This document shows positions 1 to 64,000 of a DNA stretch of 64,000 nucleotides, one piece after another. The DNA is from Siphonodentalium dalli. Taxonomy: Eukaryota; Mollusca; Scaphopoda; Gadilida; Siphonodentaliidae. A program made the translations under genes and the position numbers. The DNA lies in assembly GCA_032622095.1 (NCBI GenBank), contig CP136066.1, positions 41,677,835 to 41,741,834 of the forward strand, read 5' to 3'. Every line of letters starts with the position of its first letter. Within the stretch, counting starts at the first letter, position 1. The notes under the pieces are model-generated. The model saw only the letters and a list, made by a program, of their open reading frames with translations, had not been told where the DNA came from and searched no databases.

Positions 1-1000
1 CATCGCATTGAGTAAACAATTTCCCATTGTTTCAATTCAACTTCAAGATTGCGGTAAAATCAAAACAGCAATTTGTAAGTGGTAAACATCTGAAAAAGAC
101 ATCAGGTACATGCAGAAACTAATTGTTGTGCATATTTATTTCTATTTGAGGTGGCCCATTAACTAAATTTGCCACAGTATATTCGCCATGTACCTTTCGG
201 AAATCACAAAACAGCACACTGTTATCCCCTAAACAAAATTATTGAAGATTGTAATTGTCTTTTTTTGCTAACATTAAATTAAATTGAATTAAATAAATTA
301 AGTAAAATACAGTGAAATTATTTTTTTTATTATTTTTTATTACATTTTTGCGCACGTTGGCATCTCTCTGAGTGCATTCTAGTTTTTATGGAGTTTGGTG
401 ACATAAGTCTGTGTCATAGCTAGCCATTTTGCCCGCTGAGTTTCCGCACAATGAGTCGACTGGACGAATTAACCCATAGCGTTTCACCGATGTTGATCTC
501 TACTCATTACGTTTTGCTACATTGTATTCTCTACGATATATATAATTGCACGATCGATCGTCCAGAATTTTGTTTGACCGTGGAAATCCCTCATTCACTC
601 ACATATCATGCGCGTAGTACGTTTTATTGATATGATCTCAATGCATGTTTTTCTACTTATACTAATTGCATGCGTATTAAGACAGTTCCCTAATCCTAGT
701 TTTTGTCTGTTGGAGGAAATGCAGCTGAGAGAAAGTATCTGGAATAAACAATGCGACCTATACACACAAGGATCAAAACAAGAAAAAGGCTCATTATAAC
801 GAACTTTGGAAGACTCATTGTGCGAATATGAAGCAGGCGACATGGCTAGCTATGGCATATTAATTACGACGAACAATTGTCACCAAACTCCACCATAATA
901 AATTGTCACACATATTATGTCATAGGTACTGTGGTACGTGTGTCCACAGCCATTTTCGACCCAAATATCTTTCACAAGAGCCAGCTTAACATTCGAATTT
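1..1000. other. AT-rich DNA with no recognisable feature
   Basis: No exon-like, RNA-like or repeated structure was seen here. The short open frames overlap one another on both strands and have no recognisable composition. Confidence 0.5.
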
Positions 1001-1012
1001 TCTTGACAATTT

Positions 1013-1640
1013 TGACCAGATTCGAGTAGGGGAGCACGAATTGTGTCAAAACATGATGTTTCGCGCAAAAAACTCAAAAACGATTTTTGGGTCGAAATAT
1101 TTTCTGAGTCGAATGCCTAACGCCAAACTGAATACCAGCCTAACATTCGATTTTACTTCAAATTTCGAAATCTGCAACAGTCTGCGTTCGGTTATAAAGA
1201 TTACTAGTGGGGACACACTTCCTCGCCAAAGTTGTGGTCAATCGGTCAATAAACAAGGCCTGTCCCCTCAAAAACGCCTATATATATTATATATTTTTTG
1301 GTCGAAATTTTCAAAGTCGAGCGGTGGTCTGTTAAAGGTGAAACAAAGGACACTGCGACCAAATTCGAGTGATGGAGCACAAATTGGGTAAAAAGGACAC
1401 CAAAAACTCAAAATCAATTTTTTTGTTGTTGAAAAATGTCTAATTCCAGCGGCGGTCTGGAAAATGGGAGAACCGAGGAACCTGAGACAAAATTCGAGCG
1501 GGGAGCACGAATTGAACCAATTGAACCAATTGAACATTCTAAGTCGAATGTCGAACGTCGAACACCGAACGCCTAACCAACTTCCCGCGAATGTCAGGCG
1601 AATGTCTAACGCCTAACTAACTTCACACACCTTTAGTAGG
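1013..1640. repeat. Degenerate short repeats around a shared phrase
   Basis: A phrase close to TTCGAGnGGGGAGCACGAATTG recurs near 1020, 1365 and 1494. The stretch also carries AATTGAACC triplications near 1510-1535 and repeated GAACGCCTAAC phrases near 1560-1620. The open frames here follow the repeats and look non-genic. Confidence 0.45.
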
Positions 1641-2093
1641 TTAGTTAAAGGAATATTATTCTGAAAAATGTTTAGTACTATCACAATATTATATAATTAA
1701 AATGTCCAATTTGCCCAAATAATCTTCGCGGTTTACCCCTTGTGTCCCAACAACCACAGCGCCGTATCCCCCAATGATACACACACACACACCCTCACCC
1801 TCACACACACTACATTCATTTCTTAAATAAATATGAATCGAAGATCCCTGTCCGGAAACACTTCTATAATTTAATATTGATTTTTGAATTTTCTGGGATA
1901 ATACTTACAACAATTGGAACATGTTACGGTCATGTTTTAGAACAGATCGGCCACGAAACTTCAGCCTATCTCAGATAGAGATCGACTTCTCCCGTCTGCT
2001 ATGCGCAGCAAGCGGGATAACTTCATCTTGTTTGCACTTTCCACCAAGGCAAAATTTCATATATTTTACCCTACAACATCAGGAATAAACCAC

Positions 2094-2622
2094 TTTAAAG
2101 GCACGGGCGTCGTTCGTTGCAGAAATATTCATATTTGTTCAAATCGACATCAGCAGAAGGAATATTAAAATATATATAGTTTTGTTCATATGCCAAACAT
2201 AATCCGCGCGTAAATAGTATATATTGTCGTCAAGACGTACGATGGTGTACGTAAACAAGAGCCTGATCGTGTTACAGTATTGTTGCTTCTGTTTACATAA
2301 CACAGCGCAATTATATTGGTTAATCACAAACAAATGATATAAACGCTCTTTATCATTTCCATATAAAAAAACAGTAACAAATAACGCTCTTTATGTTTTA
2401 CATATCCGGATCTAAACAAAAGCCAGGAATGGTAACGTTTTTTGCTTCTGTTTACATAACAAAGGAAAAACGTTTGACGATAACATACTGTTTATGCAAT
2501 ATTTATGATTGGTATACGAATAAAGTCTGTCTGTATTTTACTATTCTTTCTGTTTATGGCGGTTTTTGACGGAGGTGAATATTTTAACAGCATACCTACC
2601 GCCAACGCCGCCCGTATCTTTA
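2094..2622. mobile_element. TIR repeat, TTAAAGNNACGGGCG family, copy 1
   Basis: The left end reads TTTAAAGGCACGGGCG and the right end is its inverted counterpart (CGCCCGTATCTTTAA). A second copy of nearly the same length and sequence lies at 32691-33203, and a rearranged relative lies near 31040-31376. There is no coding potential, so this is probably a non-autonomous DNA element. It contains the CGCTCTTTAT doublet at 2344 and 2385. Confidence 0.7.
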
Positions 2623-2699
2623 ATGTGGCGTCATAAACAAATAATTTATACCATAATTGCCTGTTCTATTGTGTGTATAACACCTATTTTGTAAATTTC

Positions 2700-2770
2700 A
2701 TCTTAACACCCTACTGTGGGTATACAGCTTCCTACTGTGGGTACAAATTTCTACTGTGGGTGTAAATGTT
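2700..2770. repeat. Short tandem phrase CTACTGTGGGT, three copies
   Basis: CTACTGTGGGT occurs near 2710, 2731 and 2751 in direct orientation. Further on, the phrase AACATCGGGGGTA occurs near 2909, 2935 and 3148. Confidence 0.6.
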
Positions 2771-3129
2771 CAAACGTAATTTCATGTGTTAAACATGTTT
2801 GTCCCCACATCCGGTTGTAACTAGCAATCTAATTGGCTACAACGCCACGTTTAAATCACCATGTCCCCCGTCAACCTTGACAGCGGGGTATAAGAGAACG
2901 TGCGCCAAACATCGGGGGTAAATGAGCACGTGAAACATCGGGGGTATATGAATGGCCCTTGAACTGGCAGTTTCCACCAATCGTGACGTTGCTCTCGCAC
3001 GCCGAATTTGACATCACCTGACGCCGGGTCCTTTTGTCAGTTACTGAATTATTCTTATTGGTGTGAATTAATCGGATAACCTATGAAAAACACACTTAAA
3101 TTAAGGAGACATGGTTATTGTTGTGGGGA

Positions 3130-3282
3130 CAAAATCGTTATCTCCGGCAACATCGGGGGTACATGGAGATTTAATACCTGGATGTCTCTTTTTGAACCCC
3201 TCGGCTCCGCCTCGGGGTTCAAAATCGACATCCAGGTATTAAATCTCCATGTACCCCCGATGTTGCTGAAGATAATACCCAT
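3130..3282. repeat. Long perfect-looking hairpin, about 65-bp arms
   Basis: The left arm (about 3140-3205) runs from TATCTCCGGCAACATCGGGG to the GACATCC/GAACCCCTCGG part. The right arm (about 3207-3275) repeats it inverted. The central GAACCCC-TCGGCTCCGCCT-CGGGGTTC also pairs. The arms are almost unmutated, which suggests a recent fold-back insertion. Confidence 0.75.
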
Positions 3283-3648
3283 AGTAGAACTACATGTACA
3301 TCGTGGTTAGTAAAATATGTTCTATGTCACATTTACAATTGAAGTTGTAATGATATCCATTAGATATGAGGAAAATTGTCTGCAATTCAATCAAATGTAG
3401 CTTGCTAGTGTTACTTGAAATAGGAAACATATGAATGGTAATTCCAAGTGACTAATCGCTCAGAAACGGGCTGACGTCATGACGTAAATGTACGCATCAC
3501 TACGCACGATGCACATTCCTTACAGTGTCATGTTGTGTCTCTCGGTGTGGATACATATTCAAAGTAAACAGCCACATGAGCCAGGTAGTTGAATTCGCGA
3601 AACAAATAAAAACTAATAATTATGGCATACATAAAATACACGCATATA

Positions 3649-4160
3649 TAGTAGCCGAGAGTACACATTTTTCACCACTCGTGGTATTGTGGTTATTAAG
3701 GGTACGTTCACACACTGGCAAGTTTGCACGGTGTGGTTTGCAGGCATTTTGTCGTAGAAAACGATATGGTGCCATGATATGAACGGAAACAAGCACATAA
3801 AGTGCATCTGTGCCACAGCTAACTGCGTGCGAAGTAAATTCTCTGTTGTTTCACTAGTAACGATGCTACCGGAATTTGCCTGTAAATATCATGCAATTAT
3901 CTCGCAAAAATAAATCATACGGGTATTTGAAGGCAAATTACAATAACGCTGTTACAAGTGAAATTAGATAAATGTTACTTCTCACGTCTTTGACTTTGGT
4001 AAAGATGTATGTTATATTCTGGAACCATGTGGTTTTCTATGACGAAATGCCTGCAAAACACACCGTGCAAATTTGCCATCGTATGCACGTAGCCTAAAAG
4101 GCTCGTGGTTAAAACCACAATTCCACTCGTGGTGAAAACTTGGTATTCTCGGCTACTATG
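3649..4160. mobile_element. Palindromic element with a second fold-back MITE in its centre
   Basis: The outer inverted arms are about 3645-3697 and 4097-4160; both contain the GTAGCCGAGA...ACTCGTGG phrase, inverted. Between them lies a separate fold-back MITE at 3698-4096 with ends AAGGGTACGTTCACACACTGG and the inverted GTATGCACGTAGCCT. That inner MITE has a second, intact copy at 38987-39402, which shows it is an independent unit. Confidence 0.65.
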
Positions 4161-4230
4161 GGCGTATTCTATAATATATTAAACTTCGGTGTGTCAGTGG
4201 GTTTTTTTCACAGAAAAAGTTAGTCGTAGT

Positions 4231-6805
4231 CTTAAGATGAGATAAGATAAGTTTAATTGGCAAAAACATCCTTATAAGGACAGTATGCATACATAATAAC
4301 ATATAATTGTACATTGTGTATTGAACAGTATAATAAAGGATATTAATATAAGGTCAAGCTGAATGTGCAATGGATCATCTATTCTGTATTTGTTCATTGA
4401 TTTATGATACGATGCTCATCACGTGCGGAGAATAATCTTCGGATCATATGACAAATTGAAGTGCATGTATTTGACACATTGTTGGATAAGATTTTGACAA
4501 GCTGTTCAGTTTGGGTCATGCTTTCAAAGTCTGAGAACTGTGTCTTCATAAGGTTTGTGAGCTCGAGACGTTGTGTGCGGTAAGCGCTGCACTCTAAAAG
4601 AAAATGTTTTTCGTCTTCAATAGCATTATCGGAACAAAATATACAAAACCTTTGTTCCACTGCAGTCGGCGGTTGTGTGTGGCGTCCCTTTTCAATAGCC
4701 AATTTATGATTACTTATTCGCAGTCTAGTAAAAACGATTCTATTTTCTATTGATGTTGTGTGAAGAAGATAAGGTTCTATTTCGTACTTAAGTTTGAAAA
4801 GTCGGTATGTTCGTAACTTATTACTTCCCTTTTTTGAACGTTCGTCAGTGAGACTCTGTCTAAAATATATATAATAATCTGCAATAAGATTTCTTTTGAA
4901 TTGACACAGTACGGGACTAGCGTTTTGGAGGTCTGCAATATTCCACCCCAGTGATTCTGCCGTTTTAAGATTGATTTCTTAACCGATGCCATCTGTTGTT
5001 CCAACGCAGCACTGCGGAGAAGATTACAGTCAGAGTACTGTCAGACCGTGACATTAACTTAATTACATATGATGAAAGTCTGCATGCCACATCAATGAAT
5101 AGTGGGTGGCACTTAACCCTTCCATTGCATGTATGAATCTACCAGTATTACTAAATTTAATTCCAAGATAGTTGTATTCAGTGACATTTTCCAACTTTTG
5201 ATTTCCAATGTGAAAGTCTGGTGAAGTTTTAGCTTTCCTAGATCTAAACACCATAAATTTAGTTTTATCAGTGTTCACTGCGAGTTTGTTGGTCTCCGTG
5301 TATCTATTTAGTCTGTTTAGACACCGCTGAAGCCCATTTGGAGTATCCGAAAGTAAAACTAGGTCGTCAGCGAATAAAATGTGATTAAGTGAATCATTGC
5401 CTATACGGACAGCATCGCAAGGACTGTCAAACACATTTTTAATGTCATCAATAAAGATTTTGAACAAATTTGGTGACAATATGTACCCTTGTCTGACACC
5501 TATCGTGGACAAGCACGAAGGCCCCAACCCTTTGTTTGTTTTGGTGATATAATAGCTATTGTCATATAGTGACTGAATTACCCGCATTATGTGTCCCTTA
5601 ATCCCCACGCATTTCAATTTTTTTAAAGTATTTGCCTGTTAACTGTGTCGAACGCCTTTCTGAAATCTATGAACGCAGCATATAGCGGCTTGCCGAATCC
5701 TTTGTATTTTTGTATGGCCGCGTGTAGAACAAACGCTCCATCAATGGTGCTCTTCCCTTTCGAAAAACCAAATTGGTTTTCGCTAATAATATTGTTTACA
5801 TCCAAGAACGCGATTAATCGACGATTAATTATTTTATTAAACAATTTACCGACCGACGATGATACTGCTATTGCCCGGTAGTTATTGGGTTCACTTTTGT
5901 CTCCTTTTTTATGAATTAAAGTGAGGGTAGATTCACTCCACTCACTCGGATACTGTCCTCTCTCTAGAATTAAGTTAAACAATTTTACAATTTCATCAAT
6001 CATCAAAGGAACGAGCGACTTAAGCAATTCGTTAGAAAGTTGGTCGGGTCCAATTGCCTTTCCGTTTTTTAATTATTGTGTAGCACTTCCTCTGTACTTC
6101 CTCTGTCGTGATGACATCATTATTAATAGATTGATTGGAAGATTTATATATGACCGAAGGTAATCCACAATCTGGGTTATCAGGTTCCGGACAATAAAGC
6201 TTAGTGAAGAAATCAACTGATCTATCAGCATCAAGTTCATTTTGGGAAACCTGTTTCTGTCGCATTTTTGTTATAATTTCCCAATATTGTTTTTGGTTGG
6301 TTGTCTCTAACCTATCTAGTTTACAATATATATCTGCGTAAAATGCCCGTCGTTTAGTCTTAAGCGACTTTTTGTATGCTTTCCGTTTCACATGATATCG
6401 TGTTCTTAGGTTTGTTTCAAGTGGGTTCTTCCTCATATCGCTAATGATTTTCACGAGATCACGCTTAAGTTCCCTACAATTCCCATCGAACCACTTTCTT
6501 TTACGCGGTGTTCTCTTCCTCTTGACTACCCGACGTGAACATGCGTACATGTTCACGTCTTTTATTATTTGCATAAGGTCTTTGGTCGCATTTGTGGCAC
6601 CGCAAACATCGTGCTGATAGGGATACGTTTTATAGTTAGATAAGCGTCCTCGCATGGACGTATTATGCATGACGTCACGCAATTTCTCATCACTATGATC
6701 TGCCCATTTAAGATGTGTTCTTATTCGGGTATATGTGTATTTGTTTGATGATTGGCATCGTTCATTATCATATTTTAAGTCTTGAAATCTGGTTTTATAA
6801 AAAAA
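4231..6805 (-). pseudogene. 5'-truncated, frameshifted LINE (non-LTR retrotransposon)
   Basis: This is a remnant of the reverse-transcriptase ORF of a LINE, read right to left. The linker between endonuclease and RT is open from about 6800 to 6032 (motif HLKWADHSDEKL, then a basic KRKRTPRKRKWFD stretch). RT motifs follow: IHKKGD...NYRAIAVSS and FIDFRKAFD in 5623-6027, then GVRQGYILSPNLF and FADDLVLLS in 5063-5617. A C-terminal CxxC...HFLLEC zinc-knuckle-like region lies in 4394-4702. The frame is broken between these blocks by frameshifts or stops. No endonuclease domain is present, so the copy is truncated near 6805. The 3' end near 4231 has a simple ATCTT-like tail, as LINEs often do. The clade (Jockey/CR1-like) is not settled. 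Confidence 0.85.
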
Positions 6806-7483
6806 AAATGTTGTTGTTGTGATTGTGGCCCGGGAGAGATACAGTACTTTTAATAACTATTTATGGTTTGATGTTATTGACGCATTCATCATATAATGTT
6901 ATCATAATTTTGAAATCACAATGACTGATATACATATCCCGGGGAAAAACTGAAATCACAATGACTGATATAAGCCGCAAAACAGAGTTAAGTCCCCTCG
7001 CTACGCTATGCCTGAACGCTGCCGGCATTGTATTATCTGAATTAAATTTACCATTTTTTATTGAAGTGTTTTGTCAGTTACAATTCATTCTGGCTTGATC
7101 TATTCAATTTTCAAATGAATATGGACAGTTCTGTTTCTCAGAATAATACAGAGTGAATTGTAACCTACAAAAGTCTCAAATAAATAAATGTGACATTTCT
7201 TCACATTACGTGTAGGTGTAGGCAGCGGTAAGTCGTGTGTAATGGACTGAACTCTGAATGGAGCTTGTGACTGATACACATATCCCGGGGGAAAAAATCC
7301 ACAGCGATATTAAAGATCGACGGTCCAATTTAACACCAAATAGTTCAGAATTTACTTTCTCTATATATCCCCAAATTTGGCAGACGACATATTGCATAAC
7401 CAATTTGCCCATGTAAATGTGAGCACAACCCTATCTTCAAAGTCTGGGAACTTAAATATGTGTCTAGGTCTCCCATAGCAGGT
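6806..7483. other. Unassigned AT-rich repeat debris
   Basis: The phrase AAATCACAATGACTGATATA occurs twice (about 6913 and 6954), and the CATATCCCGGGG phrase occurs at about 6934 and 7278. There is no gene signal. Confidence 0.4.
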
Positions 7484-7592
7484 GAGGCCATGCAGAATGA
7501 GGTCCACAGAGGATGAATTTGGCGATGCTAGCCCGCTGTACGGGGTATCGTCACTATATTCACCTTCTGGGGACCTCGTGCAGCATATGTTG
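7484..7592. repeat. Hairpin repeat, GCAGAATGAGGTCC family
   Basis: GCAGAATGAGGTCCACAGAG at the left pairs with CTTCTGGGGACCTCGTGCAG at the right, with GCTAGCCCGCTG near the centre. Relatives lie at 32104-32359 (a double hairpin) and 62216-62312. Confidence 0.6.
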
Positions 7593-7848
7593 AGGCCTGG
7601 TTATATGGCCGCTTAGTTTACCGCTGAAGCCAATATAAATAAATTGCTAGATTTACATCCAACCTTTTTAGAAAATTAGGGCAGAGGCCGAATTTTATTT
7701 TTTATATTTTATTCTTCCTAACATAAATGGCCATGGACAGTTCTAGATATTGAAGCAGTATCCTATCTTTTATGATACAAGGTGATTTAGATTGTCAAAT
7801 TTGATCAAAATAGACTGACTAATGGGTCATTGAAATGTAATTTGATGA

Positions 7849-8110
7849 TTAACCCTTCCATGACTGGAGCTTCCTGAATTTTGGCGAAAACACTGTGCCA
7901 ATGCATTCTCTTATATAAGCGAGTCGGACATAGGGCGCCTCGCATATATAAGAGAATGCATTGGCCTAACAATATTTACCTTGATCTTGTAAGCCAATGC
8001 ATTCTCTTATATATGCGAGGCTCCATATGGGAGACTCGCATATAAAAGAGAATGCACTGGCACAGTGTTTTAATGCTGCACCAGCGCAGCTCCTGTCATG
8101 AAAGATTTAA
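7849..8110. mobile_element. piggyBac-like double-hairpin MITE (CATGACTGGAGCT ends)
   Basis: It starts TTAA-CCCTTCCATGACTGGAGC and ends in the inverted AGCTCCTGTCATGAAAGAT-TTAA, so it is flanked by the TTAA expected for piggyBac insertion. Inside are two hairpins built from the arm GCCAATGCATTCTCTTATAT, separated by a short spacer and inverted relative to each other. It has no coding capacity. It serves as the reference for the broken copy spread over 47311-55520. Confidence 0.75.
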
Positions 8111-8399
8111 GGCATGAGAAAAAAATTCACATAAAAGATATGCAAATAAATAAATATTGAGGAGGGACTAAAAATAGGTTCGGGAGGGGATGTAATTCTA
8201 GTAATATTTTTATATTGGCCTTACCAGGCAAAAGACAAGGAACACTTCTTGATATCACTATTTATTATATACTTGCACATGAATTATAAGGTTTTAGCAG
8301 TGAGATATAAAAATGATATCCCACTAGTGAGATATCGATATCTCACTGGTATTATTGCGCCGTATGAATCCTCATGTTTGTAGTCAGGTTATACTTCAT

Positions 8400-8710
8400 A
8401 GTGAATGATTTCCTGCACACATCATGTACTGACATTCATTGGGGGCCATCGGCAAGTAACGAAAGTATATAATAAATACAAAATCTATACTTTTTGAGTG
8501 TTTTAAATATGGAACTATTTTTTGGGCGTAATGTGTCAGCTTGAAATTTCGGATGTATTGACATTCATTGGGGTCCATTAGGCAAGTAACTAAAGTATAT
8601 AATAAACAGAATATCCACACTTTTTCAGTGGATATGGGTTAAATCTCATTCGTTTTGTCATCACTCATGAGATATAACCCAAATCCACTGAAAAAGTGTG
8701 GATATCCTCT
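8400..8710. repeat. Direct repeat followed by a hairpin
   Basis: The phrase TGACATTCATTGGGGNCCAT followed by GGCAAGTAAC occurs near 8430 and 8550 (period about 120). Then 8606-8648 and 8667-8710 form a hairpin whose arms share CCACACTTTTTCAGTGGAT. Confidence 0.65.
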
Positions 8711-9190
8711 ATATATTATTCGTGTTACACGTGTATCGCAATTTTTAACCCCACACAATCATCTATATTACGTAATATATTTCGAACAAGATCATATAAC
8801 TGAGAGCGCTCTTTATTATCTACCGTTTTTGTGTGACAGCTAGCACCATGGACGCTCTTTATAATAGGCGGTCATTATTATGAAATATTACTTACACACA
8901 TTTAAAACGCGTGAAAACTTAAACTTCCTCTTTTGAAAGTCGATCTCTGGCGCTAAAAAAAACATCACACTAATGGGGGGGGGGGGCTCATTGGTCGGAT
9001 CTAATTATTTTATAGTATACAGGGATATGGCTAGATGGCCTCCGTTGGAGACGTCCAACTTGAAATTTACAGCTGCCCCATCCACCCAACGCTATTGAAC
9101 CAATCCAAACTCACATGTTCGCGAAAGTCCATTTGTACTCCCACTCCCTCTTGGGTTGGAACTTTCCAACACTGGTTCTAAGAACAATTT

Positions 9191-9350
9191 CAACCTATAT
9201 GCGGTGTAAAATGTCAAACTAACAACCTATATGCGGTGTAAAATGTCAAAGTAACAACATATATGCGGTGTAAGATGTCGAACTAACAACCTACATGCGG
9301 TGTAAAATGTCGAACTAAAAACTTATATGCTGTGTAAAATGTCGAATTAA
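9191..9350. repeat. 32-bp tandem repeat, five copies
   Basis: Five head-to-tail copies of a 32-bp unit beginning CAACCTATATGCGGTGTAAA; the copies differ at a few positions. A single related phrase appears near 21143. Confidence 0.85.
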
Positions 9351-9663
9351 CTTTGAATCAGGCATGTTATTTTCAACCCCCTCCCCTGTTGATACATATA
9401 GTGCCATGGAATGAAAAGGATCCGCATATACAGCATGACTGTACAACAAATAATGTGTGTCCTGGTGTGGTCAGGATAAAAATCGTCTGTATATGTGCAT
9501 GTCTGTCTGAAAATTCGGTACCTTCTGAAAGTAATTTTACAGCAGCTATGCCGTATATTTATACGTTGAATATATATAGCAATATATATTGGTCCCAGGA
9601 ACATGGAAAATCTAGAAATTACCAGGATGGATTAATTTGAGTCTTGAAGATGTGTATAATGTT

Positions 9664-10053
9664 TTAACCCTTTACCCAACAAACCGGCCAAAACCGGCCA
9701 AATAAAGCTTCAACGGCCTAAAATATCTTCGGTCTGTCTCAATAGAACCATACAAATATGGATATCATTGGAACCGGCTCATTGACCACATTGTGATGGT
9801 TACAGTTATGCCCTGTGCCAATGCATTCTCTTATATATGCGAGTCGACCATAGGTCGCCTCGCATATATAAGAGAATGCATTGGCCTAAAAAAATTCTTT
9901 TTTTACCATTTTTTCTTACATTCTTTAACAATTTTATAATTTTTAATGTGTTAAGCCAATGCATTCTCTTATATATGCGAGGCGACCTATGGTCGACTCG
10001 CATATATAAGAGAATGCATTGGCACAGGGCCCTTCTGTTGGGTAAAGGGTTAA
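9664..10053. mobile_element. piggyBac-like double-hairpin MITE (TTTACCCAACA ends), copy 1
   Basis: TTAA-CCCTTTACCCAACA at the left and TGTTGGGTAAAGGG-TTAA at the right give a TTAA target duplication plus inverted ends of the CCCTTT type common in piggyBac elements. Near-identical copies lie at 30638-31037 and 31461-31860. The internal cassette starts CCCTGTGCCAATGC and ends GGCACAGGG, with two inverted hairpins. Non-coding. Confidence 0.8.
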
Positions 10054-10660
10054 ACGTGTAATCAGATGAAACATCGACATGATCCGATCGCGGTCACGAA
10101 CCCCATCGTCTCAATGCAGTGACTGTCACAAACTACAAAATGAACAATTTTTAAGACTACAAGGAATAAAAACTTGGTAATTTCATATAAAGGCCCTCAA
10201 CAAACAAAAATTATTGGAACGATGACAGGATAATTTATTTCAAATACCCGACCAAGGCAAATGATGCCAATAAAATTCTCGTCAACTGCCATGGATGTGT
10301 GATTGACATGTGTTTGTTCTCAAGACATACTTATTGTTGCTCGCAAGGAATTTATCAATTTTATGTAAATAATTACTGAAAACAAGTCGTTTTGACCAAT
10401 ATATACTGGGATTAAGTAACAAGAAATAACTCGTGTAGATTAAGGTTGTGACTAACACGGAAAAGTTTGAAGACACATTTAATATTACTCGCTACGCGCG
10501 TTATAGTATTTGTCTTCAAACATTTCAGTTATAACCTTATTAAAACTTAAAAATAATAAAAACAAGAGCTATTTCTTTAGTATGTTTGTTACCATACAAT
10601 TATATTGCCAAGGACCTTTTTTTATGAAATAACCTCGTTTATCTATAATTTTCACAATTC
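10054..10660. other. Intergenic DNA downstream of gene A, nothing recognised
   Basis: AT-rich sequence with no repeat or coding structure identified. A possible minus-strand polyadenylation signal for gene A lies just beyond, at 10667-10672. Confidence 0.4.
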
Positions 10661-10666
10661 GCCATT

Positions 10667-10672
10667 TTTATT
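10667..10672 (-). terminator. Candidate polyadenylation signal of gene A
   Basis: AATAAA on the minus strand, about 46 nt past the gene A stop codon. The position fits a short 3' UTR, but the hexamer is common in AT-rich DNA. Confidence 0.45.
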
Positions 10673-10717
10673 TTATCTTGAGACCTCCCGATTTTTGACC
10701 TTGAGAATCAAAAAACA

Positions 10718-11242
10718 TCAAGGAACAATGTTTTCATTACCAAATTGAATGTTTCCGTATCTGTCCGTTTTGATTCGGTTGTCATTAACACTGCGTGCGT
10801 TGCCCAGAGTAACGCCACCAAGAGGGAGCTGCAATTCACTAACAAACTCGGAAAATACTTCGTTAACTTCGCTCACCGCTCTTGCCAACAAATCTTTCAT
10901 GAAGGGGATGACATGCATTGGTCGTGGTGCGTCTGAACTGTCAGCCCAGAAATCACATCCCGGAACTAAGTTCTTTTTATGACCCGAACAAGTCGGATAA
11001 TGCCTTGTCCATGCATCTACTTCGCGTGTGGTGATTCCGCTCTGGTTATAGGTCAAGGCCATGGATACGCCATGCTCGACATGCGTGTTGACATTCAAGG
11101 ATGCATTCACAATGGTTGCCTTGAAAAACACATCAAGCATATCGCGTTCGAATGAGATCCTAAGATCTACTAAATCAGCCTGGTTGCTGAATCCCGTGGC
11201 TGTCTGTGTAAGGTTAATGGAGCTAGGACATCCACCCATAAC
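10718..11242 (-). CDS. Gene A exon 3: C-terminal half of secreted TULIP-like protein
   Basis: This is the last coding exon of gene A, entered in phase 0 after a CATCAATTGCAG acceptor (just above 11242) and closed by TGA at 10718. It adds 174 residues and starts V-M-G-G-C-P-S-S. It carries three cysteines (GGCPSS, YPTCSGH, PGCDFW) and the sequons NLT, NAS and NQS, which fit a secreted glycoprotein. The end (residue pattern LQLPLGGVTLGNA...YGNIQFGNENI) looks like the final strands of BPI/LBP-type proteins, where a hydrophobic P-L-P stretch precedes a short terminal strand. That match is by eye only. Joined to the other two exons it gives about 469 residues, close to the 450-490 usual for BPI/LBP. 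An exon 3 homologue for gene B was not found in the window. Confidence 0.75.
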   Translation of the reverse strand, partial: VMGGCPSSINLTQTATGFSNQADLVDLRISFERDMLDVFFKATIVNASLNVNTHVEHGVSMALTYNQSGITTREVDAWTRHYPTCSGHKKNLVPGCDFWADSSDAPRPMHVIPFMKDLLARAVSEVNEVFSEFVSELQLPLGGVTLGNARSVNDNRIKTDRYGNIQFGNENIVP

Positions 11243-11394
11243 CTGCAATTGATGAATTGGTTGACAATAAAGCATTCACTCTGAGTGTAAATATGAAAAG
11301 TCACAAATAACTTAGGAGGGGGCGACCTCGATACCATCATGTCTGCTTTTGTATTGTGTTTTACCCTTTTTGTAATACGACCCTGTCCAAAGAT

Positions 11395-11490
11395 GGTTAA
11401 AAGCCTTGTCCTGGTTGGATGGTTAAAAGCCTTGTCCTGGTTGGATGGTTAAAAGCCTTGTCCTAGTTGGTTAAAAGCATTGTGCTGGCT
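11395..11490. repeat. 26-bp tandem repeat in gene A intron 2
   Basis: GGTTAAAAGCCTTGTCCTGG occurs three times head to tail, with a fourth diverged copy. Confidence 0.85.
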
Positions 11491-11844
11491 GGTCAGTGTA
11501 TACCTTGAATTACCATGGATATATCGATCCAGTTTTGTGGTGGAATTCTACTTTTTCAGATTGTAAAACACAAATCGGTTTATTCAGATCGTCGTATCCG
11601 ACTTTTCCCGTTTTGTTCCAACTCCTCGCATGCATTCACACGAGGCACCAATGGAGTACACCGGTAATCCCTTTTCTAATGATTCGACTTTCGAACGAAG
11701 TATGAATGCAAATGGATATGATCCAGATGAAGTTATGTATGGTATGTTGATATATGTTACGACCAAAGGAAGTTAATGCAGTGTTTTTGTTTTTGTTTTT
11801 GTTTTATGCAAATATTTCCTGTCATACTATGTGTTGACATCCTC

Positions 11845-11896
11845 AAACGAGAGGCCGATCACGATCGGCAGATGTTTAACCCATACCTTGGCGATA
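11845..11896. repeat. Dispersed ~50-bp sequence with GATCGGC palindrome, copy 1
   Basis: It begins AAACGAGAG, contains the palindrome GCCGATCACGATCGGC, then AGATGTTTAACCCAT and CTTGGCGATAG. Other copies are at 23261-23312 and, inverted, 62159-62214. No longer shared flank is visible. Confidence 0.75.
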
Positions 11897-12387
11897 GCGA
11901 TTAGCTATTTTTTATAAATTTTATAAATCTTTACACCAACCTTTTCATGAGTGCAAAAGTTTCAACAATTCACACTTAATATAGTGATCGTGTGAAAAAT
12001 ATTTAGTTATCACTTTGTGTCAACAGGATTGGTGTAGGATGTTAATATTTTTAAGCAAATAAACCAAATGACCCTCACTATGCAGGTTAGGGGTGTGTTC
12101 CCGTCAACTATGCCAAGAACTACAGGTATAAACATAATCAATGGAAATATTTGAGTTATCAAATCGATAGAATGGGGTTAATCTTACCCAAACTAATGAA
12201 ATGATAAACACAAAATAGTCTATAACAAGACAGTCAAAGACTGGGGTCGCTCACCAGACTGCAAAGACTGATAAGACTGGGACTTTGGAGACCACAACAG
12301 TCAGAACTTTTCATAAACACTTTAAAAGAAGTAGATCTAAACAGGATGTGTGGCTAGAGAGGCTTCATGAATGTAGATCAGTGGATA

Positions 12388-12442
12388 TCTACCTTGAAAT
12401 TACCAAATCTACCTTGAAATTACCAAATCTACCTTGAACTTA
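12388..12442. repeat. 20-bp tandem phrase, three copies
   Basis: ACCTTGAAATTACCAAATCT is repeated about three times. Confidence 0.7.
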
Positions 12443-12769
12443 CCAACTGTACACTAGTGATCACCCCCTCCTCCAGCTCAAGAAGTCCCCTCTCGCCCGG
12501 GCTCCAGACTCCCCAAGTCTCAGGTTGAAATTTCACAACCGACATCTCAAACTTTCTGAATTGTTGGAAATTTACAATCTCACAAGCACTTTTTATAAAA
12601 CCATTTAGACATGTTTAAAGCCCAATTATCCATGGACCCAAAAACACTATATGTATGTCAGATTAATCAGTCAGGTAGTTCCAAGGTAGACGTTTTAATG
12701 AATTTTGTATTTTAATGATTTTTTAGACACAAAAGTCTTAAGTCCCCATAGTCTCGTCATTTCTTAACG

Positions 12770-13400
12770 GGTTGACCTCGTGTTAACAGATCTGAATCTC
12801 AGTCACTAAAGGATCCTCCATACTATATGGTCCAACCTCTCTTGAGAAGACATTATAAGTGTTACTATAGAGACATACAGTTATGTCCCTGGTCCCACCC
12901 TATTTAACCTGGTGACCCCATCTGCATAAATTTGAATCACAGACACCAAAGAACCCTTCATACTAAATATCAGTAAAATAAACCTGACGGTCCGTGTAAA
13001 GGAAGCATAATAAGAGGAAATCTGTCCTTTGCTTGGCCCCTATTTGACCAGGTGACCCCATTTGAACAAATCTGAACTACAGTCACCAAAGGACCCTTCA
13101 TACCAAATATGTACCCATTCAACCTGATGGTACACGAGAAGTCGTTTTTAAGAATTACTATGGAGGGCAAGAGTTATGGCCCTGGCTTCACAACCATTTG
13201 ACAAAGTGACCTCATTTGAACAAATCTGAATGTGAGTCACATAGGGAACATCCACACCAAATATGAACCCATTCAGTCTTATGATCTAGAGAAGATGTTC
13301 AAAGAATTGTTGACAGATGGATGGACGGACAGACAGATAGATGAACAGGTGACAGATGAGAAGTGATGACTATAGCTTCGTCTCAGGTGAGCTTCAAATT
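12770..13400 (+). repeat. Dispersed repeat family B (GTGACC...GGACGG...GGTGAGCT), copy 1
   Basis: It has phrases such as CCTATTTGACCAGGTGACC, GAACAAATCTGAA and GGACCCTTCATACCAAATAT, repeated internally, and ends in a GGATGGACGGAC run followed by CTATAGCTTCGTCTCAGGTG. Copies lie at 13800-14372 (+) and 58523-58915 (-). No open frame. The type is unknown. Confidence 0.6.
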
Positions 13401-13799
13401 TACATTTCATTGAACAAATCTGTCGGTCACCCCCCCCCCAACACTGTGGGGACATCCCTGTGAGAATATGACATACAACATTTATTTGAATGCCTGACTA
13501 CATTAGCTTAACAAAATTCCCATGACCTTGAGAGCCAGTGCATTCTCTGAGAATTATATTCCATTATGAAACCATCAGCTACCAGTGTCTTGGGGAGAGG
13601 AGTTGACATAGATAATTAGGTTTTAACGACTGCATACACAGCTTTGTGATACTCCTACAGCTGTGATCAAAACAAGGATTTTAATGGGGTGAACAAGGAA
13701 GAGATAATATGGTATGATACAGTGTGGTGTGGCAGGGACAGGAGATGGGGCGGGGAGGGTGGGGTTGGGTAGCTGTGATATGTCTAAAAAAATCAAAGG

Positions 13800-14372
13800 T
13801 CAAAATGCAATATTTTTTTTTTTTTAGAGTTATGTCCCTGGCTCTGCCCCTATTTGACCCAGTGACCCAATCTGAACCCCAGTCACCCAAGGTCTCACCG
13901 TACCAAATATAAGCTAAATCGGCCCAATATTTTTTTTAGAAGAAGTCATTGTAAGAATTACGATGAGTTATGGCCCTGGTTTCTCAACTAATTGACCGGG
14001 TGACCTGATTTGAACAAATCTGAACAGCAGTTACCCAAGGACCCTCCATACCAAATATTAGCTAAATCTTCCCAATGGTTCTGAACAAGAAGTCGTTGTA
14101 AGAATTACTATGGAGGAATAGAGTTATGGCCATGGTTTCGCAACTATTTGACCCAGTGACCTCATTTGAACAAATTTGAATGAGAGTCACCTAGGGAACA
14201 TCCACACCAAATATGAACCAATTCGGTCTTACGGTTTTAGAGGAGAAGATGTTCAAAGAATTGTTGACGGATGGACGGACGGGCGGACGCACGGACGGAT
14301 GGACGGACGGACGACGGACGAGGAGTGATGACTATAGCTCCACCGGAGAATTCGTCTCAGGTGAGCTAAAAA
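13800..14372 (+). repeat. Dispersed repeat family B, copy 2
   Basis: Same order of phrases as at 12770-13400, ending in a GGACGGAC microsatellite and the CTCCACCGGAGAATTCGTCTC phrase followed by AGGTGAGCT. It lies inside gene A intron 2. Confidence 0.65.
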
Positions 14373-15049
14373 GCATGTCATTGAATTTACAAACCCATAC
14401 AATAAGTCAGCCTCAAGAATACCAGCACCATTAATATTACCCCGGAACCCAAATGCAATTGAGGGAATTTCAAATAAGACATTTCCTCTAATGATGTATA
14501 TTCAATTGGTGATTTATTGAAACCCTTACTGAACCTGGATCAAAGTGAAAGGGATAATATTATATCTGTTTATCGCATAATATGTGTCTATGGAATGGTT
14601 TAATTTTAATCCCAAATCCATGCAAATCAAAAGTGGATCACCATCAACCTGGACATAATATAGGAAAATGATCAAATGAAAAGCATCAAAACCATATGAT
14701 GTGTGGAGAGAGTTAATCATTTTCAATGACATCATATCATGGAACTAAGGAATGTGTGGCTTAATTTTTGTCTAAGATAAGACAACAGTGTCTGTAAACA
14801 ACAATGTCTGTAAAACATCCCTACAAAGTAACAATGGACTGTTCCAATTTAATATTTTAGAATAGGTGTCCTATAGTGTACATTAACTAATGTAATGAAC
14901 CTGTTTCAACAAAGGGGTTAACTTAATATTGCACAGAAAACAGAACTCCGCCAGATAGCCATCAATCAATTTGACATTATTATAAACAAATGTTTAGCCA
15001 GTGGTACCACTATCGTCTCTTCATATTCCCAGCAGTAATTACTTGATTT

Positions 15050-15850
15050 ATAAAGGGTCATAACTCTGTTAAAATATATCGGATCAAACCCATATTCGAA
15101 CTTGATCTGTATTTAGGGGTGATAAATTCATATACCAAATTTGGTGTTGATCAGATGAAAAATGTTTTGAGTCATAGCAGCTTGGGTGAATTCTAAGTAA
15201 ACATAAGAGTGAAATGGTTAATTAAACAATACCAAAAACCATACAGATGAAGAACGTGCTAAAAAACCTAGGTTAGAAATATGAGGCAGATCAGAAGAAA
15301 TATGTTCAACTTATTGCATTGGATAGCATATCTGTAAAGGGTTAATTATTTTCTAAACCGATCAACCAATCAATGCCAAAAACTATACAGATGAGGGGTG
15401 TGTCATCATAAACCAAAATATCAAATATGAACACAATCGGACAAAAAATACCTCGGTTATAGCATCGGATTTTTTTATATTTTTTTTTTTCGAAAAAAAG
15501 GGTCATAACTCCTTTAAAATAAATCGGATCAAACCCATATTCGAACTCGATCTGTATTTTGGGTTCTGAAACTCGCATACCAAAAATTGTTTGAGTTATG
15601 ACAGCATGCGTGAATTCGAAGTCGAAAAAGGGCCATAACTCCGTAAAAAAAACTCGGATCAAACCCATATTCGAACTCGATCTGTATTTCGGTCTATACA
15701 CAATTTAGTTCCGATCGAATAGAAAATATTTGAGTTATCGCACCATGCGTAAAGTGTCTACGGACAGACAGACAGACATACGGACGGACGGACGCACGAC
15801 GAGTGGTCAATCCGGACGTCGACATTATGTTTACCATACTATGGTATGGG
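15050..15850 (+). repeat. Dispersed repeat family A (GGATCAAACCCATATTCGAA), copy 1
   Basis: The phrase GGATCAAACCCATATTCGAA recurs three times within the element, each time after GGGTCATAACTC-like sequence. It ends in a GACGGACGGACG run and GTGGTCAATCCGGACGTCGA, then a small TATGGTATGGGT palindrome. Further copies are at 23890-24480 (+), 45622-46140 (-) and, degraded, 59640-60110 (-). It is non-coding and its class is unknown. Confidence 0.65.
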
Positions 15851-16077
15851 TAACCATAAAAAGGTTGTTTTTTAAACTAATTTTTTAATATAAATACATG
15901 TAATTGGAAAATATCTCTCATATTGTGAGGGTCAACAGGTGTTGTTATAATACTATAGCGTAGATTGGTTATAGAGGATAATGATTTTCACCTTCAAATT
16001 GATAGTTTAAAATGGAAATCTTTTTTGAAAAATCACGAATTGGGCGCCTATTGTACTTAAATTTTGTTAACACAAAC

Positions 16078-16764
16078 CTCTAATTCAAGATGGCGCAGCA
16101 CATCGACTTTCCACATCTGGTCCAAAACGAAGCGAAGAGCGACGTTGTTATCGACAGTGAGAGTCAGTTGCGTGCCGGGTAAGAGCATCTGGTCGTCGTC
16201 AAACACGTGACGTCTTGGATCCGTCGGGACATCCATGTTTGGCAGCGTCATGAGGCTCACAAAAGCATGGCGACGTCGCACCGATTGGTCACGGTGAAAC
16301 ATGAAGTTCATGGACGTCGGAATGAACCTATTGGTTTCATAACCAGTATCCGAGAAATCGAAACTCAAAATATTTTTTTGTAATTCTGGACCTATGAGTT
16401 GTTTCAGTTTGACTTCGAGAGCATCGCGAAGAATAAATGACGATCGTCGTGCTCCTTCAATGGTAAGGTCCCGGATGTAATCGAATTCCTCAACATGTAG
16501 CTCCAGATCAAATCGAACACCCCCGTCAGTATCAGTTGATCGCCTGGATATAACGTGAGTTTCGATATCAACTACAGCCCCTGTCATGTCATAGGTTCGG
16601 TTTGATCTACCAAATTCGAATTCAATGGAACCGCTTGAAAATCCAATTCGAACGTTCCCAACTTGCGCTTCGTTCCTCAGGGGTGTCAGAATGAAATCCC
16701 CAACAGTGACGTCAGTGAAGGTCACGACTGCTGTGATGGGAAGGTCGTTGAATGGTATCCTCAC
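16078..16764 (-). CDS. Gene A exon 2: core of secreted TULIP-like protein
   Basis: This is the largest exon of gene A, 229 codons, open throughout. The acceptor is TTTTTAACTGTAG just above 16764, so the exon begins GTG AGG ATA CCA (V-R-I-P-F-N-D-L-P), in phase 0 with exon 1. The donor is GAG/GTTTGTG at 16078-16077, again phase 0. The exon aligns along its whole overlapping length with gene B exon 2: shared anchors are PF-D/N-DLP, LTPxR, DMxGxxV, VR-F/Y-D-LEL, FIxDALxxKxxQLL, ILSF, RFIP, MPNM-like LPNMDVPT and LLLPG-like MLLPG. It has one sequon (NRT) and no cysteine. The alternating hydrophobic strand pattern followed by an amphipathic helix fits the TULIP fold. This is family inference, not a computed match. 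Confidence 0.8.
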
Positions 16765-17196
16765 CTACAGTTAAAAAGTGTGCATGTTAGAGGAGGTGTT
16801 ATCTCCCTTACCCCCAAGAATCCTGAATACTTTACTTAACAGAGAAGGGTGCATGTTAGAGGAGGTGTTATCTCCCTTAGCCCCATGAATCCTGAATACT
16901 ATAGTTACAGAGAGGGGAGCATGAGTCCTGAATACTATAGTTAACAGATAAAGAATCATACATGTTTTGGTTCTCCTAAGATCCAAATTAAAGAACCAAA
17001 AAAAAGTAATATGTATTCTGGTTTCACATGGAACCAAACATTTTTCGAATTTTTGTCATGCGAGAGGAACCAATGTGACCTGCTTTGATTCTGTGTCTGG
17101 TTCCCCGGATATAAGCAGAACATGGAGCCATATAGTTAATTTGGGTCCAACATTTGGTTCATTATGAAACAATTATGAGTATTTGTGGAAACAATG

Positions 17197-18021
17197 TCCC
17201 GTGACACTATATATGTGTATGTTATAATGCCCCGTGACACTATATATGTGTATGTTATAATGCCCCGTGACACTATATATGTGTATGTTATAATGCCCCG
17301 TGACACTATATATGTGTATGTTATAATGCCCCGTGACACTATATATGTGTATGTTATAATGCCCCGTGACACTATATATGTGTATGTTATAATGCCCCGT
17401 GACACTATATATGTGTAGGTTATAATGCCCCGTGACACTATATATGTGTATGTTATAATGCCCCGTGACACTATATATGTGTATGTTATAATGCCCCGTG
17501 ACACTATATATGTGTATGTTATAATGCCCCGTGACACTATATATGTGTATGTTATAATGCCCCGTGACACTATATATGTGTATGTTATAATGCCCCGTGA
17601 CACTATATATGTGTATGTTATAATGCCCCGTGACACTATATATGTGTATGTTATAATGCCCCGTGACACTATATATGTGTATGTTATAATGCCCCGTGAC
17701 ACTATATATGTGTATGTTATAATGCCCCGTGACACTATATATGTGTATGTTATAATGCCCCGTGACACTATATATGTGTATGTTATAATGCCCCGTGACA
17801 CTATATATGTGTATGTTATAATGCCCCGTGACACTATATATGTGTATGTTATAATGCCCCGTGACACTATATATGTGTATGTTATAATGCCCCGTGACAC
17901 TATATATGTGTATGTTATAATGCCCCGTGACACTATATATGTGTATGTTATAATGCCCCGTGACACTATATATGTGTATGTTATAATGCCCCGTGACACT
18001 ATATATGTGTATGTTATAAGT
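17197..18021. repeat. 33-bp minisatellite, 25 copies
   Basis: The unit starts CCCCGTGACACTATATATGT and is 33 bp long; it repeats from 17197 to about 18021 with almost no variation. The first unit starts T instead of C, and one unit near 17417 has G for T. Because 33 is a multiple of 3 and the unit lacks stops in some frames, long artificial frames exist on both strands. It lies in gene A intron 1, within a split GGTTC/ACCAAA-rich repeat (about 16960-17165 and 18410-18560). Confidence 0.95.
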
Positions 18022-18703
18022 ACGTTTTGGGTGTCTTTGTTTCTGAATGTTCTCTTAGTTCGTAAATATGTTACACCGTTTAAAATTGATATCACACCAT
18101 GTTGGTTCACCGAGAATATATCCCCGAAGTTGATTTGATGTCTGAAATAAATATCGAATTATATTCATAAAGTTTTTGTACCATAGTTTTGCCCTATATT
18201 TGTGATATTACCAATAGAGTTACCCTGCCAGCAATCAAATGATCAAAGTCTTTTCATATGACTCGAAACAGTCTAGGCATGTGTACATTGGTATTTCAAA
18301 GGAATCCCTCTTGGTTTAGTCTTCCTAATATCAATTAAACCCCAAAACGCGTGGACATATTGTTAAATTTTAGACTATTACATTTAAGCTAGGACGTGTT
18401 CCCACACATGCACACTTTGAATTTGGTGGGTTCTTTGGGGAAACAAACTTAGGATTTGGTTTCAGATGAAACTAAATCAGTGTAGAACCAAACTGTTTGG
18501 TACTATGTTAGTATTTGGTTCTCCGAGGAACCAAATTTGGAGTTGTTTTCTTAGAGTGTATGTCTAAAGGAATTGAGATCTAAATATCTGAAACAATATT
18601 AATACTACAACATTACCGACTCCGTTTGTATCAGCCGAATTGTTTAATAAAGACGACAGAAGAACGCTATAGATAAGACCACCGGCCCCTTGGTAAAAAT
18701 ACT

Positions 18704-19524
18704 AAAATACCAAAATAGACTATACCAGTGACAAGCTCAAAAGGTCGATTTGGCTAAAACCAACTATCAACACCCTAATAAATTCTAGAAACCGATCATT
18801 TCAGCCAAAATATACACCGGTGTGTCTTATTGGCAATACGATGTCCCTTCCATTTGACATAAAACTCGGCGAAATTTAACGAAGTGAAGTCGAGATATCT
18901 TATCGGAAACTACCGAAATCTCCCGAAGAAATCGGGTCGTCAAAATCCCTGTCCGCTCAAAGGCCTTTGACCTAGTTATCGAGCAATATAGTCTTGTATG
19001 TCTAGGGTAGACTTACTCTATACATGCTCATATATGTTCACCAGATCATTCCGAAGCCACCTATACCTTTTTTATTTCACCCGATGTATTGTGCTCGATT
19101 ATTTCATTAAACGAATTCCAAAAAAACAAGACAAGTCTGCGACTGCCAGTAAATTTTGAGGGGCTTGCTGATTGTTTGACAATAATTGAGAGTAAAGTTT
19201 TTTTTTAAATTGGCTTGAAAAAATCAATATGCATAGATTTCCGATAGATAAGATAAGTGTATTGAAGAAACACTTGAATTATTAATTTTCTCTGTACCAA
19301 GAACAGGTTTATCTGATTTTAAATCATAAGTGAACGTTAAATAACGTTGGAATTAGTTTTGATACAATATTAAAATTCTGTGAATTTCACTGGTAGTAGC
19401 GTGACCTTGACCCCTGCATTCGTTTTTACTTTGGTTTTCAAAATTTACTGCGACTCGAAAATATTGATTTTTTAACTAGGTCAAAGGCCTCTGACTAACT
19501 GGTATAGTCTATATTGGTATTTTA
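18704..19524. mobile_element. TIR element of about 820 bp
   Basis: AAAATACCAAAATAGACTAT at the left is matched by an inverted ATAGTCTATATTGGTATTTT at the right. Subterminal AAAGGCCTTTGACCTAGTTA and its inverted counterpart AACTAGGTCAAAGGCCTCTG lie further in. No transposase frame. Confidence 0.7.
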
Positions 19525-19645
19525 ATTATACCAATTAACCTCTTCGCTGCTAAATGACGTTATGACGTCGTGTGCTGGGCTGTTGACATTATTGCCATTT
19601 TCCAATTGAAAAATATAACGGGAATTTCACAAGAACCATAAACAC

Positions 19646-20190
19646 ACGGGGTAGGAACAGCTCCATGAGAAAAGATCCTCTTGTGATTCTCGGTCCAGTT
19701 CACTGTCGATCCGTGTCCAGTTCACTTGTACTTGGTCCAAAACAGACGTGCTTTACACCATGTACCAAACTACCGTATCGCAATAACCATTAGCGATTAA
19801 ATTCAAACAAAAGTGAGTCTAGTGTGAAGTTTTAGTTCAAACATATGTGCACACTTATTTTACAAAAAATCTGTTACATAGATGTTCGGGTAGTGAACGG
19901 ATCTTATCAATGGTGAACTGGGACCCATCACTAGTGATCTGGAACATTTATTAAAATGGATAAATTCTATACTATTCCACATTTACTTAACAATTTCCAA
20001 CTAGTATGTCTTGATAGTTGAGGTAGCTGGCAAGGTATATATACGACAAATAAACTGCATATATATCTCTGTTGCGTAAAACTTGCGTTATTTACCATGG
20101 GAAAATCCACAGTAACCTTGACCAGATCGGATTAGAACTGGACTGGAGATAGGAAGATGTATCAGTCTCGCGGAGCAGTTCCTACCCCGT
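19646..20190. mobile_element. TIR element of about 545 bp with repeated subterminal motif
   Basis: ACGGGGTAGGAACAGCTCC at 19646 and the inverted GGAGCAGTTCCTACCCCGT ending at 20190 differ at one position. TCCAGTTCAC occurs twice near the left end and inverted forms (GGTGAACTGGGA, GAACTGGACTGG) occur towards the right, like transposase binding sites. Non-coding. Confidence 0.7.
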
Positions 20191-20199
20191 AATAAAACT

Positions 20200-22550
20200 G
20201 ACTCAGAGGCGTTATTTCGCTAAAATCCGTTTCAGATTCTGGATCCAGATTACAGATTGGTCCCCGTACGACTTGGTTCGGCAAAAGAACAGACCACAAA
20301 TTTGCAGAATCAGTAAACGAACAGACCGTAATCCTAATTTCGTGGTAATCCGATTTGGATTCCGATTCCGATTACGGACTCAAATGTTCGTAATGTAAAC
20401 AAACCGAGATTCCGCCACCTCAGAGTTTAAAAACACAATAAAACATAAGAATCCGTCTCGTGTGTACAAATTATTGCAGAATATAAACGATCTATATCAA
20501 AGAATTTTAAATGCGGAGACAAATTTGTTTTATTGAATGTAAACTGGGAGAATATTACTGAAATTAGCCAAATAATAACGCTATTGATAGTAACGCTGGG
20601 GGAGCACTTCGGTTGATGGCAAATCATTGTTGATTGTCACTTTCATATGTCCATTTCATAATTCCATCCTTAAAATACCGCCCGAACGCATGTCGATTTC
20701 GAATTCGGCGGATACGTCACCATTGACCGAATTCATATGAACCTGCATGGATATGTCTTCTGCTGTGTTCGTTATTATAATGTTTCTTCTTATTCAAGAA
20801 ATAGTAGGATTATATGGTATCGATGGATTATCAGATACACGTATGTACTATCATCTAGTCTTAAAGTTATAGCAATTTTAACATGTTTTGTTTCGTTAAA
20901 TGCAGTCGTTTTGCGCAATAGTCTCTGTATAGACAACAGACACATGTTCTAGGGACGTGGCTAGAAGTTTCCTCAAATTTCCGGCCAACTGGACCCCCCC
21001 CCCCCCATTGAACCAAACATCAATCTCACAGGTTCGCAGAATTCAATTTGCTCTCCTTGGAAATATCCAATCTGACAAACACTAAGATTGGAAAATTACC
21101 AACTTTTACTGGTTGAAAAAAATCAAACAATGAGAACAATGCCAACCTATATATGGTGTCAAATTAATGTCCAACTAATGTTGTGTCATGCATGACATTT
21201 CCGACTGCTGGAATGTACCAAAGTTTAGTTTAGATATATTTATTTCAAATATATGTCAAATTTAGATAACACATGATATATAACACATACAAAGGAATTG
21301 GGGGACAAGTACTGACTCACTTAAGGGTACCCCCCTCTCCCATATGTTATTACACTGAAAAAATAAATAATTAGTAATGGCAAAGCAACATGACTACCAA
21401 AACAAGTTGAACATATATACAGATCACTGGACACCCCCTCTCTCGAGTTAGTCATAAGTTTGTATATGTATTTATTTAAAATCGGGTTTGTTTGTTGCGT
21501 TTGTTGGCTTGTACGTATCATTATTTGAAACAGTTAGTCAAAATAATCCTGATTTTCCTCACGTATGAATGACTGCACAGCTTAGCAAATTGTACCAAAG
21601 TTCGGGGTGGGGGTCGAGACACCCAATCAACCCCTGTCGTCACGTCCCTGTTCAACTGACAAGTTCCGTGTGTTCTTCACAACATCTTCGGAATTTGATT
21701 CAGGAGGCCTAGAGCTGTCATGTTTAGATATGCTTGCCATCATCAATAAACACACTTTAACTTGAAAAAAAGATGCGATTAAGTCGGATTGGCAGCAAAT
21801 TATGTGCCGTGTATACACACATAGAAGAACAGCATGACTTTCACAACAAACATGCACTTTATAAATATAAGATACAAATGATACTTGTGTCAAATACATG
21901 AGCCATGTTTGACTCTGGGTGAGAGTTTCGGAGACCACGTGGATTTCAAAATCTGACCTAGAATCCGAAATTAGCTCCGCCCCCCGTAATCGGCTTTGGA
22001 TTCTCAATCCGGATTTTAGCGAAATTACGGCTCTGTTGAAAGGCTATTATTGTTCACAGTCGTGGAACATCATACACTGTTTGAAACTTCGATATACAGT
22101 TATTTCGATGAACCAATCTCTTGAGTTCCAGTTATGTAAAATGGCGTATTGCTAGTGTGCTGAACTAAGTCCGTAGTACCTAGGGACCATAATAGCACAC
22201 GAGTGTGTCTATACGACACAAGTGCCAACAAGGAATGATAGAACGAGAGGGACAGCCTCGATTTCTATCCGTCCGCGATGGTACATTGACGTATCAACAA
22301 ACTCATCAACACACGTGCCGTTCTGTGTTTATTATACACGCCAACCGTCCTAGAATCCGTGAATTAAATACCCAGATACGTGCACGGTTCATTCAGGCCA
22401 CATACGGATTTGTAAACATGGAACATCAATGTAATAACATTTTTATCGACTTTATATTTACAAAATGCTGTAGTTTCCAGAACCAGTAATGTCGTACGGT
22501 CATACTGATGTATCATACTCTAACTGTTGTTTTAAATTAAGCTTCTTTAA
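20200..22550. other. Gene A intron 1, unassigned sequence
   Basis: There are shared phrases around GGATTCCGATTCCGATTACG (20350) and the inverse at 21960-22030, and C-runs near 21000. No exon with good splice sites or family resemblance was found. Confidence 0.4.
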
Positions 22551-22555
22551 ATTGT

Positions 22556-22745
22556 CGCTCCCTCTCTCTCCCTCTCTCCCTCTCTCTCCTCTCTCTATCT
22601 ATCTCTCTCCCTATGTCTCTCTCTCTCTCTCTTTCTCCCTCTCGCTATCGCTCTATCTCTATCTCTCTATCTCTCTCACTCGCTCTCTCTCTCTATATCT
22701 GTCACTCTCTCTGTCCCTCGCTCTCTATCTCTCTCTCTCTTTATA
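22556..22745. repeat. CT-rich microsatellite
   Basis: A continuous pyrimidine tract of CTCTCT/CTAT units, about 190 bp, in gene A intron 1, close to exon 1. Confidence 0.9.
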
Positions 22746-22827
22746 TTATACTCGTGACACACATAGGCAAACCAATATATAGTTAACACACTCGTGCCGT
22801 CCTGAGTGTTAATTGAATAGATTATAC

Positions 22828-23022
22828 CTCTCCGTTGAGAACTGGATGATGTGAGGGTTCCGTGTTTTCTCTGCTGAGACCGGCATTGACTACATCAGGG
22901 TGGACCCCCATAATCGCTCCCCACCCTCTCAGACATTGGCCGTCAGCGCCTTGAACCGAAGCCCGCAACAAGAGATTGTGAACTACAACCAACAAGATCG
23001 CTATAGACCTTCGTTGCCACAT
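22828..23022 (-). CDS. Gene A exon 1: signal peptide and N-terminus of secreted TULIP-like protein
   Basis: It contains 65 codons from ATG at 23022 to a phase-0 donor (GGAGAG/GTATAATC). Residues 1-25 form a signal peptide: basic MWQRRS, then the hydrophobic IAILLVVVHNLLL. The mature start follows with C-L-R-G-W-G-A-I-M-G-V-H-P-D-V-V-N-A-G-L. Gene B has the same pattern, and it recalls the N-terminal N-P-G-x-V-x-R-I helix start of BPI/LBP proteins. Just upstream on the minus strand is TTTCTATTTTCAG, nine bases before the ATG; gene B has an equivalent acceptor-like site seven bases before its ATG. This suggests a conserved intron in the 5' UTR, so the true promoter may lie further upstream. Reading through the donor gives only one more residue and a stop. 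Confidence 0.75.
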
Positions 23023-23260
23023 GTCTCAAATCTGAAAATAGAAACAATATGAGCCTATATAGCCCTATATAATCTCTAACCCAAAAGCTTAAGCCGTAAA
23101 CCCGAAATCCTGAAACCTAACCCTACCTGTAAATCTTTTATGGATGATGTTTGAAATTTTTATTGTTTTTGGAAACTTTTATTATCAGAATTCGTATATG
23201 CGTCTTCAATGCGTCTTTCTGGGACATAACTATCGACATATTTCTATAACAGGAACAAAT

Positions 23261-23312
23261 AAACGAGAGGCCGATCACGATCGGCAGATGTTTAACCCAT
23301 CCCTTGGCGATA
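23261..23312. repeat. Dispersed ~50-bp sequence with GATCGGC palindrome, copy 2
   Basis: Nearly identical to 11845-11896. It is preceded by a 58-bp phrase (TTCAATGCGTCTTTCTGGGA onward, 23202-23260) that recurs at 25229-25287 without the palindrome. Confidence 0.75.
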
Positions 23313-23889
23313 GTAAATTGTTATAATCAGAATCATAATCTTTTAATGTTGAATTATAGAGTATACTGTTATGATATGAAGTAGTATATGGCAAATGTAC
23401 ATAATAACCAGTAATAACACAAATTATTGGAATGTATGAGTCAATATAGAAGGGTTAATATAACGTCTAAACTCTAGAGCCTGTCACCACTATCATAGTA
23501 TAAGCAGTTCTATTCATGTTGTTGCAAATTGCCATGTGAGATATCAAAATAATATATTTATTTATTTAATGGAAAAGGTTAAAAGACATGGAATGGGTAA
23601 AAGGGGTTAAATCACCTATCTCTGCCCTGTTTGATCCAATGTAGTCCCATCATCCAAGGACTTAGAGAGCTCCATTGGTCTAGTTAAATAAATTCACATT
23701 AAGTTGTGGTTAATAAGATAGCTAAATCAATTTATCCAATAATTCACTAATTTGTGTCTCTTATACAGAGGGAACATATGAGGGCTATAAATAACTCTCA
23801 ATAAACCATGTCTTTTTATCTCTCTCACAGAGAAGCTGTGAGGCTGAGGTATTCATTAATTGTAAGTTACTTGGGTTATAATTGGATAA

Positions 23890-24480
23890 TTCTTAGTTCA
23901 AAAAGGGCCATATCTCTGGTATAACAAATTGGATCTAACCCATATTCAAACTCGTTCTGTATTTTGAGTTGAGAAACTTATATACCAAATTTGGCTCCTA
24001 TCAGATGAAAAATGGTTGCTTTATCGAAGTATGTGTGAACTATATGTCAAAGGACCATAACTCCATTAAAAAACATCCGATCAAACCCATATTCGAACTC
24101 AATCAGTATGTTAGTCTGAGAACCTCATATACCATATTTAGTTACAATCAGATAAAAAATGTTTGAGTTATGGCAGAATTCATGAATTCTAAGTAAAAAA
24201 AGGGCCATAACTCTGTAAAAAAAAACCATGAATTCTAAGTCAAAAAAGGGCCATAACTCTGTAAAAAAACCCATATTCGAACTCGGTCTGTATTGTGGGC
24301 CGAGAAACTCACATACCAAATTTGGTTTTGATAAGGTAGAAAATGTTTGAGTTATCGCATTACACGTAAAGTGTCTACGGACGGACAGACGGACGGACAG
24401 ACGGACGGACGGACGGACGAACGACGAGTGGTCAATCCGGACAACGACACTATGTTTACCATACATGGTATGGGTAAACA
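23890..24480 (+). repeat. Dispersed repeat family A, copy 2
   Basis: Contains AAAAAGGGCCATAACTCTG and the CCCATATTCGAACTC phrases repeatedly, then a GGACGGACAGACGGACGGAC run, GTGGTCAATCCGGACAACGA and a TACCATACATGGTA palindrome. Confidence 0.65.
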
Positions 24481-24481
24481 T

Positions 24482-26129
24482 AAAAAGCGAATATTATTAG
24501 GTGTATTTTTGAGCGCAAACCGCCAAGTGACTGCAATATCCATGCACGATCCCATGGGTAGCTTTTTGTGCGTTATGATGTCGTGTATATGTGGGGTTTG
24601 GCAGCAAATATAACAACTTTTGATTTCGGGATTCTTCAATATTCTACTTGTTATTGTAATATACTGCACATGGGAACTTATATTTTATATTAATTTGGGT
24701 GACTTTATCACAATTTTTTGAACATCGATAATACGATGAAGTGACCAATTCAGCGTTTGTCAGAGGGTGGTTAATTCTTAAAACAATATAATAACTATCG
24801 GCGATCTCTAATATCAACGGATTGGTCCAGATTTAACAATAGTATGTAGCCAGTAAAAATTTCGATTTTGACCAATCGTTTTTATTGATCTAGGCCCATA
24901 CATACATTAAATGGACATGGCTCATTCGAGCTTACACATTTTGTCTAGGTAATTTGGAAGGATATCGAGGTACAAGATAGTTTGATAGATATACACGAAA
25001 TCTTAATATACCAGCTTCATATATTTATGCTCTGAAAAATACTTGCTATGCATGGTTACAACCATTTTTACAGCTATTTTCGATGTTTCGCACAAAAGTG
25101 AAACAAACCCTCTTTATTTCTACCATATCATGAATATACCTCGCACGGAAAACACTGTTCTGCTCCATGCCGGGCATATGGCTGTTTTTTTATTTGGGAC
25201 TCAACCACCGTGTTCAAAGTTTTTATGACTTCAATGCGTCTTTCTGGGACATATCTATCGACATATTTCTATAACGGGAACAAATCAAAAATAAAGACCT
25301 CCACGAGAATCACATAAAAGAAAGCAACAGGTGCTCATGTGGTGACATAGAAAGCGCAGATCACTTTCTTTTAGTCTGCCCTTTATACAACCAAATCAGG
25401 GATGAATGCTTTATGCCATTAGAAACAAAATACAGAGACAGTGTAATACTCTTAAATGGCTCAAATTCTCTTACACTTAGCACCAACCACAAAATCTTTA
25501 AAGTAACCCAAACTTTCATTACCAGAAGTGAACGTTTCAGTCCTTTATCATAAGATATAGAATCATATCAGTACTGAATAAAACTTTGGCCAAATACGTC
25601 CAATTAATCAAGTAGCATAGTTGCCCGATTCAGTGAATTTCCGTTAAATTTGCATTAAGTGTCAATCATCATGAAAAACAAAGTTATAAAGATCTATAAA
25701 TATAGATATATTTGAGAATACTTGTAAACACACAGCAGTAGTAACTCACACTCTGTCCCACTCCTTCCATCTCTTCTGCCTCAACTTAATGTTAGTAACT
25801 TGTTATTTTCACCCCCCCCCCCCCAACCTGCTCTCTTTAACTCAGCCTCTTGCCATACGCTCCTTCTACATACTATTCTGCATACTTTTCTTTAACGAGG
25901 AGATAACTTCAAATAAGCGGTGACCCGCTTGTTGTTAGATCCTCTTCACCCTCCTTTTTTTCTAACCTGTCATTTAATTTAACTCATAGTGTTCAATGTC
26001 TTATTTCATGTATACATGTATTAATTGAGGGTAGAATAAATATTGTTTACACCAAATCAAAAAGCGAATATTATTAGGTGTATTTTGGAGCGCAAACCGC
26101 CAAGTGACTGCAATATCCATGCACGATCC
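24482..26129. repeat. 71-bp direct repeat bracketing a LINE fragment
   Basis: AAAAAGCGAATATTATTAGG and the following 50 bp occur at 24482-24552 and again at 26059-26129 with very few differences. Between them lie unassigned sequence and the LINE 3' fragment at 25290-25553. The repeat is too long for a LINE target duplication; it is more likely two copies of a dispersed repeat or a segmental event. Confidence 0.6.
25290..25553 (+). pseudogene. LINE C-terminal fragment (CxC...HFLLxC knuckle)
   Basis: An open frame of 88 codons without its own start encodes NRCSCGDIESADHFLLVCPLY followed by a basic tail and TAA. The C-x-C-G...E-x-A-D-H-F-L-L-x-C-P-L-Y pattern is the C-terminal region found after the RT domain of many LINEs. 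RT motifs are absent, so this is a 5'-truncated copy. The sequence after the stop, to about 26058, is probably its 3' UTR. Confidence 0.75.
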
Positions 26130-26204
26130 TATTTGACACCACGTAATTCATTATTCACTAATCCAATTCCCCCATTACCAGGGGAAAGTAAATGAAAAAT
26201 ATTT

Positions 26205-28060
26205 GCTATCATATGGCCCGGGTGATAACATGGCGCGAGAACAACATAATAACATCGAAGTATAAAGCTCAACACGCACAAACCAAGCAATATAGCATAA
26301 CACAGGCATCGCGAAATTCCACAAATTCATCCATGTACAAGACATTGAAAAAGAACACAAAAGCTCATAATTGATCACGCTCTTTATGATATACTGCTTT
26401 TTGAGTGATGGAAGCATCGGCGCTCTTTATATATTGTAATTTTTTTCCAGGCTGACACAAATTCAAAACGTTTTAAATTATCCGCTTTTGAAAGTCGATA
26501 TTTGTCAATCACAACCTATTATTAATGTATCAATATGACCTATGTAATCGTTTAGGAGTATTATAAAACTCACAATTCAATTTAATTTAATATTAACTCT
26601 GGTCATGATCAAAGACATTGCAGAATGCAGAGACAACGCATATGACACAATTACATATCATCAACACATGTACATGTATACATAAACAACAAATCATTAA
26701 GCAGAGTATGCCAACAACAACAATATCCACAATAACGAAATGCTCCCTAATGTTTATTTTAGCTCCATATATATATAGGCCGACAACAAAATTCAAAAGC
26801 GGAAACAAGTCAATCCGTAAAATATACCATCCATGCTATAATGCTATGTAATTATTCCATGGACCAAGACCTAAAAATCGAAAACCGGTGTCAAATATGG
26901 GACTCATATTAGGCTCGTGTGTTTTCTTAAATTAATATACAACACATATACTCATCAATTTAAGGTGTGATAAGGACATTTGCTAAATTCAGCGTTCTGG
27001 TAAAATTCTGACTTTGAAGATGGGTACCCATAATACAAATCAATTTTTGAGAAATTGTCAATGATCAGAATGAGGCCTATAAGTTTTTAGCACATACCTT
27101 ACAATTGTGCTACATGTACATACATACATACATACCATGCAATCCATGCATACCAAACCTTCATGTGCCAAATTCCACAAAAATTGTGAAAAATATTTTT
27201 TAGACAATAATGACTGCGTATGTTGGTGAAATTTGCAATAGCAAAGCTAAAATATTGGTGACTGATTCTGCTTTGATCTCCACTCCTTGAGAACGATATA
27301 AGCAAATCGATTAGGGGTTACCCATCTTCATTATCATAATTTTATCAGAACGATGCGTATAACGAATGTCTATCATACCTTAAATTGAACAGTATTCAGT
27401 AGATATCGCATTTGAAGAAAGAAAACACACGAACCTTTGACGTTAATTTGATTTTCGGTCTCGCCCATGGACTAAATTTGAAACGGGGATAAGGTCCGGG
27501 TTAATATGAGGTATAGAATATAAGATATATTGATCTACATAAATATATCAAATACATAAATATATAAATGTATACAATCGCCATGTAATGTGTACACACT
27601 TATCAAAGCCAAAAAGCGGCAATTTTCAAGCTGTATTATTTATATTTTTCGAGCAGACGTATATGAGGAACGCTCTTTATGTATATAATTATTGAATAGA
27701 CTAATAGGGAACGATCTGTATTGTTCATGAAAAATATGGACCCATTTATGTTTCTAAATTCCTTCACTCGACTAAGCTAGTCCTCTCGGGGAACATGGAG
27801 GCCTGTAAAAAGTATATTCAATGTATTTATCTACATATTATGATCCAGCACAAGTTACTAAATAAAGAAAAGAAAACATGTACGTACCAGATATGTCAAA
27901 CCAGATGTGTGAATTCACTTTATTTCTCCACAGTGCGAGCTTTTGTCGCTCTTTGACGACTCCGCGAAGTCGGATTGAATGTCCCGGATGATAACACGAC
28001 GCGGAACTACAGCATAACATCGAAGTAAAGCTCTATACTATACGCATAAACCAACCAATA
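26205..28060. repeat. Two related repeat copies carrying CGCTCTTTAT motifs
   Basis: The phrase around GATAACATGGCGCGAG...TAACATCGAAGTATAAAGCTC (about 26222-26275) recurs in variant form at about 27988-28040. CGCTCTTTAT occurs at 26378 and 26421 and at 27671, with a weaker copy at 27712. No gene was recognised; 26600-27300 shows nothing. Confidence 0.45.
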
Positions 28061-29815
28061 TAATTATCAGCTGATATCGAGCTAAGGGAGTTCTCTATAT
28101 ATCTACCAGAAAACCATTTATGTGTGCTGCGATAAGGGCTGTTGCTCAGTCGGAAAGGTGCACGGCGAAAGATGCCAACGAACAAGAACGTTGCTAAAGG
28201 GTCTTCGTTGAATGAGTGCCTCCGGGGGCCCCATTCTGCAAATGACAGGCACAGTAAACTCAGGCTTTGTTGGAATTTTACAACTAGCACCTCAAATGTT
28301 CCAACAGTTCTCAATTTGTGCGAGCTTTTGTTTCACCCCTATGTTGAAATGTCCAAGTGATCGCCATTTAAAGCCACATGGTGGTTTCCGCTCCAAAATA
28401 GAAATAATATTTGGTTTTGAAATTTCCCCGGTATCGAAATAGTTCGATAAATATCTTAACCAGCTTACGACCATTAGGTAACCCAAAGAATTGAAGTAAT
28501 GAAAAATGCAACTATGACCAAGGTGTTTGGGTAAAAAAAAAACCCAGCCATTTGCACGACATGGAAAAAAAAGAGCGTTTCATGTTATTCTATTCCTTTT
28601 ATTGTATCAATAAAGAGCGTTTGTCTAACTTGGAGCAAAACAAAATTGAAAATGGCTGTGACTTTGGCAAGTGTTCTTAAAAGCAGACGAAGCCAGCATA
28701 TCAATATTTCGTGTATTTATCGAACTATCGCACCCGTCCCTCCAAATTACGTAGACAAATTTGGAGGTCCGAATGGGCCGTGGCCGCTTAAGTAAAACAA
28801 TGGACCAAAATTATGAAAATATTAGACTTCTGGTCTAAAACCAGCATATTTCCGACTAAAGGTGGATACACACATGCATGTAGTCTCTGTAAATATCGTG
28901 TATTTAGCGTTTTACATGGACATACAGACATCTAATTTGTGTCCGCTGACAACCCAATCATTACGTCTATGTTTGACCACAGTGAGTCAAGCTCTGAACG
29001 TGCACAGAGCTGTTGACTCGGACGAAGTCGTCAGACCGCTTAAAATAATTGTTCGCGTGATAACCCAAATGGTGGACGTTCTGTTTAAATCACTGTCAGC
29101 CTTTTCTTGGTTTTATACCAGTGATGGCCTCAGGATTTCCCCAATGCAGGGCCAATATGATCCCCAACATGGGGGCTATATAATCCAGGAAGCTACCGGA
29201 CTGGCCATGTTTCCTCGACGGGGGTGGGGGTGGGGGGCATTCATCACCCTGAGTCCAGACCCCCTGAAGCAAATCCTGATTTATAAATATTTATAAACCC
29301 TATGTGCTTTGACAACAATTACCGCACTTAAAACTTAATGACAGAATGGAGGACCAGAGCGGTAGTTTTGTTGACGACTTTCGCAAGCTACTCGTAAAAA
29401 TTACAGCAAATTGGAACTCTTGTGTTTGATTTGCGATGCGTGTTGTCGTGACATTGTTGTCCATGTGCGTTACACTTTTGTGTTGATAAAATAATCGGAG
29501 AACCAAATCACACCGTTTCGCAGTACACTTCTTTGGTTCTAGTGGGACTTTCCAAACTTAAGGTACGAATTACACAAATTTTGTTTGATATTCTGTGTGC
29601 TTAACAAGGGCAGCAGGTTGCTCTGTTCGCTTAGTATACATCTTAATGTCACGGAAGTCAACCAAATGTGGGTAAAATATCGCCATTATATAGCAGCGGT
29701 CTTAACGAGTCATCAAGGGAGGTGAACCCTGCATGGGGTTTGGTGGCCTAAATTGGCGCCAGGGAATGTTTTTTCGTGAACATTGGAAGGAATGTTGGGT
29801 GTGAATATAACAAAT
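28061..29815. other. Unassigned interval between the two genes
   Basis: A plus-strand frame of 144 codons (28862-29296) has no domain, repeat partner or splice context that I recognise and is probably chance. The inverted CGCTCTTTAT doublet lies at 28568 and 28610. Confidence 0.4.
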
Positions 29816-30258
29816 GTGACCCGCCATATCAAATCCAGTCGTAAGTCGGGATTTTTTTTACCCTGTGCCAATGCATTCTCTTATATATGCGAGTCGACCA
29901 TAGGTCGCCTCGCATATATAAGAGAATGCATTGGCGTAACAATGTTTTTTACAATTTTAATAAATTTCTTGTATTCTTTAACAATTTTATAATTTCACCC
30001 ATACAGAGCCCCAGACGACACTCTTCTATATGCTTCTATATATGTGTGGGGCTCCCTGCAGGGTAATTGATGTTTTTTATTTTATGTCCTAAAAATTGTA
30101 AGAAACATTTATTTTAAAAAAATGATAAAAACTTGTTAGGCCAATGCATTCTCTTATATATGCGAGGCGACCTATGGTCGACTCGCATATATAAGATAAT
30201 GCATTAGCACAGGGTAACAAAATCCCGACTTACGACTGGATTTGATATGGCGGGTCAC
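29816..30258. mobile_element. Double-hairpin cassette inside a GTGACCCGCC inverted repeat
   Basis: The outer arms start GTGACCCGCCATATCAAATC and are inverted at 30218-30258. Inside is the same CCCTGTGCCAATGC...GGCACAGGG cassette found in the TTAA-flanked MITEs, but these outer ends are unrelated to piggyBac ends. The cassette spacer is longer here and contains a small hairpin (GAGCCCCA...TGGGGCTC near 30007-30055). Confidence 0.7.
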
Positions 30259-30637
30259 AAATAATACCATGTATTGTATATCATACAGATGGGCGAAAGG
30301 GCGCAGGTGAATAATTGATTTATCACGGGAATCTTCAGGACGATTTTATAAATTTTACGGTTGCTTCAAGAAGAACGAAACTATCATTAACGTGAAGCCG
30401 CCAAGCAAACGAGCTTTGTGGGAAACTATTTGAAATGATGTCATAGTGTCGATCAGTTCAGTTCTTCGGTTTGGCTTCATATGACAATTTATCAGGAAGT
30501 GTTCATATCTTCCTTTGGGAATCCACAGGTGTATAATCGATCGTCATTTGCCGACAATCACAGGTCCCCTTGTGCGACAACACTGCCATGAGTATATACC
30601 TTAAAGGTATGGATGGCCTTCGCGATGGGTATTGGTG

Positions 30638-31037
30638 TTAACCCTTTACCCAACAAACCGGCCAAAACCGGCCAAATAAAGCTTCAACAGCCTAAAATAT
30701 CTTCGGTCTGTCTCAATAGAACCATACAAATATGGATATCATTTGAACCGACTCATTGACCACATTGTGATAGTTACAGTTATGCCCTGTGCCAATGCAT
30801 TCTCTTATATATGCGAGTCGACCATAGGTCGCCTCGCATATATAAGAGAATGCATTGGCCTAAAACAAATCTTTTTTTAACACTTTTTACCAATTTTTCT
30901 TACATTCTTTAACAATTTTATAAATTTTAATGTGTTAAGCCAATGCATTCTATTATATATGCGAGGCGACCTATGGTCGACTCGCATATATAAGAGAATG
31001 CATTGGCACAGGGCCCTTCTGTTGGGTAAAGGGTTAA
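30638..31037. mobile_element. piggyBac-like double-hairpin MITE, copy 2
   Basis: Same ends as the copy at 9664-10053 (TTAA-CCCTTTACCCAACA and inverted). 400 bp, nearly identical throughout, which implies recent activity. Confidence 0.8.
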
Positions 31038-31039
31038 AA

Positions 31040-31376
31040 GAGTCACTTCTGTTAAAACCGCCATAAACAGACAGAATTTCAAAAATATAGACATATTTTA
31101 TTCTTATACCAATCATAAATATCGCGTAAATGGTATTTCATTTACAAGTTCGTACGCTTTGTTTTGTAAACAAAAGCCAAAACTGTTACATAACCTGGCA
31201 TTTGTTTACATAACAAAGCGTACAAAATTGACAAAACATACTATTTACACAATAGTTATGATTGGTATAAAAAATAAAATATACTATGTTGTAATATTCT
31301 TTCTATTTATGTCACTTTTAACGGGTGTGACTATTTTAACAGCAGACCCACCGCGAAGATAATCCGTGCCTTTAAT
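31040..31376. repeat. Hairpin relative of the TTAAAG TIR family
   Basis: GTTAAAACCGCCATAAACAG at the left and inverted sequence to the right (CTATTTATGTCACTTTTAAC) fold back. The right end has CAGACCCACCGCG...CGTGCCTTTAA, like the end of 32691-33203. Confidence 0.55.
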
Positions 31377-31460
31377 ACGTATATACTCACGACAGGGTTG
31401 TCTCACCAAGGGACCTGTGCCAACAATGCTAAATCGGGTATGATCCACCCAACATAAGAT

Positions 31461-31860
31461 TTAACCCTTTACCCAACAAACCGGCCAAAACCGGCCAAAT
31501 AAAGCTTCAACAGCCTAAAATATCTTCGGTCTGTCTCAATAGAACCATACAAATATGGATATCATTGGAACCGGCTCCTTGACCACATTGTGATAGTTAC
31601 AGTTATGCCCTGTGCCAATGCATTCTCTTATATATGCGAGTCGACCATAGGTCGCCTCGCATATATAAGAGAATGCATTGGCCTAAAAAAAAACTTTTTT
31701 TAACACTTTTTACCATTTTTTCTTACATTCTTTAACAATTTTATAATTTTTAATGTGTTAAGCCAATGCATTCTCTTATATATGCGAGGCGACCTATGGT
31801 CGACTCGCATATATAAGAGAATGCATTGGCACAGGGCCGTTCTGTTGGGTAAAGGGTTAA
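31461..31860. mobile_element. piggyBac-like double-hairpin MITE, copy 3
   Basis: TTAA-flanked, 400 bp, about 420 bp from copy 2 in the same orientation and almost identical to it. Confidence 0.8.
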
Positions 31861-32103
31861 TAGCAGGACTTGTTGGTCGAGTTGGTGCCTGTATTCACCG
31901 GTTGTGTTATGTTGAACGATATTCCACAGAGAGTCCCTGACCTATAAAGCGTTTAATGTATGTTTATCTTGGGTGTAATTCGATGTGTAGTGCGACAACA
32001 TTCAACAGATTATGGCGATAACCAATATATTCACAGAACCAGCACATCAATCCCGGACCTATCAGCATCTCCTTGTCAAATATCTCGCTCTATCGGCACC
32101 AGA

Positions 32104-32359
32104 CCAAGCCTTGAAATAGTGTGTCTGTCATTTGCAGAATGAGGTCCCCAGAGGGTGAATTTAGTGATGCAACCCCCGCATAGCGGGCTAGCATCACCAA
32201 ATTCACCCTCTGGGGACCTCATTCTGCTTGCACCTCAGCAGAATGAGGTTCCCAGAGGGTGAATTTGGTGATGCTAGCCCGCTATGCGGGGTAGCATAAC
32301 TAAATTCACCCTCTGGGGACATCATTCTGCAAATGACAGACACATTATTTCAAGGCTTG
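32104..32359. repeat. Double hairpin, GCAGAATGAGGTCC family
   Basis: The outer arms read AAGCCTTGAAATAGTGTGTC and its inverse. Inside are two successive hairpins made from GCAGAATGAGGTCCCCAGAG arms with AGCCCGC-type centres. The architecture parallels the GCCAATGC cassette, with an unrelated sequence. Confidence 0.75.
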
Positions 32360-32690
32360 CACAGACTGCTTCAGATAAGTCCGGGTTCACAAGATGCAAA
32401 CAGATGGATTGTGTGTTTTCCAAGAAATACGAGTCGTAAACAATCTTATAGCGGGCCGTGGGAACACATTCTGGTCCACACAAGCAGCAGTGTTTATAGC
32501 AGTCACAGATCTATTGTTTGAGTTTTGGGCACCCTCCCCCATCAGATATTATTTTCAAAATGAAGAATATTTTTTGGACTCTTTGTGTGGTTTCCGATTG
32601 CATCTGATCAACGGTGGAGGCCAGACGCACGTTTTGTCTATATTTCCTGGTATTTCAAACAGAATTTTCTCAAAATGAGTATGACACAAT

Positions 32691-33203
32691 ATTTAAAGGA
32701 ACGGGCGGCGTTCGTTGCAGAAATATTCATATTTGTTTAAATCGCCATCAACAGAAGGAATATTAAAATATATATAGTTTTGTTCATATGCCAAATATAA
32801 TCAGCGCGTAAATAGTATATTGTCGTCAAGACGTACGAGCCTGCTCGTGTTACAGAAGTGTTGCTTCTGTTTACATAACACAGCGCAATTCTATTGGTTA
32901 ATCACACACAAATGATATCAACGCTCATTATTATTTCCATATCAGGAAAACAGTAACAAATAACGCTCTTTATGTTTACCATATCCGGATCTAAACAAAA
33001 GCCAGATTCCGTAACGTTTTTTGCTTTTGTTTACATAACAAAGGAAAACATTTTGACAATAACATACTGTTTATGCCATATTTCTGATTGGTATAAGAAC
33101 AAGGTCTTTCTATATTTTACTATTATTTCTGTTTATGACGGTTTTCGACTGAGGTGATTATTTTAACAGCATACCCACCGCCAACGCCGCCCGTATCTTT
33201 AAG
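32691..33203. mobile_element. TIR repeat, TTAAAGNNACGGGCG family, copy 2
   Basis: Matches 2094-2622 along its length, including the CGCTCTTTAT-type doublet (32922 and 32964). The ends are TTTAAAGGAACGGGCG and CGCCCGTATCTTTAA. Confidence 0.7.
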
Positions 33204-33977
33204 AACCATCGACCCGTTGGAAATTATAACCTCATTTACTTTACTGTTTTTGCATGAACATTATTTTAAAATTTCACTGTTTTTGGGTACCAAGAACTTG
33301 TTTGAAATAGGTCTGTTTCTAAATTTTAATTCATATATCCATGATATATCTGAAGATCATAATAGGAGACTTAATTATTCTTGATTCGTGAAATGTAATG
33401 ATTATTTCCATATAGAAAGGCAACTATCCATACATAATGTTCCATATTTGAAAATGTTCATGTCATGCCTGTTGATCAATGAATAGTTGCACCGACTCGG
33501 AGATGAGTTCTGGATCATGGGTTCATAGCCAGGTTAAAGATGACCATCATATTTCTTAACACTGTGGCCTAATTACAGTTGATTGCTCCCGGTTTCAGTG
33601 GATCACACTGCATTTCAACATTTGTTTTCATTGGGCTGGAATATTTACGACTGCTTTATTCTCCATTATGATATATGGGGTATGATGTTATATAATGCAA
33701 TTAAATATATAACTCAACATTATGACACAAACGATGCCTCCTCTCAAAGAGCCAGTAATCAGGTGATTGGAGTGTTGTCTGAAATTATTAATTATTCTAA
33801 CAGTTCTATGTACCGAAAGGGTCAAAATAGTAAATAATATTTTCAACATCTCAAATGTATTAAAATCCATTGTTTTTGTTGTCTCCTATATACAATGAAG
33901 ATGATGATATGTGAAATTAAAGATTTTTTTGCCAGATAGATCCAGAGAATTTATGTGCTGAAAATCTCTTGTCACTG
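33204..33977. other. Unassigned sequence
   Basis: AT-rich; no repeat or gene recognised. Confidence 0.4.
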
Positions 33978-36900
33978 TAGTCCAGGAGATATTGGTAGAC
34001 CTCTGCACCCCCCCCCCCCAGGACTTAACTTCACCCCACTAATTTTCATCCTTAAGGTCTCCTATAATTTTTTTCACTTGTTAACAAGAAAAAAAAGTGG
34101 CCGCAGAGACTCCAGACAAGATGGCGTCCATCATGGCGGCCATTATTTTTAAATGCACCAGGTCTCTTTGATCGCCATTATAGTAAAGATGATAGCACAT
34201 GCGGTCTTGTTTTCCGCTCGATTCGTTATGCTAATATACAACCCTTACAAATTAGCCAAAAATCCGACCCCATAATCCAATATGGCGGCCAAGATGGTCG
34301 CCGAAATGTGAAAATATGCTATTTTTCTGACATGTTACCACCTTTCGATTGTCTCTGTGGGAAAATGTTAGAAATTTTGCGTCATGTTATACATTTATCA
34401 TATATAGGAGTCATTGGCGAATACATGGGGACCATAATATGCATTCATTGCGGGATATTTTTGTCCGATATCACGTTTTCCCAAATGCCGGTATCATAGG
34501 TCAAAGCCGAATCTCCGTTAATAACGCGATGTTATGTTTCGAATCAATGAATGTTATTGCTATTATAACAACACCCATGCATATATATTTGCAGGAGATA
34601 CTCGAGCTAGGATTCCTCTTATACCTGAGTTGAGGAATATTTACCCAAATCCAAGATGGCGGCCAAAATGGCCACCAGAAATAAAAAATCGCTGAAAATC
34701 GCTGATTTTAACATCAGTGAGCATTATTGTCATGACAACTCCACACCTGCTTACTAATGTAAGTTGGGAACACTTAGGCGAAGAACTTTCCTTGTGCCAT
34801 ATCCAAATAAAAGTCCCCAAAATCCAAAATGGCACCCACAATGGCGGACAGATTTTGAAAAATCACCGAAATTCCCTCATATTCACATCATTGGGCATTA
34901 TTGTCGAGACAACTCCACCCATGCGTACAGTTGAGTTGTAAATACCGAGGTGAAGTAATTACCTTACATCTCATGCAAGAAATGGTTTTCCAAATCGAAG
35001 ATGGCGGCCAAAATGGCCACCGAAATTTGAAAACAAGTCTACATTACTTTACTTTCTTAGGATGGGCGTTATTGTTTCGCGATTTCTACCCACCATTACA
35101 TTTTGATATGTATGAATTATTCATTAGGGTTTGGCAAGTGATACTCACAGTCAATATGGCGGCCAACTGGCGGGCATAAATTGAAAAGAAGCCGATATTA
35201 TCACATACCAATTTCAACTTTTTGTCATAATATTGATTTGTATAAACGAAATGGTACATAATATAAGCCATATATTAGTTCCAATGTAAGTCGTAGCCTT
35301 TTGGAAGGATGAAAACCCACAATCGCAATGTGGCATTTCAAAATCCATTCTCCACTAAGGGCTCATATATAGGTGCGCCGAATAGTCATATTATGACTTC
35401 CAAGAATCAAAACAACAGTACCTGAGCTTATTCTGAATTGCCACATTCAGCATTATCTAGACTCGTTTCCGTCTCTTCGTCAGATTAATCTATCTCACTC
35501 ACAACAACAGTTCACTACTCTTCTTTGTAGGAGTGTGCCACTAATCGGAATGTTTCAAACAATACATATGCCGGTGTCCAGCTCACGTGTTGGTTTCGAA
35601 AGCTTGGAATTATAAGCCAGCTTCATTCGTGGTATAGCTTATGGTATAATTCAGATGCTACATATGGGGTATATGCGTCATCTTTTGCGATACACTATAC
35701 AGGTATTCGGTAGATGCGTATACTAGCTTTCAGAAGGACCTATCTATTTGCGTATTGTCAGCTTTGGTGACCTAATGGGGTTAACAACGTGTACACCTGG
35801 TGATCTTCCCAAAGAGCCACTTCTCAATATATGGTTCATCAATTCACATACTCATCTAATGCACTGACGTACCCGGACAACTTCTGTATATGGCTTCGGA
35901 TGTTGAAAGCCCGACATTTGACGGATGCATTTCTGCTAAGGCGTAGAAGACCATAATACATAATATACCCAAACTCCTTGAACATGATCATAAGAACAAG
36001 CTTGTTGGCGTCCAGCAATCGTCTCACCGAACAGATCCAAGCAGATGATAACAATACACGCGGTGCTAGTTTGTGGGTATGTGTCATGATAGTGGAAATG
36101 AAATTGGACCATGACTGCACCGCCCCTTATTTTGTTATGTTTCAGATTCAGACAGGATCTCATGTGTGGCTTTGCTTTCCTTGTATGCTAAGATTGTATG
36201 TCCCCATCCGTTTGGAAGCCGTTCTTAAACAACTGGACCAGGAGTATGCCATTGGCTACTGCTGTATAAGCCCCACCAATACTGGGGTGTAGTCTTAAAG
36301 GCGATACCTTTGATAGTTGGTTGATATGTCATACTCACGCTGGGTGGTATGGTTCAAGAAAGTACAAATGCCATCAACAAAAGGGTGAAATGTTCAACGC
36401 GAAGAACATCCAGAGGAATGTTACGTTGATGAGCTCTTGCATTCAGTTCATCAAACGTTGGTACACCAAGTGATTTCTTGGTAACTTCACCAATGCGACC
36501 ATTTTCCTGCATGAGACATTAACTACTATATTCTAAAGTTATATATATAAAGCTATATGATCATAAAGGTCGCGTTCGCCAACGGCCACAGCCATTGCCA
36601 TCGAGACTGTAAATTGTTCTTTAAATACATAGTGAAATAAATGCACCACAGTTCCTGACATTTTCTTGGATAATACCGCCCACATACTGACACTAACCCC
36701 GAGAGAGGATAACAAAACACGCATACATTCATGCTATAAAGACATTATCCTTTAGTCCATCAGACTGTTTTGAGGGAGGCTAGCATATTATTATCCAGAC
36801 AAAAGTGTACGTAGTTGAATCAGAAAGGCTTCGAAACGGATGTGGAAATACAATCTTACCACACCAAATAAAACCGACACGCACGACATTCGATATCTTA

Positions 36901-38939
36901 AACATGCACCAGGTGTAGGGGTGGTGTATACAGTGGCCCATTTCATTCCCACTATCATGGCGCATGTCCACAAACTAGCACCGCGAGCATTGTTCTTCTC
37001 TGCTGGGAGATATTCGACGAGACAACTGCGGGGCGTCACACAGTTTGCTTCGGATAATGGTCAAGAAGTGTGGGTAGTCTGTACACTAGGGTCTTCTCCT
37101 TAGCAGATAGACATCTGTCCAAGGGAATGAGACAGCTAGCAGCCTTCGAAACACTGTCGAAGTTGTCCACATATGCCAATGCGTTCGCTGAGTTTGTGAG
37201 TTGACGAACCATCTATTGAGAAGTGACTAGCTAACTGGTTCGCCAGGTGTACATGTCGTTATCCCATGGGGTATGAGACACATACATAGATATGACCTTC
37301 TGTAAGCTAGACACCGGAAAATGAATTGTTTGAAACGTTATGATTAGAGGGACCCTACTCCCAGGAAGTGGTGAATACTTTGTCGGTGTGAGCGACCTAG
37401 ATTTTTCAGACAAAGAAATGGAAGCTGGTCCAGATAATTATGGACGTGACGTGGCATATCAGAATCTGTTATCATGTAATTGTTCTGATATAACTATTCG
37501 GCGCACCTACGCTTACGGCCATTATCGGCGCTAAGTGGAGACTGGATTTCGAAATGCCACATCGCGATATTAATTGTGGTGTTTCATCTTTCCAGAAGGA
37601 TACGAGCTATGTTATGCGTTTTGATACCTTTAAGTTGAACTAGTAGATGGTTTATGTACAGTTTCGTCCATACATACCGATATTATGACAAAAAGTTGAA
37701 ATTAATATGTGAAAATATCGATTTCTTTTCAATTTCTAGCCGCCAATATAGCAGCGATCTTGGCTGTGAGTATCAATTGCCAAACCCTAATGAATACTTC
37801 ATGTCATTATTCCATATCAACATGTCATGGTGGATAGAAATCGCGAAACAATAACGCCCATCGTAAGAAAGTAAAGTAATGTAGACTTGTTTCCAAATTT
37901 CGGTCGCCATTTTGGCCGCCATCTTCGATTTGGAAAACAATTTATTGCATGAGATGTAATGTAATTACTTCACCTCAGTATTTACAACTCAATTGTAAGC
38001 ATGGGTGGAGTTGTCTCGACAATAATGCCCAATGATGTGAATATGAGGGAATTTCGGTGATTTTTCAAAATCTGTCCGCCATTGTGGGCGCCATTTTGGA
38101 TTTGGGGGACTTTTATTTGGATATGGGAAAAGGAAAGTTCTTCGCCTAAGTGTTCCCAACTTACAATAGTAAGCAGGTGTGGGGTTGTCATGACAATAAT
38201 GCTCACTGATGTTAAAATCAGCGATTTTCGGCGATCTTTTATTTCTGGTGGCCATTTTGGCCGCCATCTTGGATTTGGGTGAATATTCCTCAACTCAGGT
38301 ATAAGAGGAATTCTAGCTCGAGTATCTCCTGCAAATATATATGCATGGGTGTTGTTATAATAGCAATAACATTCATTGATTCGAAACATAACATCGAGTT
38401 ATTAACGGAGATTCGGCTTTGGCCTATGATACCGGCATTTGGGAAAACGTGATATCGGACAAAAATATCCCGCAATGAATGCATATTATGGTCCCCATGT
38501 GTTCGCCAATGACTCCTCTATATGACAAATGTATAACATGACGCAAAAATTCTAACATTTTCCCACAGAGACAAACGAAAGGTGGTAACATGTCAGAAAA
38601 ATAGCATATTTTCACATTTCGGCGGCCATCTTGGCCGCCATATTGGATTCTGGTGTCGGATTTTTGGCTAATTTGTAAGGATTATATATTAGCATAACGA
38701 ATCGATCGGAAAACAAGACCGCATGTGCTATCATCTTTACTATAATGGCGATCAAAGAAACCTGGTGCATTAAAAAAAATGGCCGCCATGATGGACGCCA
38801 TCTTGTCTGGAGTCTCTGCGGCCACTTTTTTTTCTTGTTAACAAGTGAAGAAAATTAGAGGAGACCTTAAGGAAGAAAATTAGTGGGGTGAAGTTAAGTC
38901 CTGGGGGGGTGCAGAGGTCTACCAATATCTCCTGGACTA
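33978..38939. mobile_element. Giant fold-back element, imperfect palindrome of nearly 5 kb
   Basis: The ends are TAGTCCAGGAGATATTGG and its inverse. The left arm can be followed base by base into the right arm read backwards: the peptide KICYFSDMLPPF appears at 34308 on + and at 38615 on -, GGCGGCCAAAATGGCCACC-type phrases occur in both, and even the inner 36010-36250 matches inverted 36790-37030. The symmetry centre is near 36.5 kb, so little or no unique core remains. A shorter copy is at 51788-54343. No transposase was seen; the mirrored frames are arm sequence. Confidence 0.85.
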
Positions 38940-38986
38940 CTGAACATATTCTGAAAATCATAGTTAGACTGAAATATTTACACTTA

Positions 38987-39402
38987 GGGTATGTTCATAC
39001 GCTGGCGAGTTTGCACGGTATGGTTTGCGGGCATTTTGTTGTAGAAAACGATATGGTGCCAGAATATGAACGGAAATAAGCGTATAAGATACAAATGTAC
39101 CACAGCTAACTACGTGAGAAGTAAAATCTCTGTAGTTCCACAAGTAACGATGCTAGCGGAATTTGCCGGTAAATATCATGCAATTATCTCGCAAGAATAA
39201 ATCACACAGGTAATTGAAGGCAAATTACAGTAGCATCGGTACAAGTGGAACTACATAAATTTTACTTCTGATGTCCTTTGCTTTGGTAAAGATGCATGTT
39301 ATGTGCATCTTTCCGTTCATATTCTGGCACAATGTGGTTTTCTATGACGAAATGCCCGCAAAAACATACCGTGCAAACTTGCCAGCGTATGAACGTACCC
39401 TT
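38987..39402. mobile_element. Fold-back MITE (GTATGTTCATACGCTGGC ends)
   Basis: AGGGTATGTTCATACGCTGG at the left is matched by inverted GCCAGCGTATGAACGTACCCT at the right, and the arms extend inward for more than 100 bp. It is a second copy of the unit at 3698-4096. A single similar end occurs at 42994-43015. Confidence 0.8.
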
Positions 39403-42400
39403 ACTATGCGATCATCGATTATGTTTACAAATCACTAAAACATTGTTAATTACATAACAGTTGTTTTAAAGACATTTTGTGGACCAATTCGGTGCGAGAA
39501 ACTTTCAATTTAGTATTTATGTGCTATGCCAACTGGAGGAATATATAATTCTACTAACATCACCCAAAATCTCAAGCAAATCGACAGTACCTTTTCATAG
39601 AAATCATCGTCCGAACAATGCTCAGTTGTAAATATTTACTTCTAAATTCGGGACGCAACTATCGGAGATAAACTAACGAAATCAATTTCACCATCGAGAG
39701 TTACTGCATTTAATTAATATATAATAATGACGGCGTGTGTTGTCAATCGGGATATAATATTTGTAAAAATAACTACTTTGAGCAAGATTATTCTCAATTT
39801 CTATTTGATCACCCTACCGGAGTGTTTCACATCACTGTAACATTATATGTTTTATTAGAGATTATCAATACTGCATACAGAACAAGTTTATCAATTTCTC
39901 TCTTCTTGTGATGTTTTACAGACTTATATTATTTATACATTCCACACTGCGAGTGCCTTGTGTCCCTTTAATGACTGCAAATGATTGGTTAACAATATTC
40001 ATCGAGTCCCGCTCTGTGAATGTCTGCATAGATATTCAATTCCATAACAGCATTAGCGCAGTAAGAAACAGGACGCGTCTCTGACTCCACTATCAGCAGG
40101 TAAGTGATAGTATAATATTATATTTAACCCGTTCTTCACACAATGGTTTCTCCCATTCAGTTATAAAATACACATTGGAATGGTCTATTATTAATCTAGA
40201 GGGATGTTAAGAGATTTAAGCAGACGACAATCAGATTGGTGTAATAAATTCACAATAAGTTCAACGACTTGGCTATTTGTAGATCATGCCATGAATCTCT
40301 ACTCTGGCATGATCTAGGCTGTTTGTTGAACTTATTATGTGAACATTTCCTAAGATAAATAATCGTTCATGAGTTTTAAAAGTTAAAGTGACATAATGCC
40401 TTCGCAGTGAACAGATGTGAAAACTCATAACTATCTGTAAGTCCATCATGACTAATTGATTTTTCTTATTTTCACTATGAATTATTCTCCAATAGCTATA
40501 TTTCGCAAACCAATATTATGTCAATATTATTGTTACAGATATAAACAAACGTTGCAGATGGCGCCCGTATTTAAAATATTTTGTATTTATAATCTGCTTT
40601 TCAGAATATTTTCCAAGCTTTGACCTATTTCCAATGTTTACCGCTGCGTTTGACTTTAGTATTTTATTGACCTATTTGAACTTCAATCGGTCATGTGACT
40701 GTAACAGTGATGATTACAAACAACAATTGTTTAGAAATTCGAAATTTCGTGATTGAAGACTAATTGATAATAACAATAAGAACACAACGTTTATCTATTT
40801 TAATTGTACTTTTTGAATCCAGTTATTTTACAGAAGTTCACGGCCTTCACAAAATGGGCAACTTCGAAAGCCTTGTATCCAACTATCCATTTAAGGCCAC
40901 ATGGCGGTTTGATGCCTGATCATTATCAACTCTCTTTTTGTTACACTCGGTTCCGGATTCCGGGAACAACACATACAAATAATCCAATACGGACTTAAAG
41001 GTACTAAATTCGATTCGATGGTCCCCATATAATCAAATTCCAACAACAACAACATTTATAGAAATGCCCCTTCAGTTATCAGAATCGATTAATAGCTCAA
41101 AAATAAAATGCTAACCACTGTCAACTATAGTATAAACTTGCCCAAAACGTGTTATTTATCAACATGTTGTATGACGAAATATGGCCTTATTGTCAACAGA
41201 AAACCTCTTGATTTTAGAGTTTAATAAACATCTCCATCCGCAATTTGGTCGAGACCGTCGGCTCGTCGACTGTTTACTGGGCCATTAATAATTATCGATG
41301 GTGCAGCTGGATGGTGAAAAATAATTAATTTTAAAAATCGATATCTAATAACTCGGAGTTTTGATAGGTGAGTTCCTCAACTCGAATCAGATATTTTTTA
41401 ACCCCGAATTCAAATAAATAGTAATTGATGGGCGCTTAATCGGATTGTGCATCTTTAAAGACTTATTCGGTCATAAAACTGAGAACAATCGGGTCCCGAT
41501 TTTTCTTCTTTGTGGAACATTAAAGAGCGTTCCTTGTTAGGTTATTCCTGACATGGTAAAAAATAAAGTACGTTTGTCGCACCCATCTGAGACAAATTCA
41601 AAATAGTTGCAAAATTGCTATGACTTTCACAAGTTTTTTGTTAGTGTATATAAACCCTGTGTAACGATATTTCGTGCATTTATTAACCTATGTTATAATG
41701 GACGCTCGTAGTGGTATATACGTACGTCCGTTTTGGCGTCCGTCCGTTCATATATTTCATTCCCGGGTGATAATCTAAATGGAATTAAATTTACTCAAGT
41801 TCGATTTTGGGGTCCGACAGCCGATGTTTACCAGAGTTACGACCCTTTGTCGACATTTGGGATCAATTTTCGTTTCGGGATGACATAACTTTAGTTAATG
41901 TTTACTGAGTAGAATGAAATTTGGAACGCATGTAGGTCTGCCTGTTTTTACCAGAGCTACGGATGTTTTTCGGATTTTAAATTTGGGTTTTCGTGGTTTC
42001 CGAAATATAACGTCAGTTAAATGTCGACCGTATGGTGTGACAAGGGTTTGAGCATGGTCGGCCCGGTGCACATGTGTACTGGTCCCTCCCCGCGCAAATC
42101 AAGCACTGCTAATTAAAGTAAGAACAATTTGCATGGTCAGATCTCAAAATGATATCATACCTGACCGAACCATGGTTGATTCTGTTCTTCTTCTGACTAG
42201 TGGCCAAAAGTCTACTGATCCATTTAGAATAGACTACCATCCAGGCCCGAGAGGGAACAGTTGGGAAAAAACAAAGCCAAAAGAGGGGGTGCAAATGTGA
42301 TTACGCAAACTGAGTTTGATCTGCGTGGTTTCAAGGGGGAGTAGTTGGAAATTCCAAGGTGTACACATCACAACGGAGACTCTCTAGCCACGTCCGTGAC

Positions 42401-42425
42401 CAAGCCCCTGTATCCATGAACTTAT
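39403..42425. other. Mostly unassigned intergenic DNA
   Basis: Contains a hairpin at 40249-40346 (arms TTCACAATAAGTTCAAC and TAGATCATGCCA with inverses), an inverted CGCTCTTTAT doublet (41520, weaker at 41563), and a repeat-like stretch at 41740-42090 beginning with CCGTCCGTT. No gene was recognised. Confidence 0.45.
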
Positions 42426-42870
42426 ATTATTATCCACCCCTTAACTAACACTATTTCTGATTGGCCAAAAGCCGCCACATGATAATCTGGGAAAAAGTCA
42501 TATTTCACTCCCGAAAGTCATATTGGACTCAAAATATGACTTTTTTTTATCGGGACTCCGTGACGTCACAAAGTAACTATGTTGCAAATGAATCGGGAAA
42601 TAGTGATGCGCGTGCAATACTGGTGGATTTAAAAATCATTCACTTCCGCATTGAGTTTTTTTTCCACTTCCGTGTTTACTTTTCCAAATCATGCTTTCTG
42701 ATGATCATTTATAGAGAATTAAGTGCCGAAAAATACCAAAAATAACCACAAACGTTTTATTCCCAAAATGTGGATAAACATACAGATGGATAATAAACAA
42801 GTCAGTACATGGACTCCTACAAGAAAAACACACACTGTTCACAACATTGTATAATAATTTTATAGTACCA
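42426..42870. repeat. Dispersed repeat (AAAGTCATATTGGACTC), copy 1
   Basis: It shares with 56422-56990 the order CCCTTAACTAACACT, GGGAAAAAGTCATATT, CACTTCCGCATTGAG, TTTATTCCCAAAAT and CATACAGATGGAT. Non-coding. Confidence 0.7.
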
Positions 42871-43149
42871 TGCGATTCAACTGCAGTCCACCAATTTACA
42901 TGCATTTCGCCCAACGGATGATGTTAATACGAGAAACATCGCTTAACCTGTGTCAATTGATTTCACATGGGTATCGCGGTTTACCATCACAAGTAAGGAT
43001 ACGTTCATAAGTTGGCAAAAATGTCATGCCAGATGTCGTTTAGTTAGCTGCCATTTTTTGCCAGCTGCCGACTAGCTCGTGCTCCGTCGTGGCTGGATGA
43101 CAACACTCAACGATGATTTATGATAACAGCGTGTACCTCTTTTCCGGTG

Positions 43150-43965
43150 ACCACAAAACGAGGCTTATAATTACGACAATCTGCAAAAATTGGTTGGTGA
43201 TTAAACTAGTTTTGTGAAGAAACTATATCAAACATACTAAAATAGTAAAACTACCCAAGTGACACTTGTGTCTGGACTTCATCTGCTCTTTTAACGGAAA
43301 ATGGGAAATTGGGTCGAGAATAAATTGGGCGACTGACCGGAACACACACACAATTCAATTCGATCTCTGTTTCCAACTTTCTGTCTACACAAAAGCAAGA
43401 CACCACACCATAAACTATAAAACTGTACTTGCTGGTGTAAAATACACTTATTTAAAACGATTCTAGAACATCTATTGTCATCAAGACACTCAGAGTCGAT
43501 AGCAATTCCGAAGCGGTATTCCCAAAACTTCCCCACCGAATATGCGGTCTCCGGCGACAAACTCGAAAGGTAAACAATCGCTACAAATGTGCATTCTGTG
43601 CTCTCATGACCACTATCATGTCATATTAGTGTTGGCACCAAGCTGGCTAAATCCTAATAATAATGGTGGAATAGTTATGTAACACATTCCTTTATCCCTA
43701 ACTAAAGTATCGAATTTCATAGTTTCACTGATCAGTACATTTTGTTGAACGCAGTGTGGTTACTATGGACACGTTTGGGAACTGACGCCATAATGTGGGA
43801 CGACCGTTTGTGCATGTCCACCAATTTATTAAAGTATCACTGCGCGTTGTGATGCGGGAAACGACATTTCCCTCGGCTGATAGAGTTGTCGCTACCAAGT
43901 GTTTCTAAGGGCATTGACCAATCAAATGCACGCATTTAAGCGAAAGCGAAAGTAGTTAATTTTAT
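43150..43965 (-). mobile_element. Short solo copy of element M1 (empty-site reference)
   Basis: Read on the minus strand it matches 51160-51447 and then 54845-55285 with nothing in between, so it preserves the state before the GAGGGGG-ended insertion. The uninterrupted target AACTAT is at 43671-43676 (seen as ATAGTT on +). Shared blocks include GGCATTGACCAATCAAA, GTTCTAGAATCGTTTTAAAT and GGTGGGGAAGTTT-type phrases. Non-coding. Confidence 0.8.
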
Positions 43966-44344
43966 ATCACAACCAAAGTGAAAGTAAAGACACCTTCAAG
44001 AAAACATACAGTTTTAAATGTCCTTTCGTGTTGACAAAATTTGTTCAACCACCCGTATTAACCATGTTTATCTCAAAGTCAACACTAAATAAACCAACAC
44101 AAATTGAATATCATAATTATATTCTAATTAACATAAAGTTCCGGCATTGCCACCGATATAATTGGCCTACGTTCTTACATGATTGCGCGTGCCAGTAATA
44201 CACGTGTGTCTTACAATAAATATGAGGCCGTGTTAAGGGGGTGATTGTGTGAAAAATATATATTAAATTTATAATACTTTCTAAATATACGTGATTAAAT
44301 CTTATTATTAAATAAAAAAGATCGTGTAATATTTTATTGTTGGT

Positions 44345-44680
44345 TATATAATTGTATCACGAACTATGGACACTCCGTATATATCAATCACAAACCTTTG
44401 TTAAATACATGGCGATATAATTGTATCACGTACTATGGACACTCCGTATTTATCAATCACAAACCTTTGTTAGATACATGACGACATAACTATAGCGTTT
44501 GGTGGCGACTCGCCCCCCCCCCTTTCCGAACAGCTGTAAACTGTCAGGAGCTGAGTTCCCAAGATATTTTGACAAACGTTTGAGGTGGGTTTATGCCTAC
44601 AGTATGTGTCGGCGGGTGGAAGATATTTTGACAAACGTTTGAGGTGGGTTTATGCCTACAGTATGTGTCGGCGGGTGGAA
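44345..44680. repeat. Two tandem duplications (68 bp x2, 60 bp x2)
   Basis: A 68-bp unit containing TATGGACACTCCGTAT is duplicated at 44345-44480. A 60-bp unit beginning AAGATATTTTGACAAACG is duplicated at 44560-44680. Confidence 0.85.
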
Positions 44681-44810
44681 TGAGACACCCACGTATTACC
44701 ATGTCCCTGTGAATGAAATTGACAGCTGATACATCAATTAACAGGGGGTTAATCGACCAGACACCTTGTCGCCACGTCCATGTGTATCAAATATGGGTAT
44801 ATTATCCGGT

Positions 44811-45285
44811 TTAACCCTTTCAGTGCCAGGGGCCGATCTCATCGGCCCTAATTTACGGTCTGTAAAATCGGCCCTAAAAACAATAAACAAAATTAAAACA
44901 AAACTTTTGTTTGGGGGTTGAATTTGTTTTGGGTATGCATAAGCATGCTATAGCGAATTTAAAAACAAACTGGATAAAACCTTAGGGGCATGTTATAACT
45001 CCAAACTATCACCAAGTATTCATAGTAATAATTTTGATGCCCATGAAAAACGTAAGATTCCCTGCCACTAAATCTACAAAATAAATCTGTTAAAAAATAT
45101 ATAAGAAAAAAATATTAAAATTGTAAAAAATTGTAAAAAATAATAACAAATGATGAAAATTTGTTAGGCCAATGCATTCTCTTATATATGCGAGGCGACC
45201 TATGGTCGACTCGCATATATAAGAGAATGCGTTGGCACAGGGTATAAGGGTTGATACAAAAATCGGACATGGCACTGAAAGGGTG
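44811..45285. mobile_element. piggyBac-like MITE (TTTCAGTGCCA ends) with one cassette hairpin
   Basis: TTAA-CCCTTTCAGTGCCA at the left and TGGCACTGAAAGGG at the right; the right TTAA is lost. It holds a single GCCAATGCATTCTC hairpin (45171-45240) and, near the left end, GGGCCGATCTCATCGGCCC. Confidence 0.7.
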
Positions 45286-45621
45286 TGAAACTTGATGACA
45301 CTCCATACACAAACCTTCTACAGTCACGTACATTAACGTTGTAACGTTCAATAATCTTTCATATTACTGGAAAATTCTTTATGATTGGGAAAATTGTATA
45401 GTTAGTAGAAACAAAAAATACATACTATTTTGATTTATGTTTGTAATTATGGTTCATAGTACATGTATTAGCGGAATGAGAAAATGTAATTTCTTACAAA
45501 CACTTGTAGATCTTACAAAAGAAAACTCGTCATAATATTGACCCCAGATTGCATGCTATTTACCGGACAAAGTTATATAGCCTCGATAAATGCTAGTGGA
45601 ACTAAATAGTTTTTATGTGTA

Positions 45622-46140
45622 CCCATACCATAATATGGTACACACAGTGTCGACGTCCGGATTGACAACTCGTCGTCCGTCCGCCCGTCTGTCTAGCCGC
45701 CTGTCAGTCCGTTCGTCGACACTTTAAGCATAATGAGATAACTCAAACATTTTCTATCCGAATTGAACCAAATTTTGTGTCTCAGCCCAAAATACAGATC
45801 GAGTTCGAATATGGGTTTAATCCAACCAAATATTGTTTACGGAGTTATGACCCTTTTTCGAAAATATTCACTCTTAATAAAAAAAACTATTTTTTTAGAT
45901 TGAATTTCTTGCTCAATTTAAGCAAAGGAAAAAAATATATAGTCAAATGTTTTTTTTTAAATAATCAACAAAACATATTTTTAAAATTATATTTAGTTTG
46001 AACTCCTTCTTCAATTTTAAAGTTATTAAAATTTGAAAAAACTAACACCATTTATAACTCCGTCAGGGTACCCCAGGCCACCACACCAAATTTGTTTTAC
46101 ATCCGTCCAAAATCTTGTGTTATGTACTGGTAAATTTGAT
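45622..46140 (-). repeat. Dispersed repeat family A, copy 3 (inverted)
   Basis: The order is reversed: TACCATAATATGGTA palindrome, GTCGACGTCCGGATTGAC, a CCGTCCG run, then CAGATCGAGTTCGAATATGG. Confidence 0.65.
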
Positions 46141-46642
46141 TGGAGCGATATTAAACCGACTTAACCAATTTCATCCCACGCCTTTGGACTATTAGCCATT
46201 AATATGCATGGATATATCATTTTCTGATGTCTCGTATGCCAATGTGCAGATAAAGAAAGATACGGTATTTATTTTTTTCAAAATTTCAACAACACTCGTG
46301 ACATGCTATACTAACAGTAGACTACATCATTGAAGTGTATCATATGCTCTGAAATCATAAATCTGATAGGTTTAGTACAGATGCCAAGATTCAGCATAAA
46401 TAAAACCAGTGATTAGTTGACAGCTTTGATATTAATGGGTCACCAGTGAGGTGGCTTATCTTGATGGCTGTGTTAATGGTAGAATTTGATACATTATCAT
46501 TGTAGTTAATTAGCTATTTCGTGGCCACGAATTAATTATTTCCTGACCACGAAATAAAAAAACATTTCCCATGTTTTAAACCAGCCACCGTAGTTAAGTG
46601 TGTTGTAAATATATATTATTATATTCACATTCCAGACCAACG

Positions 46643-46843
46643 ATGAAGCGACACAGGTCAGCGTTGCTGCTGTTACTACTGGTGACAAGTAATCTTCTTC
46701 TAGAAACGGCCGGCTATGGTCGCTACGGCGCATGTCTGAACGACTGGGGCGTTGTTATGGGAATGCACCCTGACCTCGTTAACGCAGGCCTCAATGAGAT
46801 CGAATCGAGTCTTCCGCCTGCACTGAAGTATATTAATGGACAG
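46643..46843 (+). CDS. Gene B exon 1: signal peptide and N-terminus of secreted TULIP-like protein
   Basis: It contains 67 codons from ATG at 46643 to a strong phase-0 donor (GGACAG/GTGAGC). The N-terminus MKRHRS followed by ALLLLLLVTSNLLL is a clear signal peptide; the mature part has A-C-L-N-D-W-G-V-V-M-G-M-H-P-D-L-V-N-A-G-L, then an amphipathic stretch ending Y-I-N-G-Q. This matches gene A exon 1 almost position for position. The more upstream in-frame ATG at 46598 was not chosen because it precedes a plausible acceptor (CACATTCCAG) seven bases before the chosen ATG, where gene A has the same layout. The two genes point away from each other, with about 23.6 kb between their ATGs, so a shared short promoter is unlikely. 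Confidence 0.8.
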
Positions 46844-46949
46844 GTGAGCTTACTGCAAACAAATATTTTATTCTCAATTACCATATGCAGATATTACACA
46901 ATACACAAAAACGAATACAAAATACAATAGGATCTAGCAATAGGCAAAT

Positions 46950-47180
46950 ATTTCCAGGCGGCAATTTCATCTATAAGTTCTACCAAGATTTACGTTCGCC
47001 TCAATGGTGAATGGGCGAGTGGACAGGGCCGACAACATGGTACAACTCCGGTGCCTTGACCACATTTCGAGTGAATCCATTCTGATCAGAGGTGACGATT
47101 TGGACGATGCCATGTTTTAAGCCGGATAATAACTTCAAACTGTACAAGTCTTTATGCGAATGAAACGATCTCGGCCTGCA
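46950..47180 (+). other. Coding-like but interrupted stretch after gene B exon 1
   Basis: One frame reads GGNFIYKFYQDLRSPQW, stop, MGEWTGPTTWYNSGALTTF, RVNPF, stop, then SEVTIWTMPCFKPD. The residue mix looks protein-like, but two stops break it and no family is recognised. A TTTCCAG acceptor-like site precedes it. It may be an old pseudo-exon or chance. Confidence 0.25.
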
Positions 47181-47409
47181 GCTGAAATAATGTACAGTTT
47201 TCAGTTATTATCCTATACTTACTTTACAGTTTGTTCGCAGACGACAGTTATAAATTTGACTTGGTCTTGTATACGCGGTATGGTAATGCGATCGTTGTAG
47301 TGAAATATATTAACCCTTTGATGACGGGAGCTACGCTGGTGCAGCATTGAATATCATGTGCCAGTGCATTCTCTTATATATGCGAGTCTCCCATAGGGAA
47401 CCTCGCATA

Positions 47410-47932
47410 CACTCTTAGAACAAATGTGTATAAATACTACACAATATGTGTTACATTTGATCTTAAACAAAATTGTGTAGAAATACAACATGACATAAAT
47501 GTGTCGGTGGAATTTTCTCAACATTGAATATGAGTGAATATGTGAGTATATTATATTTAATAGATGAGATATGTTCTATTTAAGACATAAACCTCGTAAA
47601 AGCTGCCAGAATAACAAATTGGCAGCTGCTTTAAAACTTTGTGCTACACAATTATGTGTTGTTCAGTTTTTACACAAACATAGTGTATAACAAAGTTTAA
47701 AGCTGCTGCCAATTGTTTGTTCTGTGGTAGCCTTTACGAGTTTTGTGTCTCCAATAGAACACATTTCATCTAATAACTATGATACACTCACATATTCAAT
47801 CATATTCAACGTTGATGATATTCCACCGACACATTTAATAATTATATGTCATGTGTCATTTCTACACAATTTTGTTTAAGATCAAATGTAACACATTTTG
47901 TGTAGTATTTATACACATTTGTTCTAAGAGTG
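47410..47932. mobile_element. Tc1/mariner-type MITE with TA target duplication
   Basis: CACTCTTAGAACAAATGTGT at the left and its exact inverse at the right. Flanking TA at 47408-47409 and 47933-47934 sits in the host MITE sequence CGCATATATAAG, which confirms the TA duplication. The 523-bp element folds back along most of its length; non-coding. Confidence 0.8.
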
Positions 47933-47941
47933 TATATAAGA

Positions 47942-50900
47942 TAATTAGCAGGGTTACCCGGCGTTGCCCAGGTTAAAGTGAAACCCTCTGCATATTGTGG
48001 ATATATGGTGGGAATAGATACTCTTGTTCAAAGAGTTACACATATTCTCATAAATTATATATCCAAATAGCATCACAAAACATTATTCTTACACATGGAA
48101 TATAAGTATTAGCTCACCTTGTCGGATCGGAGCGATTGTCATTTTGTTTATCGCGATTAATCCGTCCCACAAAAAAAGAACTATTTATTTATTTACAACT
48201 GCATACACTTCTTCAGACGTTATAACATGAACATCATAAACACATTAGTTCGCAAAAATAAAAGACGACAATTGGGTTTTACATAGAGATGTATCAATCA
48301 ATCTAGTGGGTTTGATTCAGATTTTAAGGACACCTGGTTATGATATATCCATGAAGATACAGATGTTTTAAAGAAATGTCCAGGTGCTCCTCTGTTCATG
48401 GTGCTATATACTGGCTAATTATTCTTAGTTTAAAATAAATGTTGCTATGTTACTATATCAGCTACATATGCCCGACACAGAGCGAGATTTTGAGTTGTTT
48501 ATGTTAGGCGATGAGTCTGTTCTAAAACATGAAAGATATCCTCTGTATATTGTGCAGATATAACCTTGTCAGATGTCAGTATTGGGGGTTCCTGAAAAAG
48601 TCATGTGCCACTGACTCCGTTTTCTTTTATCTCAGAAGAAATTATATTTGACGGCACACTGTGACCACTATTGTTGAACAGGCCTTCTATACATTGCCAT
48701 ATCTCTTGTAACTTGCTTGTGTTTTGTGTTTTTAACACGCACGATTTGATTCCTCATATCATTTGAGAAGAATGTGTATTAATTTGATGTTAATTGGCAC
48801 TAAACATATTTCCATCAGTTTTGGTGACCCGCCCGTCCCTATTTCGGACTCAAGCGGCGCCACCTTTGACACCATTGAACCACAAACTTAGACTCTTTAT
48901 GGAGATAAATATATATAGAATTGTTGAAAATTGGCGAGTATACAAATTCATATTAAATCCATATCTCTCACCCCATACGGCACCAATTTGGCGTATTAGA
49001 TTCCTCGAATCACGGAGAAGAATATGTATCAGTCTGGTGGAAATCGGCGCTAAACATATTGTTTATCAATTTGTGTGTCTCTCTCACCCTCTGTCGACCC
49101 CTGTCTCGAATGGCACCACTTTGACATCATTAAGCCACACAATTAGACTCCTGATATCATCGAGATAAATATTTATAAGTTTGGTGCTAATCGGCGACTA
49201 AACAATTTTTTTAATCAAATTTAGTGCTCACCCCACACCCCACACCATCTCTCACACAAACGGCACCAATCATGTAGTTATATCACATGATTTGATTCCT
49301 CGTATGTATAAGAGTGTGTATCAATTTGGTGGAAATTGGCGCTAAAAATATTGTGTATCAATTCTGGTGCCCCTCTCCTTTTCAGTGCACCTCCTGATTG
49401 GAATGACGCCAATTTTTACAATTTTAATCCACGCCATTAGAATCCTCATACCATGTGGATGATTTTGTATAAGTTTGTAAGCAATCGGTGACTAAACAAA
49501 TTCTTATCAAATTTAATGCCACCCCCCCCCCCCCCCCCCACCAAATCTCACATCCAAACGATACAAATTTGGCATTTTTAAATCACACAATTAGATTCCG
49601 TGTATCATGGAGAAGAATGTGTATCAATTTTGTGGAAAATTATTTTATAAATGTTAGTGCCCCTCTCCCTTTCAGTGCAACCCTGACTCGAATGACGCCA
49701 CTTTTGACAGCTTTAAGCCACCCCATTATACTTCTCATACCATGTGGATGATTTTGTATAAGTTTTTGTATATAATTGGCGAGTATAGAAATTCGTATCA
49801 AATTTAGGCCCCCCCCCCATATCTCTCATCCAAACGGCACCAATTTGGCGTATCTAAACCACACGATTAGATTTCTCATATCACGGAGATTATGTATCAA
49901 TCTGGCAGAAATCGGCGCTAAACATATTGTTCATCTTTTTTGTGGTCCTCTCACCCTCTATGCATCCTGACTCGAACGGCCCCACTTGTGACAGCTTGTG
50001 ACATCCTTAAACCACCTAATTAGACTCCTGATATCATGGAGATGATTATTGGTAAATTTGGTAGTAAATTGGTACTAATCGGCGACTAAACCAATGTTGA
50101 TCAAATTTAGTGCCCACTAACCACCATCTCTCACCCAAACAGCACCAACATGGCGTCTTTAAATCACACGATCAGACTCCTCGTATTATGGATAAGAATG
50201 CATATCACTTTGGTGAAAATTGATGCTAAAATTGTTGCATATCAATTTTGGTGCCCCCCCCCCCCTGCCTTTCAGTTTAACTCTGACTCGAATGACGCCA
50301 CTTTTGACAGATTTAAACCACACCATTAGACTCCTTAGTTCCCCTCCCACGATCTTTCATCCAAACGACAGCAATTTGGAGTCTTTAAATCGCACAATTA
50401 GATTCCTTGTATCATGGAGAAGAATATATATCTATTTGGTGGAAATCGGCGCTAAAATTAGTTTTATCATTTTTGGTGCCCCTCTCTTCTTCCGTGCATC
50501 ACTGACGCGAATAGCGCCACGTTTGACATATTTAAACAACACCATTAGATTCCTCATATCATGGGAATTATTATATAAAAGTTTCGTGGCAATCTGCGCA
50601 AATTATGTTCTACTCCTCCCCCTTTTCTGCCCCTGACAACGGCGTCACTTTAGAAAATTCTAACCCACACCATTATCTTTCTCGTAAAAAGTTACCCCTA
50701 GTAGACAGTTTGGTGCCATCTAGATAGTCCCTCGGCGCTAAATTACATGTAGTTTATAAATTTTGGTGCCCCTCTCCCCTTCCATGCATCCCTGACTCGA
50801 ACGGCGCCACTTTTGACATATTTAAACAACATCATCAGATTCTTTATCTCATGGGGATGATTAAATATAAGTTTCGTGGCAATCGGCGAAAAAAAATTTG

Positions 50901-51093
50901 TCTGCCCCTCCCCATTTTCTTCCCCTGACAACAACGGCGTCACTTTAGAAAATCCTAACCCGCACCATTATCTTTCTCGTGAAAAGTTAACCCTAGTAGA
51001 CCCCTTGGTGCCATCTAGATGGTCCCCTGTGAATTTCTATAGAACACAGACAGACAGACAGACAGACAGACATTCGCAAATATAGATATAGAT
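47942..51093 (+). mobile_element. Insertion of 3.15 kb with a degenerate ~285-bp array
   Basis: It starts near TAATTAGCAGGGTTACCCGG and ends with a CAGA run and ATAGATATAGAT tail, inserted into the split MITE. From about 48780 to 51040 a unit averaging about 285 bp repeats roughly eight times, each with two related halves (GGCGCTAAACATATT... and GGCGACTAAAC...) and phrases such as TCATATCATGGAGA and GACTCGAACGGCGCCAC. The microsatellite-like 3' tail suggests a retroposed non-autonomous element, but no RT is present. Confidence 0.6.
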
Positions 51094-51764
51094 GCCTGGC
51101 TTACAAGGACAAGATAAATATTGTTAGGCAAGTGTATTCTCTTATAATTACAACTACTTTAGATTTCGCTTAAATGCGTTCATTTGATTGGTCAATGCCC
51201 TTAGATACGCTTGGTAGCGACAATCTATATCAGCCGAGGGAAATGTCGTTTCCCGCATCACAACGCGCAGTGATACTTTAAGAAATTGGGCGACATGCAC
51301 CAACGGTCGCCCCACACCATGACGCAATTTCCTAAAAGCATCCATAGTTACCATACCGTGAAAATAAAATTAACGAATTAGACAGATCAGTGAAACTATG
51401 AAATGCGATAATTTTGTTGGGGATAAAGGAATGTTTTACATAACTATGAGGGGGACCACCCCCTTTTCGTACGCCGGATTCCGAGGTTAATATAGAGTAT
51501 TCCGGATGCCGAGTGTCAGTACGCCGGATGCCGAAACCTGTATATTTCGTATTCCGGATGCCGAAATTACAATGACAGATATTATTTAGTGTTGTTTTTT
51601 GCATTCATAATTAACTAATAATTAACATACTTAATTTTCCTACCCGTCAATAGAAACAATGACAACAATAGTGTAGACGGTGAACGCAAAATGTATAGTA
51701 CGAGAGATAACTCGATCGCTTTCGAGACTTCGACTTGCGACCTTGAAAATCTAACTTAGTAAAC

Positions 51765-54602
51765 ATGGCGCTCAAATTTGAGGCATCTAATCCAGGAGAT
51801 ATTGGTCGACCTCTGCACCCTCCGGACTCAACGTCACCCCACTAATTTTCTTTCTTAATGCCTCCTCTAATTTATTTTCGATCGTTAACCAGAAAAAAAA
51901 CGTGGCCGCAGAGACTCCAGACAAGATGGCGTTCATCATGGCGTCCATTTTATTTATATGCACCAGGTCTCTTTGATCGCCGTTATAGTAAAGATGATAT
52001 CACATACGTTCTTGTTTTCCGCTCGATTCGTTATGCTAATATACAACCCTTATAAATTGGAAAAAAATCCGACACCAGAATCAAATATGGCGGCAAATAT
52101 GGCCGCCGAAATGTGAAAATAAGCTATATTTCTGACATTTCACCACATTTCGTTTGTCTCTGTGGGAAAATATTGGCATCTTGGCGTGAATTTATACATT
52201 TATCGTATAGAAGACTCATTAATAAACACAAGGCGACCATAATATACATTCATTGTAGGATATTTTTGTCCGATATCACGTTTTCCCAAATGCCGGTATA
52301 ATAGGTCAAAGCCGAATCGACGCTAATAACGCGATGTAATGTTTCGAATCAATGAATGTTATTGCTATTATAACACCACCCATGCATATATATGTGCAGT
52401 AGATACTCGAGCTAGGATTCTTCTTATACCTGAGTTTAGGAATATTCACCCAAATCCAAGATGGCGGCCAAAATGGCCACCAGAATCGCCGATTTTAACA
52501 TCAGTGAGCGTTATTGTCATGACAAATCCACACCTGTTTACTATTGTGAGTTGGGAACACTTAGGCGAAGAACTGTCCTTGTACCATATCCAAATAAAAG
52601 TCCCCAAAAATCTAAAATGGCGCCCACAATGGCCGAAATTTCCGAAATATTTTGAAAAATCAACGAAATTCCCTCCTTTCCACATCATTGGGCATTATTT
52701 TCGAGAAAACTGGACACACGCTGACAGTTGAGTTGGAAATACTGAGGTGAAGTAATTACCTTGCATCTCATGCAAGAAATTGTTTTCCAAATTGAAGATG
52801 GTGGCCAAAATGGCGACCGAAATTTGAAAACAAGCTCACATTCCTTTACTTTCTTACGATGGGCCTTATTGCTACGCGATTTATGCCCACAATTACATGT
52901 TCATATGGAAAATGTATATGAAGTACTCAATTGAGTTTGGCAAATTCCTCACAGTCAAGATGGCGATCAAACTGGCGGCCAGAAATTGAAAAGAAGTCGA
53001 TTTTATCACATACTAATTTTAACTTTTTGTCATTATTTCGATGGACAAAACGGTACATAATATAAGCCATCTATGAGTTCCAACATAAGTCGTAGCCTTC
53101 TGGAAGGATGAAAACCCACAATTAATAATCGCGATGTGGCATTTCGAAATCCATTCTTCACTAAGCGCCCATAATGACCGTAACCGTATATAGGTGTGCC
53201 GAATAGTCATATTTTAACTTCCAAGAATCAAAACAACAGTACCTGAGTTTATTCTGAATTGCCATATTCAGCATTATCTGGACCAGTTTCCGTCTCTTCG
53301 TCAGATTAATCTATCTCGCTCACACCAACACAGTTTTCTAAACTTCTTTGTAGAAAGGTCCCACTAATCGGAATGTGTCAAACAATGCATATGACGTTGC
53401 CGGTCTCTATCTGCGTATATTAAGCTTTGATAACCTGATGGGGATAACAACGTCAACATGTGCACATGGTCAACATGTGCACCTTGTGATCTTCACAAAC
53501 AGCCACTTCTCAATATATGGTTAATCAATTCACATACTCATCTAATGCACTGACGTACCCGGAAAACTTCTGAATATGGCTTCGAATGTTGAAAGCCTGA
53601 CATTTGACGGATGCCTTTCTGCTAAGGCGTAGAAGACCATAATGCATAATATACCCACACTTCTTGACCGCCTACTTGACTGAAACTCAAATGAATACAT
53701 ACTTCATATCAATATTCCATATCAACATGTAATGGTGGGTAGAAATCGCGAAACAATAACGCCCATCGTAGGAAAATAAATGAATGTAGGCGTGTTTTCA
53801 AATTTCGGTCGACATTTTGGCCGTCATCTTCGATTTGGAAATCAATTTCTTGTATGAGATGTAAGGTAATTACTTCACCTCAGTATTTCCAACTCAACTG
53901 TAAGAATCGTTGAGTTGTCTCGACAATAAATGTATAAATTACGCCAAGATGCCAATATTTTCCCACAGAGACAAACGAAAGGCGGTGAAATGTCAGAAAA
54001 ATAGCATATTTTCACATTTCGGTGGCCATCTTGACCGCCATATTGGATTCTGGTGTCGGAATTTTGGCTAGTTTGTAAGGGTTGTATATTAGGATAACGA
54101 ATCGAGCGGAAACAAGACCCCATGTGATATCATCTTTACTATAATGGTGATCAAAGATACCTGGTGCATATAAAAAAAATGGCCGCCATGATGGACGCCA
54201 TCTTGTCTGGAGTCTCTGCGGCCACTTTATTTTCTTGTTAACAACAGAAAAAAGTTAGAGGAGACATTAAGAAGGAAAATTAGTGGGATGAAGTTGAGTC
54301 CTGGTGGGAGGGGTGCAGAGGTCGACCAATATCTCCTGGACTAATGCATCCGGATGGAATTCAGTTCATCACGCCGTCCGGAACAGCGGAGTTTTTGTTT
54401 GTCTCTGTCAAATGGAACCAATATTTCATTATCGGAGCTAAAAACCCTCCTCATCAATGAGTACGGTGTTACTCAGTGGGCCGCATCGTTGGGTGTGGCG
54501 AATTTCAAAACAAAAATATCATTGAATAGGCTAAAACCCGACCCAGAATCCCCCATGGAAGGTTTTTATGCTGTGACACGGAGACGGAATGGAGCAACGT
54601 AA
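51765..54602 (+). pseudogene. Small transposon ORF (~93 codons) split by a fold-back insertion
   Basis: An ATG at 51765 opens MALKFEA and is cut at 51787 by the fold-back element; sequence from 54344 continues in the same frame through NISLSELKTLLINEYG and QWAASLGVANF to the stop at 54602. The two parts stay in frame whether or not a 3-bp target duplication is removed. I recognise no domain. As the only open frame of the GAGGGGG-ended element it could be a regulatory or DNA-binding remnant, or chance. Confidence 0.4.
51788..54343. mobile_element. Giant fold-back element, shorter deleted copy
   Basis: TAATCCAGGAGATATTGG and inverted CCAATATCTCCTGGACTA ends, same family as 33978-38939. The right arm lacks roughly 0.9 kb: near 53930 it jumps from the TTGTCTCGACAATAA region straight to the TTACGCCAAGATGCC region. 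Hence the palindrome is asymmetric. Confidence 0.8.
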
Positions 54603-55291
54603 AGGGATAGTTGCATAGTATTCCCACGTCTCATTCTTTCTTTGAATATATATGGTCATATATAGAATGAATTGCACATTTGATACTACCAATGCGTTGT
54701 TTTAGCTATAAATGTTTGGCAAAAATGGGTTAAATTGGTATAAATAGTATTCCGGATGCCACCCTCTGTTATGGGGTATTCCAGATGCCACCCCCCCATT
54801 TTAGGCCGGATGCCGGATGCCAGAGGGGGTGGGTGGTCCCCCTCAACTATTCCACCATTAGTATTCGCATATATCCAGCTTCGTGTCAATACTAATATGA
54901 CATGGCAGTGGACATGAGAGCATAGAACGCACCTTTGTTTACTTTTCGAGTTTGTCACCGGAGACCGCAAATTCGGTGGGGAAGTTTGGGAACACCCCTT
55001 CGGAATTGCTATCGAATCGGATTGTCTTTATGACAATAGTTGTTCTAGAATCGTTTTAAATAAGTGAAAATTACACCAGCAAGTACTGTTTAATAGTTTA
55101 CGGGTGTGATGTCTTGCTTTTGTATAGTTGGAAACAGAGATCGAATTGTGTGTGTTCATCTCGAACTTCCGGTCAGTCGCCATTTTTTATTCTCGACCCA
55201 ATTTCCCATTTTACTATTTTAGTGTTTTGAATATAGTTTCCTTAAAAAAAACTAGTTTAATTACCAACTATTATGCGGATTGTCGTAATTA

Positions 55292-55424
55292 TAAGCAATC
55301 AACGTCGTTTTCGATGCATCTGTCGGCGCAGAAGTGTCTGATGCCGAACTACATACTTAGTATGTAATTTGGCATCAGACACTTCTATACGCCGACATAT
55401 GCATCGAAAACGACGTTGATTGCA
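55292..55424. repeat. Hairpin with about 60-bp arms
   Basis: TGCAATCAACGTCGTTTTCG arms run through GCAGAAGTGTCTGATGCC-like sequence to a short ACATACTTAGTATGT centre. Confidence 0.8.
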
Positions 55425-55547
55425 TATATATGCGATGATCCATATGGGAGACTCGCATATGTAAGAAAATGTATTGGCACAGGGTTTTCACAAAATTTCG
55501 GATAGCTCCTGTCATGAAGGGTTAAATCGTTTCACATCTTTTTACAG

Positions 55548-56136
55548 ATAACCTTGCCTTTTGACGACCTGCCAGTCAGTATACATGCTACATTCAATAA
55601 CGTCGAGATAGGAGGTTTAACGCTCACACCATTTCGGCAAGAATTCCTGGCAGCCATGCTGGGAATAACCTTTATTAGAGGTAGTATAACGCTAGGCGTC
55701 GATGGATCGGAATCCACTAAGGACATGAGTGGAGTGGAAGTTCAGTTAGAAACAAGCGTGAGATCTTACCGCACGGTTGTAACAAACGTTGGCGTCAGAT
55801 ATGACGTCGAGCTTCGTATTATTGATGGCAACGCGGTTCGCAATTTAGTGATGCAAGCAGAACCAGGAACCCGCCATTTTATTTCTGATGCGCTGAAAAT
55901 AAAGTTCCGACAGCTGCTTGCCATTGATTCGCGTTACCACATTCTAAGCTTCACGATTCCAGACCGCAACGACGACACACGACGATTCATACCTTCAGAA
56001 GTAGCATATATTTTCAATTATGACCAATCAGAGAACGGGAACCACGTGTATGCAGCACTGATGGCTATGCCAAATATGAGTGTACCTACTAATCCGAGAA
56101 AATTCGTCTTTGCAAACAGTGAACTGTTACTTCCAG
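55548..56136 (+). CDS. Gene B exon 2: core of secreted TULIP-like protein
   Basis: This is 196 codons plus one base, entered in phase 0 after the CACATCTTTTTACAG acceptor and left by a consensus donor CCAG/GTGAGC in phase 1. It begins I-T-L-P-F-D-D-L-P and follows gene A exon 2 throughout: LTPFR, DMSGVEV, VRYDVEL, FISDALKIKFRQLL, ILSF, RFIPSEV, MPNMSVPTNPR, LLLPG. By eye about four residues in ten are identical. Gene A has no intron at the LLLPG position and continues about 33 more codons in the same exon, so gene B either has an extra intron here or is broken. The frame reading past the donor (to 56354) does not resemble gene A. The rest of the gene was not found before 64000. Confidence 0.8.
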
Positions 56137-56421
56137 GTGAGCCATTAATATATACAAATTTACATCCATTTGTTTCTAAAATCCTATTGTGTTTAATCGG
56201 GATAATTACATGGCGGAGGGGGCACACTGGATGTAGGAATGTCGTCGCACCAACGTCTCGTTTAAGTTCCCAATATTTAACGATATTCAGTCCAACTCAA
56301 AATGCTCTTTTATGTTTATATTTATTTTCACGGAGATGTAATTATAAGTATTAATCTGAATTTCCTATTAATATTTATTACATAATCCTACCCTTATTCC
56401 AATCAATGAACCCATTCTATA

Positions 56422-56990
56422 AATTGTATTATTATCCATCCCTTAACTAACACTCTTTCTGATTGGGCAAAATCCGCCACGTGACAATCCGGGAAAAAGT
56501 CATATTGGACTCCCGAATGTCATATTGGACTCCCAAGTGTCACAATATGACTTTTTTTATCGGGAGTCTGTGTCGTCACGAATTAACTATTGCGAAATGA
56601 ATCGGTGAAATTGTTATGCGCACGCAACACTGGTGGATTTAGTAGACGTTTCACTTCCGCATTGAGTTTTTCTTTTTCATTTCCATGTTTACTGTTCCAA
56701 ATCATGCTTATTGATGATCAAATACAGGCTTTTATAGAGAATTAATTGCCGATAAATACCAAAAGTAACCACTAAAGTTTTATTCCCAAAATTTTTATAA
56801 ACATACAGATGGATGATAAAAATGTCATTATACAAGGTTGTGTACAGTATGATTTTTTTTCTTGTACTCGTCCAGGTTGCGGTGAAAAGTCATATTGGAC
56901 TCGACACTGCGTGTCTCGTCAAATATGACTTTTCACCACAACCTGGACTCGTACAAGAAAAACTCATACTGTACACAACGTTGTATAATA
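56422..56990. repeat. Dispersed repeat (AAAGTCATATTGGACTC), copy 2, with terminal hairpin
   Basis: Counterpart of 42426-42870. At 56832-56984 a hairpin has arms of about 65 bp (TTGTGTACAGTATG...AGTCATATTGGACTCG and inverse). The long frame crossing it is arm sequence. Confidence 0.7.
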
Positions 56991-57597
56991 ACTTTATACT
57001 GTACACAACATTGTGTAATAACTTTACAATATGGCAACCCATACATCAAGCGCTAGCAACTGATGACGCTCTCCTGTGTCATTTTAATCTTTTCAAAATT
57101 TGGGAACCTTTTTTAACTGTTCAAAGTTATCTATTTTGGCTATTCAACTTTAGTTTGTTATGTACGTTCAAATTCTATTTTCCAAATTTCTATAAACCGC
57201 TCCTGGGTCATGCCTCACAACATGTTATCATGATGGACGAGGAAACCAGTATATACCTGTAGAAATTGGGCACCAGAGCCTTAAACACCCCCATTTCTTT
57301 AATATGCCTTAAAGCTATACCTTCCTCTTCCATGACGATATGCTTACACCTATTTTATTAACGCCCCCGGTGTATATTGTTCTACATATTTTATAAAGCT
57401 GTAGTCCGCTGGGCATTTTATAAATAGATAATGGGTTTTTTCTGGTTATTTTGGAACGCATTAAAGTTGTACCGCGACCCCGAGCCCGGTAAATGCTGTA
57501 GTTGAAATTTCAATTTCGTTTATTTATTGTCGTTGATTTTGGTTTGTGATAAGCTATGCCAATTACAAATAGAAGAAATGAAAAATATAATTTGTAA

Positions 57598-57990
57598 AAT
57601 GCGTATGTCAATTGATACGACGTGTTGTCCGAGTGTAGTCTGAGACAGCCGAGTCAGCCACCGGTTCGTTAATTAGGTGCTGCTCGGCGTGACAGTTTGC
57701 AGTAGGTCCCCTTTTGCGGAGATATTTGCGAAAGTCCCCGAATTCGCGGAGGTCCCCTAAAATGGTCGAAATATGTTGATTTTTAATGAGGGAACGGGTG
57801 CGTATATATCAATTGATACGTATTTTAAAGAGGTTAGTCGGATACAGCCGAGTCCCCCACGGTTCGTTTATTTGTGCTGATCGGTGTGACAATTTGCAGT
57901 AGGTCCCTATTTGCCGAGGTCCCCGAATTCGCGGAGTTCCCCTAAAATGGTCGATATATGTTGATTTTAATCAGGGAACGAGTGCGTAAA
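57598..57990. repeat. ~195-bp satellite-like tandem dimer
   Basis: Two head-to-tail copies share TCAATTGATACG, ACAGCCGAGTC, TTTGCAGTAGGTCCC, CCCCGAATTCGCGGAG and CCCCTAAAATGGTCGA; a third copy starts at 57990 and stops after about 35 bp. Confidence 0.75.
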
Positions 57991-58054
57991 TGTCAATTGA
58001 TACGTATTTTAAACAAATACCGACACGGTCATCATAATAGTGGTTTGTTCTATC

Positions 58055-58095
58055 AATCATATCATCGTCATCATCATCATCATCATCATAATACG
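58055..58095. repeat. CAT trinucleotide microsatellite
   Basis: Several uninterrupted CAT units. Confidence 0.85.
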
Positions 58096-58261
58096 GAACA
58101 AGTCTTGCGACTTTTCGTCCAATAACATTATTTGCAATGTTTGTTTACAAATATATGTTTCGTCATTCGATATTTACTTGTGAGTCACTTGAACATATTA
58201 CTAACTAATTCTTGTCGTCGAACTCGTATTTTATTTAATAGAAGAATGAGTCTATGTATAA

Positions 58262-58480
58262 TTTGAATTGATCGAGTGTTGGAGCCTCAACCGCGAAGTC
58301 TGGCAGCGGTTCGAGGCGAGCAACCGCCCTCGCGGGAAACGCGTCCGAGGTTTCCCGCTCTTTAGGCGAAAAGCGGGAACGAGAAATCTCCCGTCGGTGA
58401 GTGAGATTCGTGAGTCGGGCCTCAGAGGCGAAAAGTCGTTGCACGGGCGCAGCTATTTACCACCCTCTGCGTGAAGAAAT
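58262..58480. other. GC-rich island with overlapping stem-loops
   Basis: It is markedly GC- and CpG-rich against an AT-rich surround. Perfect stems are GCGGTT/AACCGC (58306-58327), CGGGAAAC/GTTTCCCG (58333-58357) and CCCGCT/AGCGGG (58354-58377); the last two share CCCG and exclude each other. The motif AGGCGA(AAAG) recurs in loops at about 58314, 58364 and 58426. Both strands have open frames of about 68 codons but no recognisable protein. It might be a SINE, an LTR fragment or a structured RNA. Confidence 0.4.
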
Positions 58481-58522
58481 ATTTTCCTATGGCCTTGTTA
58501 ACAATGGGCATTTGTAGCTTTT

Positions 58523-58915
58523 TTATCTCACCTGAGACGAAGTCTCCGGTGGAGCTATAGTCATCACTCCTCGTCCGTCGTCCGTCCATCCGTCCGTCAG
58601 TCCGTCCATCCGTCCGTCAACAATTCTTTGAACATCTTCTCCTCCCAATCCATAAGCCCGATTTGGTTCATATTTGGTGTGGATGTTCCCTAGGTGACTC
58701 TCATTCAGATTTGTTCAAATGAGGTCACTGGGTCAAATAGTTCCGAAGCCAGGGCCATAACTCTGTAATTCTTACAACGACTTCTCAAATTTCATTGGGC
58801 CGAATGGGTTCATATTTGATACAAAGGGTCCTTGGGGGACTGTTATTCAGATTTGTTCAAATGATGTCACTGGGTCGAATGTGGGCGGAGCCAGTGACTT
58901 AACTCAAAACAAAAA
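58523..58915 (-). repeat. Dispersed repeat family B, copy 3 (inverted)
   Basis: Begins with TCACCTGAGACGAAGTCTCC and a CCGTCCGTCCATCCGTCC run, followed by the inverse of the phrases at 13800-14372. Confidence 0.7.
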
Positions 58916-59547
58916 GGTTGTTAAATTCGGATTTTTGGAATTTTCACCTTACTCAATTTAACAAACAAAAAATTAATTTTGTAATCATTTTATAAAATTT
59001 GAAAACAAAATGACACCATTATAACATCTGCAGAGTTATGAAACTTTAATCTTCTGAAATTACAGAAATATTCCTTTACCCATCCCCCTCCCACGTGGCC
59101 CAGACCCACCCAATCCCATACCCCACCCCACACACACACCCCGCAGTGGACTGCACCCAACCAACATCCCTTCCAAATCTCCAGCTTCCACTTAATACCT
59201 GTTCTATTAAAGTTGCAGATATATCTTTGTGGATAGATGGAGAGAGACACAGGTCATTAATCTAGATTATAATAATATGTCATCTAGCAGCTGGCCTTCT
59301 GTAAAATTCCTAAAATCCACATGTTATACCCAGTAAGAGCAATGACTCCCAGGAGGCTAGCAATATTTGTTTATCAGATACCACCTGTTTAACTCTCCCA
59401 TGTATTATGATGCTCATTTATCAACTATGACAGGTTAAGGCTGGCAGACATTATTAGCCCCACAGACTATTTTAATTATATGCATTGTGCTCCTAGATAT
59501 TTCATTCCATCATATGTTTATAACAACCCCTTGTCAAGTTGTCTTGA

Positions 59548-59820
59548 TAATTTGCTATTATGTTTGTGGGGCTGCTGAAATGCTATGATGTTGGTAGGGC
59601 AAACTGATGCTGTTGAGAAACATTACTGATATTTTTAATTGCACTCATACATTGTATGGTACTAGTACACAGTGTCGACATCCGGATTGACCACTCGTCG
59701 ATTTGATAATTTGCTATTATGTTTGTGGGGCTGCTGAAATGCTATGATGTTGGTTGGGCAAACTGATGCTGTTGAGAAACATTACTTCTATTTTTATGTG
59801 TACTCATACATTGTATGGTA
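59548..59820. repeat. 117-bp direct duplication, 155-bp period
   Basis: GATAATTTGCTATTATGTTT through CATTGTATGGTAC occurs at about 59548-59664 and 59703-59819 with few differences. Sequence from 59640 to 60110 also has degraded family A phrases (GACATCCGGATTGACCACTC). Confidence 0.8.
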
Positions 59821-60344
59821 CACAGTGTCAACATCCAGATTGACCACTCGTCGATCGTAAATGTTCATCTGTCTATCTACGTCTGTAGACAATTTACGCA
59901 TGGTGCGATAACTGAAATGTTATCTATCTGATCAGTACCAATTTTTTTATATATGAGGTTCTCAGCACATGAAAAACATTTTTATATATTTTTATTTAGA
60001 TTGAACTCCTTGTTTATATATCATTCTAATTTTACATTTCCAGGTTTTTGATAAAGCACCTCTCACCTCCTATCATGTTTGGTACTGATCAGTTGATAAT
60101 TTTGTAAAATATTAACCTCTTTTACCCATTCGATGACATTTTACGTTTCCCGTTATTAATTGACTATATTATTTTTTATATCTGACATCGCAAATTGCAC
60201 CAACAAAAATAGAACTGCTTACACTGTGGAAGTGGTGACAGGCTCTATAGTTTTTATGTTATATTAACCCTTCCCTTTTAACCCATAAATTAAAATAATT
60301 TGTGTTGTAATGTTCATTTGTCTATATTACTTTAGTACAGCATA

Positions 60345-62103
60345 TATTATTATTATTTACATTTAAGAAACGCATTCTACATAATGTTCCAATGCGCTTT
60401 ACAAGTAAATACAATAAAAACACATAAAACTATAAAAATACAAACAATAGGCCTACTACTATTAAATACAATTTGGTAAAGATGTAACGAAAATTACTGT
60501 AAAATTAAAGCTAAAGAAAATTTAAATTTCAGTAAAAAATTAGAAGTTTGATTTATAAAAAACAAATTAAGATAAAAGTTTAAATTATAACTTTAACAAC
60601 GGTGTGTATTGAAATAACAACTGCAATAAGATTTCCAAAAATAACGATCTATAAATTGAAACATTTTTTGAAAAGATTGGTTTTCAGTTTTTTCTTAAAT
60701 TCGGAGGTTGTTTTTGAACGTCTAATCTTTAACGGTAGTCCATTCCAAATCTGGATAGATGTCTCTTGGAAGCATTTTTCACCATAACGTCTGTCTGGTT
60801 TCCGGATGTTGGTTAGGTCTAGTAGACCACACGCACTTGAACGGGTAACTCTGTCACACGATTTCAGGATAAACATGTCTGTTATGTATGACGGTACTTG
60901 TTTTCTGAGGGATTTAAAAACGATCACAGCACATTTAAACTGCATCCTGAATTCGAACGTCATTATGTGATTATGAATTAGAACTCGTGTTATGTGGTCA
61001 AACTTCGAAATGTTCCCAATAAGCCGAGCACAGTTATTCAATAACAGGTTGATTCTTTTAATGTTCCCTTTTGTCAAATTTGTAAGAAGTGAGTTGAGAC
61101 TGTCCACGCGCGCTACCACTAAGGTGAGAACAGCATGCTTTATCGCCTTCGGGCTCAAATGACATTTAACTCTCCACAGGCACCATAGGTGAAAATAACG
61201 CGACTTCAACAAATTGTTAACTGTCACGGTCATCGACATAGTATTATCAAAATAGGGGCCCAGGTTTTGAATTTCCGAACTTGAGTCAATTATAGAGTCA
61301 GCAAGCTGAATTTGAAATTTGGCGTCTGCTTGTCCATTTACAGTCTCTGACAACACTTTTAACGAATATCGAGATCCTATCACAAGAAATTCTGACTTAT
61401 CATCGTTAAGTTTGAGTTTATTTAGTTCCATCCAATTTGTAATATCCAGGTAACATTGTTGAAGGCGAGCTTTGGCGAGATGGTAACCGTTTGACTCTTT
61501 TCTAGAAAACTCGATGTATATTTGAGTGTCATCCGCGTACATATGATATTTTACACGATGTTTCTGTGAGATCTGTCCCAACGGTAAAGTATAAACTAAA
61601 AATAGAAGAGGGCCCAATATTGAGCCTTGGGGAACACCGATGTCCAGGTCCACACATTCAGAGTAAGAATTTCCAATAACGACCTTTTGCTTCCGCAGTC
61701 TCAGATATGATGCAAACCATTAATTTTTTTCAGAATTGGTGTAACGATTGCCGTTTTCTGGTTTCATTTCATCAGGCACTATCCCGGTAGTTAGCGAGTT
61801 GTTTATAATTCGTTGAAATATTGGAGCGATAATATGCAACACACAGTCATTTTCCACGAACTTTGTAGGAATCGGATCCAGAGAACACGATTTACTCTTC
61901 ATCTCAGAAACTAATTTCACGACGTCAGCTTCTGTTAACAGTGAGAAATCGCTCATACTAATGTCACATGCGAATGGTCGGATATATTCTCCCACGTCGG
62001 TTTCACACGACAAGCTATTTCTAATCATGTCTATTTTGTCACTGAAAAAATTGACAAATCGATTGGCGAGTTCGGTGTCGTTGTTGCGCCGGGGAAGTTG
62101 TAC
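60345..62103 (-). pseudogene. CR1/L2-like LINE, internally deleted
   Basis: Read right to left. The first part (62103-61722) has ELANRFVNFFSDKID, EADVVKLVSEMKSKSCSLDP and PTKFVENDCVLHIIAPIFQ, the start of an RT domain. After a frameshift (frame VTPILKK) the next part (61700-60649) resumes at WFASYLRLRKQKV, then GVPQGSILGPLLFLVYTLPLG and YHMYADDTQIYI (RT catalytic box) and a C-terminal region ending WNGLPLKIRR...FKKKLKTNLF. RT motifs between LKK and WFASYL, including the first catalytic aspartate, are missing, so the copy cannot be active. The 3' UTR probably reaches to about 60345. Confidence 0.85.
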
Positions 62104-63131
62104 CTGATATACTGTAATTCAACATAAAAACTCTAGATTATGATTCCGATCATAGCAATTAACTATCGCCAAGGGATGGGTTAAACATCTGCCGATTATG
62201 ATCGGCCTCTCGTTAGGAAATGAGGTCCCCAGAGGGTCAATTCGTTGATGATATTTCACCTTGGGGAACAGTGTCATTAAATTCACCTTTTGGGGACCTC
62301 ATTCTGCAAAGATCAGACATACCAAATACAGACTTGGCTGTTCCAATATTATTTTCTTAACCACCACTTATCCAGGTGAAATCATATCCTATTGAATATG
62401 GGGGGTATATTGATAATACAAGATGAATGGATCTCATAGATGGAGATTCACATTTGTTCTAATAGGGGCAGAGCTAAGAGAATTAACTCTCCTCTATCCT
62501 GTTTGGTACTGGTATAATAATATTTATTTCTAGGCAGCCTGGGTGGGGGCAATGTTTGAGGCAATGGGGAGGGAGTGTAGAGGGGTGGAGTTTTGACCCC
62601 CTACTTTGATCAAAATTTAAACAGTTGAAACGTTCATGCCTGATAGAACATTTGTTGTAGAATAGATATTCACATAAAAAATAGGTTAGAATTGTTCTCA
62701 TAGTTTGGTTTTATTTTCCAACATGTATGTTTTTATACCAACAGTCCATATGTTCCTACTTCAGGTTAAACTGTTGGACCAAATTGGCCACAAATTTTAA
62801 CTTTATGGGTTAGTAAGTTTCAAACGTTTGAGAGAGAGCTTGAAGTAATGGTACCAGTTGTAAAATTCAACCTAAGAGGGATGTGCAAAATGATTTTTGT
62901 GAACTTAGTGCTGTGGTATGGTTGTCTTCTTTAAAAGGTAAGAGGTTGGAGATTTGTCAGTGGTGTGCAATTAGAAATTTCAAGTTGAAGAGCCCTGCTC
63001 AACGGAGAACCTGCAGCTATGTCCATGTTTAGAACTACTTGTCTTAAGTGATATTGTCACATACTGACTCTTGTAGTCTTCAGAGTCCCAGTCTTTTCAG
63101 TCTTTACAGTCTGGTGAGCAACCCACAGTCA
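62104..63131. other. Repeat debris with third copy of the ~50-bp palindrome sequence
   Basis: 62159-62214 is the inverted copy of 11845-11896; its palindrome arms are unchanged but the centre differs. 62216-62312 is a GAATGAGGTCCCC-type hairpin. The remainder shows nothing. Confidence 0.55.
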
Positions 63132-63430
63132 TTAACTCTCTTGTATTATGTCCTCTTGTTCTTCTAATAGGTCACAGGCATTGATATTGTAATGACCATT
63201 CAACAGTTTATATACCTCGATTAGATCTCCTCTAAATCTTCGATATTTTAAAGACATCAGATTGAGTCTTATCATTCGGTCTCGGTAGCATAGAGTTTTG
63301 ATTTGACGAACTAGTTTCGTTGCTTTTCTTTGTATTTCTCTAACACAATGCTTTGATATTTGTGATGTGGCCTCCATGCAGAGTTACAGTATTCGATGAT
63401 AGGTCTCACCATGCTTATGTAGAGCGATTA
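63132..63430 (-). pseudogene. LINE C-terminal RT fragment
   Basis: The minus strand encodes, in one frame, LYISMVRPIIEYCNSAWRPH and then, after a frameshift, REIQRKATKLVRQIKTLCYR and RLNLMSLKYRRFRGDLIEVY. This is the conserved segment following the RT domain of CR1-like LINEs. Both ends are truncated. Confidence 0.8.
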
Positions 63431-64000
63431 GAAAGTGTCGATGTCCAAGTTCGTGAAAGTTCTATTGACTATGCCGATTATTTGAGAAGCTTTATTGTTT
63501 TAGGATATTGTAGGAAGCAGGGAAGGATCCAGATAATTTTTGGGGACACCTGTTCTGTATTTGAGTATGTGCCCATATAAATTTGGATGTTAAAATATTC
63601 AGTACTGGATACTTGATTGTGCAAATAAAGGCTCCATATTATAGACTATATATCATCTGCGGGCTGATGATTTGCATTACTAGTACATTTTGTTGAATTA
63701 TAGAAAAATTCCTTGAAAATATGGAAGATCCAACTTGAATAAATACTATCTACACGGAATTTGGGGACATTTGGGTCTCTATAGTTTGGGCACCCAAACC
63801 TGTAACAGGTATCAAAACATCCCTGGATCCTTCTCTGGTAGGAAGGCTAATCTGGTCGTGTCAAATTGAACTATAGCGATGGGACAACACATTTCGGGTT
63901 TTCGTGGGGTGTGTATTCGCTGGATGTCTTATAGTTGCAGTATGTAACTATTATGACCGCGTTAATTGCGTTCGATGTTTAGGTATGAACAATGACTGGG
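63431..64000. other. Unassigned sequence at window end
   Basis: No gene, repeat partner or splice-like exon recognised; the missing 3' exons of gene B are not here. Confidence 0.4.

What the first reader, a model, noticed from the sequence alone, without database searches (positions are those of the whole stretch)
10718..56136. Divergent pair of secreted, probably TULIP-fold paralogues
Two genes on opposite strands share exon order, phase-0 junction after N-G-E/Q, the C-L-x-x-W-G-x-x-M-G-x-H-P-D-x-V-N-A-G-L start and the whole of exon 2. Gene A totals about 469 residues with signal peptide, four cysteines and four sequons. The lipid-binding TULIP assignment (BPI/LBP-like) is by pattern only; the family could be a lineage-specific one with so few introns.
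Basis: partly seen in the sequence, partly recalled or inferred. Interest (0 to 1): 0.75.

Follow-up and report, generated by a model that had tools for sequence, protein, structure and literature searches.

The report
Small family of probably secreted proteins
The two genes look real and belong to a small family of probably secreted proteins with at least five copies in this large genome; they may be distant cousins of lipid-binding immune proteins, but that could not be proved here.

Summary
Gene A (three exons, minus strand, 468 aa) and gene B (plus strand) are divergent paralogues sharing exon 1, the phase-0 N-G-E/Q junction and 38% identity over 196 aa of exon 2. The 2.23-Gb genome also holds gene B's third exon, starting 545 bases past the window end; gene C, an inverted near-copy of B; and two single-exon paralogues on other contigs, L004 (intact) and L003 (frame-shifted start). 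Both single-exon copies read through the positions of A's two introns, supporting the splice model without RNA. All five copies have an acceptor-like site 7-9 bases before the ATG. A and B/C carry their second intron at different positions. The TULIP/BPI reading is not established: no credible Pfam or PDB match, uninformative structure models, no profile-profile signal above shuffles; but a PF02886 protein of the same genome also fails that last test, so it has little power. BPI's N-domain cysteine pair and many-exon structure are absent. Best guess: a divergent secreted lipid-binding-type family, TULIP at about 0.45.

The parts
22828..23022 (-). Gene A exon 1: signal-peptide-like start, CLxxWGxxMGxHPDxVNAGL motif, donor after N-G-E (phase 0)
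16078..16764 (-). Gene A exon 2 (229 codons), 38% identical to gene B exon 2 over 196 aa
10718..11242 (-). Gene A exon 3 with stop codon; 28-33% identical to the corresponding regions of B, L003 and L004
23032..23034 (-). Acceptor-like CAG 9 nt upstream of gene A ATG (possible shared 5'UTR intron)
   Evidence: same feature in 5 of 5 paralogues; 250 of 7477 background ATGs; criterion written after seeing the sites
46643..46843 (+). Gene B exon 1, donor after N-G-Q (phase 0)
46633..46635 (+). Acceptor-like CAG 7 nt upstream of gene B ATG
55548..56136 (+). Gene B exon 2, donor at LLP|G (phase 1); exon 3 lies outside the window at window-equivalent 64545-65149

Best explanation
Genes A, B and C on one contig, plus L003 and L004 on two others, form one family of secreted proteins of about 465 residues. 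The most likely working is an extracellular, two-half, barrel-and-helix (TULIP-like) protein that holds lipids, for example microbial or dietary lipids; A would be fully soluble, while B and C carry a very hydrophobic stretch before the C-terminus that could seat them on membranes. Shown: gene structures as open, spliceable frames; paralogy; hydrophobic leaders; two cysteines conserved in the intact members. Inferred: secretion, fold, lipid binding, membrane seating.
For: Five paralogues, four intact at 463-468 aa and L003 with a 433-aa main frame. Hydrophobic N-termini in A, B, C and L004. One Cys in exon 1 and one in exon 3 in each of A, B, C and L004 (in L003 the exon 1 Cys lies in the other frame). 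Hydrophobic segment near residues 382-410 in B and C and the matching place in L003 (19-residue means up to 2.25, 2.36 and 2.46); L004 is borderline at 1.65 and A has none. Low-confidence models give strands then helices in exon 2, and strands, a long helix and short strands in exon 3, an order that would suit two TULIP units. Each half of the family profile has its best, non-significant local match to the corresponding half of BPI (P 0.23 and 0.098). By eye, the C-terminal end resembles that of BPI (sequence).
Against: No Pfam match above cut-off in 5 of 5 members, while in the same genome 4 of 5 PF01273 places and 4 of 6 PF02886 places found pass the cut-off. hhalign local score 17.0 against a block-shuffle mean of 18.9, sd 2.9 (60 shuffles), global 3.7 against 4.6, and the reversed family scored higher locally at 22.9. 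The best 50 Foldseek rows shown for each model name no BPI, LBP, CETP or takeout chain, though the models were too poor to count. Helix and linker positions that I matched by eye were not reproduced in the hhalign path.
Confidence: 0.45

Rival explanations
1. A secreted family of some other beta-rich fold, unrelated to BPI/LBP; its job would be structural or recognition, such as a matrix, egg or mucus protein, rather than lipid binding.
For: No detectable homology to a TULIP model or structure; lacks the BPI cysteine pair; no viral or prokaryotic relative found.
Against: Length near that of BPI, the order of weakly predicted elements and the C-terminal likeness are compatible with TULIP; the tests have little power, as a PF02886 protein of the same genome also fails hhalign.
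Confidence: 0.4
2. True members of the BPI/LBP/CETP family that have lost most introns.
For: Canonical BPI-type exons exist in the same genome.
Against: No PF01273 or PF02886 match, no N-domain cysteines, three or one coding exons rather than about 16.
Confidence: 0.1
3. Decayed copies: the genes are no longer functional and the open frames are leftovers.
For: L003 is frame-shifted in its first exon and further remnants are degenerate.
Against: A, B, C and L004 have full open frames although 9 of 10 pairs are at or beyond synonymous saturation; the tenth, B-C, has dN/dS 0.53.
Confidence: 0.05

Closest known systems
BPI/LBP/CETP family (PF01273, PF02886)
   Same: Secreted-type leader, about 450-470 residues, possibly two halves; C-terminal end resembles BPI's by eye
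   Different: No profile match, no N-domain cysteine pair, three or one coding exons against about 16 in chicken genes (PMC3253384, passages); the conserved cysteines sit at the N-terminus and mid-protein instead
L023, a single-frame 550-aa PF02886 protein of the same genome
   Same: Single open frame with a hydrophobic leader by eye; a TULIP-type gene without visible coding introns
   Different: No significant similarity to the family; passes the PF02886 cut-off (30.1 bits, 27.1; cut-off 23), which no family member does
Spliceosomal intron gain by tandem duplication or Introner insertion (PMC4974935, PMC9860276; passages only)
   Same: B/C intron 2 is at a position where A, L003 and L004 have none, and in B is flanked by a shared TACTTCCAGG
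   Different: No defined inserted element was shown; a repeat near the intron's 3' end stops roughly 75-85 nt short of the acceptor; the test of the 5' end did not complete

Membership tests
BPI/LBP/CETP (TULIP) family | Match to PF01273 or PF02886 | tested here: not met
   0 of 5 members at E up to 10 (HMMER's filters drop most weak matches); the same genome has 4 PF01273 and 4 PF02886 places over cut-off
BPI/LBP/CETP (TULIP) family | Two N-domain cysteines forming the BPI disulphide | tested here: not met
   No cysteine between the exon 1 Cys and the exon 3 Cys in A, B, C and L004, nor between residues 6 and 271 of the L003 main frame; feature as stated in PMC3253384 (passages)
BPI/LBP/CETP (TULIP) family | Gene of about 16 exons with conserved sizes | tested here: not met
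   Three coding exons in A, B, C; one in L004 and in the L003 main frame; the 16-exon figure is for most chicken genes of the family
BPI/LBP/CETP (TULIP) family | Conserved proline at the C-terminus | not tested
   Named in PMC3253384 (passages); no trusted alignment to BPI was obtained
BPI/LBP/CETP (TULIP) family | Secreted protein of about 450-480 aa | tested here: met
   463-468 aa in the four intact members, hydrophobic leader judged by hydropathy only
TULIP fold | Super-roll of beta strands around a long helix | tested here: inconclusive
   Models of A exon 2 (aligned with B) and of A exon 3 alone: mean pLDDT 33.8 and 32.1
TULIP fold | Profile-profile similarity to solved TULIPs | tested here: inconclusive
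   Score 17.0, P 0.34, not above shuffles; controls: CETP against BPI+LBP P 3.6e-16, a canonical exon (L019) P 2.9e-9, but L023, a PF02886 protein, only P 0.025
TULIP fold | Binds lipid | not testable with these tools
   needs biochemistry

The most novel reading that the evidence does not exclude
An undescribed secreted protein family with a new or very divergent fold, in which paralogues acquired spliceosomal introns independently: A's second intron and B/C's second intron sit at different sites, two paralogues have no coding intron while keeping an acceptor-like site before the ATG, and the B intron is bounded by a repeat of its insertion site, so the family would be a natural record of intron gain.
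Probability: 0.25. Interest if true: 0.5.

Novelty: new variant of a known kind. Interest (0 to 1): 0.35.

Why it matters
If the fold is TULIP, this is a fast-evolving branch of extracellular lipid-binding proteins that lost the hallmarks used to find them, so profile searches would undercount the fold in this lineage. Independently, five paralogues with three different coding-intron layouts make intron gain and loss directly comparable within one genome.

Tried and rejected
Libraries: Pfam (four separate exon frames, A and the first two exons of B, five members), NCBIfam (A and partial B only), PHROGs (five members), PDB by profile: nothing credible. Weak names discarded as below cut-off or chance: DUF7688 (E 0.015, one member), STK_08120-like (E 0.064, two members), three unnamed PHROGs (best 0.018), COQ9 and two other chains (E 0.95-1.7), BamA (E 0.58). 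Scans of viral contigs, prokaryotic genomes, phages (18, exon 2 of A only) and plasmids (116, L004 only): no relative. Structure jobs and Foldseek: uninformative. hhalign to BPI/LBP/CETP: not significant. Bridge through L023: no similarity. Full-retrocopy origin of L003/L004: considered, then doubted because both keep the acceptor-like site before the ATG; partial cDNA-mediated intron loss that spares a 5'-most intron would also fit (recalled). Single-element insertion as origin of B intron 2: not supported. Host: the haemocyanin domain PF14830 (mollusc-type, recalled) gave no hit, but nothing rang in the controls either, so no taxon is claimed; that the host is an animal is only my inference. 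Dropped row: a hit on C5 (E 9.56; 29% over 80 aa, E 3e-5 in the 10-kb-piece search) was not followed. No eukaryotic genomes or proteomes other than the own genome could be searched, so lineage restriction is not shown. Papers: listings; passages only of PMC4974935, PMC9860276, PMC2823732 and PMC3253384. None of the listings named this family; that is no proof that it is undescribed.

Full report
What is in the window. The exon 1 motif occurs twice on opposite strands and never in 100 shuffles. Gene A has three exons, 23022-22828, 16764-16078 and 11242-10718 on the minus strand, with GT...AG borders and phase-0 junctions, giving 468 residues, four cysteines and four sequons. Gene B starts at 46643 on the plus strand; exon 1 ends after N-G-Q, and exon 2 runs 55548-56136. 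Exon 2 of the two is 38% identical over 196 residues and exon 1 44%.

What lies outside it. The window is C6:41677835-41741834 of a 2.23-Gb genome in nine contigs, hence eukaryotic by inference. Five places encode exon 2 relatives at E up to 0.001, the window's two included. With the single-frame copies as queries, gene B's exon 3 was found just past the window at window-equivalent 64545-65149, completing a 464-aa protein, and gene C, an inverted near-copy of B (84% in exon 2, 464 aa), at C6:41785798-41777119. L004 on C3 is an intact single-exon gene: 478 codons from stop to stop, 463 aa from its ATG. L003 on C2 has a 433-aa main frame covering all but the start, with the leader in another frame. 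Further hits of the L004 protein are degenerate: two loci on C7, each with stops and frame changes and each followed by the same long open frame, and an exon 1-like piece on C3; a weak C5 hit was dropped.

Why the splice model is sound. L004 runs without interruption through the positions of both A introns, and the L003 main frame does so too (NG|V and LDLR|V in its letters). This is independent of splice-site guessing, but is not RNA evidence.

Intron layout. Intron 1 is at the same place in A, B and C. Intron 2 is at LELE|V, phase 0, in A and at LLP|G, phase 1, in B and C. B intron 2 is bounded by TACTTCCAGG on both sides; in C the shared run is CTTCCAGG. The tree is (A,L4,((B,C),L3)) with support 96.9/99 for the B, C, L3 group; the two other placements tried are rejected (AU p 0.016 each). 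So intron 1 was either ancestral and lost in L003 and L004, or gained twice. In 5 of 5 genes a CAG with a pyrimidine-rich tract lies 7-9 nt before the ATG, against 250 of 7477 ATGs in the surrounding sequence; the criterion was written after I had seen the sites, and B and C are near-copies, so at most four cases are independent. It suggests that a 5'UTR intron is shared, also by the copies without coding introns, and speaks against L003 and L004 being full retrocopies. Intron gain at B/C intron 2 is a possibility, not a result: exon ends that look like acceptors can match by chance, and the repeat found near the intron's 3' end (40 matches scored of 222 candidates, its own place included) stops roughly 75-85 nt short of the acceptor; the search for the other intron end did not complete.

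Selection. B and C differ by about 36 synonymous and 66 non-synonymous changes, dN/dS 0.53; in the other 9 of 10 pairs synonymous sites are at or beyond saturation, so their ratios are not informative beyond showing that protein similarity outlasted synonymous similarity. B-C differences cluster in alignment columns 40-200 and 360-400; columns 0-40 and 200-240 have none, which could reflect gene conversion.

Protein features. Leaders are hydrophobic in A, B, C and L004. One cysteine in exon 1 and one in exon 3 are conserved in these four; A has two more, L004 one more. B, C and L003 have a hydrophobic stretch before the C-terminal 60 residues or so; L004 is borderline there and A lacks it.

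Is it a TULIP? Against: no credible library match in 5 of 5 members, no credible PDB profile match, hhalign not above shuffles and below the reversed control, absence of the BPI cysteine pair and exon pattern. For: size, the order of weakly predicted elements, and the fact that each half picks the matching half of BPI as its best, non-significant alignment. The test has little power: CETP is found by BPI+LBP at 3.6e-16, but L023, which passes the PF02886 cut-off in Pfam, reaches only P 0.025 in the same set-up. The models have pLDDT near 33, so the structural comparison says nothing either way. I put TULIP at about 0.45.

Verdict. A real, small paralogous family of probably secreted proteins; the pair is part of a cluster of three plus two dispersed copies. 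The fold assignment stays a hypothesis.

Noticed in passing
L023 (C1:251213438-251214064): A 550-aa single frame with a PF02886 match over the cut-off: a second, unrelated-looking TULIP-type gene without visible coding introns in this genome.
   Followed up: partly
L045 and L046 (C7 near 44.81 Mb and 47.96 Mb): Two degenerate family copies about 3.1 Mb apart, each followed by a near-identical long open frame (681 and 589 codons) with a GDS motif that recalls an SGNH hydrolase, as if copied together as one larger unit, perhaps with a retrotransposon.
   Followed up: partly
window 4394-6856 and 60649-62118, minus strand: Broken reverse-transcriptase frames: RVT_1 in 5063-5638, 5623-6072 and 60649-61719.
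   Followed up: no
window 17193-18019: Tandem array of a 33-bp unit, 25.1 copies, 99% matches, open in several frames; lies inside gene A intron 1.
   Followed up: no
3' end of gene B intron 2, L006:345-544: The first 115-125 or so of the last 200 intron bases belong to a repeat with 40 scored places in the genome, its own included.
   Followed up: partly
genes B and C, columns 0-40 and 200-240 of the coding alignment: Stretches without a single difference beside stretches with dS of about 0.17-0.31, which could mean gene conversion between the two inverted copies.
   Followed up: no
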